The notes beneath the pieces were generated by a model, which was given only the letters and a program-made list of their open reading frames with translations, ran no database searches and had not been told where the DNA came from. A stretch of 35,710 bases of DNA from an uncultured Eubacteriales bacterium (GTDB taxonomy: Bacteria > Bacillota > Clostridia > Christensenellales > Aristaeellaceae): NCBI GenBank assembly GCA_902788445.1, contig CADAKE010000020.1:1-35710 (forward strand), written 5' to 3'. The first letter of the stretch is position 1. Every line of letters begins with the position of its first letter. Below, in pieces: positions 1 to 35,710 of this stretch. A program made the translations under genes and the position numbers.

Positions 1-113
1 TCAGCCGAAACAAGCAATCTCGCCATCATGGCGAGTTGCGCCGATTGAGGCTGCGGATCGCACAGGCCCTCGCTCCGGCTAACAAGCATCATGCGATAGC
101 TGAATGGTAACAT
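1..113 (-). CDS. Possible small ORF running off the left edge
   Basis: On the minus strand an open frame begins with an ATG at 113-111 and stays open to base 1, about 37 codons. A second in-frame start (ATG ATG) lies near residue 8. I recognise no family. The ribosome-site region upstream is weak (GGCGGAC). A different overlapping frame starts at 165 and ends after 28 codons. Since it is cut by the window edge it cannot be assessed; it may be the start of a real gene or a chance frame in GC-rich DNA. Confidence 0.2.
   Translation of the reverse strand, partial: MLPFSYRMMLVSRSEGLCDPQPQSAQLAMMARLLVSA
19..35. repeat. Perfect 8-bp inverted repeat
   Basis: CTCGCCAT and ATGGCGAG face each other across a single base. 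No T tract follows on either strand, so it is not a normal intrinsic terminator. It could be a small operator or part of the edge ORF. Function is unknown. Confidence 0.4.
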
Positions 114-172
114 TGTCCGCCAAACCGGCTGGCCCTGGAACAAATTTAATACTTTCCTTTTTCATGATTCTT

Positions 173-181
173 TGCTATAAT
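173..181 (+). promoter_or_regulatory. Extended -10 promoter for iorAB
   Basis: TGCTATAAT is a perfect extended -10 (TG, one base, TATAAT). The -35 position holds only TTTCCT, a poor match, which fits an extended -10 promoter. The iorA start lies about 90 nt downstream. Confidence 0.55.
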
Positions 182-269
182 CAATATTTGAACCGGCGCA
201 GGCTTTGCCGGGCAGGATGAGAGGGAAAGAATCCCCGATCTACGAACAAGAATAAGCGAGGGAACCTTC

Positions 270-1985
270 ATGAAAAAACTGATGATCGGCAATGAAGCGG
301 TGGCCCGCGGCGCGTATGAAGCCGGCGTGCGGGTGGTATGCAGCTATCCCGGCACGCCCAGCACGGAGATCACCGAGTTCTGCGCGAAATATCCCGAAAT
401 GAACTGCCAGTGGGCCCCCAACGAAAAGGTGGCCGTGGAAACGAGCTTCGGCGCGTGCATGGTCGGGGCCCGCGCTCTGTCCTGCATGAAGCACGTGGGC
501 GTCAACGTGGCGGCGGACCCGCTGTTCACCGCGGCGTACACCGGCGTCAACGGCGGCCTGGTGATCGCGGCGGCGGACGACCCCTTCATGCATTCCAGCC
601 AGAACGAGCAGGATACCCGCATGATCGCCCGCAGCGCCCACATCCCCGTGCTGGAGCCCGCCGACAGCCAGGAATGCCTGGACTATACCAAGCTGGCTTA
701 TGAACTGTCCGAGCAGTACGACACCCCCGTGTTCCTGCGCCTGACCACAAGGCTGGCCCATTCCCGGTCGCCGGTGGAGGTGGGGGAGAGGATTGAACTG
801 CCCCTCAAGGATTACGAAAAGAATCCCATGAAATATGTGATGATGCCCGGCATGGCCCGGAAGCGTCACATTGTCGTGGAAGAACGGGAAAAGAAACTGG
901 CCAAGGACGCCAACGCCCTGCCCATCAACCGCGTGGAAATGCGGGATACCAAGCTCGGCGTGGTCTGCGGCGGCGTGGTGTACCAGTATGTGCGGGAAGC
1001 GCTGCCGGACGCCAGCGTGTTAAAGCTGGGGCTTACCTATCCGCTGCCTGAGGATATGATTCGTTCTTTCGCTTCCAAGGTGGAAAAACTGGTCGTGATT
1101 GAAGAACTGGAGCCTGTGTTCGAGCGGGATATCCGCAACATGGGCATCGAGGTTTCCGGGAAAGATAAGACCGGCTTGCAGGGCGAACTGTCCGCCGCGA
1201 AGATTCGCCAGCTCTTTGGCGATGGCGCGGAAGCGCCCGCCGAAGCAGCGCTGCCCGGACGGCCCCCGGTGCTGTGCCCCGGCTGCCCGCACCGCGCCAC
1301 GTTCTTCGCCATGAAGAAGCTGGGGCTGACGGTGTTTGGCGATATCGGCTGCTACACCCTCTGCGCCCTGCCGCCTATTAACCTGATGGATTCCACCCTC
1401 TGCATGGGCGCGTCCGTCGGCATGGCCCACGGCGCGGAAAAGGCCCGGGGCAAGGAGTTTTCCAAAAAGGCCGTGGCGGTGCTGGGCGACTCCACGTTCA
1501 TCCACAGCGGCATCACGCCGCTGATCGACGCGGTGTATGGCGGCGCGTCCACCACTACCGTGATCCTGGACAACCGCATCACCGGCATGACCGGCCACCA
1601 GCAGAACCCCGCTTCCGGCAAAAATATTTTAGGCGAACCCGCGCCGCAGCTGAACCTGGAAGCCCTGTGCGAATCCATCGGAGCCACCGTGCGCGTGTGC
1701 GACCCGCATGATTTGAAGCGGTTTACGCAAATACTAAAGGAAGAAACCGAAGCCGACCACGTGTCCGTCGTCATTGCGCGGCGGCCCTGCGCGCTGCTGG
1801 ACAAGCGGAGGAAGGAGCCCTCCCACATCGAGGGCTGCCGCAACTGCGGGGCGTGCATGAAGGTGGGCTGCCCGGCGCTCATCAAGACCGACAAGGGCGT
1901 GGTCATTGACCATACGCTGTGCGTGGGCTGCGGCCTGTGCAAGCAGGTGTGCCCCTTCGGCGCCATTCAAGGAGGCGAGGAATGA
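270..1985 (+). CDS. iorA: Indolepyruvate:ferredoxin oxidoreductase, alpha subunit
   Basis: IorA is the catalytic subunit of the enzyme that oxidatively decarboxylates aryl pyruvates (from Trp, Phe, Tyr transamination) to aryl-acetyl-CoA, reducing ferredoxin. The 571 residues are near the usual length. The N-terminal half is the pyrimidine-binding/transketolase-like part. The TPP domain is visible as GDIGCYTLC near residue 357 and GDSTF near 406, followed by LDNRITGMTGH. The C-terminus carries two ferredoxin-type clusters (CRNCGACMKVGC near 522 and CVGCGLCKQVCP near 550). Start chosen at the ATG preceded by GAGGG. The gene overlaps iorB by 4 nt, so the two subunits are translationally coupled. 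The reaction is cytoplasmic and typical of anaerobic amino-acid fermenters. Confidence 0.95.
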   Translation: MKKLMIGNEAVARGAYEAGVRVVCSYPGTPSTEITEFCAKYPEMNCQWAPNEKVAVETSFGACMVGARALSCMKHVGVNVAADPLFTAAYTGVNGGLVIAAADDPFMHSSQNEQDTRMIARSAHIPVLEPADSQECLDYTKLAYELSEQYDTPVFLRLTTRLAHSRSPVEVGERIELPLKDYEKNPMKYVMMPGMARKRHIVVEEREKKLAKDANALPINRVEMRDTKLGVVCGGVVYQYVREALPDASVLKLGLTYPLPEDMIRSFASKVEKLVVIEELEPVFERDIRNMGIEVSGKDKTGLQGELSAAKIRQLFGDGAEAPAEAALPGRPPVLCPGCPHRATFFAMKKLGLTVFGDIGCYTLCALPPINLMDSTLCMGASVGMAHGAEKARGKEFSKKAVAVLGDSTFIHSGITPLIDAVYGGASTTTVILDNRITGMTGHQQNPASGKNILGEPAPQLNLEALCESIGATVRVCDPHDLKRFTQILKEETEADHVSVVIARRPCALLDKRRKEPSHIEGCRNCGACMKVGCPALIKTDKGVVIDHTLCVGCGLCKQVCPFGAIQGGEE

Positions 1986-2542
1986 TGAACAACACCAATA
2001 TCATCATCGTGGGCGTGGGCGGCCAGGGCATCCTGCTCACCAGCAAAATCCTGGGCTACCTGGCGCTGGACATGGGCGAGAACGTGAAGGTCAGCGAAGT
2101 GCACGGCATGAGCCAGCGCGGCGGCAGCGTGATTACCTACGTGCGTATCGGAAGCGACGTGCATTCTCCCCTCATCGACCCCGGCGAAGCGGACTTCGTG
2201 CTGAGCTTTGAAAAGCTGGAAGCGCTGCGGGCGGAATACTTCCTGAAAAAAGACGGCGTGCTGATTTCCAACACCCAGGAGATTCTGCCCATGCCCGTCA
2301 TTATGGGCAACGCTCAGTATCCCAAGGCTGAGCCCAAGCAGGAAAAGACCGTGCTGCTGGACGCGCTGAAGCTGGCTGAGGAAGCCGGAAACGCGCGGGC
2401 GATCAACATCGTGCTGCTGGGCGTGCTCAGCCGCTTCATGGACTGGCCCCAGGACAAGTGGGAAGCCGCCATCGCCGCCTGTGTGCCCGCCAAAACCCTG
2501 GAAACCAATTTGAAGGCGTTCCGGGCGGGGCTGAAAAAATAA
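1982..2542 (+). CDS. iorB: Indolepyruvate:ferredoxin oxidoreductase, beta subunit
   Basis: IorB is the gamma-type domain partner of IorA and completes the 2-oxoacid:ferredoxin oxidoreductase complex. The 186-residue protein starts with the nucleotide-binding-like GVGGQGILLTSKILG and continues with SEVHGMSQRGGSV, both hallmarks of this family. AGGAGG at 1970-1975 lies 6 nt before the ATG at 1982 and 9 nt before a second in-frame ATG at 1985; either may serve. The first gives an ATGA overlap with the iorA stop. Just one base after its stop codon begins the first heptad palindrome, so that element may form the 3' end of the iorAB transcript. Confidence 0.93.
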   Translation: MMNNTNIIIVGVGGQGILLTSKILGYLALDMGENVKVSEVHGMSQRGGSVITYVRIGSDVHSPLIDPGEADFVLSFEKLEALRAEYFLKKDGVLISNTQEILPMPVIMGNAQYPKAEPKQEKTVLLDALKLAEEAGNARAINIVLLGVLSRFMDWPQDKWEAAIAACVPAKTLETNLKAFRAGLKK

Positions 2543-2543
2543 C

Positions 2544-2664
2544 AGTTAGGAGAGAGGAGATAGAAGATAGGAGATTTATATGGACAGACCGGAGGACAGG
2601 AGCCTGATTGTCGCTCTATCAAAACACGATTCATCTCCTATCTCCTATCTCATAACTCCTATCT
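2544..2664. repeat. Heptad palindrome A1 (AGATAGG type)
   Basis: Left arm 2544-2575 and right arm 2633-2664 are each 32 nt: four 7-nt units plus AGAT at the inner end. Units on the plus strand of the left arm are AGTTAGG, AGAGAGG, AGATAGA and AGATAGG. The right arm read on the minus strand has the same type. The arms face each other across a 57-nt loop and pair well near the loop. The element starts one base after the iorB stop. Confidence 0.8.
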
Positions 2665-2698
2665 GAAAAAAATCCCTCTTTCCTGTTTTGCCATAATA

Positions 2699-2707
2699 TG
2701 CTATAAT
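2699..2707 (+). promoter_or_regulatory. Extended -10 element upstream of alr
   Basis: TGCTATAAT is a perfect extended -10. It ends only 4 nt before the first possible alr ATG, which would leave almost no leader. Either translation starts at the downstream TTG (2724) on an almost leaderless message, or another promoter is used. The motif is clear; its use is inferred. Confidence 0.45.
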
Positions 2708-2711
2708 GTAA

Positions 2712-3845
2712 ATGGAGGCAGCTTTGCAGTATCGGGGAACTTACATCCGGGTGGATCTGCGGGCGATTGCTGCGAACGCGGAAACACTCAAGCGGGCGAC
2801 CGCGCCGCGCCAGCATATGCTGGCGGTGGTGAAGGCCAACGCTTACGGCCACGGCCTGGTGCCGGTGGCGAAAACCGCGCTGAACCATGGCGCGGACTGG
2901 CTGGGCGTGGCGATTCCCGAAGAGGGCGAAGCCCTGCGTCAGGCGGGCGTGGAAGCGCCGATCCTGGTGCTGGGCGCGGTGAACGAGCACGGGGCGGAGG
3001 CCAGCGTAAGAAACCGCCTGACTCAGACGGTGTTTGACCCGGAGCGCGTGCGGATGCTGGAAGAAGCGGCGGATAAGCTGGGAATGACCGTTGATGTGCA
3101 CCTCAAATGCGACACCGGCATGGGTCGCATCGGCGTGCGCACGGAACAGGAACTGCAAACCGTTCTGAAAGCCATTGAAGCGGTTCCCCATGTGCGTTTG
3201 ACGGGCGCGTTCACCCACTTCGCCGACGCGGATGGAAGCAGCGACGTTTACTCCCTCCGCCAGATGGAAGCCTTCCAGCGGATGGTGGACTTGCTGCCCA
3301 AGGGCATCCTCATCCACGCGGCGGCCAGCGCGGCGAGCCTTCGGTATCCCCAGGCGCGGTTCGGCATGGTGCGGCAGGGCATTTCCCTGTACGGCTGCGC
3401 GCCGGTCAGGGAAGCGCCGGAACTGATTCCCGCCCTCTCCTGGCATACGGAAATCGCCTATGTGAAAACCCTGCCCGCTGGGGCCTGCGTCAGCTATGGC
3501 TGCACCTATCAGACGCGGCGGGAAACAAAGGTGGCGACCCTGCCTGTGGGCTACGGCGACGGGTACCACCGCGCCCTGTCCGGCAAAGCCTTTGTGCTGA
3601 TCGGCGGGAAGCGCTGCCCGGTCATCGGCCGGGTGTGCATGGATCAGATCATGGCCGATGTGACGGACGTGCCGGAAGAAAACCTGTACCTCGGCGCTCC
3701 TGCTGTGCTGCTGGGGCGGCAGGGCAACGAGGAAATCACCGCCGACGAATTGGCCTCCTGGGCCGGCACGATCAGCTATGAAATGCTGCTGGCGGTGACG
3801 GCGAGGGTGCCCATCGTATATCAAGATGAACCAAGCCAACTGTAG
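2712..3845 (+). CDS. alr: Alanine racemase
   Basis: PLP-dependent interconversion of L- and D-alanine for peptidoglycan. The PLP lysine is in AVVKANAYGHG near residue 41, and the C-terminal-domain catalytic tyrosine is in SYGCTYQTRRE. GYGDGYHR, RVCMDQIM and the closing ARVPIVY are further family signatures. At 377 residues the length is normal. The start is uncertain: ATG 2712 has no ribosome site, while GGAGG at 2714-2718 sits 5 nt before an in-frame TTG at 2724, giving a protein 4 residues shorter. The last residues QDEPSQL extend past the usual end, and the TAG stop lies within the first bases of a palindromic repeat, so the insertion seems to have set the C-terminus. Confidence 0.95.
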   Translation: MEAALQYRGTYIRVDLRAIAANAETLKRATAPRQHMLAVVKANAYGHGLVPVAKTALNHGADWLGVAIPEEGEALRQAGVEAPILVLGAVNEHGAEASVRNRLTQTVFDPERVRMLEEAADKLGMTVDVHLKCDTGMGRIGVRTEQELQTVLKAIEAVPHVRLTGAFTHFADADGSSDVYSLRQMEAFQRMVDLLPKGILIHAAASAASLRYPQARFGMVRQGISLYGCAPVREAPELIPALSWHTEIAYVKTLPAGACVSYGCTYQTRRETKVATLPVGYGDGYHRALSGKAFVLIGGKRCPVIGRVCMDQIMADVTDVPEENLYLGAPAVLLGRQGNEEITADELASWAGTISYEMLLAVTARVPIVYQDEPSQL

Positions 3846-3927
3846 GGGCGGATATTATCCGCCCGCCTATCGTTCATTATTTCCTTATAAATAATGTGTT
3901 CACGGGCGGATGATATCCGCCCCTACA
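3841..3927. repeat. Palindromic repeat of GTAGGGGCGG type
   Basis: The 25-nt ends (3841-3865 and 3903-3927) are inverted copies with one mismatch. Each end is also a palindrome by itself: GGGCGGATA, one base, TATCCGCCC. The element can therefore fold as one long hairpin or two small ones. Its left end contains the alr stop codon, and its right end is followed at once by the AGAGGG ribosome site of the next gene. Confidence 0.8.
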
Positions 3928-3940
3928 AAGAGGGTTTTCC

Positions 3941-4756
3941 ATGCAGAATCCATCCAAAAACGCCAAGAACAAAAATCCGCTGGTCTTTAAGCCGTATTTG
4001 AAGGGCAGCCTGCTGGACGGCGCGGCGGTGAAGCGGGGCCTGCGCCTGATGGCGTATTACCTCATGTTTGTGTTCATTTATCTGATCGTGGGCAGCGCTT
4101 TGCAGTTTGGCAACTTCGCGGTGCGCACGGCGATGAACCTGCTGATCGTGGTGATTTGCGCCATGATCGTGTACATGGATGGTTCGCGGTTAGGCGAAAG
4201 CGAAGTGGCCTTCGGCGAAATCGCCCTGGCCCGGCAGGAAGCGGGCAAGCCCGTGGACGCCAAGGACAGGGAGCGCTGCTTCCATCCGGGCAAAGGCTGG
4301 ATGATCGCCTTGATCGCCGCCATTCCCGTGGTGCTGATTACGCTTCCCCACGCCCTGACCGCGACAAAGCAGGTGTACACCCTGCAATCCCTGCCCCGCT
4401 GGGTGGCGGGTTATGAAAGCCAGGAGGAACTCGTCGCGCCGCTGTCCTTTTACAACCGGGATCTTTCCATGGGCGTGCTGGACATTCTGCGGCTGGTCTC
4501 CCGCATCCTGATTTTCCCCTTCGCCAACATCGCCACGGCGGACAGGCCCGACCTGCTGCTTTGGATGGACAGGCTGAGCCCGGTGCTCGCGCCGCTCCCG
4601 CTGATCGGCTTCCCGATCGGGTATCTGAGCGGGCCGCGCAGCCGCGCGCTGATTCACGGCGGCATCTCCAGCAGCAACAAGCGCGCCCAGCGGAAAAAGA
4701 AGAAGGCCATTAAAGCCCGCCAGGCGCGGACGCAGAAGAAGAACGAGATCATCTGA
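3941..4756 (+). CDS. Unknown polytopic membrane protein with basic tail
   Basis: I do not recognise a family for this 271-residue protein. About four to five hydrophobic segments are visible: two near residues 33-75 (LMAYYLMFVFIYLIVG and MNLLIVVICAMIVYM), one near 125-145 (MIALIAAIPVVLITL), one around 180-200, and one near 215-230. The last 35 residues are very basic (KRAQRKKKKAIKARQARTQK) and probably face the cytoplasm. Start at ATG 3941 after AGAGGG. It is 3 nt upstream of rsmD, so alr, this gene, rsmD and coaD may share a transcript. No enzyme motif is evident. Confidence 0.8.
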   Translation: MQNPSKNAKNKNPLVFKPYLKGSLLDGAAVKRGLRLMAYYLMFVFIYLIVGSALQFGNFAVRTAMNLLIVVICAMIVYMDGSRLGESEVAFGEIALARQEAGKPVDAKDRERCFHPGKGWMIALIAAIPVVLITLPHALTATKQVYTLQSLPRWVAGYESQEELVAPLSFYNRDLSMGVLDILRLVSRILIFPFANIATADRPDLLLWMDRLSPVLAPLPLIGFPIGYLSGPRSRALIHGGISSSNKRAQRKKKKAIKARQARTQKKNEII

Positions 4757-4759
4757 GCT

Positions 4760-5329
4760 ATGCGGATCATTGCCGGAGAAATGCGCTCCCGGAAGCTGAA
4801 AGCCCCCGAGGGCATGGACACCCGCCCCACCGCCGACCGGGTGAAGGAAGCGCTGTTTTCCATTCTGGGCAGCCGGGTATACGGCGCGCGGGTGCTGGAC
4901 CTGTACGGCGGCAGCGGCGCGCTGGCGCTGGAGGCAATCAGCCGGGGCGCGGAAAGCGCCGTCGTCTGCGACCTGAGCGCCAAAGCCTGCGCGGTGATTC
5001 AGGAGAACATCGACACCCTGAACTGCGGCGAAAGCGTCAAACTGCTTCGCATGAAGGACACCGCCGCCATCAGCGCCCTCCAAAAGAAGCGCGACGCCTT
5101 CGACCTGATTTTCCTTGACCCGCCCTACCGCATGTCCACCGTGCCCATCTGCCAGGCGCTTGTGGACAATGGTTTGCTGAAACCGGACGGGATGATTATC
5201 ATCGAGCATGGCCGGGAAACGCCGCCGGACATTCTGCCGCCGCTTACGCGGACGGATCATCGGGAATACGGCGCGGCGGGTCTGGGCTTTTACCAGCTGA
5301 CACACGGGGAGGGCGGCGATGAACGGTAA
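4760..5329 (+). CDS. rsmD: 16S rRNA (guanine966-N2)-methyltransferase
   Basis: RsmD methylates G966 of 16S rRNA using S-adenosylmethionine. The 189-residue protein opens with MRIIAGEMRSRKL, has the family TRPTADRVKEALFSIL, the SAM-binding VLDLYGGSGALALEA near residue 45-60, and the catalytic DPPY motif (IFLDPPYRMS) near 119. The start lies 3 nt after the upstream stop. The end overlaps coaD by 11 nt. The rsmD-coaD pairing is common in Bacillota, which supports both calls. Confidence 0.94.
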   Translation: MRIIAGEMRSRKLKAPEGMDTRPTADRVKEALFSILGSRVYGARVLDLYGGSGALALEAISRGAESAVVCDLSAKACAVIQENIDTLNCGESVKLLRMKDTAAISALQKKRDAFDLIFLDPPYRMSTVPICQALVDNGLLKPDGMIIIEHGRETPPDILPPLTRTDHREYGAAGLGFYQLTHGEGGDER

Positions 5330-5819
5330 ATTCGGAAAACACTGCTGCCTCTATCCCGGCAGCTTTGACCCCGTGACGCTGGGCCATATGGACGTGATCC
5401 GGCGGGCGGCGGCCATCTTTGATACCGTGGTTGTGGGCGTGCTGCACAACCCGGACAAGCAGGGGCTTTTCCCTGTGGAGCGGCGCGTGGAAATGCTGAA
5501 ACGCGCCTGCGAAGGAATCCCCAACGTGGAAATCATTGCCTGGCCCGGCCTGCTGGCCCATCTGACGCGGGAAACGGGCATCCGCGTGGTGGTGCGCGGG
5601 GTGCGGAACGCCGCCGACCTGGACAGCGAAAGCATGATGGCCCACATCAACGGCCAGCTGGACCCGGGCCTGGAAACGCTGTTCCTGCCCGCTTCCCCGC
5701 ATCACGCTGATATCAGCGCCAGCATGGTGCGGCAGCTTGCCCAGTTTGGCGCGGATATTTCAAACTATGTTCCCTCTCAGGTTTTGCCGGATATTCTGGC
5801 AGCCTTTGCAAAACCGTGA
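5319..5819 (+). CDS. coaD: Phosphopantetheine adenylyltransferase
   Basis: CoaD transfers AMP from ATP to 4'-phosphopantetheine, the penultimate step of coenzyme A synthesis. The 166-residue length is typical. PGSFDPVTLGHMDVI near residues 13-27 contains the nucleotidyltransferase T/H-x-G-H motif, RGVRNAADLDSE is the conserved middle, and ISASMVR stands for the usual ISSTxVR. The ATG is inside the end of rsmD (11-nt overlap), with GGAGGGCGG just upstream. Nothing suggests special regulation. Confidence 0.95.
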   Translation: MNGKFGKHCCLYPGSFDPVTLGHMDVIRRAAAIFDTVVVGVLHNPDKQGLFPVERRVEMLKRACEGIPNVEIIAWPGLLAHLTRETGIRVVVRGVRNAADLDSESMMAHINGQLDPGLETLFLPASPHHADISASMVRQLAQFGADISNYVPSQVLPDILAAFAKP

Positions 5820-5844
5820 CCCATATTTAAAGGAGGATGTCATC

Positions 5845-6471
5845 ATGTCTACCAATCGCCTCATGACCTTTGAACTGTTGGATCGTATGGAACAGATTCT
5901 GTCAGAAGCCTGGGCCGTCCCGCTGACCAAGAAAATCATGCTGGAAAAAGAGGAATTCTCCAGCCTGATGCGCCGCCTGGAGGAAAGCATCCCCGTGGAC
6001 GTGCAGAACGCCAAGACCATCATCGACCAGGAAGAAGCCATCATTTCCGAAAGCAACCGCATCGCCGAGGAAACCACCACCAAGGCCACGCGGGAAGCCA
6101 ACACCGCCCTGGAGCAGGCCAAGAGCGACGCCAACGCCATGGTGAACGACGCCCAGGCCCGCGCCGCCGAGACCCTGCGGTCCTCCACCGACCAGGCCAA
6201 CGCCATGGTCGCCGACGCCCAGACCCGCGCCAACGCCCTGGTGGCTGACGCCCAGGCCCGCGCCCAGCAGTTGGTGGCGGACAGCGAAATCGTCGCCCGC
6301 GCCCAGGCCGAGGCCCAGGAAATGCTGGAAAGCGCCCACCGCGAATGCGAAGCCTACACCGCTCGCGTGCACGACGCCATCAACCAGCTCATGGAGCAGC
6401 TGGACATGAGCGTGAACCAGCAGGCCGAGGCTGTCCGCGCCCTGCGGCAGCAGTACGCCAGCCAGCAATAA
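5845..6471 (+). CDS. Coiled-coil protein with 11-residue repeats
   Basis: A 208-residue soluble protein, almost wholly helical by composition. The first 60 residues are a mixed N-terminal region. From about residue 95 to 150 an 11-residue unit repeats, of the type ANAMVADAQAR (variants ANAMVNDAQAR, ANALVADAQAR), a hendecad pattern like that of V-ATPase H/E subunits, the F0 b stalk or DivIVA-like proteins. Similar proteins near coaD in Clostridia are often called ATPase subunit H-like or DivIVA-like from memory; that name is not a proven function. AGGAGG at 5831-5836 lies 8 nt before the ATG. No membrane segment is seen. A division or scaffold role is speculative. Confidence 0.8.
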   Translation: MSTNRLMTFELLDRMEQILSEAWAVPLTKKIMLEKEEFSSLMRRLEESIPVDVQNAKTIIDQEEAIISESNRIAEETTTKATREANTALEQAKSDANAMVNDAQARAAETLRSSTDQANAMVADAQTRANALVADAQARAQQLVADSEIVARAQAEAQEMLESAHRECEAYTARVHDAINQLMEQLDMSVNQQAEAVRALRQQYASQQ

Positions 6472-6474
6472 GTC

Positions 6475-6581
6475 AGTTAGAAGTTATAAGTTAGGAGATA
6501 GGAGCTCTATCGTGCTTTTATCGTACACCCTGACGCGTGAACAGCTTCAATCTCCTCTCTCCTATCTTGTCTCTCCTATCT
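6475..6581. repeat. Heptad palindrome A2 (AGATAGG type)
   Basis: Left arm 6475-6506 (units AGTTAGA, AGTTATA, AGTTAGG, AGATAGG, then AGCT) and right arm 6550-6581 (minus-strand units AGATAGG, AGAGACA, AGATAGG, AGAGAGG, then AGAT) are both exactly 32 nt, with a 43-nt loop. Register and arm length are kept although individual units differ. It starts 3 nt after the stop of the coiled-coil gene. Confidence 0.75.
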
Positions 6582-6621
6582 GAAAACAGCCGCCGATCAA
6601 ATAAAAACTTTGCAAAATCCC

Positions 6622-6650
6622 TTGACATCCGAGGGCCTTCTGGATATACT
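6622..6650 (+). promoter_or_regulatory. Sigma-A promoter for rpmH-rnpA-yidD-yidC-jag
   Basis: TTGACA (6622-6627), a 17-nt spacer and TATACT (6645-6650). A second -10-like TATAAT follows at 6650-6655 with a 22-nt spacer. The rpmH start lies about 80 nt further on. Confidence 0.85.
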
Positions 6651-6737
6651 ATAATGGCTGTTTTGTGGTGGTTTGGATCACAATGCGCAGAATAATGCCA
6701 TCCGGCATTTCGGATTTTAGAAGGAGTTGTTGTTCTC

Positions 6738-6897
6738 ATGAAACGTACCTATCAGCCCAAGAAACGCCAGCGCAACAAGGTGCATGGTTTCCGTGCCCGC
6801 ATGAGCACCAAGAACGGCCGCAAGGTGCTGGCCCCCGCGCTTGCCAAAGAGCATGGAATCGCGGGGCGGGTTTGCTTTTGCGCGCGCGTCCGCGTAA
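6738..6897 (+). CDS. rpmH: Ribosomal protein L34, abnormal C-terminus
   Basis: The first 34 residues are an unmistakable L34 ([20 protein letters not shown], then [11 protein letters not shown]), a small basic protein of the large ribosomal subunit, usually 44 residues. The expected basic ending (of the ARRAKGRKRL type) and stop codon are missing. In frame, the reading continues with [16 protein letters not shown] and finds no stop until 7526, the stop of yidD. The nearest stop in the +1 frame is TAA 6895-6897, after ..ARASA, so I place the end there provisionally. A hairpin lies across this region. A frameshift, a small rearrangement or an assembly error are all possible. AAGGAG upstream supports the start. 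Confidence 0.75.
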
Positions 6898-6913
6898 CGG
6901 GGCAAAAGCAAAC
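6870..6913. other. 12-bp hairpin between rpmH and rnpA
   Basis: GTTTGCTTTTGC (6870-6881) is the exact reverse complement of GCAAAAGCAAAC (6902-6913), with a 20-nt GC-rich loop. No U tract follows, so it is not a classic terminator. It falls exactly where the L34 frame loses its normal end, and may be an RNA processing or attenuation structure ahead of rnpA. Confidence 0.65.
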
Positions 6914-6942
6914 GGGACGATCAACAACGCAGTTGGGAGCTT

Positions 6943-7281
6943 ATGGAGAAGCAGTATCGCCTGAGGAAGAACGGGCAGTTTCGCTATGTCTACAAAAAGG
7001 GCAAGGGCGGGGCGTGCCGGGAAATGTCGGTGGGCTTTGTGAAGGGGCCGAAGCTGATGGTGGGGTTTTCGGTGAGCAAGAAAATCGGCAACGCCGTTAC
7101 CCGCAACAAGGTCAGGCGCCGGCTGCGCGAAGCGTTCCGGGCGGAACTGCCCTCCCTTCGCCGGGGACTGTACGTGGTCACAGCGCGGGAGGCCGCCGCG
7201 GAAGCGGACTTTGCCCGTCTGCGGCAGTCGCTGCGGTATCTGCTGCGCAGGCAGGCCCTGTATCGGGACGACGCGAAATGA
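6943..7281 (+). CDS. rnpA: Ribonuclease P protein component
   Basis: RnpA is the protein cofactor that helps the RNase P RNA cleave tRNA 5' leaders. The 112-residue protein shows the family core: [10 protein letters not shown] near residue 15, [25 protein letters not shown] around 47-70 (containing the conserved RNR-type segment), then a basic end. GGGAG at 6935-6939 precedes the ATG. It overlaps yidD by 4 nt (ATGA). Order rpmH-rnpA-yidD-yidC-jag is the standard one. Confidence 0.95.
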
Positions 7282-7526
7282 AACGTATCCTGCTTTCCGT
7301 GATCCGCTTTTACCGGAGAAAGGTCAGCCCCGGGCTGCCGTATGCCTGCCGATTTACGCCCACATGCTCGGAATATGCCGAGGAAGCGATCCGGCGTTTT
7401 GGCGCGGCGCGGGGGAGCCAGCTGGCCGCGCGGCGTCTGCTTCGGTGCCATCCTTTCGCCAGAGGCGGATATGACCCCGTGCCCGAGGCCCCCAGCGCTA
7501 TCATTAGGAGGGACGAAAATCCTTGA
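7278..7526 (+). CDS. yidD: Membrane protein insertion efficiency factor
   Basis: YidD is a small peripheral membrane protein that assists YidC-dependent insertion. All key features are present in 82 residues: [29 protein letters not shown] with its conserved cysteines, and [16 protein letters not shown]. The start overlaps the rnpA stop and the TGA stop overlaps the yidC TTG start. Its frame is the same as that of rpmH 540 nt upstream, without an intervening stop, which I take as a by-product of the damaged rpmH end. Confidence 0.93.
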
Positions 7527-8575
7527 ACGCGATTGAGCAATTCCTGTATAACGTCCTTGCGGGCATCAACGGCCTGGTGGGGAACTACGGTGTGTCCATC
7601 ATCATCTTCACCGTGCTGATGCGCCTGATCATCATGCCCTTCGACTACAGGAGCCGCAAGGGGATGCGCAAGATGGCGCTGATTCAGCCCAAGATCAACG
7701 AACTGCAAAAGAAATACGCCAAAGACCAGCAAAAGCTCCAGCAGAAGCAGGCCGAGCTGATGAAGAAGGAAGGCTACAATCCCCTGTCCGGGTGCCTGCC
7801 GCTGCTGCTGACCTGGCCCATCATGTTTGCCATGTTCGCCGCCATGCGCGGCATCGCCAACGAACAGATGGCCCTGCAAACCTTCCGCTACCTCGCCGGG
7901 GAAACCAACATCATTTCCGCCGCCGACCGGTTCCTGTGGGTTAAGAACATCTGGATGGCGGACTCCCTGTTCGCGTCCATCGCCCCCAACGCCCAGGCGC
8001 TGAACCTGATTCCCGCCAACATGTGGCAGCGCGCGTATGAAACGCTGTCCGAAGGGCAGGTTTCCGCCATCGCGCAGAGCATCGCCTCCGTCGGCGGCGC
8101 GGCGCTGGACTTTTCCACCTCCGACGCGGTGAAAACCAGCGTGACCACCATGCTGACCGCTCTGGGCCAGATGCCCAGCTACGTTGAAGCTGTGGCGACC
8201 GTGCCCGGCTGGAGCGGCGTCAGCTTCTTCCTGTTCACCATCACCCTGTACAAGCAGTACAACGGCCTGCTGATCCTGCCCGTGCTGGCGGGCGTGAGCC
8301 AGGTGCTGCAATACAAATTCAACCCCGCGATGAACGAAAACCAGCAGACCCAGCAAAACGCGAACAATCAGGCCGCCGGGATGAATAACTTCATGAAGTA
8401 TTTCTTCCCCATCCTGTCCGTGTTCTGGTGCCTGACCTCCAACGCCGGTTTCGCCGTGTACTGGGTCACCTCCACCATCGCCATGTGGATTCAGAGCGTT
8501 ATCATCACCAAAATCCTTGAGAAACAAGACGAGCGCAAAGCGCAGTCTGTATCCGGAGAGGGGTCCATTAAATAA
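7523..8575 (+). CDS. yidC: Membrane protein insertase YidC/Oxa1
   Basis: YidC inserts and folds membrane proteins, alone or with SecYEG. The 350-residue protein has a first membrane segment near 20-40 ([20 protein letters not shown], containing the hydrophilic-groove arginine), the cytoplasmic coiled segment [41 protein letters not shown], and C-terminal segments ending in [18 protein letters not shown]. The start codon is TTG, overlapping the yidD TGA; AGGAGGG lies 10 nt upstream and no better start exists. The periplasmic insert (about residues 120-200) is longer than in B. subtilis SpoIIIJ. Its stop overlaps the jag start by one base. Confidence 0.94.
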
Positions 8576-9534
8576 TGAAAGTATACGAATACTCCGCCCG
8601 CAGCATCCAGGAAGCCATTGACCATGGCCTGGAGGAACTGGGCGTAGCAATCAGCGACGTGACAGTGGACGTGCTGGAGGAAGGCAGCAAGGGCCTGTTT
8701 GGCCTGTTCGGCTCCCGCCTCGCCAAAGTGCGCATCACGCTGAAAGAAGAAGAAGCGTCGGACGACGTGGCCCGCGCCATCCTGGCCGACGCCATGAAGG
8801 CCGATGAACCCAAACCCCGCAAGCAGGAAAAACCGGAAAAGCCCGTCAAGGCCGAAAAAGAAGAGAAAGCCGAAAAGCCCGCGAAGCCCCGCAAGCCCCG
8901 GGAACCCAAAGCGCCGAAAGAGGAAACGGTGAAAGCGGAAGCCGCGAAGGAAGAAGCGCCCAAGGAAAAGGCGGAGCCCAAGAAGGAAAGCAAGCCCAAG
9001 GCTCCCCGCCCCCCCAAAGCGCCGAAGGAACCCAAAGAACCCAAGGAGCAGAAGGAAATCGTGCCTGCCGAGCAGGCGGACCGCGGCACCGCCGCCGGAC
9101 GCGCCCAGGAGTTTTTGCAGGAAGTGACCAAGCTGATGGGCGTGAACGTGTCCGTGGCTGTGGCGAACGATGAAGAAGGCAACGTGCGCGTGAACATGGA
9201 AGGCGACACCCTGGGCATCCTGATCGGACGCCGGGGCGAAACGCTGGACGCGCTGCAATACCTGACCAGCTTGCAGGTGAACAAGGGCCAGGATGACTAC
9301 ACCCGCGTGACCCTGGACACCGAGGGCTACCGCGCCAAGCGCGAGGAAGCGCTGGTGCGCCTGGCCAATCGCATGGCGAACCGGGCCCAGAAGACGGGCC
9401 GCAAGGTGAGCCTGGAGCCCATGAATCCCTATGAGCGCCGCATTTTGCACAGCGCCCTCCAGGATCATCCCGCCGTCACCACCCATTCCGAGGGCGAAGA
9501 ACCCAACCGGCATGTGGTGATTACGCTGAAATAA
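8575..9534 (+). CDS. jag: KhpB/Jag RNA-binding protein
   Basis: Jag (KhpB) is a cytoplasmic RNA-binding protein linked to cell-wall synthesis and division. Residues 1-60 are the Jag_N domain ([35 protein letters not shown]). Residues about 80-165 form a long linker very rich in Lys, Glu, Pro and Ala. Then follows the KH domain with GILIGRRGETLDALQYL near 220, and the R3H domain near 290 (MNPYERRILHSALQ). The 319-residue total is long because of the linker. It closes the operon and is followed by a terminator. The mnmE-mnmG genes that usually come next are absent here. Confidence 0.92.
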   Translation: MKVYEYSARSIQEAIDHGLEELGVAISDVTVDVLEEGSKGLFGLFGSRLAKVRITLKEEEASDDVARAILADAMKADEPKPRKQEKPEKPVKAEKEEKAEKPAKPRKPREPKAPKEETVKAEAAKEEAPKEKAEPKKESKPKAPRPPKAPKEPKEPKEQKEIVPAEQADRGTAAGRAQEFLQEVTKLMGVNVSVAVANDEEGNVRVNMEGDTLGILIGRRGETLDALQYLTSLQVNKGQDDYTRVTLDTEGYRAKREEALVRLANRMANRAQKTGRKVSLEPMNPYERRILHSALQDHPAVTTHSEGEEPNRHVVITLK

Positions 9535-9545
9535 GCTGAAGATAA

Positions 9546-9583
9546 AAAAGCCGCTGCCAGAAGGATTTGGCAGCGGCTTTTAT
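9546..9583. terminator. Bidirectional terminator, jag / hepT
   Basis: AAAAGCCGCTGCCA and its exact complement flank a 7-nt loop; T tracts follow on both strands, stronger on the minus strand. It ends the jag transcript and overlaps the hepT stop codon. Confidence 0.9.
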
Positions 9584-9933
9584 GTTGTTTGCATTTCGGA
9601 CAGTATCTCCTGTAGCCGGGCCCGAAGCTGGGGAATATCCGTATGAATGGTTGTCCAGATCACTTGCATTTGAAGGCCGTCATAATCGTGCACGATATGG
9701 TTCCGCAGGGATTTCATGGCTGTCCACGGCAAATCAGGATAACGGTCGACGCAGTCTGTCCGATTGGATAAAACCGTGGCCAGTTCGCCCAATTGCGTCA
9801 GCGCGAAAACGGTAAAGGTGACATACAGTTCATTCTGGACAAATCCATCGTAAGAAATATTCTGTGCGTATTTCATCGCGTTATCGCATTGGTGAATCAT
9901 TTTCAGCATTGTGAGCCGCTGGTCAATTGCCAT
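9580..9933 (-). CDS. hepT: HepT-like HEPN ribonuclease toxin
   Basis: A 117-residue DUF86/HepT-type protein. The HEPN active-site motif RX4HXY is present as RNHIVHDY near residue 80-90. In known HepT/MntA systems the tyrosine of this motif is AMPylated by the antitoxin, which shuts the RNase off; the tyrosine is kept here. The gene starts inside the end of mntA (11-nt overlap), the usual arrangement. The DNA is visibly less GC-rich than its neighbours, which suggests gain by transfer. Family assignment is firm; activity is inferred. Confidence 0.88.
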   Translation of the reverse strand: MAIDQRLTMLKMIHQCDNAMKYAQNISYDGFVQNELYVTFTVFALTQLGELATVLSNRTDCVDRYPDLPWTAMKSLRNHIVHDYDGLQMQVIWTTIHTDIPQLRARLQEILSEMQTT

Positions 9934-10228
9934 ACACCGTCACCCCTGTGCGCTTGATTTCTCTGTCCACCTGGGAATCCGGGATCACGTCCAGATCAGG
10001 AATCAAGTCGATGTCCTTTTGAAACGCGTTTTCCAGCTGGCCTTTCAGCGTAAAGAACGCAAAGCCGGTCAATTGACGATTGCTGTCCACATAAAAATCC
10101 ATGTCAGAACCCGCTTCGGCGTTTCCACTGGCATGGGAACCGAACAGCACCAGCTTTTTGATCCGCTTATCAAGGGGAAGCGAGGACAGCGTTCTTTGAA
10201 TGTCTGAAATCGAATACATACCTGACAT
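9923..10228 (-). CDS. mntA: MntA-like nucleotidyltransferase antitoxin
   Basis: A 101-residue minimal nucleotidyltransferase. LVLFGSHASGNAEAGSDMD contains the complete GSX10DXD active site near residues 30-43, followed by FYVD. In characterised type VII toxin-antitoxin systems this enzyme AMPylates HepT. It is the upstream gene of the pair. GAGGTGA 4 nt before the ATG at 10228 fixes the start, and a clear promoter lies just upstream. Base composition is again lower in GC than the flanks. An alternative role in defence against phage is plausible for such pairs but not shown here. Confidence 0.88.
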   Translation of the reverse strand: MSGMYSISDIQRTLSSLPLDKRIKKLVLFGSHASGNAEAGSDMDFYVDSNRQLTGFAFFTLKGQLENAFQKDIDLIPDLDVIPDSQVDREIKRTGVTVYGN

Positions 10229-10250
10229 ACGATCACCTCACTCTGAAAGC

Positions 10251-10279
10251 ATTATATACGATTTTTTCCGGTTTGACAA
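10251..10279 (-). promoter_or_regulatory. Promoter of mntA-hepT
   Basis: On the minus strand: TTGTCA, 17-nt spacer, TATAAT. The start codon of mntA lies 23 nt below the -10. No obvious operator palindrome was seen. Confidence 0.75.
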
Positions 10280-10363
10280 TAGAAGGTGGCATGAACCACA
10301 CGGCCAACACATGAGTGGTAACCTTAAACAAAAAGGATGGCCTTTAATTTCCCGAAAATCCCA

Positions 10364-10392
10364 TTGACAACAATCGCCAAAACATGTATACT
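10364..10392 (+). promoter_or_regulatory. Sigma-A promoter of uraA
   Basis: TTGACA (10364-10369), 17-nt spacer, TATACT (10387-10392). The predicted start near 10399 places the PyrR-type hairpin at the very 5' end of the leader, about 190 nt ahead of the coding region. Confidence 0.88.
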
Positions 10393-10399
10393 TTCCATG

Positions 10400-10510
10400 G
10401 TTCATCTTTAAGGCGGTACAGAGAGACCGGCAAGAGACGATGGAACGCTTTTGCGTGCGCGGGAAACCGCGCCATGGGGTCTGCCTGTAACCGGGCAGTC
10501 CTTTTTCTTT
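10400..10510 (+). promoter_or_regulatory. PyrR-type pyrimidine attenuator in the uraA leader
   Basis: The leader RNA holds a PyrR-binding-like hairpin: outer stem GTTC/ATC with GATGGAAC (10400-10446), an upper stem CGGT/ACCG around 10414-10427 and the loop ACAGAGAG, close to the known PyrR recognition core CAGAGAGG with a following GCAAG. Downstream, GG-T-CTGCC pairs with GGCAG-T-CC (10478-10501), followed by TTTTTCTTTT, an intrinsic terminator. The expected logic is that UMP-loaded PyrR stabilises the first hairpin and lets the terminator form, shutting uracil uptake off. No pyrR gene is in the window. Confidence 0.8.
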
Positions 10511-10591
10511 TGGGCCGGAGGATGAGCGCAAATTCAGCATATTAACGCTTCATGGCGCTAATATAAATTCTTGACAGGGGGAACATTACCG

Positions 10592-11917
10592 ATGAAACTG
10601 GTGTACGACATCGCGGACAAACCACCCATCAGAAAGAACCTGATCTACGCCTTCCAGCAATTGCTCGCCATCATGGCCGCTACCCTGCTGGTGCCCATCC
10701 TGGTGGACGGCACCGGCACATACATGAGCCAGCCTGCCGCGCTGTGCGGCGCGGGCTTCGGCACGCTGTTCTATCTCTTCATCGCCACGAAGAAAAAGAG
10801 CCCCGTGTTCCTGGGTTCCTCCTTCGCGTTCATCAGCCCCCTGGCGGGCGCGGTGGCGTTCGGCTTCCTGGGCATCTTCCTGGGCGCCGTGTTCGCCGGC
10901 CTGGTGTATGTCATCATCGCCCTCATCATCAAAAAGACCGGCTCCGCCTGGGTCAATAAGCTGCTGCCCCCTGTGGTGATCGGCCCCACCGTGGCCCTGA
11001 TCGGTCTTTCCCTCTGCGGCAGTGCGGTGAATAACCTGAACAATACCGCCGCGGGCGATTACAACCTGGTCGCTATCCTGGTGGGCGTGATCGCGTTCGT
11101 CATCACCGTGTACGCCTCCACCAAGGGCAGCAAGGGCATGAAGCTGATTCCCTTCATCATCGGTATTCTGGGCGCTTACGTGATCGCCCTGGCGCTGACC
11201 TTCATCGGCAACGCCGCCAATATCGACGCCCTGAAGCTGGTGAACCTGGCCGCCTTTGACAACATGCAGATCTTCAAGGTGCCGCGCTTCACGTTCCTGG
11301 GCATCTTCGGCGCTTATCCCGAAGCCACCAACAAGATCGGCTCCTTCGCCGACGTGATCAGCATCTTCGTGCTGTTCGCTCCCGTGGCGTTCGTCACCCT
11401 GGCCGAGCACATCGCCGACCACAAGAACCTTTCCTCCATCATTGAGCGCGATCTCATCACCGATCCCGGCCTGGACAAGACCCTGATCGGCGACGGCGTG
11501 GGCTCCATCGTCGGCGCGTTCTTCGGCGGCTGCCCCAACACCACCTACGGCGAATCCGTCGGCTGCGTCGCCATCACCGGTAACGCCTCCATCAGCACCA
11601 TCGCCATCGCGGCGGTGTACTGCATCATCCTTTCCTTCTTCGATCCCTTCGTGTGCTTCGTGAACTCCATCCCCTCCTGCATCGTGGGCGGCGTGTGCAT
11701 CGCGCTGTACGGCTTCATCGCCGTGTCCGGCCTCAAGATGCTCCAGCCCGTGGACCTGAACGACAACCGCAACCTGTTCGTCGTCGCCGCCATCCTGGTG
11801 ACCGGCATCGGCGGCCTGACCCTGAACTTCGGCGCTGTGACCATCTCCTCCATCGCCACCGGCCTGATCCTGGGCATCATCATCAACGTGATCTTCAACA
11901 AGCGGGAAGAGAAATAA
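10592..11917 (+). CDS. uraA: Uracil permease (NCS2 family)
   Basis: UraA imports uracil with protons. The 441-residue protein has about 14 membrane segments and starts with the family pattern AFQQLLAIMAATLLVPIL. GSSFAFISPL and PVAFVTLAEHIADHKN (near 265-285, with the transport-core glutamate) and GGCPNTTYGESVG are NCS2 signatures of the uracil branch. ATG 10592 is chosen (GGGGGA upstream) over an in-frame TTG at 10571. The PyrR-type leader supports uracil rather than xanthine as substrate. The gene stands alone between two terminators. Confidence 0.93.
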   Translation: MKLVYDIADKPPIRKNLIYAFQQLLAIMAATLLVPILVDGTGTYMSQPAALCGAGFGTLFYLFIATKKKSPVFLGSSFAFISPLAGAVAFGFLGIFLGAVFAGLVYVIIALIIKKTGSAWVNKLLPPVVIGPTVALIGLSLCGSAVNNLNNTAAGDYNLVAILVGVIAFVITVYASTKGSKGMKLIPFIIGILGAYVIALALTFIGNAANIDALKLVNLAAFDNMQIFKVPRFTFLGIFGAYPEATNKIGSFADVISIFVLFAPVAFVTLAEHIADHKNLSSIIERDLITDPGLDKTLIGDGVGSIVGAFFGGCPNTTYGESVGCVAITGNASISTIAIAAVYCIILSFFDPFVCFVNSIPSCIVGGVCIALYGFIAVSGLKMLQPVDLNDNRNLFVVAAILVTGIGGLTLNFGAVTISSIATGLILGIIINVIFNKREEK

Positions 11918-11933
11918 CCCCAACCGCATGAAC

Positions 11934-11971
11934 ATAACAAGCCCGTCGGTTCGCCCGGCGGGCTTGTTATA
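11934..11971. terminator. Bidirectional terminator, uraA / GGDEF gene
   Basis: ATAACAAGCCCG and CGGGCTTGTTAT flank a short GC stem and ttcg loop. It serves two convergent genes. Confidence 0.88.
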
Positions 11972-11988
11972 TTCCCTTGTTCAATACG

Positions 11989-13065
11989 CTACATCACAAC
12001 CCTGTCCCGTCCGCTGATTTTGCCCAGGTACAGCTTCTTGTCGGCCTGGTTCAGGATTTCTTCCATGGAGGAACGGTAATCGTTTTCTTCGATGCCGACG
12101 GTGATCGTGATGGAAAACTCATGTTCTTCAAAGTGCAGCCGCATTTTCCTGACCGCGTTGCACACGTCGAACATCACGTTCCACGCTTCGTCAATATTCT
12201 TCCCCGGCAGGAAAAAGCAGAACTCCTCCCCGCCCCAGCGGCACACGCTGTAATTTGTTCCCGCCGCCCGCAGGAAAAGGTCGGACAGCGTTTTCAGCGT
12301 ATAGTCCCCGCAGTTATGGCCGTAAGTATCGTTGACCTTCTTGAAGAAATCAATGTCCGCGATGGCGACGGAGAAAGGTTCGCTGGGGGATGTTTTCTGG
12401 AACCGCTCGATTGTGTCGATCATGGCGCGGCGGTTGGGCAATTGGGTGAGCGGGTCGGTGTCCGCCTCTTTGTGCAGTTCCTGGTTGTCCAGGCGCAGCT
12501 TGCGTTCCGTATCCTGGATGCTGGAACTGAACAGGATGGCGTCCAGCGCCAGCATGGCAAACAGCGTGACGCTGTTGATGGTCTGGAGCAAAATGCCCGC
12601 GCCCTGCCCCAGATGATAGAGCGGCACGATATACAGCGAACGGTAGAAAAGCGCCATGCGCAGGCAGAACAGGGCGACGCAGGCAAGGATCTTGAACCAC
12701 GGCGGATCATAGATGTTGAAGAAAATCAGCATCACGACCGGGAGCAACAGCAGATGGCCGCTGTACGTCCAGCCCAGATATACGTTGAACCAGACGCACC
12801 ACAAAACGTTGATCAGCGCGTAGGAAGCCGCGCTGAAACGTACATTCATGCTCTTTCCGTTCAGAAGGCATAGGACGGTTACGGCAAAGAAAGCGACGGG
12901 AGCCCATTCCCATCGGCGCGCTGAGAATCCGACGAGCGCGAAACAGCAAAGAAAATAAACCGCCAGCACTTTTTCATTGACTGCCAGGGCCTTGCGGAAA
13001 TAAGCAGGCATATCTGCGCCGGGTTTCGGCGTCTTTTGACGCAGGAACTCAAGCAAAAACTTCAC
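11989..13065 (-). CDS. Membrane-bound diguanylate cyclase (GGDEF)
   Basis: Makes c-di-GMP from two GTP. About six hydrophobic segments fill residues 25-180, then a short linker leads to the GGDEF domain: DPLTQLPNRRAM, ADIDFFKKVNDTYGHNCGD and the active site GGEEF near 278. The inhibitory-site RxxD five residues ahead is absent, so product inhibition at the I-site is unlikely. I chose GTG 13065 because GAGG lies 7 nt before it; the longer ATG frame at 13119 would start only about 10 nt after the promoter -10. The gene is divergent from the ABC importer operon, sharing a roughly 230-nt control region. Confidence 0.9.
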   Translation of the reverse strand: MKFLLEFLRQKTPKPGADMPAYFRKALAVNEKVLAVYFLCCFALVGFSARRWEWAPVAFFAVTVLCLLNGKSMNVRFSAASYALINVLWCVWFNVYLGWTYSGHLLLLPVVMLIFFNIYDPPWFKILACVALFCLRMALFYRSLYIVPLYHLGQGAGILLQTINSVTLFAMLALDAILFSSSIQDTERKLRLDNQELHKEADTDPLTQLPNRRAMIDTIERFQKTSPSEPFSVAIADIDFFKKVNDTYGHNCGDYTLKTLSDLFLRAAGTNYSVCRWGGEEFCFFLPGKNIDEAWNVMFDVCNAVRKMRLHFEEHEFSITITVGIEENDYRSSMEEILNQADKKLYLGKISGRDRVVM

Positions 13066-13127
13066 GTCGTTTCCTCGCTTTCTGACAGGCAGGCGCGGCC
13101 ATGGAAAATTCTTCTTCATTCCAGACC

Positions 13128-13156
13128 ATTATAGCAAATATTTGCGCGAACCGCAA
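13128..13156 (-). promoter_or_regulatory. Promoter of the membrane GGDEF gene
   Basis: Minus strand: TTGCGG, 17-nt spacer, TATAAT. The chosen GTG start lies 62 nt below the -10, with room for a ribosome site. Confidence 0.75.
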
Positions 13157-13207
13157 TAGGATTTGTGCATTCTGGCTGAATTTCCGCGCGGAATCGGAAA
13201 CTTTTTC

Positions 13208-13236
13208 TTGACAACGGCCGCGCTTGCGGCTATAAT
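13208..13236 (+). promoter_or_regulatory. Consensus sigma-A promoter of the ABC importer
   Basis: TTGACA, 17-nt spacer, TATAAT: perfect consensus boxes. The binding-protein start is 57 nt downstream. This predicts strong expression, consistent with an abundant binding protein. Confidence 0.9.
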
Positions 13237-13293
13237 GAGCGATGAAGACGGAAACCGTCAAATTCCATATTTTACTGCAAGGAGGCAATTTCC

Positions 13294-14388
13294 ATGAAAA
13301 AGTTTTTGGCTTTCCTGCTCGCTGCCCTGATGCTGGTTGGCTGCGTGTCCTTCGCGGCCGCGGAAGACGTCGTGGGCGCTGACGCTGACCTGGTCGCCGC
13401 CGCCAAGGCCGATGGCGAACTGGTGGTGTACGGCTCCTGCGAAGAGCCCTACCTCGCCGCCGCCTGCCAGGCGTTTGAAAAGCTCTACGGCATCAAGACC
13501 CAGTTCCAGCGCCTGAGCACCGGCGAAGTGCCCACCAAGATCGAGGAAGAAAACGGCAATCCCTCTGCCGACGTGTGGTTCGGCGGCACCAATAACCCCT
13601 ACGACGCGCTGGCCGCCAAGGGCTTCCTGGACAACAGCTACGTGCCCGCCAACGCTTCCCACCTGCTCAGCGAACTGTACAAGGACCCCAACGGCTACTG
13701 GTACGGCATCTACACCGGTATCCTGGGCTTCATGGTCAACACCGATGAACTGGCCCGCCTGGGCCTGGAAGCGCCCCAGACCTGGGACGACCTGCTCAAG
13801 GAAGAATACAAGAACCTGATCTGGTTCTCCAACTACAACACCGCCGGCACCCCCAAGCTGGCCGCGAACCTGATGCTCCAGATGAAGGGCCATGACGATG
13901 GCATCGCCTACCTGGTGGCCCTGGACAAGAACATCCAGCAGTACACCAAGAGCGGCTCCGGCCCCAGCAAGAACGTCGGCACCGGCCAGTGCGTCATTGG
14001 CATCGGCTTCCTGCATGACGGCATCACCCAGATCCTGGACAACGGCTACGACAACGTGGGCCTGGTGATCCCCGCCGACGGCACCGCCTGCGAAATCGGC
14101 CCCGTGGCTATCTTCAAGGGCGCAAAGCACATGAACGCCGCCAAGCTGTTCCTGGAATTCGCCCTGTCTCCCGCCTGCGTGGAGCTGGCTGACGACACCG
14201 GTTCCTATCAGTTCCTGGTCATCGACAACGCCCAGCAGCCTGAAGCCGCCGCGCAGTTCGGCCTGACCCTGGACGCCGTGTGGGACGGCTATGACTTCGC
14301 CAAGGCCGTGACCGACACCGAGCAGAACGTGGCCGACGTGATGGCCGCTTTGGGCGACGCCGCTGACGGCCGCTTCAAGACTGAATAA
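13294..14388 (+). CDS. AfuA/FbpA-type ABC transporter substrate-binding protein
   Basis: An exported binding protein of 364 residues. The signal peptide (MKKFLAFLLAALMLVGC) ends with a lipobox-like LVGC at residues 14-17, so it may be a lipoprotein; an alternative cut after AAA near 23 is possible. The mature part has the family's DVWFGGTNNPYDALAAKG near 89-106 and a type-II periplasmic-binding fold. Relatives bind ferric iron, phosphonates or hexose phosphates; the ligand cannot be read from the sequence. AAGGAGG fixes the start. A terminator after it probably keeps the binding protein in excess over the permease. Confidence 0.9.
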   Translation: MKKFLAFLLAALMLVGCVSFAAAEDVVGADADLVAAAKADGELVVYGSCEEPYLAAACQAFEKLYGIKTQFQRLSTGEVPTKIEEENGNPSADVWFGGTNNPYDALAAKGFLDNSYVPANASHLLSELYKDPNGYWYGIYTGILGFMVNTDELARLGLEAPQTWDDLLKEEYKNLIWFSNYNTAGTPKLAANLMLQMKGHDDGIAYLVALDKNIQQYTKSGSGPSKNVGTGQCVIGIGFLHDGITQILDNGYDNVGLVIPADGTACEIGPVAIFKGAKHMNAAKLFLEFALSPACVELADDTGSYQFLVIDNAQQPEAAAQFGLTLDAVWDGYDFAKAVTDTEQNVADVMAALGDAADGRFKTE

Positions 14389-14435
14389 TTTCAGCCGACA
14401 ATAGAATCGTTTCGGTAAGCAACGGAAACGTTCTT

Positions 14436-14464
14436 CCCCGCCCCGTCCGGGGCGGGGATTTTTC
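14436..14464 (+). terminator. Terminator within the ABC operon
   Basis: CCCCGCCCC, a 4-nt loop, GGGGCGGGG, then ATTTTT. It lies between the binding protein and the permease, 427 nt apart, and is likely to be partial, lowering permease and ATPase expression. Confidence 0.88.
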
Positions 14465-14551
14465 AATCGGCAGGAGCGTACAAATTTCAGCTTACAGAAG
14501 ATGAGAGTGTGATACAGTGTCGTCAAGCAGATTTAATGTTCGGCGCAGTGC

Positions 14552-14694
14552 TGTCATCCTGAGCGGAGTGGAGCGAGAGCGGAACGGAGTCGAAGGATCT
14601 CATTGCTGGAAGCTCAGAATGCTGAAAAGAAAACACCACGAAGGAGATCCTTCGACTCCGTTCCGCTTATGGCTCCACTCCGCTCAGGATGACA
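14552..14694. repeat. Palindromic repeat of TGTCATCC type, copy 1
   Basis: A 50-nt left arm (14552-14601) and a 51-nt right arm (14644-14694) are near-perfect inverted copies, differing only in a few bases mid-arm. Loop is 42 nt. Ends read TGTCATCCTGAGCGGAG and GAAGGATCTC. The same family occurs at 27780-27923. Motifs of this kind are, from memory, spread across many bacterial genomes. No transposase is present, so it would move in trans if it is mobile. Confidence 0.88.
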
Positions 14695-14815
14695 TTGTTT
14701 ATTGCGTGTACATATCTTATTGGGTGAAAACACAGCGAATATAAACGCTGCCTCCTCTCTCAGAAAAACGAATCATCCTGAACTGAATCAACGATAAGAA
14801 AGGAGAAGGTGACTG

Positions 14816-16528
14816 ATGGCAAAAGGTCAAAGCGCACAGCTGGATCGGAAGAAGCTGCTGGCCGATCCCATCATGATGACCACGATCGTGCTCCTGATTA
14901 CCTTCCTGACGCTGTTCATTCTCTACCCGCTGGCGATTCTGCTGGTGGACAGCCTGTATGGCAGCAACGGCTTTTCCTTCGCTACCTTCAAGCGCGTTTT
15001 CGATTTGTGGACGTTCCGCCGCGCCATCACGAACACCCTGAAAGTGGGCTTCGTGGTGGGCATCCTGTCTACGCTGATCGGACTTTTGTTCGCGTATGTC
15101 GAGGTGTACGTGAAGATGCGCAAGGTGGTGGGCGGCCTGTTCAAGGTGGTGTCCATGCTGCCGGTGGTGAGCCCGCCGTTCGTGCTGTCGCTGTCCATGA
15201 TTATGCTGTTCGGCCGGTCGGGCCTCATCACCCGCTTCCTCCTCGGCATCTACGACAACGACATTTACGGCTACTGGGGCATCGTGATCGTGCAGACGCT
15301 CACCTTCTTTCCCGTGTGCTACATGATGCTCAAGGGCCTGCTCAAGAACATCGACCCTTCCATGGAGGAAGCGTCCCGGGACATGGGCGCGTCCCGCTGG
15401 AAGGTGTTCACTACCGTCACGTTCCCCCTGTTGCTGCCGGGCCTTGGCAACGCGTTCCTGGTCACGTTCATTGAATCCATCGCGGACTTCGCCAACCCTA
15501 TGATTATTGGCGGCAGCTACGACACCTTAGCTACCACCATCTACCTGCAAATCACCGGCGCGATGGACAAGGAAGGCGCGGCGGCGATGGCCGTGGTGCT
15601 TTTGTGCATTACCCTCGCCATGTTCGCGGTGCAGAAGTATTACCTGGAGCGCAAGACCGCCGCCACCCTGACGGGCAAGGCCAGCCGCGCGAGGATGCTG
15701 ATCGAGGACAAATCCGTCACCATCCCGCTGACCGTGCTGTGCTCCCTGGCGGCAATCTTCGTGATCATGATGTACCTGTGCGTGCCCATCGGCGCATTGT
15801 TCCCCACCTGGGGCTACCGCTTCACGCCGCTGACCTTCAAGTGGTTTGAGCAGGTGTTCACCCGTTACCGCGGCCTGCAGGCGTTCCGGGATTCGTTCGT
15901 ACTGTCGCTGATTGCCGCGCCCATCACCGCGCTGCTGTCCATGATTATCTCCTACCTGGTGGTCAAGCGCAAGTTCAAGGCCAAGGGCTTCATTGAGGCC
16001 GTGTCCATCCTGGCGATGGCCGTGCCCGGCACGGTGCTGGGCGTGGGCTACATCCGCGGCTTCGCCAACGGCCTGTTCCACACCGGCATCCTGAGCGGCC
16101 TGTACGGCACGGGCCTGATTCTGATTATCGTGTTCGTGGTGCGCTCCCTGCCCACGGGCACCCGCAGCGGTATTTCCGCCCTGCGGCAGATCGACAAGTC
16201 CATCGAGGAAAGCGCCTACGACATGGGGGCCAACAGCCTGAAAGTCTTTACCTCCGTCACCCTGCCGCTGATTAAGGATTCCTTCCTCTCCGGCCTGGTC
16301 ACTGCCTTCGTGCGCTCCATCACCGCCATTTCCGCCATCATCCTGCTGGTGACCCCCAGCTATCTGCTCATTACCGTGCAGATCAACGAATTCGCGGAGA
16401 AGGGCGCGTTCAGCATCGCCTGCGCGTTTGCGACGATTTTGATTGCGATAACCTACGGAAGCGTGCTGCTCATGAACCTCATCATCAAGTTCTTTGGCAC
16501 CAGCAGAAAAATCAAGGAGGGTAAATAA
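14816..16528 (+). CDS. ABC transporter permease, two fused membrane domains
   Basis: A 570-residue permease made of two tandem BPD/MetI-type domains, each with about six membrane segments. Each half has the EAA loop that docks on the ATPase: EEASRDMGASRWKVF near 184 and EESAYDMGANSLKVF near 466. One polypeptide therefore gives the whole channel, as in FbpB/AfuB. AAGGAG is 10 nt before the ATG. The ATPase gene follows after 2 nt. Substrate is set by the upstream binding protein and remains unknown. Confidence 0.92.
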   Translation: MAKGQSAQLDRKKLLADPIMMTTIVLLITFLTLFILYPLAILLVDSLYGSNGFSFATFKRVFDLWTFRRAITNTLKVGFVVGILSTLIGLLFAYVEVYVKMRKVVGGLFKVVSMLPVVSPPFVLSLSMIMLFGRSGLITRFLLGIYDNDIYGYWGIVIVQTLTFFPVCYMMLKGLLKNIDPSMEEASRDMGASRWKVFTTVTFPLLLPGLGNAFLVTFIESIADFANPMIIGGSYDTLATTIYLQITGAMDKEGAAAMAVVLLCITLAMFAVQKYYLERKTAATLTGKASRARMLIEDKSVTIPLTVLCSLAAIFVIMMYLCVPIGALFPTWGYRFTPLTFKWFEQVFTRYRGLQAFRDSFVLSLIAAPITALLSMIISYLVVKRKFKAKGFIEAVSILAMAVPGTVLGVGYIRGFANGLFHTGILSGLYGTGLILIIVFVVRSLPTGTRSGISALRQIDKSIEESAYDMGANSLKVFTSVTLPLIKDSFLSGLVTAFVRSITAISAIILLVTPSYLLITVQINEFAEKGAFSIACAFATILIAITYGSVLLMNLIIKFFGTSRKIKEGK

Positions 16529-16530
16529 TC

Positions 16531-17619
16531 ATGGCCGACAAGCGCGTGAAGAATCCCAAGGGCGTAAAGCTCGATCATATTTCCAAAATCTATCAGGACC
16601 CCAAGACCGGCAAGGATTTCTACGCCGTCCACGACGTGGCGCTGGACATTGCCCCCGGCTCTTTCGTGACCCTGCTCGGCCCCTCCGGCTGCGGCAAGAC
16701 CACCACGCTTCGCATGATCGCGGGCTTTGAAAGCCCCGACGAGGGCGAAATCTACCTGGGCGGCGAGCCCATCAACGCCCTCACGCCCAACAAGCGCGAC
16801 ACCGCCATGGTGTTCCAGAGCTACGCCCTGTTCCCGCACTACAATGTGTTCGATAATGTGGCTTACGGTCTGCGGCTGCGTAAGGTGCCCAAGGACGAAA
16901 TCAAGCGGCGGGTGAAGGATATCCTGGCCCTGGTGGAGCTGTCCGGCATGGAAGCCCGCATGACCAATCAACTCTCCGGCGGCCAGCAGCAGCGCGTGGC
17001 GCTGGCCCGCGCCTTGGTGGTGGAGCCCGGCGTGCTGCTGTTTGACGAGCCGCTTTCCAACCTGGACGCGAAGCTGCGCGTGCAGATGCGCACGGAAATC
17101 CGCCGCATCCAGCAGGCCCTGGGCATCACCGCCATTTACGTCACCCACGACCAGAGCGAGGCCATGTCCATCTCCGACCAGATCATCCTGATGAAGAGCG
17201 GCGTGATCGCCCAGATGGGCAGCCCGACGGAGATTTACTACCACCCAGTCAGCGAGTTCGTGGCCGACTTCATCGGCGAATGCAATTTCCTGAAAGGCAA
17301 GGCGGCTTCCTGCGGAAACGGCCAGGTTGCGGTGCAATTGCCTACTGGCACCGTCGCCGTGGAAACGGAGAAGAGTTATGCCTCCGGCGCGGACTGCGAG
17401 ATCGTGGTGCGGCCCGAGGCCATCCGGATTGCCGACGAGGGGATGCTGCCCTGCAAGGTGGAACTCTCCTGCTTCATGGGAAGCTACCAGAATTACCACG
17501 TCCGCGTGGGGGACACGCTGGTGAAAATCACCGACAACTGCCCCGTGAACAAGAAGATTTACAAGGTGGGCGATCAGGCGTTCATCTCCTTTGACCCCGC
17601 CTGCGCGCACCTGCTGTAA
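16531..17619 (+). CDS. ABC transporter ATPase (FbpC/PotA type)
   Basis: Cytoplasmic ATPase of the importer, 362 residues. Walker A GPSGCGKTT near 50, Q-loop MVFQSYALFPHYNVFDNV, signature LSGGQQQRVALARAL near 148, Walker B LLFDEPLSNLDAKLR near 170 and the switch histidine in YVTHDQSEA are all intact. The C-terminal 120 residues are a TOBE-type domain, which can sense substrate or regulators. AAGGAGG precedes the ATG. It is followed 42 nt later by a sensor diguanylate cyclase in the same direction, probably one transcript. Confidence 0.93.
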   Translation: MADKRVKNPKGVKLDHISKIYQDPKTGKDFYAVHDVALDIAPGSFVTLLGPSGCGKTTTLRMIAGFESPDEGEIYLGGEPINALTPNKRDTAMVFQSYALFPHYNVFDNVAYGLRLRKVPKDEIKRRVKDILALVELSGMEARMTNQLSGGQQQRVALARALVVEPGVLLFDEPLSNLDAKLRVQMRTEIRRIQQALGITAIYVTHDQSEAMSISDQIILMKSGVIAQMGSPTEIYYHPVSEFVADFIGECNFLKGKAASCGNGQVAVQLPTGTVAVETEKSYASGADCEIVVRPEAIRIADEGMLPCKVELSCFMGSYQNYHVRVGDTLVKITDNCPVNKKIYKVGDQAFISFDPACAHLL

Positions 17620-17661
17620 GAGAACCGAAACATCCGGCAGAGGCCAGAAAAGAGGAGCGGT

Positions 17662-19083
17662 ATGGACAAAAACAGGATTACAAAGCTGGCTTTCGTGATC
17701 GTGGTGGTTTGCTTTGTGCTGTCCACGTTCGTGTCCCTCTGGTCTCTGCGCGGGATGGCGCGGCACAACATGCAGGATTTGAGCAAAGTCCTGGCCGCTG
17801 GCATCTACGATTCTATCGGCGGAGAGCTGGCCGAGCCCATCGTCGCCGCCCGCGCCATGGCGAGCGACACTTTGTTCATCGAATTGCTTCGGAATGAAGC
17901 ACGGTACGATGAGGAAGAAATCGTAAAAAAGATCGGCGATTACCTGTCCGGCATCAAGAACGGACTGGGCTATGAATCCGCCTTCGCCGTGTCGGAGACG
18001 AGCCGGAGGTATTATTCCTTCAATGGCCTCCACAAGCAAATCGACCCCGAGGGGGCAGCCTACGACCATTGGTATTCCCTGTTCCTGGAAAAAGGAAAGC
18101 TCTACGATTTGGACGTAGACCGGGACGAGATCCTGTCCGATGCCTGGACGGTGTTCGTGAACGCGCGGGTGGAGGATACGGACGGCACGCTGCTGGGCGT
18201 GTGCGGCGTGGGCGTCCACATGATGGGCAGCCAGCAGATGTTTTACGCGCTGGAGGACGAATACAAGGTGAAGCTCAGCCTGATCGACGAAAGCGGTCTG
18301 GTGCAGGTGGATACCGACGAGCGCAGCATCGAAAGCGTGAACCTGAACAGCGTGGCGTTCAACCGCCAGCCGAACGGCGAATACATTTACACGCGGCTGG
18401 ACGGCGACAAAGCCGTCGTTACCAAGTACCTGGAAAAGCTGGGCTGGTATCTGGTAGTTCAAAGCGACGGCGAGATCGAGCGCGGGGAATTCCTGAACGT
18501 GATTGGGCTGAACGTGGCGCTGTGCCTGCTGGTGCTCGTCATTCTGCTGGCCGCTATCCGCATCATCGTGCTGCGCACGCGGGCCCTCGCCAACGCTTCC
18601 TTCCGCGACCAAATGACGCATCTGCTCAACCGCCGGGCGTTTGAGGAAGAAAAGGAGCGCCTGTCCATGACCGCCTTGGCGGAGGATTTCATCTACGTGA
18701 CGGCCGACCTGAACGGCCTCAAAACCGCGAACGACGGCATGGGCCACGCGGCGGGGGATGAGATGATCGTCGGGGCGGCGGCGTGCCTGAAAAAGAGCTA
18801 CGGAAAATACGGAAAAGTCTTCCGCATCGGGGGCGACGAGTTCGCGGCGATGCTGACCATAAACGAGGAAAAGTTTGCCGCGCTCAAAGCGGACTTTGAA
18901 AAGACGGTGTCCGAATGGTCGGGCGATAAGGTCAGGTCCCTCTCCATCTCCTGCGGCTTCGCGGCCAGCAAGGAGTTTCCCTCCGAGAATATCAGCGAGC
19001 TCATCCGCATTTCCGATGAAAGAATGTACGCCGAAAAGGAGGCGTACTACCGCCGGAAGGGCATCGACCGCAGGCGGACATAG
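17662..19083 (+). CDS. Cache-type sensor diguanylate cyclase
   Basis: A 473-residue membrane sensor. Membrane segment 1 spans about residues 9-30, an extracytoplasmic part of roughly 240 residues follows with dCache-like features (YYSFNGLHKQIDP, AAYDHWYSLFLEKGK, WTVFVNARVEDTDG), then membrane segment 2 near 280-300 and a GGDEF domain. DQMTHLLNRRAFEEE, ADLNGLKTANDGMGHAAGDE and GGDEF near 390 show an active cyclase; no RxxD I-site is seen just before it. AGAGGAG fixes the start. Its place behind an importer suggests that it senses the imported compound or a related one outside the cell. Confidence 0.9.
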   Translation: MDKNRITKLAFVIVVVCFVLSTFVSLWSLRGMARHNMQDLSKVLAAGIYDSIGGELAEPIVAARAMASDTLFIELLRNEARYDEEEIVKKIGDYLSGIKNGLGYESAFAVSETSRRYYSFNGLHKQIDPEGAAYDHWYSLFLEKGKLYDLDVDRDEILSDAWTVFVNARVEDTDGTLLGVCGVGVHMMGSQQMFYALEDEYKVKLSLIDESGLVQVDTDERSIESVNLNSVAFNRQPNGEYIYTRLDGDKAVVTKYLEKLGWYLVVQSDGEIERGEFLNVIGLNVALCLLVLVILLAAIRIIVLRTRALANASFRDQMTHLLNRRAFEEEKERLSMTALAEDFIYVTADLNGLKTANDGMGHAAGDEMIVGAAACLKKSYGKYGKVFRIGGDEFAAMLTINEEKFAALKADFEKTVSEWSGDKVRSLSISCGFAASKEFPSENISELIRISDERMYAEKEAYYRRKGIDRRRT

Positions 19084-19107
19084 GCGCAAGCCAAAAAGCC
19101 AAAACGT

Positions 19108-19140
19108 AAAAAGCGGCAGGCGCAATGCCCGCCGCTTTTT
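19108..19140. terminator. Bidirectional terminator, sensor GGDEF / tpiA
   Basis: AAAAAGCGGC and GCCGCTTTTT enclose a second GG/CC stem and small loop, with T tracts on both strands between convergent genes. Confidence 0.9.
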
Positions 19141-19149
19141 CGCGCGGAA

Positions 19150-19902
19150 TTATTTGTCGTAGTTGACCACCTGAGAGAAGTCGGGGGCTTTCAGGGACGC
19201 GCCGCCGATGAGTCCGCCGTCGATTTCGGGCTGTGCCATCAGGCCCTTCACGTTCTTGGGGTTCATGCTGCCGCCGTACTGGATGCGCACAGCGTTGGCG
19301 ATGCGCTTGCCGTACTTGCGGGCGATGGCGGCGCGGATGACGCCGATGGTCTCGTTGGCCTGTTCGTCGGTGGCGGTCAGGCCGGTGCCGATGGCCCACA
19401 CGGGCTCATAAGCGATGACCACGTTCTTGATTTCGTCCTCGCTCAGGCCGTTCAGGGCGATCAGAGTCTGGTATTCCACCAGCGCGTCGGTGTAGCCCGC
19501 TTCGCGCTCTTCCTTGCGCTCGCCCACGCAGATGATGGGCTTGAGGCCCGCCTTTACGGCGGCGATGGTGCGCAGGTTCACGGTGGCGTCAGTTTCGCCG
19601 AAATACTGGCGGCGTTCGCTGTGGCCGATGATCACGTATTCCACGCCCGCTTCCTTCAGCATGGCGGCGGAGAGTTCACCGGTGTACGCGCCGGACTCTT
19701 TGAAGTGCACGTTCTGCGCGCCCAGGTGGATGTTGCTGCCCTTGATTTCTTCCTTCACGGCCCAAATGTCCACCGCGGGAACGCACACCACCACGGTGGC
19801 GTTGGCGTCCGCAACCAGGGGCTTGAGTTCCGCAACCAGTTTTTTCGCTTCTTCAGGGGTCTTGTTCATTTTCCAGTTGCCGGCAATGATCGGCTTGCGC
19901 AT
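19150..19902 (-). CDS. tpiA: Triosephosphate isomerase
   Basis: Interconverts dihydroxyacetone phosphate and glyceraldehyde 3-phosphate. The 250-residue length is standard. NWKMN carries the catalytic lysine, IGHSERR the catalytic histidine, AYEPVWAIGTG the catalytic glutamate and GGSMNPKN the phosphate loop. The frame is open upstream, but the true start is MRKPIIAGN at 19902, with AGGAGA before it; the upstream part is just translated hairpin sequence. Last gene of cggR-pgk-tpiA. Confidence 0.97.
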   Translation of the reverse strand: MRKPIIAGNWKMNKTPEEAKKLVAELKPLVADANATVVVCVPAVDIWAVKEEIKGSNIHLGAQNVHFKESGAYTGELSAAMLKEAGVEYVIIGHSERRQYFGETDATVNLRTIAAVKAGLKPIICVGERKEEREAGYTDALVEYQTLIALNGLSEDEIKNVVIAYEPVWAIGTGLTATDEQANETIGVIRAAIARKYGKRIANAVRIQYGGSMNPKNVKGLMAQPEIDGGLIGGASLKAPDFSQVVNYDK

Positions 19903-19923
19903 GGGAATCGTCTCCTTTATTGT

Positions 19924-19978
19924 TTTTTTCTGGGGGAACCATTCTTTGGAGGCCAAAGAATGGTTCCCCCAGAAAAAA
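19924..19978. other. Perfect 26-bp hairpin between pgk and tpiA
   Basis: Two 26-nt perfectly complementary arms (19924-19949, 19953-19978) with a 3-nt loop. The stem starts with TTTTTT and ends with AAAAAA on both strands, so the U tract is on the wrong side for an intrinsic terminator. A role as mRNA stabiliser, processing site or mobile repeat is more likely. Confidence 0.8.
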
Positions 19979-19983
19979 CTCAA

Positions 19984-21186
19984 TTACTTCTCGTCCAGAG
20001 CCGCGACGCCGGGCAGGACTTTGCCTTCCAGATATTCCAGGGAAGCGCCGCCGCCGGTGGAGATGTGGGTCATCTTGGGAGCCAGGCCCATCTGTTCCAC
20101 AGCCGCCGCGCTGTCGCCGCCGCCGATGATGGTCACGGCGTCACTGTCCGCCATGGCCTGGGCCACGGCCAGGGTGCCCTTGGCCAGGATGGGATTCTCA
20201 AACACGCCCATGGGGCCGTTCCACACCACGGTCTTGGCGGCCTTCACGGCAGCGCCGAACAGTTCCGCGGTCTTGGGGCCGATGTCGCAGCCCTGCATAT
20301 CGGCGGGAATCTTATCGGAATCCACCACGCAGGTTTCGATTTCGGCGTCGATGGGATCGGGGAAGCTCTTCACGATCACGGTGTCGATGGGCAGGAGCAG
20401 CTTCACGCCTTTTTCCTCGGCCTTCTTCATCATGTCCTTGCAGTAGTCGATCTTGGTTTCGTCCAGCAGGCTCTCGCCGATTTCATAGCCCTTGGCCTTG
20501 AGGAAGGTGAAGGCCATGCCGCCGCCGATGATCAGGGTGTCGACCTTTTCCAGCAGGTTGTTGATCACGTTCAGCTTGTCCTCGATCTTCGCGCCGCCCA
20601 GAACCGCCACGAAGGGACGATCCGGATTCTCCAGCGCCTTGCCCATGATGGACAGTTCCTTGCCGATCAGGTAACCGGCAACGTTCGGGGAGGTGAACTT
20701 GGTCACGCCCTCGGTGGAACAGTGCGCGCGGTGGCAGGAGCCGAAAGCGTCGTCCACATAGCAATCCGCCAGGGTCGCCAATTCCTTGGAGAATTCTTCG
20801 ATGTTCTTGGTTTCTTCCTTGCGGAAGCGGGTGTTCTGCAGCAGCACCACGTCGCCCTCGTTCATGGCGGCGACAGCGGCCTTGGCGTTTTCACCCACGA
20901 CGTTATCGTCATTGGCGAACACAACGTTCTTGCCCAGCAGTTCGCCCAGGCGCACGGCCACGGGAGCCAGGGAGAATTTTTCTTCGGGGCCGTTCTTCGG
21001 CTTGCCCAGATGGCTGCACAGGATCACCTTGCCGCCGTCCGCGATCAGCTTCTGGATGGTGGGCAGGGCCGCCTTGATGCGCTTGTCGTTGGTGATTTTG
21101 CCGTCCTTCATGGGCACGTTGAAGTCAACGCGAACCAGAACCCGCTTGCCTTTTACGTTGATGTCGTCGATGGTTTTCTTCGCCAT
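19984..21186 (-). CDS. pgk: Phosphoglycerate kinase
   Basis: Transfers the phosphate of 1,3-bisphosphoglycerate to ADP. The 400-residue protein has the N-terminal substrate motif [25 protein letters not shown] near 60, [10 protein letters not shown] near 320-340 and the C-terminal [11 protein letters not shown] nucleotide loop. ATG 21186 is chosen; the GTG at 21198 in the same frame overlaps the AAGGAG ribosome site. It lies between cggR and tpiA; the gap gene usually found between cggR and pgk is missing. Confidence 0.96.
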
Positions 21187-21272
21187 GATAGATGCCACTC
21201 CTTTTTAAAAATATTCTTGGAGAACCGGAGCTTGTATGCCAAAGCCCAGGGGGCTGTGGTACCGCTTTGAAC

Positions 21273-21393
21273 AGTTAGGAGTTAGGGAGATAGGAGTGAG
21301 GAGTTTATACAGTCAGATGCTGTAATGACAGCCGGATATATACGAAATTGGAGACACGATAAACTCCTATCTTCTATCTCCTCACTCCTAACT
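21273..21393. repeat. Heptad palindrome A3 (AGATAGG type)
   Basis: Left arm 21273-21305 (units AGTTAGG, AGTTAGG, an 8-nt GAGATAGG, AGTGAGG, then AGTT) and right arm 21362-21393 (32 nt; minus-strand units AGTTAGG, AGTGAGG, AGATAGA, AGATAGG, then AGTT), loop 56 nt. It sits between cggR and pgk in their operon. The TAG stop of cggR is part of the outer AGTTAGG unit. Confidence 0.8.
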
Positions 21394-22413
21394 CTTAAGT
21401 ATCGCCACGATCTTCTGCGCGGCGGCTTCGTCGGTGATGAGGGAATCGTGCTTCTCGTGGCGGGTGGCGGCGATGATGGCTTTCGCCTTGCGTTCGCCGG
21501 CGGCCACGGCCACCATCCTGCTGTCCTTGTAGGATTTGCCGATGCCCAGGGCCACGGTGCTGGTTTGCAGAACCGTCCTTCCCTCGCTGTCAAAGAAGTC
21601 GCCGAACGCTTCGCCGACGGCCTGCTTTTTGCGCAGCACGTCCAGCGCGTCGGCGTTCAGCCGCCTGCGCTGGGCCATCACGTCCGCCCGGCCCACGCCG
21701 TGCACCACCAGGTCGGCCCGCTGCAAAAGCTCCAGCGTTTCGCGCACGTCTGGCAGCTTCATCATTTCCTGGAGGGCGGATGCGTCCATGGCATCCGGCA
21801 GGTGCATCACGCGGTAATGTCCGCCGATGCGCCGGGCGATTTCCGCCGCCACCGCGCTGGCCTGGGTTTCCACCGACGCGCCGACGCCGCCGCGCGCGGG
21901 CACCACCATCACGTTCATGGGCGTCGCGGACTGAATGCCGTGGGCCATCTCGCTCATCGTCCTGCCGCCGGTCACGGCCAGGGTCATGCCGCTTTGCAGT
22001 AGCTTGTGCACCCGGTGCGCCGCCGCCCGACCCACCTCGCGCAGCACCTGCGGGTCCGTGTCCGCGTTGCCGGACACCACGACCACGTGCGGCACATTCA
22101 GCAATTGGGACAGCGCCTGTTCCAGCTTCGTCAGGCCGAACATGGCGCGGCTCAGGTCATGCGCCCCGGACAGCACCTCGATGGCGGCGGGAGTCAGCTG
22201 CATCCCGGCGGCGTCCATGGTGATGAGGCCCTGCTCCTTGAGCGCCGCCGCCGCCGCACGCACCTCGCGCTCCGGCAGGTTCAGCCGCGCGGCCAGGGCG
22301 CGCCGTCCCACCGGCTGCATACTTTCAATGGAGGAAAGCACCTGCGCCCGGCGGCCAATGTCCGCCATCAAGTCCGGGGCGATGCGGCTGAGCACTTTCA
22401 TGTCGTCCAGCAT
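21388..22413 (-). CDS. cggR: Central glycolytic genes regulator
   Basis: CggR is a SorC/DeoR-family repressor of the triose part of glycolysis, relieved by fructose 1,6-bisphosphate. The 341 residues match the known length. Residues 1-90 are a winged helix (SMQPVGRRALAARLNLPEREVRAAAAALKEQG in the DNA-binding part); the rest is the sugar-phosphate-binding domain (VVSGNADTDPQVLREVG, AVTGGRTMSEMAHGI, DLVVHGVGRAD). ATG 22413 has GGGAGG 8 nt upstream; the longer open frame above it is not coding. It heads the operon with pgk and tpiA and has a CggR-like operator in its own leader. Its stop codon lies in a heptad palindrome. Confidence 0.92.
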   Translation of the reverse strand: MLDDMKVLSRIAPDLMADIGRRAQVLSSIESMQPVGRRALAARLNLPEREVRAAAAALKEQGLITMDAAGMQLTPAAIEVLSGAHDLSRAMFGLTKLEQALSQLLNVPHVVVVSGNADTDPQVLREVGRAAAHRVHKLLQSGMTLAVTGGRTMSEMAHGIQSATPMNVMVVPARGGVGASVETQASAVAAEIARRIGGHYRVMHLPDAMDASALQEMMKLPDVRETLELLQRADLVVHGVGRADVMAQRRRLNADALDVLRKKQAVGEAFGDFFDSEGRTVLQTSTVALGIGKSYKDSRMVAVAAGERKAKAIIAATRHEKHDSLITDEAAAQKIVAILKS

Positions 22414-22440
22414 CCGCGCTTCCTCCCTTCCGTTTGCTTG

Positions 22441-22475
22441 GTCAAACCTTGCCCCACTGGGCAGATCGTGTCCCG
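22441..22475 (-). promoter_or_regulatory. CggR-type operator
   Basis: Minus strand: CGGGAC, 6 nt, TGCC, 4 nt (CAGT), GGGGC, 6 nt, TGAC. This closely follows the known B. subtilis operator (CGGGAC, N6, TGTC repeated after 4 nt). It lies right below the promoter and above the ribosome site, as in B. subtilis, where CggR blocks elongation. Matching done by eye. Confidence 0.75.
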
Positions 22476-22481
22476 CGGGAT

Positions 22482-22510
22482 AGTATACCATAGCGGTAAA
22501 AAAATGTAAA
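22482..22510 (-). promoter_or_regulatory. Promoter of cggR-pgk-tpiA
   Basis: Minus strand: TTTACA, 17-nt spacer, TATACT. The predicted start of transcription falls at the edge of the CggR-type operator. Confidence 0.82.
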
Positions 22511-22559
22511 GCAGGGAAAGAAACTCTTTTGCCCGGAAAGGGCGGTTTTGAAAAAAAGT

Positions 22560-23612
22560 TTATGGTTTCTTCATATTGTTTTCCCGAAGCGCCATCCGCA
22601 TCATGGCGAAGGGGCGCACGCAGCGGAACCCGGCGGATTCGTACAGGAGCCGAGCCGGATTGTCCTCGCCGGTAAAAAGCGAGGCATAGGCCGCGCCGCT
22701 CTCCCGGAAGGATTGCAGCAGCAGGTGAAACAGCGCTTTGCCGATGCCCCGGCGCTGGAACGCGGGATCGACGCATATCCCGGTGAACCAGCCCCGGCCG
22801 TTTTCCTGCACGTCCACCGGGCCGGTAAAGCCGATGATTTCCTGTTCGTGCGCGGCGATCAGCAAAGGACGCGGGCCCTTCGGCGGCACGCCGTCCGCCC
22901 AAAAGGTAGGGTCTGCGTTGGGCCGGTTCGTTTTCCAGGCGGTGATTTCCGTTTTCAGCGCGTTTCGCCAGTATTCGCTTCCGACCCGGTCACACAAACG
23001 GTCAAAGCCCACGTCCATGGCGGGGCTGTAAAGGCCGGTATAGACGCCCTCGGAAAGCAGGCGGCGACGGAGAGCGGACAGGCCGGGTTCGCCCTTGTAA
23101 TCAGCCAGGCACAGGTACATCGCCGTTTCCAGATAGACTTCCTCAAAACCCACGCGCCGCAGGAAGCCGTACCCCGGCGCGTCCCTGTCCGCGCCGGGCA
23201 TGTTGTTGTGCCCATGCCCCGGCGTGCCGGGAATGCGCCAGCTCAGGGCGGTGGGATTCAGGCTGGAAATCCACAGGCTGTCCGCGCCATGGGCCACCAT
23301 GCGCCGCCTGATTTCGTCCAGCAGCAGACGGCCAATTCCCTGCCTGCGGAAGCCCGGCTTCACCATGACCGTGGTCAGGAAGGCTTTGCCCGCGCCTGCC
23401 TGCGGCGGGTTGGCATGGGCAAAGCCCAGCAGCTGCCCCTGCCGTTCCGCTGCCAGCAGAACGCCGCTTGCTGAAAAGAACAGGCGGCGAAACGCCGCTT
23501 CCGTCAAAAGGCAGTACAGCGCCTCGCCCGATTCCGCGCAGGCGTTCCATAAGCGCGCCGCTTCTCCTGCTTCTTCCGGCTGCAGGGGGTGAATCAGAAG
23601 CCCTTCCGTCAT
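22560..23612 (-). CDS. Double GNAT acetyltransferase
   Basis: About 350 residues with two tandem GNAT domains, each with the acetyl-CoA loop: VKPGFRRQGIGRLLLDEIRR near 85-105 and CVDPAFQRRGIGKALFHLL near 290. Between them lie RNALKTEITAWKTNRP and similar. Such proteins N-acetylate small molecules or peptides; the substrate is unknown. ATG 23612 gives a 4-nt overlap with the Nudix stop and has AAGGA 9 nt upstream; a second ATG at 23621 is possible. It forms a two-gene unit with the Nudix hydrolase. Confidence 0.85.
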   Translation of the reverse strand: MTEGLLIHPLQPEEAGEAARLWNACAESGEALYCLLTEAAFRRLFFSASGVLLAAERQGQLLGFAHANPPQAGAGKAFLTTVMVKPGFRRQGIGRLLLDEIRRRMVAHGADSLWISSLNPTALSWRIPGTPGHGHNNMPGADRDAPGYGFLRRVGFEEVYLETAMYLCLADYKGEPGLSALRRRLLSEGVYTGLYSPAMDVGFDRLCDRVGSEYWRNALKTEITAWKTNRPNADPTFWADGVPPKGPRPLLIAAHEQEIIGFTGPVDVQENGRGWFTGICVDPAFQRRGIGKALFHLLLQSFRESGAAYASLFTGEDNPARLLYESAGFRCVRPFAMMRMALRENNMKKP

Positions 23613-24082
23613 GCCTCGCATTCCTTCCCATCCAGCGCGTACCCGGTCAAATCCCCGCCCGGCGCGTAAATCAGCTTCAGGGAAAAGCAGTCCTGCCGGG
23701 TTTGCAGCAGCGGCAGGAACACGCGGTCGCCCTCCCAGAGCGGAAGCGCGCCGATTTCTTCAATCGGTATCCATTTCAGCGTGCCCTCCGAACAGGCGGA
23801 CACGTCGAAGGTATCGGCCTTCGCGGTATACAGGAAGGTCAATTCGTTGCCCCAGTCGGGCAGGATGAACGTGATGATCCCGCGCAGGCGTACATCTGCA
23901 ACAGTCAATCCGGTCTCCTCCCGGATTTCGCGCAGCACGCATTCCTCCGGCGATTCGTTTTCCTCCAGGTGCCCGCCCACGCCGATCCATTTTCCCTTGT
24001 TTTCATCGACGGCCTTTTTATCCCGGTTCAGCATCAGGAAGCGGCCCCCGCGCTCAATATAGCAAAGCGTGGTTATACGCAT
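23609..24082 (-). CDS. Nudix hydrolase, MutT/8-oxo-dGTPase type
   Basis: A 157-residue Nudix enzyme. The Nudix box GX5EX7REUXEEXGU is complete: GHLEENESPEECVLREIREE, then TGL, near residues 39-61. The beginning ITTLCYIERGGRFLMLNRDKK and WIGVGGH resemble MutT-like 8-oxo-dGTP diphosphatases. ATG 24082 has AAGGAG upstream; the longer open frame consists of repeat DNA. Likely role: clearing oxidised nucleotides, by family inference. Confidence 0.9.
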   Translation of the reverse strand: MRITTLCYIERGGRFLMLNRDKKAVDENKGKWIGVGGHLEENESPEECVLREIREETGLTVADVRLRGIITFILPDWGNELTFLYTAKADTFDVSACSEGTLKWIPIEEIGALPLWEGDRVFLPLLQTRQDCFSLKLIYAPGGDLTGYALDGKECEA

Positions 24083-24127
24083 GATGAAACTCCTTCGTGA
24101 CAAATCCGTATGGAAGGTGGAATGAGA

Positions 24128-24231
24128 AGAGTACAGAGTGCAGAGTACAGAGTGCAGATTGATATGCCTGAACAAAATCGAAGGTTCCTCATATCATCCC
24201 GAAATCATCTGAACTCTGAACTCTGCACTCT
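24128..24231. repeat. Heptad palindrome C1 (AGAGTGC type)
   Basis: Left arm 24128-24159 is exactly 32 nt (AGAGTAC, AGAGTGC, AGAGTAC, AGAGTGC, AGAT). Right arm 24207-24231 is 25 nt, one unit shorter (minus strand AGAGTGC, AGAGTTC, AGAGTTC, AGAT). Loop is 47 nt. It separates the Nudix gene from the PIG-L gene. Confidence 0.8.
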
Positions 24232-24245
24232 CATGAAAGCGCGTC

Positions 24246-25490
24246 TCAATACCCGGGGATATTTTCAAAGAAATCGTTGCCGTTTACGTCATATCCGACC
24301 GTGGAATAGGCCAGGCCATAGCGGTAGCAGCTGTACTTGCTTTCGCGGGGCTCCACGATAAAGTATTCAAACTTGCCGGTGTCGGGGTTTTTCTGGCCCG
24401 CTTCGTGCTGGGACACATGCCACTGGTAAGCGTCCTCCGCCACCTGGTAGCCCGTGCGCCCGCCGAATGCGGAAAGCGGCTGATCCCAATCCATTTCAAT
24501 CACGTTCTGATTGTACATGTGCAGGTACAGCTTCTTCACCTGCCACGCGCCGTACTGCTGGGCGGAGGCGGCATAGTTGGCGTCCTCGGCGGCGGAGGGG
24601 ATGCAGTGCATCATCACGTCGGCGCACACGCGGTGGATGCCGTGGCCGTATTCGCCGTTCACGTCATGGGTGACGACGACCTCGGGCTTGTAGCGCCGGA
24701 GCAGTTCCACCATCGTTTCCTGTACCTTTTTCTTGCCCACGGCTTCATAGCCGCTCTCCAGGTTCTTGGAATACTTATCCCAGAAATCGTAAATCTCGGG
24801 ATAGTACTTGAGGCCCATTTCCCACAGGCCGTTGAGCAGTTCGCTGCGTCTCGCGGTGCCTCGGTCGTTTTTGATCAGGTCGCTCATGTTCCCGGCAGTC
24901 AGGTAAGCCACAACCACCTTCATGTTCCTTTCTCCGGCGTAATAGGGGATCGTGCCGCCGAAGAACAGGATCTCGTCGTCCGGATGGCCGGACAGCACCA
25001 GCAGGTCGGCCTTTTCCGGGCCGGGAAGCCACTGCTGCACGGTGGCGGGCGTTTCGCCCTCGCCGTAAGCGTACAGTTCATTGATCGACAGCACGGCCTG
25101 TTTATCCGTGTTCAGCCGCACGCGCACGTCGGACGCGCCTTCGGGCAGGGGCGCGTATTCATGGGCAAACGCGCCTTCACTCTGGTATACGCCGACCCAT
25201 TTTCCGTTCTGCTTGGCCTCCAGCACCCAGGGATACAGCTTGCCGCCGAAGCACACGTACACGCCGTAGATCGGCTGGCCCTTGGGCGCGGCGATTTCAA
25301 CGCTGGGGTTCTTCTGCTTGTCGCCGACATAGGCGGTCAGAAAGTCCCGGTCGGTCATCCGCGCCAGGCGCTTGGACTGGGACGAAACCGTGATCTTGCA
25401 CTGGCTGGTCAGGTCAGGCGCTTCCTCCGCCAGGGCGGGAACGCAGGAGAGCAGGAGAAGAAAAAGAAAAAGGGCAAATGCTTTTTTCAT
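24246..25490 (-). CDS. Secreted PIG-L/LmbE-family deacetylase
   Basis: A 414-residue exported protein. Signal peptide about residues 1-21 (MKKAFALFLFLLLLSCVPALA, cut before EE). Residues about 30-150 look like a beta-sandwich accessory domain. The PIG-L domain follows: SGHPDDEILFFGG with zinc ligands near 168-176, and GEYGHGIHRV with the second histidine region near 280. Family members remove acetyl from N-acetylglucosamine-type sugars, here outside the membrane; a cell-wall or environmental glycan is a reasonable but unproven target. GGAGG lies 5 nt before the ATG. Confidence 0.9.
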   Translation of the reverse strand: MKKAFALFLFLLLLSCVPALAEEAPDLTSQCKITVSSQSKRLARMTDRDFLTAYVGDKQKNPSVEIAAPKGQPIYGVYVCFGGKLYPWVLEAKQNGKWVGVYQSEGAFAHEYAPLPEGASDVRVRLNTDKQAVLSINELYAYGEGETPATVQQWLPGPEKADLLVLSGHPDDEILFFGGTIPYYAGERNMKVVVAYLTAGNMSDLIKNDRGTARRSELLNGLWEMGLKYYPEIYDFWDKYSKNLESGYEAVGKKKVQETMVELLRRYKPEVVVTHDVNGEYGHGIHRVCADVMMHCIPSAAEDANYAASAQQYGAWQVKKLYLHMYNQNVIEMDWDQPLSAFGGRTGYQVAEDAYQWHVSQHEAGQKNPDTGKFEYFIVEPRESKYSCYRYGLAYSTVGYDVNGNDFFENIPGY

Positions 25491-25513
25491 GGAAACCTCC
25501 AAAAATGAAGAGA

Positions 25514-25634
25514 AGTGTGGAGTGTGGAGAGTGGAGTGTGGAGTTGAATTTATGATTCGCTTAACGCCGTAGAAAGAACCGCGTATGTGGAATCTAAAAT
25601 AAAACTCCACACTCCACATTCCACACTCCACACT
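25514..25634. repeat. Heptad palindrome B (AGTGTGG type)
   Basis: Both arms are exactly 32 nt: 25514-25545 (AGTGTGG, AGTGTGG, AGAGTGG, AGTGTGG, AGTT) and 25603-25634 (minus strand AGTGTGG, AGTGTGG, AATGTGG, AGTGTGG, AGTT), with two mismatches between arms. Loop is 57 nt, the same as in A1. Confidence 0.85.
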
Positions 25635-25643
25635 TAACAAATC

Positions 25644-25674
25644 AAAACGCCGCGCCGCAATAATGCGGGCGCGG
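25644..25674 (-). terminator. Terminator of the S1 gene
   Basis: Minus strand: CCGCGCCCGCA, 4-nt loop, TGCGGCGCGG (one bulged base), then CGTTTTGATTTG. It lies about 20 nt after the S1 stop. Confidence 0.75.
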
Positions 25675-25691
25675 CAGGGGATACGAAGGGA

Positions 25692-26407
25692 TTATTCGGC
25701 GTCGGCGGGCGCTTCTTCAGCGGCGGCTTCTTCCACAGGCGCTTCCTCAGCGGGAGCTTCTTCGGCTTCGCCGGGGATTTCCAGGTCGCCGTTCTCCAGG
25801 ACGGATTCGTCGGCCAGGGCTTCGCGGATGCTCAGGCTGATGCGCTTGGCTTCGGGATCAACGCCCAGGACTTTCACCAGCACGATCTGGCCCTCTTGCA
25901 GCACGTCTTCCACCTTGGCAACGCGGGTGGGAGCAACCTGGGAAATATGCACCAGGCCATCCACGCCGGGCTCCAGCTCGATGAACGCGCCGAAGGGACG
26001 GATGCGCACCACGGGACGCTCCAGGATGGCGCCCACGGGATACTTTTCTTCGATGTTGTCCCAGGGCTTGGGCTGCAGTTCCTTGTAGCCCAGCTGGATG
26101 CGTTCGCGTTCGCGGTCGAGGCTCTTGATCTTCACTTCGATTTCCTGGTTCACCTGCAGCACGTCGCTGGGATGATTGACGCGGCTCCAGGCCAGGTCGG
26201 TGATGTGGATCAGGCCGTCCACGCCGCCCAGGTCAACAAACGCGCCGAAGTCCGCGAAGCGGCGAACGATACCGGTCACCACAGCGCCCACTTCGAGCTT
26301 TTCCCAGGCCGCTTCCTTCTTGGCCTTGTTTTCTTCCTCGATGACCTGCTTGCGGCTGGCCACGATGCGCTTCTTCTGCTTGTCCACGTCGATGATCTTG
26401 AGCTTCG
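25692..26407 (-). pseudogene. S1 domain protein, C-terminal part (frame broken)
   Basis: Holds the end of the S1 part of an IspH-S1 fusion: the tail of S1 domain 2 (KLKIIDVDKQKKRIVASRKQ), complete domain 3 (GAVVTGIVRRFADFGAFVDL), complete domain 4 (GAILERPVVRIRPFGAFIEL) and an acidic Glu/Ala-rich tail. S1 domains bind RNA, in ribosomal S1 to mRNA. The frame is cut from the upstream part by an apparent loss of about 80 nt near 26407-26420. If translated alone it would use the GTG at 26387, without a clear ribosome site. A terminator follows. Confidence 0.82.
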
Positions 26408-26758
26408 AACGCCGCCCTCGACGCTGGCGAGCAGGCCGCCCTTGACGGCTTCCTTGCCCACGGCGTCGATGTATTCGCCGTTCTCATACTTTTCCATCAG
26501 CGCGTCCCAAGCCTTGCGGTTGACGATGTTGCGCTGGGAGAGCAGGACGTTGCCTTCGCCGTCGTTGACCTTGACGACCTCGACCTCAATCTCGTCGCCG
26601 AGCTTCACGTCCTGATCCACCAAGTCGGAGCGCTTGATCAGGCCATCGGACTTGTAGCCGATGTTGACGCACACTTCGTCGTCGGTGATTTGTACCACGG
26701 TGCCCGTAACGGTTTGGCCCGTGCGGATGCGAACCACGGTCTTTTCGATGTCTTCCAT
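26408..26758 (-). pseudogene. S1 domain protein, N-terminal part (frame broken)
   Basis: Contains S1 domain 1 (GQTVTGTVVQITDDEVCVNIGYKSDGLI, here given as three pieces of one domain) and the first half of domain 2, up to KGGLLASVEGG. The middle of domain 2, normally the VRGFIPASQ type stretch, is missing, and the frame changes there. Upstream, the ATG at 26758 overlaps the out-of-frame IspH end. In intact clostridial fusions this region is continuous with IspH and with the downstream S1 domains. Functional products from this copy are doubtful. Confidence 0.78.
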
Positions 26759-27522
26759 GGTGAGCGCCTGGCCGGGATTTCGGCGGCACGTTCCACCAGA
26801 ATGGTGCGCGGGCAGATGGCCCTGCAGACTTCATATAATTTGCGGGTGTTGGCGCTGCTCCTGCCGCCCACCACCACCATGGCGTCCACCTTCGCGGCGA
26901 GGGCCTCGGCCTCCCGCTGGCGCATTTGCGTGGCGGGGCAGATGGTACACCGCGCGTCCAAGCGGGGAAACCTTGCTTCCAGGCGGCGCAGGATCTTTTC
27001 CCAGGCGGAGAGGGAAAACGTGGTCTGCGATACGGCGAGGGCTTTGTCCATTGGGGGCAGCGCGTCCACGTCCTGTTCATTCTGGACGATGTGGCATTCT
27101 CCCGGGCACCAGGCTGCCGTGCCCTGCACCTCGGGATGCTCCGGTTCGCCCACCAGGATGACGGGGATGCCCGCTTCGCCGCTTTCGCGGACGATTTTGT
27201 GCAGCGCCCGGACGGAACCGCAGGTGGTGTCCCGGATGATCAGCCCCTGGCGGCGGCACTGCTCCTCCACCTGGGGGGATACGCCGTGGCTGCGCAGTAA
27301 AATGATGCTGCCTTTTTCCGCTTCCTCCACCCGGCTGATGGATACGACGCCTTCCTTCTGAAGGGCGCTCACCGCCTCCGGGTTGTGGATCAGTTCGCCC
27401 AGGGAATAGCACTTCACGTTCATTTCCCGGGCTTCCCGCGCGGCCTGGAACGCGATCTCCATGGCCCTGCGGACGCCGGCGCAGTAACCGGCGTAGCGTG
27501 CGATGGTGTAGGGCATCTTCAT
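26638..27522 (-). pseudogene. ispH: 4-hydroxy-3-methylbut-2-enyl diphosphate reductase, C-terminus lost
   Basis: IspH is the last enzyme of the MEP isoprenoid pathway, an iron-sulfur reductase. The three cluster cysteines are present (YAGYCAGVRRA, DTTCGSVRA, CTICPATQMRQ), as are the histidines in LIHNPEAV and RSHGV, GEPEHPEV and SSANTRKL. Homology stops at AAEIPA (about base 26770). The last 30-35 residues, with the AGAST-type substrate-binding serine, are missing, and an unrelated tail in the wrong frame runs to 26638. The S1 frame starts only about 10 nt beyond the break. Start at ATG 27522 (GGAG 4 nt before) or ATG 27516. This enzyme is normally essential unless another copy exists. Confidence 0.82.
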
Positions 27523-27698
27523 ACCTCTCCATAGTAGTGGCTATTTTCTGATAGTTCGCCATGTATTTCTTTTTTCCTGCTAATTACAAAACTTTTTTAA
27601 AAATTTTTTTAGCAAAAGCTGGAAACTGGACGCGGGGCGCCTGCATGGCTTGCGCGTGAAGGAGCAATATTTTTACGAAGCAAGCAAAGGAAACTGCC
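27523..27698. other. Gene-free AT-rich stretch upstream of ispH
   Basis: Between the ispH start and the outer palindrome lies AT-rich DNA with long A and T runs around 27580-27612. It probably carries the ispH promoter, but no clean pair of boxes was found. A 62-codon open frame here is built largely from repeat sequence. Confidence 0.4.
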
Positions 27699-28013
27699 AA
27701 AAGCCTTTCCGGCAAGGCAATGTCGTCAACTTAAGGCGAAACAATACCAACCAAGAGACTTATAACGAACAACGAAAACTGTCATCCCGACCGAAGCGGA
27801 GGCGAGAGCCGCAGCGCAGTGGAGGGACCTGTGAGTAACGCCATCAATTAAGCAATATCATATTCAGCTTTCAGGTCCCTCCACTGCGCTGCGGCTCTTG
27901 CCTCCGCTTCGGTCGGGATGACAATGGGTGGATGGTTGAAAAATGTTACTTGGTTCATATTAGAAAGTATTTTGCTTAAGTTGACGACATTGCCCCCGAG
28001 GGGGAAGGCTTTT
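27699..28013. repeat. Outer palindrome of a nested repeat
   Basis: Ends 27699-27735 and 27975-28013 face each other. An 18-nt core is perfect (CAATGTCGTCAACTTAAG at 27718-27735 against 27975-27992), and the outermost AAAAGCC/GGCTTTT also match, with divergent bases between. A second, unrelated palindrome sits inside. Together they fill most of the region between ispH and spoIIR. Confidence 0.85.
27780..27923. repeat. Palindromic repeat of TGTCATCC type, copy 2 (inner)
   Basis: Two 52-nt arms (27780-27831 and 27872-27923) match at 51 of 52 positions, loop 40 nt. Ends read TGTCATCCCGACCGAAGCGG and GGAGGGACCTG. It aligns over its length with the element at 14552-14694, with many changes mirrored on both arms. 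Near-identity of the arms implies recent insertion or active correction. Confidence 0.88.
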
Positions 28014-28041
28014 GGACGGTAGATTCTCTGAACTTTGTACA

Positions 28042-28074
28042 CTAATCCCTAATCCCTATTCTCTAATCCCTTAA
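28042..28074. repeat. Solo heptad arm, D type
   Basis: A lone pyrimidine-rich arm; on the minus strand the units are GGGATTA, GAGAATA, GGGATTA, GGGATTA, GTG. No matching purine arm lies within several hundred bases upstream. It matches the right arm of the element at 29261-29391. Confidence 0.65.
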
Positions 28075-28117
28075 AGCGTTAAAACTCTAACCGAAGGTCC
28101 GCTGCAAATTCCCGCAT

Positions 28118-28187
28118 AAAGAACGCCGCGACCGCGCATCCTACGCCTGAAAGGGGTGGGGGAGATGCACGGACTGCGGCGTTCTTT
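28118..28187 (+). promoter_or_regulatory. Hairpin enclosing the spoIIR start
   Basis: AAAGAACGCCGC (28118-28129) is the exact complement of GCGGCGTTCTTT (28176-28187). The 46-nt loop holds the ribosome site and start codon of spoIIR. The 3' arm lies inside the coding region. The structure could restrict translation or mRNA decay; only the pairing is seen. Confidence 0.55.
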
Positions 28188-28623
28188 GGCTTTGGTAATC
28201 AGTGGATTGTTCCTTTGCCTGCCCATGAGAGCAGGCGCGGAGGAACGGTGGTATATGCGCGTCATTGCCCGGAATGACAGCAGGCAGGCCCAGGAGGAGA
28301 AACTTCGCGTCCGGGACGCGGTGTGGGCGGCCTGCCCGCAGGATGCGGAAGCGCTGCCGGACGCTCTCTCCACCATTGAAAAAACGGCGGGGAGCATCGC
28401 TCCCTGCCGTGTGGAGATCAGAGAATGGTCGCCAAGCTCAGCCCTGCCCGTTGCACCGACGCTGTACATCACCATCGGAGAAGGGGAGGGGCACAACTGC
28501 TGGGGCGTTCTGTACGCCGACTCGCTGCTGCTGGCGCAGGCGGAGGAAATCCCCGACGAGCCGGACAAGGTGGAATTCGTCTGGCCCGTCTGGCGCTGGC
28601 TGCTCAGTCTGTTCGGGTTATAA
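28165..28623 (+). CDS. spoIIR: SpoIIR-like sporulation signal protein
   Basis: SpoIIR is secreted from the forespore and triggers SpoIIGA to process pro-sigma-E in the mother cell. The 152-residue protein has a signal peptide (LALVISGLFLCLPMRAGA), then the family start YMRVIARNDSRQAQEEKLRVRDAV near 30-53 and the conserved end TLYITIGEGEGHNCWGVLYADS, equivalent to the usual GxGxNWWCVLFPP region, here altered. It is shorter than the 224-residue B. subtilis protein. ATG 28165 is preceded by AAGGGG 8 nt upstream; a GTG at 28156 is less likely. Its stop overlaps that of convergent mntP. Confidence 0.8.
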   Translation: MHGLRRSLALVISGLFLCLPMRAGAEERWYMRVIARNDSRQAQEEKLRVRDAVWAACPQDAEALPDALSTIEKTAGSIAPCRVEIREWSPSSALPVAPTLYITIGEGEGHNCWGVLYADSLLLAQAEEIPDEPDKVEFVWPVWRWLLSLFGL

Positions 28624-29181
28624 TACGCCCAGGTGTTCCAGCAGGATTTTGAGGCCGAGCAGGATCAGGATCACGCCGCCGACGATTTCCGCGCGTTTTT
28701 CATACTTCGCGCCGAACACGCTGCCCACCTTCACGCCGATCATGGACAGGACGCAGGTGGTCACGCCGATGAGGGCGACGGACGACCAGATGTTCACGTC
28801 CAGGAACGCGAACGTGACGCCCACAGCCAGCGCGTCAATGCTGGTGGCGATGGCGAGCAGCAGCATGGAGCGGAAGGACAGGGCGCTGTCGGTTTCGGGT
28901 TGTTCCTTCTCGAACACCGCTTCCCGGATCATGTTGCCGCCTATCAGCGCGAGCAGCCCGAACGCGATCCAATGGTCGTAAGCGGCGATGGCGTCCTTGA
29001 ACTGCGCGCCCAGGAAATAACCGATCAGCGGCATCAGCGCCTGAAATCCGCCAAACCACAGGCCGACGATCAGGGCGTGGCTGAACCGGATTTTTTTCAG
29101 CGCCAGGCCCTTGCAGATGGAAACGGCGAAAGCGTCCATGGACAGGCCGACCGCCAGCAGAAACAGGGAAAGGAAATCCAT
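28618..29181 (-). CDS. mntP: Manganese efflux pump MntP
   Basis: MntP exports excess Mn(II). The 187-residue protein has six membrane segments and the paired family motifs LLAVGLSMDAFAVSICKGLA near residue 5-24 and LLAIATSIDALAVGVTF near 105-125, whose aspartates bind metal. Start ATG 29181 follows GAGGTGA; the longer upstream frame consists of repeat sequence. A strong hairpin lies just before the ribosome site. I looked for a yybP-ykoY manganese riboswitch and did not find its conserved core. In Clostridia the same family is sometimes labelled YtaF-like. Confidence 0.9.
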   Translation of the reverse strand: MDFLSLFLLAVGLSMDAFAVSICKGLALKKIRFSHALIVGLWFGGFQALMPLIGYFLGAQFKDAIAAYDHWIAFGLLALIGGNMIREAVFEKEQPETDSALSFRSMLLLAIATSIDALAVGVTFAFLDVNIWSSVALIGVTTCVLSMIGVKVGSVFGAKYEKRAEIVGGVILILLGLKILLEHLGVL

Positions 29182-29197
29182 GCGCTCACCTCGAATG

Positions 29198-29245
29198 AAA
29201 AGCCCATGACCCGGCGGGCAGAACGCCGCCGAACAATGGGCTTTT
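29198..29245 (-). promoter_or_regulatory. Terminator-like hairpin ahead of mntP
   Basis: AAAAGCCCAT and ATGGGCTTTT form the base, CGGCG/CGCCG the top. On the minus strand the TTTT ends about 16 nt before the mntP ATG, so it could act as an attenuator or as the end of the yajC transcript. Confidence 0.6.
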
Positions 29246-29260
29246 GTTGTATGTTGGGTT

Positions 29261-29391
29261 TGGGGAGTAGGGAGTAGGGAAGAGGGAGTAGGGAGTAGGG
29301 AATAGAAATTAGAAGAGAGAAGTCTCACTGTCTATTGCCTAATCCCTAATCCCTATTGCCTATTGCCTAATCCCTTGTCCCTAATCCCTTT
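29261..29391. repeat. Heptad palindrome D (GGGAGTA type)
   Basis: Left arm 29261-29306 has six units (mostly GGGAGTA, also GGGAAGA, GGGAATA). Right arm 29332-29391 has eight (on the minus strand GGGATTA, GGGACAA, GGCAATA). Arms are longer and less complementary than in families A-C. It ends 1 nt from the yajC stop codon. Confidence 0.75.
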
Positions 29392-29392
29392 G

Positions 29393-29806
29393 TCACGCCA
29401 AAATCTCGCCTTCGTTTTCCACGGAAACTTCTTCCACCTGCCGGATGGCCCAGCGGGCAACGGTCATTTCCATGGGCGCGCCGCCCTTCTGGCCCACGGC
29501 CAGGGTGATGGTGTCGTCCTTGATGCCGGTGATGGTGCCGTAAATACCGCCGATGGTGGTGATGCGGTCGCCATGCTTTAAGTTATTCAGCATTTCCTTG
29601 ACCTGTTTATCCTTCTTGCGCTGGGGACGGATGAGCATGAAATAGAACACCGCGCCCATCAGCACCAGCGGAAGCACCATTTGCAGGATCGCAGCGACGG
29701 GGGAAATCTCCGCCACTTCCGCGGCGCCGTCCGCGGCAACGCCGGCAGCAGCGCCCGCTTCTTCGGCCAGCGCGGAGGAAACGCCAAACAGGAATTTTTC
29801 AATCAT
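29393..29806 (-). CDS. yajC: Preprotein translocase subunit YajC
   Basis: YajC is an accessory part of the SecDF complex. The 137-residue protein has one membrane segment near 45-65 (MVLPLVLMGAVFYFMLIRPQ) followed by the family core RKKDKQVKEMLNNLKHGDRI and TTIGGIYGTITGIKDDTI. The N-terminal region before the membrane segment is longer and Ala-rich. ATG 29806 is chosen; a TTG at 29827 is possible. secD/secF are not in the window. Confidence 0.93.
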   Translation of the reverse strand: MIEKFLFGVSSALAEEAGAAAGVAADGAAEVAEISPVAAILQMVLPLVLMGAVFYFMLIRPQRKKDKQVKEMLNNLKHGDRITTIGGIYGTITGIKDDTITLAVGQKGGAPMEMTVARWAIRQVEEVSVENEGEILA

Positions 29807-29845
29807 GGGTATGAAACCGCCTTTCAATCAAAAGTATACCCTGAT

Positions 29846-29874
29846 ATTATATAATGAAATCCCGTTTGTGTAAA
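29846..29874 (-). promoter_or_regulatory. Promoter of yajC
   Basis: Minus strand: TTTACA, 17-nt spacer, TATAAT, about 40 nt before the start codon. Confidence 0.8.
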
Positions 29875-29988
29875 CCCCAAAAAACACGGAAAACACAAAA
29901 CTGACATAAATCCGCGCCGGAAAACGGAGACGAGGAGAGCGGAATTGTAAATTATTTCAAAATCATTACACGTTTGTTTCGCCTTTTG

Positions 29989-30017
29989 TTGCAATCCGCG
30001 GAGGTTTTTGATATACT
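29989..30017 (+). promoter_or_regulatory. Promoter of the moxR operon
   Basis: TTGCAA, 17-nt spacer, TATACT. It excludes the longer open frame starting at 29974 as the real moxR start. Confidence 0.78.
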
Positions 30018-30102
30018 ACCGGTTGGGATGCTTGTCCCGCTTCATACAAGATCAACGGATTTATATCGTTTGTTTTATGACTTGAAGGGAGAATTAGTAA
30101 CG

Positions 30103-31068
30103 ATGCAGTCCACTTCCCATTCCGCTCAGACGCGCCCGCTGGTGTACGCTTTGCAGCAGAACATCCGCCGGGTGATCGTGGGCAAAGACGAAGCGATTGA
30201 ACTCATGCTGATCGCGCTGATCTGCCGGGGCCACGTGCTGATCGAGGATGTGCCCGGCGTGGGAAAGACCACCATGGCGGCGGCGCTGGCACGGTCGCTC
30301 CAGTGCAGCTTCAAGCGCATCCAGTTTACGCCCGACGTGACGCCCTCCGACGTGACGGGCTTTACCATGGTGAATATCCAGACCGGGGAAATGGAATTCA
30401 AGCCCGGCGCGGTGATGAGTCAGATCGTGCTGGCGGACGAAATCAACCGGACGTCTCCCAAGACCCAGTCCTCGCTGCTGGAAGTGATGGAGGAGGGCCA
30501 GGTGACGGTGGACGGCGTGACGCACACGCTGCCCCGGCCCTTCCTGGTGATGGCGACGCAGAACCCGGTGGACTTCGTGGGCACGTACCCGCTGCCCGAA
30601 GCGCAGATGGATCGCTTCTTCCTCAAAATCTCCATGGGCTATCCGTCCGTGGAGGAGGAGATGGACATGCTGGAGCGCTACACCGGCCAGGCGACGCCCA
30701 TGCAGACGCTCTCGCCCGTGTGCGGCGCGGACGAAATCATCGCCATGCAGGAGCAGCTGGGCACAGTGTACGCCAGCAAGGAAGCGCGGAACTACGTCGC
30801 CAACATCGTGGCCGTGACCCGCACGCACCCCGCGCTGCAATTGGGCGCGTCCCCCCGCGGCTCCATCGCGCTTTTGCGGGCGGCGCAGGCGTGCGCGCTC
30901 CTGTCGGGGCGGGACTATGTGCTGCCCGACGACATCCGACACATGGCGCTGCCCGTCCTGTCCCACCGCCTGATCCTCACCCCGGAAGCCCGGATGAAGG
31001 GGGCGTCGGCCGACCAGCTGCTCCAGCAGATGATCGAAAGCGTACCGGTGCCCACGGGCCGCGCATGA
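30103..31068 (+). CDS. MoxR-family AAA+ ATPase
   Basis: A 321-residue AAA+ ATPase of the MoxR group, thought to act as chaperone for partner proteins encoded next to it. Walker A EDVPGVGKTT near 48-57, Walker B LADEINR near 110, sensor-1 ATQNP near 150 and the lid region ASPRGSIALLRAA near 250 are intact. ATG 30103 (AAGGGAG upstream) is chosen. It overlaps the DUF58 gene by 4 nt. MoxR, DUF58 and a transglutaminase-like membrane protein form a recurrent operon linked to envelope functions. Confidence 0.92.
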   Translation: MQSTSHSAQTRPLVYALQQNIRRVIVGKDEAIELMLIALICRGHVLIEDVPGVGKTTMAAALARSLQCSFKRIQFTPDVTPSDVTGFTMVNIQTGEMEFKPGAVMSQIVLADEINRTSPKTQSSLLEVMEEGQVTVDGVTHTLPRPFLVMATQNPVDFVGTYPLPEAQMDRFFLKISMGYPSVEEEMDMLERYTGQATPMQTLSPVCGADEIIAMQEQLGTVYASKEARNYVANIVAVTRTHPALQLGASPRGSIALLRAAQACALLSGRDYVLPDDIRHMALPVLSHRLILTPEARMKGASADQLLQQMIESVPVPTGRA

Positions 31069-32216
31069 CGCGCCGGGGAGGGGCGGCGCTGGCGATGCTC
31101 GTCACCAGCGCCGTAAGCGCCCTGTCGCTGGGGAACGCGATGTACCTGTATATCTGCCTGCTGCTGCTCCTGGTGTTTATCTACGCTTTCGCCACCTGCC
31201 TGTGGGCGCGGCTGAGCGCGGAATGCTCGCAGCGGCTGAGCAGCAAATCCGTGTTCCGGGGCGAGCGGGTGTTTCTGAACGTGCGCGCGTTTCACCGCTG
31301 CCCGCTGCCGGTCAGCGCGATGCAGGGCGTGTTTCTCTATAACGGACAGGAAACGGACTGCCTGTTTCCGGCCCGTCCATACCGTTCCCAGGAAAGGCGG
31401 CTGCCGCTGGAGGCGCGGCACGTGGGCGTTTATCCGGCGGGGCTTGCGCGCCTGACGGTATCGGATCTCTTTGGCTTCTTCCGCTTCCGCGTGCCGGTTT
31501 CGGACGGCGCGTCGGCGTTGACTGTGCTGCCCCGGCCCTTTGACATTGAAAAGCCGCGCATGGTGCTGGGCGACGATGGCAGCGCCGTGCTGGCCCGCAC
31601 GCAGGAGGATTACAACGTGCCCGAGGACGTGCGCGCCTACCGCACGGGCGACGCCATGAAGCGCATCCACTGGAAACTGTCCTCCCGGAAACGGGAGCTG
31701 TTGGTGCGCCGGTTTGAAACGCCCGCGCCGCCGGACACGCTGATTCTGCTGGACTGCGAAAACCCGCTGGGCGGCGAAAACGTAAACGATGGAAAAGCCT
31801 GCCTGCGGGACGCGATGTGCGAAACGGCGGTGGCGGTCGCCAGGATGCAGATGGAGGACGGAAGCCCTGTGAGGCTGCCGCTGTACGGCGAACGGGCGAA
31901 CGAGTTTTCCTCCGACCGCGCCGGAGAATTGACGATTTTACAGGAAATGCTGGCGGGCCAGCCCTTTGGCGGCGGCGAGGATTTCGCCCGCGTGCTGCAT
32001 TTGGAACTGCGCCGGATGCGCACGACCGGCGCGGCGGTGATTATCACCACCAGGCTGGACGCCCAGGTGGTCGAGGGCGTGACGCATATCCGCCGCATGG
32101 GGCCCAGCGCCCGGCTGTACCTGGTCACGTATACCCCGGAAGCCCCGGAATATCAGCCCTTCGTGGCCCATTTGCAGCATCATTTGGTGGAGGTTTGCTA
32201 TGTCACGCCTGCCTGA
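31065..32216 (+). CDS. DUF58 membrane-anchored protein
   Basis: 383 residues. Two hydrophobic segments near the N-terminus (residues about 8-45), then a beta-rich part, then the DUF58 core: EDYNVPEDVRAYRTGDAMKR (shortened here) and IHWKLSSRKRELLVRRFE near 195-215, typical of the family, leading to a von Willebrand A-like fold with LILLDCEN near 230. The start overlaps the moxR stop (ATGA) and the end overlaps tgpA by 17 nt. It is probably a MoxR substrate or partner at the membrane. Molecular function is unknown. Confidence 0.88.
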   Translation: MTRRGGAALAMLVTSAVSALSLGNAMYLYICLLLLLVFIYAFATCLWARLSAECSQRLSSKSVFRGERVFLNVRAFHRCPLPVSAMQGVFLYNGQETDCLFPARPYRSQERRLPLEARHVGVYPAGLARLTVSDLFGFFRFRVPVSDGASALTVLPRPFDIEKPRMVLGDDGSAVLARTQEDYNVPEDVRAYRTGDAMKRIHWKLSSRKRELLVRRFETPAPPDTLILLDCENPLGGENVNDGKACLRDAMCETAVAVARMQMEDGSPVRLPLYGERANEFSSDRAGELTILQEMLAGQPFGGGEDFARVLHLELRRMRTTGAAVIITTRLDAQVVEGVTHIRRMGPSARLYLVTYTPEAPEYQPFVAHLQHHLVEVCYVTPA

Positions 32217-33261
32217 AAAAAACTGGAAAGAGCTGCTGATGGGCTACTGCACGGCGCTTCTGCTCGCGTTAGGCATGAGCCTTTCGCTGTTCCGGGCCTT
32301 CGCGCCCCGGCAGGCGCTGTGGCCCATCCTGCCGCTGTGCGCGGGCATGACGCTGGCGCTGCACGCGCTCTTCCAGCTTCGGTTCAAGCATAAAAAATGG
32401 ATATTCCTTGCCCTGACCGCCGCGCTTTCCCTGTGGGGCGCGCTGGGCGGCGGGCCGGTTCACGACGTGATTCAGATGGGCAAAGCGGCCTACCTGTCCT
32501 TCCTGGGCATTCCCGACGCGCTGGCGCCGTTTGCCGGAACGGCGCGCTGGGCGCTGTGCCTGCTGCTTTCGCTGCTCGGCGCGGCGCTGTACTGGGATCA
32601 CACGGTGCCGCTCGCCATCTTCACGGTGCTCAGCATGGTGGGCATTTCCTTCGCGTTCGGCGAGCAGGAAGCGCTGCTTCTGTGCGCGCTGCCTTCCGCC
32701 GCGGGCGTGCTTTTAATGATGGCGCGGGAGAACGCCAAGCGGCTGTCCGCGCTGCCCATTGCGGCGGTTCTGACGGCGCTGGCGTTTCTTTTGCTGCCCG
32801 CGAAGCCGCAGGCCGTGTCGCCGTTCCAGGAAATTGCCCAGAACATCCGGCAGTTCGTGGAAGATTATCTGCTGTTCAATGAGTTCCGTTCCGCTTTCAC
32901 GCTGACCTCCGAGGGCTTCCAGCCGTTGGACGACCGCCTGGGCGGCCCGGCGGAACCCAAGGAACACGACGTGATGGAGGTCAATACCGACCGCAAGGTG
33001 CTCCTGCGGGGCAAAACCTACGACCAGTACACCGGCCTCAACTGGTATGATACCTTGTCCAGCCGGCGCTATCTGTCCGTGTCACCGCGGTACACCGCCC
33101 TGCGGGAGGAACTGTTCGACCTGAACCGGCCTTTGGCGGGCGATGATTCCGCCCTGCTTTCCATGCGCGTCAGGATGCTGGATCAGGGCACGACCACGCT
33201 GTTCGCGCCGGGCCACCCGCAGCCTGCAATTGGAAGGGGAGCGGATGGTGCTGTACTATAA
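32200..33261 (+). pseudogene. TgpA-like transglutaminase membrane protein, N-terminal part
   Basis: First part of a gene split by a one-base frameshift. About six membrane segments occupy residues 10-205, followed by an extracytoplasmic region (TYDQYTGLNWYDTLSSRRYL near 270). The last real residues are FAPGHP; after that the frame leaves the family and stops at 33261. GGTGGAGG precedes the ATG, which lies inside the end of the DUF58 gene. The break is at a CCC run, 33216-33218: one extra C would explain it. The full protein would be about 760 residues, a normal length. Confidence 0.85.
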
Positions 33262-34486
33262 CACCGCCGGGGAATATTTCCTGACCCGCGGCCTGGAGCC
33301 GGGGGACAGCTACAGCCTGACCTACCTGCCCTATGAGGCGGGCGCGCCGGGCGTGGCGCAATTGGTGAGCGACAACGCGGGGATGAACGACCCGTATTAT
33401 GAAGAAATCGCCAGCCGGTATTTGCAGATCCCCCAGCATATGCAGATCCCCCAGCATATTCAGAAGGAGGTCTACGACATTGCCGCCCGGGCGACAGAAG
33501 GTCGGGAAACGCCCTACCAAAAAGCCCTGGGCATCATGAATTACCTGCGCCGGAATTACCGTTACAGCCTGGACGTTCAGGAGCCGCCGGAGGCGGTGGA
33601 CTTTATCGCCTGGTTTTTGATCGGCGAGCGGGAGGGCTACTGCACCTATTTCGCCTCCGCCATGACCATGCTCTGCCGCATCGCGGGGATTCCCGCGCGG
33701 TACGTGACAGGCTATGTGGCGCTGCCCAATGACAGCGGGGTGACGGTGGTCTCCGGAAAGCACGCGCACGCCTGGACGGAAATTTACCTGAACGGCTTTG
33801 GCTGGCTGCCGATCGACGCGACCCCGCGCTCCGATTACGGCGACGACCCGCTGCCGGAGGACGATCCGCCGCCGAGCGGAGGAAACAACGCGCCCGCGCC
33901 GACCGCCACGCCCGAACCGACGGCGCTGCCGACCGTCCCGCCTGTCGAAGCGCCCACGCCGGAACCCTCTCCCGAACCCACGGAAACGCCGGAAAATAAC
34001 AGCGACCAGCCGACGCCGACGCCCGCTCCGCCCCCGCCGGACGAGCCGCCGCCGGAAGCGCCGCCCCAGGAGAATGGCCCAAAGCAGCCCTTCCCGTGGT
34101 GGATGATCCTGCTCTTGCTGGCGCTTATTGCCCTGATCGTCCTGCGCGTGTACCTGACCGAGCCGGTTCGCCAGGCGGAACGCCACCCTGACCGGGCGGT
34201 GTCCATCCTGTTCTTCGCGGTCGCCGCGCTGCTTTCCGTCCGCGGCCTGCGGCGGATGCCGAATGAAACCCTGCATGATTTTGCCGGTCGGGTGGACAGC
34301 GCGCCGAAGAAAGGAAGCCTGCCTGATATTCTGCCGCTGGTGGACGCTTACGCTTCCCAAGTGTATGGCCGTCACCGGATAAACGGCAATGAATATCAGG
34401 AAATTTACATCGCCGTGCGGAATGCCGCTTTGCCGCTTGCGCGCTTGCGTGTCACGGTCCGGCGGATATTTAAAGGGAACAGATAA
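33218..34486 (+). pseudogene. TgpA-like transglutaminase membrane protein, catalytic part
   Basis: Continues the split gene from RSLQLEGERMV. The transglutaminase core has the catalytic cysteine in GEREGYCTYFASAM, the histidine in GKHAHAWTEIY and the aspartate in GWLPIDATP. A Pro/Thr/Glu-rich linker follows (about 33850-34080), then one membrane segment (WWMILLLLALIALIVLRVYL) and a C-terminal DUF4129-like region with LHDFAGRV and VYGRHRI. An exact 18-nt tandem duplication lies at 33423-33458. Such proteins act on cell-surface substrates, which are unknown here. If the frameshift is an error, the gene is whole. Confidence 0.85.
33423..33458 (+). repeat. 18-nt exact tandem duplication in tgpA
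   Basis: The unit TGCAGATCCCCCAGCATA occurs twice back to back, adding six residues (a second IPQHMQ-like block) in frame. Typical of replication slippage. Confidence 0.9.
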
Positions 34487-34540
34487 CGTAAGTGTTCATT
34501 CAACTGTGACTTTATGGGCACTTTAAGTCACTAACGTTTT

Positions 34541-34572
34541 AGAGTGCAGAGTTCAGAGTACAGAGTTCAGAT
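34541..34572. repeat. Solo heptad arm, C type
   Basis: A lone purine-rich arm of exactly 32 nt: AGAGTGC, AGAGTTC, AGAGTAC, AGAGTTC, AGAT. No complementary arm follows before the terminator. It matches the left arm at 24128-24159. Confidence 0.75.
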
Positions 34573-34649
34573 AATATAGTCAACCAATAGTGCGATTCGA
34601 CTTTTTCATCTAAATGACCGACCAGTTACCAGATAACAGATAAAAAACG

Positions 34650-34690
34650 AACCCCCATGCCGGCGCGAACCAGCATGGGGTTTTGTTTTG
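34650..34690. terminator. Bidirectional terminator, tgpA / corC
   Basis: CCCCATGC and GCATGGGG with a loop of about 12 nt; TTTTGTTTT follows on the plus strand and GTTCGTTTTTT on the minus strand. It lies between convergent genes. Confidence 0.85.
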
Positions 34691-34708
34691 CTTGATCATT
34701 TTCCGAAA

Positions 34709-35710
34709 TCAGTTTTCGTCTTTTTCCTGCGCTTCGCTGCCATTGTCCGCGCGGACGACATGCACCTTCGCCCATTCGATTCGCCGGTCTTCGATGGTTT
34801 CCACCTGGATTTCCAGGGTGTCGGCCTGGCCCTCCTCGGGCGCTTCGCCGTCCTCGGTGGCGTACAGGGTCAGGCTGGGGGTGGAGCCATCCTCCGGAAT
34901 GGAACGGAAGCGGCTGAAAATCAGGCCGCCCAGGGTGTCGTAGTCCTCGTCCTCCGGCAGGGTCACGTTCAGTTCTTCGGCAACAGTTTCCAGGTCGGCG
35001 GAGCCGCTGACACGCCAGGTATCGTCCCCCAAGGGCTGAATCTCCGTTTCGGCGGCGGGGTCGAATTCGTCGTAAATGTTGCCCACGATTTCTTCCAGCA
35101 AATCCTCCATCGTCACGATGCCACTCATGCCGCCGTACTCGTCCACCACGATGGCAATGTGGGTTTTCACGTGCTGCATGTTCCGCAACAGCACTTCGGC
35201 GGGCACGGTCTCGGGCACGAAGTACGCGTCGCGCAGGAGCGATTTCAGCGGCTTGGGCTTGGCTTCGCTCATGTTCAGCAGGTATTGCCGCGTGGACAGC
35301 ACGCCGATAATGTCGTCGATATCGTCGTTATACACCGGGAAGCGGGACAGGCCGCTTTCCTTGATCGTTTCCAGGATGGTTTCCTGATCGTCGCCAATCC
35401 AGATGGAGGTCACGTCGGTGCGGTGGGTCATGCAGTCGGCGGCGGTCAGGTCGCCAAACTCAAACACATTCTTGATCATGTCCCGCTCGTTGCGCTCGAT
35501 CACGCCGGATTCCTCGCCAATGTCCACCATGGCGCGGATTTCTTCCTCGGTCACTTCCTCGTCCTTCGCGTGCGGGTCAACGCCGAACAGCCTTACAATG
35601 CCCCGCGCCGCCCACTGTTCAAAGATGGTGAAGGGCGTCATGGCGCGGGTGACGAACGAAATCACGGGCTGCAGGGCCAGCGCCAGCGTGTCCGCCCGCT
35701 TCTTGCCGAT
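34709..35710 (-). CDS. CorC/HlyC-type CBS-domain protein, cut by the right edge
   Basis: The frame is open to the window edge, so at least 333 residues are seen. The visible start (IGKKRADTLALALQPVISF) is the end of the CNNM/DUF21 membrane domain, followed by the acidic linker EEEIRAMVDIGEESGVIERN and a CBS pair (DVTSIWIGDDQETILETIKE, then VDEYGGMSGIVTMEDLLEEI). The C-terminal CorC_HlyC domain follows, with PEDEDYDTLGGLIFSRF. The tail is acidic. The family is tied to Mg/Co transport; the hemolysin label is historical. The GTG at 35665 in the same frame is internal. Confidence 0.92.
   Translation of the reverse strand: MGKKRADTLALALQPVISFVTRAMTPFTIFEQWAARGIVRLFGVDPHAKDEEVTEEEIRAMVDIGEESGVIERNERDMIKNVFEFGDLTAADCMTHRTDVTSIWIGDDQETILETIKESGLSRFPVYNDDIDDIIGVLSTRQYLLNMSEAKPKPLKSLLRDAYFVPETVPAEVLLRNMQHVKTHIAIVVDEYGGMSGIVTMEDLLEEIVGNIYDEFDPAAETEIQPLGDDTWRVSGSADLETVAEELNVTLPEDEDYDTLGGLIFSRFRSIPEDGSTPSLTLYATEDGEAPEEGQADTLEIQVETIEDRRIEWAKVHVVRADNGSEAQEKDEN

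Follow-up and report, generated by a model that had tools for sequence, protein, structure and literature searches.

The window, by which we mean the whole 35,710-nucleotide stretch of DNA analysed here, contains five intergenic palindromes, each built of two arms of 7-nt units around a loop. Site 1 (2544-2664; arms 2544-2575 and 2633-2664 of GGAGATA-type heptads, loop 2576-2632) begins 1 nt past the stop codon of a gene with a POR domain and has an alanine racemase gene on its far side. Site 2 (6475-6581; arms 6475-6506 and 6550-6581, loop 6507-6549) lies 3 nt past the stop of an open reading frame (5737-6471) that gave no match in a Pfam search, with an open reading frame carrying L34 and YidD domains on the far side. 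Site 3 (21273-21393; arms 21273-21305 and 21362-21393, loop 21306-21361) is flanked by a CggR-like gene on the minus strand and by pgk, and the CggR-like stop codon (21388-21390) falls within a heptad arm. The stop of a minus-strand gene with a PIG-L domain is 14 nt from site 4 (24128-24231; AGAGTNC heptad arms 24128-24159 and 24207-24231, loop 24160-24206), and site 5 (25514-25634; GGAGTGT heptad arms 25514-25545 and 25603-25634, loop 25546-25602) lies between an S1-domain gene and the PIG-L gene, with the S1-domain stop 57 nt away and a GC-rich palindrome intervening.

Measurement of arms, loops and 7-nt repetition bore out the shared design that an earlier note had described for these sites. 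The arms are, in order from site 1 to site 5, 32, 32, 32, 32, 33, 32, 32, 25, 32 and 32 nt long, with 16-22 matches at a distance of 7 among the 18-26 positions compared, and the loops do measure 43-57 nt. The words AGATAGG, AGTGTGG and AGAGTGC, taken in that note for three unrelated families, are in fact related: all conform to RGAG-NNN. The window holds further heptad arms: a single CTAATCC-type arm at 28039-28071, a pair at 29254-29382 made of a GGGAGTA-type arm (29254-29314) and a CCTAATC-type arm (29327-29382), and one arm in 34480-34637. This last, a plus-strand AGAGTNC arm (34541-34572) for which a partner was sought and not found, sits inside an IS66-type miniature element (34488-34629) with the left end GTAAGTGTTCATTC at 34488-34501 and the right end at 34616-34629. 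A second shell, GGGCACTTTAAGTCA (34516-34530, plus strand), lies within these ends, and the 8-bp target-site duplication CAGATAAC flanks the element on the left (34480-34487) and on the right (34630-34637).

In the window's own genome, GGAGNNNGGAGNNNGGAG has 98+78 matches against 3+1 for the reversed pattern, and GAGTNNRGAGTNNRGAGTNNRGAG has 111+110 against 0 for its reversed control; because the matches are dispersed and the controls nearly absent, the five sites are not due to chance and form part of a genome-wide set, in which several heptad-word families coexist. An arm of 32 nt, found in eight of the ten arms at the five sites, is a typical length, but the claim that it is fixed proved too strong genome-wide: among 58 heptad inverted repeats the arm has a median of 31 nt (IQR 25-33), measuring 31-33 nt in 19 and exactly 32 nt in six, and the loop a median of 55 nt (IQR 46-60). 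What had been put as a purine-rich arm coming first is better stated as the G-richer arm first, which holds for 54 of the 58 (four ties, none reversed), for 13 of 14 heptad repeats in a scan of five species (one reversed) and for 17 of 19 further heptad repeats at cross-phylum loci (one tie, one reversed). Non-heptad inverted repeats of the same genome share this lean (17 vs 2), so it is not peculiar to heptads. The five-species scan for inverted repeats covered 435.6 kb; it found 7-nt periodic arms in 14 of 21 inverted repeats, and no other period qualified. Viral contigs contained 0, 31, 7, 9 and 0 repeat stretches at units of 6, 7, 8, 9 and 10 nt, the nine at unit 9 being a raw scan count. 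Seven is the commonest unit and not the sole one, with some of 8 and 9.

Comparison of the five sites with the orthologous regions of relatives revealed clear presence/absence variation, as the note's account required. At every one of them the heptad word is a different one in at least one relative, and at sites 3 and 4 the element is absent from several relatives, site 3 being empty in five. Of the 51 loops compared within the genome, 33 fall into single-linkage clusters of 27, 4 and 2, and 18 stand alone; a given word does not always go with a given loop, since the loop of a GGAG-word element (L044) clusters with three GGAGTGT-word loops and those 18 have no match. Among the six pairs of site-5 loops with a shared word, one match is strong, three are weak and two pairs have none, and the loops of G017 and G023, whose word there is identical, match at z 21.5. 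Two of six own-genome AGAGTNC loop pairs match, and at site 3 G000 and G021 have word and junction in common and loops that do not match.

Members of the IS66 family have GTAA ends and are flanked by 8-bp duplications. The own-genome loci include 19 pairs of such GTAA-type ends, 16 with a heptad array inside, and over these pairs the identity of an 8-bp duplication averages 0.76, compared with 0.32-0.35 at lengths 4-7, 9 and 10; it reaches at least 7/8 in 11 of the 19 (null 3%). The end sequence occurs at 58+63 places in the genome (control 0+2). In the window the only pair of IS66-type ends is that at 34488-34629, so the five named sites carry none. The genome has a single match to an IS66 transposase, which terminates within the GTAA-type end sequence, and a transposase fragment with the same end is present in two genomes of the genus; the contig bearing the fragment is nearly identical to one in G022, so that it may be a contaminant or a recent transfer. 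Target duplications were absent from all 42 other own-genome copies tested (18 GGGC-only and 24 heptad-only) and from the 104 cross-phylum copies tested, which therefore bear no transposition signature. Since heptad-only and cross-phylum copies have neither ends nor duplications, we rejected the idea that IS66 moves every copy. The elements resemble IS66-family MITEs in their GTAA ends, their 8-bp duplications and the transposase fragment carrying the same end, but differ in that the ends occur on a subset of copies only and that the heptad core is also found without them and in other phyla.

The five sites are probably copies of a small, mobile and non-autonomous kind of palindrome. In its typical form the element has a G-rich arm of some four tandem heptads, then a loop of roughly 45-60 nt, then a C-rich reverse-complementary arm; copies lie close behind stop codons, mostly between same-direction genes, and would spread as whole units, arms and loop together. 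The heptad word would be a family mark, and different families are found at one landing site in different species. Some copies in the genome are nested in inverted-repeat shells, GGGCRCTTTAARTCA and then, outermost, the IS66-family end GTAAYTGKTCAGTC, with 8-bp duplications, and copies without shells would presumably also have been moved by an enzyme acting in trans. Positions behind stop codons may be preferred because the RNA can accommodate, or profit from, a long hairpin at that point. Among candidate movers we rejected RAYT, the transposase of a REPIN/RAYT study reportedly by Bertels and Rainey, since Y1_Tnp (PF01797) had 0 matches in the genome (80% complete), the same search being positive in five of 14 control genomes. 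The IS110 transposase (PF01548) gave one match at 21.1 bits, under the 29-bit cut-off passed by four of 14 controls, and the integron integrase (TIGR02249) gave three, the best at 38.3 bits where the cut-off is 265, a score that none of the 14 control genomes reached either.

It seems unlikely, though worth weighing, that the sites are instead a selected RNA device, a hairpin behind the stop codon whose role would be to protect, process or terminate the upstream mRNA, with new arms recruited and the word left free. Proximity to stop codons, which belongs to the case for mobile palindromes too, speaks for it in two data sets: 21 of 24 heptad-only own-genome copies lie within 25 nt of a stop (control 18%) and 39 of 63 cross-phylum copies within 20 nt (control 18%), in tests that rest on open reading frames, some of them spurious, a weakness that the controls share (site 5, for one, scored 0 nt, its true gene end being 57 nt off). 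Tandem gene orientation, a part of the case for mobile palindromes, was found in 26 of 30 heptad-bearing intergenic regions against 101 of 153 heptad-free ones, on rough gene calls that missed the stop beside site 1. The predicted RNA folds of all five sites on the plus strand, and of three on the minus strand, are stable relative to shuffles (z -3.8 to -16.0), which also favours such a device, as do the other words in relatives at each site and the account, in passages of PMC4692102, of Xanthomonas transcripts whose starts or ends fall on G-quadruplex-forming heptad repeats at a higher rate than on control repeats. An Rfam search of the window gave no match at the gathering threshold, that is, no known RNA family, and a terminator scan that returned nothing at sites 3-5 is uninformative here because it admits loops of 3-8 nt only. 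Such a device would not conflict with copies arising by mobility. However, empty sites are common (sites 3 and 4), and the two arms of an element share a vocabulary and nothing closer.

That last point also counts against the slippage-based or templated arm maker suggested in the earlier note, which the data do not support. Within an element the left and right arms agree at 21.61 of 25 positions, no better than the 21.67 for arms taken from different elements (permutation p 0.65, n = 33), and direct copying from arm to arm is not supported. Growth of paired arms in place, by 7-nt polymerase slippage and strand switching seeded at hairpins already present, is improbable: it would suit the dominance of unit 7 with some 8 and 9, the loops without a match, and site 5, where both arms are, by eye, longer in G021 than in G022, but identical words are dispersed genome-wide, most loops cluster among dispersed copies, sites without the element exist, and some copies are framed by 8-bp duplications. 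Of three loops from elements with the same word elsewhere in the genome, the loop of window site 5 resembles two (L001, z 7.8; L013, z 4.1) and not the third (L032, z -0.2), and it resembles none of four loops with another word at the orthologous site (z -1.7 to 0.4). Synthesis templated in trans, by a telomerase-like enzyme adding G-rich heptads to both 3' ends of a break, would yield the G-arm-first polarity and fits the several G-rich words and units of 7-9 nt, but is highly improbable given that the genome (80% complete) has no RVT_1 (reverse transcriptase) match, that many loops travel with their arms and that non-heptad repeats lean the same way. For the five sites we equally disfavour, as very improbable, the reading put forward for Xanthomonas and Nostoc, that of ordinary simple sequence repeats of G-quadruplex type: GGGATTA and GGGAGTA have the G-triplet, but GGAGATA, AGAGTNC, GGAGTGT and AAGTTCN lack it and share the same build.

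Mobile palindromes of this build may extend well beyond the genus. Paired GAGT-type heptad arms occur in records whose titles name at least ten phyla, and constant architecture with a changing word, the core of the earlier note, is seen inside the one genome, at orthologous intergenic positions of different species and from phylum to phylum. A paired heptad repeat was present at two of five loci in G058 and at none of the six examined in G125. The reversed control also matched in some genomes (G058, 0+2 against 4+8 forward; G129, 5+1 against 11+1), and in G115 (38+46) and G079 (0+5) it matched where the forward pattern gave 0, matches that may be heptads of other words. The strongest loop matches at the cross-phylum loci are among Ruminococcus flavefaciens records (L192, L213 and L239) and within one genome (L195 and L217). 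Loops L240 and L261 (Anaerolineales, Acidobacteria) score highly too. One loop common to all phyla was rejected, the strongest matches being within a species or genome and many weaker pairs looking like leftover heptads. We tentatively propose, as a possibility we hold less likely than its opposite, mobile palindromes that form one class across phyla and owe their identity to architecture: units of 7 nt (less often 8 or 9), about four per arm, the G-rich arm first, a loop of about 50 nt and landing close behind stop codons without target duplication, with candidate machinery that would read repeat phase and hairpin shape and not a fixed sequence.

Our literature search agreed with the note in finding no description of paired heptads in Clostridia, but Xanthomonas does have them. 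Its GGGAATC heptads, the closest known system (Rehm et al. 2015, PMC4692102), are described in the sections cited here as most often four units long, with convergent pairs numbering 70 in one genome and 75 in another, near stop codons, mostly transcribed, seldom between divergent genes, and varying in length and sequence between species. The G-rich arrays, convergent pairs and stop-codon adjacency recur in our elements. Unlike ours, they have one word and are interpreted as G-quadruplex repeats, for which GGAGATA, GGAGTGT and AGAGTNC have no GGG; mobility, loop homology and word replacement are not among the features described in those sections, which cover Xanthomonas and Nostoc, the latter with few pairs. 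REPINs, as portrayed in parts of PMC3116915, likewise are dispersed, hairpin-forming units of two inverted arms and a spacer, but here the arms are tandem heptads and the genome has no Y1 transposase match. The TAACTGA repeats of Beggiatoaceae and cyanobacteria (MacGregor 2015, PMC4679880) are also intergenic heptad arrays scattered among distant groups; in the portions of that paper drawn on here, however, they are direct, with a single indirect repeat, and in the main strain mostly stand directly before start codons.

According to PMC4692102, heptads were found in 2007 to be over-represented among the simple repeats of many bacterial genomes, and that paper knows of no function for them. That over-representation is now tied to a probably mobile element that is shaped like a hairpin, has a favoured place of landing and occurs in groups as far apart as Nostoc, Prevotella and Clostridia, and the oddity becomes a testable question of what moves it and why its unit has seven letters. 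A site that holds different words in different relatives serves as a natural experiment for telling selection on shape apart from selection on sequence, and in such bacteria many mRNAs may end in, or include, a long hairpin that has no Rfam name.

All five palindromes described in the earlier note, at 2544-2664 (site 1), 6475-6581 (site 2), 21273-21393 (site 3), 24128-24231 (site 4) and 25514-25634 (site 5), are present, with arms of 32 nt in eight of ten cases, 33 nt in one and 25 nt in one, and with loops of 43-57 nt, as had been claimed. The eight strands that we folded (five plus and three minus) all gave long hairpins, with z scores of -3.8 to -16.0. The unit sequences, here called words, had been assigned to three unrelated families, a division that does not stand, since GGAGATA, GGAGTGT and AGAGTNC all match RGAG-NNN. 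Further heptad sites lie at 28039-28071, 29254-29382 and 34541-34572, and by eye the upstream gene at site 3 terminates within the heptad arm, which takes in its stop codon.

The build is abundant in the 3.10-Mb own genome, where GGAGNNNGGAGNNNGGAG has 98+78 matches against 3+1 for the reversed pattern and GAGTNNRGAGTNNRGAGTNNRGAG has 111+110 against none. A word-free scan for inverted repeats (arms of at least 20 nt, identity of at least 0.8, loops of 20-130) over the window and 20 stretches from four same-genus species, picked by synteny with the window, returned 21 repeats in 435.6 kb. The 7-nt periodicity of the arms was recovered across these five species in 14 of the 21 (autocorrelation of at least 0.6, a level reached at none of the other periods between 2 and 12). 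Tandem arrays numbered 53 at period 7 and 4, 1, 3, 5 and 5 at periods 4, 5, 8, 10 and 11; periods 6, 9 and 12 gave 35, 36 and 30, an abundance that we take as codon-driven. The own-genome loci examined, which are no census, being mostly retrieved through heptad or shell patterns, hold 79 inverted repeats, 58 of them heptad (autocorrelation of at least 0.55), with a median arm of 31 (IQR 25-33) and a median loop of 55 (IQR 46-60). G exceeds C in the first arm of 54 of these 58, with equality in 4 and the reverse in none; the same polarity is found in 17 of 21 non-heptad own-genome inverted repeats (2 reversed), in 13 of the 14 heptad repeats of the 435.6-kb scan (1 reversed) and in 17 of 19 further heptad repeats of cross-phylum loci (one tie, one reversed).

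Parts of window positions 1-20000 align in all 28 other genus genomes searched, the rest of the window was compared with ten of those 28, and the relatives examined at the five sites were those with good synteny. Site 1 carries GGAGATA in the own genome, GTAGGAG in G017 and AGAGTNC in G023 and G021, with no element recognised in G022, G015 or G027. At site 2, AGAGTNC occurs in G017, G023, G021 and G022, the last also having GGGATTA, with none in G015 and G027. Site 3 has GGAG in the own genome and G021, AGAGTNC in G022, GTAGGAG in G008 and GGAGTGT in G016; site 4 has AGAGTNC in the own genome and GGAGTGT in G021, with none in G023, G017, G022 or G015; and site 5 has GGAGTGT in the own genome and AGAGTNC in G017 (by eye), G023, G022 and G021, with at most a remnant in G015. 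The claim of a constant build with a changing word is thus upheld, a differing word being found in at least one relative at all five sites, and presence/absence variation is also seen, as at site 3, where the element is absent from five relatives (G023, G017, G015, G014 and G024). Of the 25 site-species cells given by the five sites and G015, G017, G021, G022 and G023, 14 contain an element, though common descent means that the cells are not independent; as a rough share, 30 of 183 of all intergenic regions of at least 60 nt hold a heptad array. By eye, a second heptad palindrome is apparently nested within the first at site 3 of G021.

Judged from loop sequences, word differences at one site seem to reflect element replacement rather than conversion of the arms. 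The window's site-5 loop matches none of the four orthologous-site loops that accompany another word (z -1.7 to 0.4); among three same-word loops elsewhere in the own genome it matches two, with z 7.8 (L001) and 4.1 (L013), against -0.2 for L032. Among themselves, the four orthologous loops give z 21.5 for G017-G023 and 4.5-4.6 for three pairs, with two pairs unmatched. No pair matches among the site-3 loops of the own genome, G021, G022 and G016 (z of at most 0.4), those of the own genome and G021 being unmatched despite a common word and junction, and two of six own-genome AGAGTNC loop pairs match (z 4.3 and 5.4). Single-linkage clustering of 51 own-genome loops gave clusters of 27, 4 and 2 and 18 singletons; in the cluster of four, L044, whose word is GGAG, groups with three elements of the GGAGTGT word, so that the link between word and loop is not strict. 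The earlier note had also suggested, as one possibility, that slippage or templating makes the arms, which our comparisons did not bear out. Because whole elements seem to move and to replace one another, such an arm maker is unnecessary for dispersal, and the arms of one element are uncoupled: in 33 GGAG-type elements they agree at 21.61 of 25 positions, against 21.67 across elements (permutation p 0.65), which disfavours both snap-back templating and pairing-specific selection beyond the common vocabulary.

A frame of GGRCRCTTTAARTCA, the inner, GGGC shell, surrounds many of the own-genome copies; this sequence occurs at 131+105 places with up to two mismatches (control 9+7). Among 20 places selected for exact matches or close pairs, 18 were paired. 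What the frames contain varies: heptads of the words AAGTTCN, GGAG, GGCAATA or GGGATTA, in L296 a mixed pair, and in L308 a palindrome that is not built of heptads. By eye, an extra nested palindrome lies between the arms in all six frames that have one (L295-L300), and one arm is truncated in L295 and L297. L296 is chimeric, with a GGAG-word and a GGGATTA-word arm in one GGGC frame and a third palindrome between them. Outside the GGRCRCTTTAARTCA frame, GTAAYTGKTCAGTC occurs at 58+63 places with up to one mismatch (control 0+2). In 19 pairs of such ends, identity between the two flanks is 0.76 at a length of 8 nt and 0.32-0.35 at other lengths; 11 pairs agree at 7 or more of 8 positions (null 3%), and 16 enclose a heptad array. 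GTAA ends with 8-bp duplications we take to be marks of IS66. The only framed element with IS66-type ends in the window, at 34488-34629, is flanked on both sides by CAGATAAC. Target duplication was absent by permutation from GGGC-only (n=18, p 0.34) and heptad-only (n=24, p 0.26) copies of the own genome.

As to candidate movers, an IS66 transposase is matched only once in the own genome, by an open frame of 72 aa that lies at the end of a contig and whose stop codon falls within an exact GTAATTGTTCAGTC; G022 has an IS66 frame arranged in the same way, and two of the 29 genomes searched gave a match. Own-genome contig C136 and the end of G022 contig C13 (loci L309 and L310) look nearly identical over an IS66 fragment and what we read as a xylanase-like gene, although elsewhere these genomes mostly align at an identity of about 74-91%; a recent transfer or contamination is possible. 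In the 80% complete own genome, PF01797 and PF00078 had no match and PF01548 one under the cut-off; TIGR02249 had three far under it, and no control genome passed the cut-off.

The window holds other palindromes and blocks. A nested palindrome of a different kind at 27716-27994 has perfect 20-nt outer arms GGCAATGTCGTCAACTTAAG (27716-27735, 27975-27994) and contains a 52-nt palindrome TGTCATCCCGACC... (27780-27923). A second, at 14552-14694, has outer arms TGTCATCCTGAGCGGAG and an inner 32-nt pair (14578-14667); a repeat resembling it lies in the loop of a G022 heptad element (L105). A repeat similar to the palindrome TGTAGGGGCGGATATTATCCGCCC (3841-3927) forms the centre of GGGC shell L308. 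A 366-nt block at 26406-26771 is 91-98% identical in ten relatives, with flanks mostly below 90%, and has no Rfam match.

Searched in one genome per species of 84,980 species, the pattern GAGTNNRGAGTNNRGAGTN{38,68}ACTCYNNACTC was found in at least 114 stretches, where about one or two in 257 Gb would be expected by chance under equal base frequencies, from which real genomes deviate. By record title, the 80 stretches listed, some sharing a genome, comprise Bacteroidota 17, Firmicutes 17, Cyanobacteria 15, Acidobacteria 9, Planctomycetes 7, Proteobacteria (old sense) 7, Chloroflexi 2, Gemmatimonadetes 2, Spirochaetes 1, Nitrospirae 1 and uncultured 2. Besides the matched elements these 80 loci hold 38 inverted repeats, with period 7 in 19 (median arm 32, loop 45), 8 in 3 and 9 in 1. 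In viral contigs, units of 6, 7, 8, 9 and 10 of the same pattern gave 0, 31, 7, 9 and 0 stretches; a unit of seven dominates, and eight and nine also occur. Viral loci L342, L347 and L348 carry an octad version of the build (GGAGTGAT type), and the first two have a common loop. A four-unit GAGT pattern, which other words would escape, occurs in 6 of 200 genomes of the order, own genome included, and is lacking in same-genus G028. At the 104 cross-phylum loci with enough flank (of the 114 retrieved), GTAA ends with duplication were found at none. Words common to both flanks did not exceed in length those of shuffled pairs, reaching at least 6 nt at 1.0% of loci against 2.9%, and outer inverted words of at least 8 nt were found at 4.8% against 1.8%.

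Among the 63 of the 80 listed loci with enough flank, a stop lies within 20 nt at 39 (control 18%) and the start side at 14 (control 21%). Within 25 nt, the own genome has a stop at 21 of 24 heptad-only, 12 of 25 GGGC and 13 of 20 IS66-shell copies (control 18%), no stop being scored for 8 GGGC and 5 IS66 copies, all with short flanks retrieved; these tests rest on open frames, some spurious, as at window site 5, which scored 0 nt through a frame opposite the real gene.

The nearest described system is the paired GGGAATC heptads of Xanthomonas, for which Rehm et al. 2015 (PMC4692102) give four units as commonest, 70 and 75 convergent pairs, a position adjoining stop codons and a treatment as G-quadruplex repeats. 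TAACTGA heptads are described as direct repeats (MacGregor 2015, PMC4679880), and REPINs are defined in PMC3116915. In literature searches without preprints and most subscription papers, paired heptad palindromes were nowhere presented as a class that is mobile or that spans phyla. Our confidence in mobility is slightly lowered by the loop of L044 and by the fact that loops of one word family match only in part; the best explanation, which we hold with moderate confidence, is that the sites are copies of non-autonomous mobile palindromes, and the observation itself holds and extends far beyond the window.
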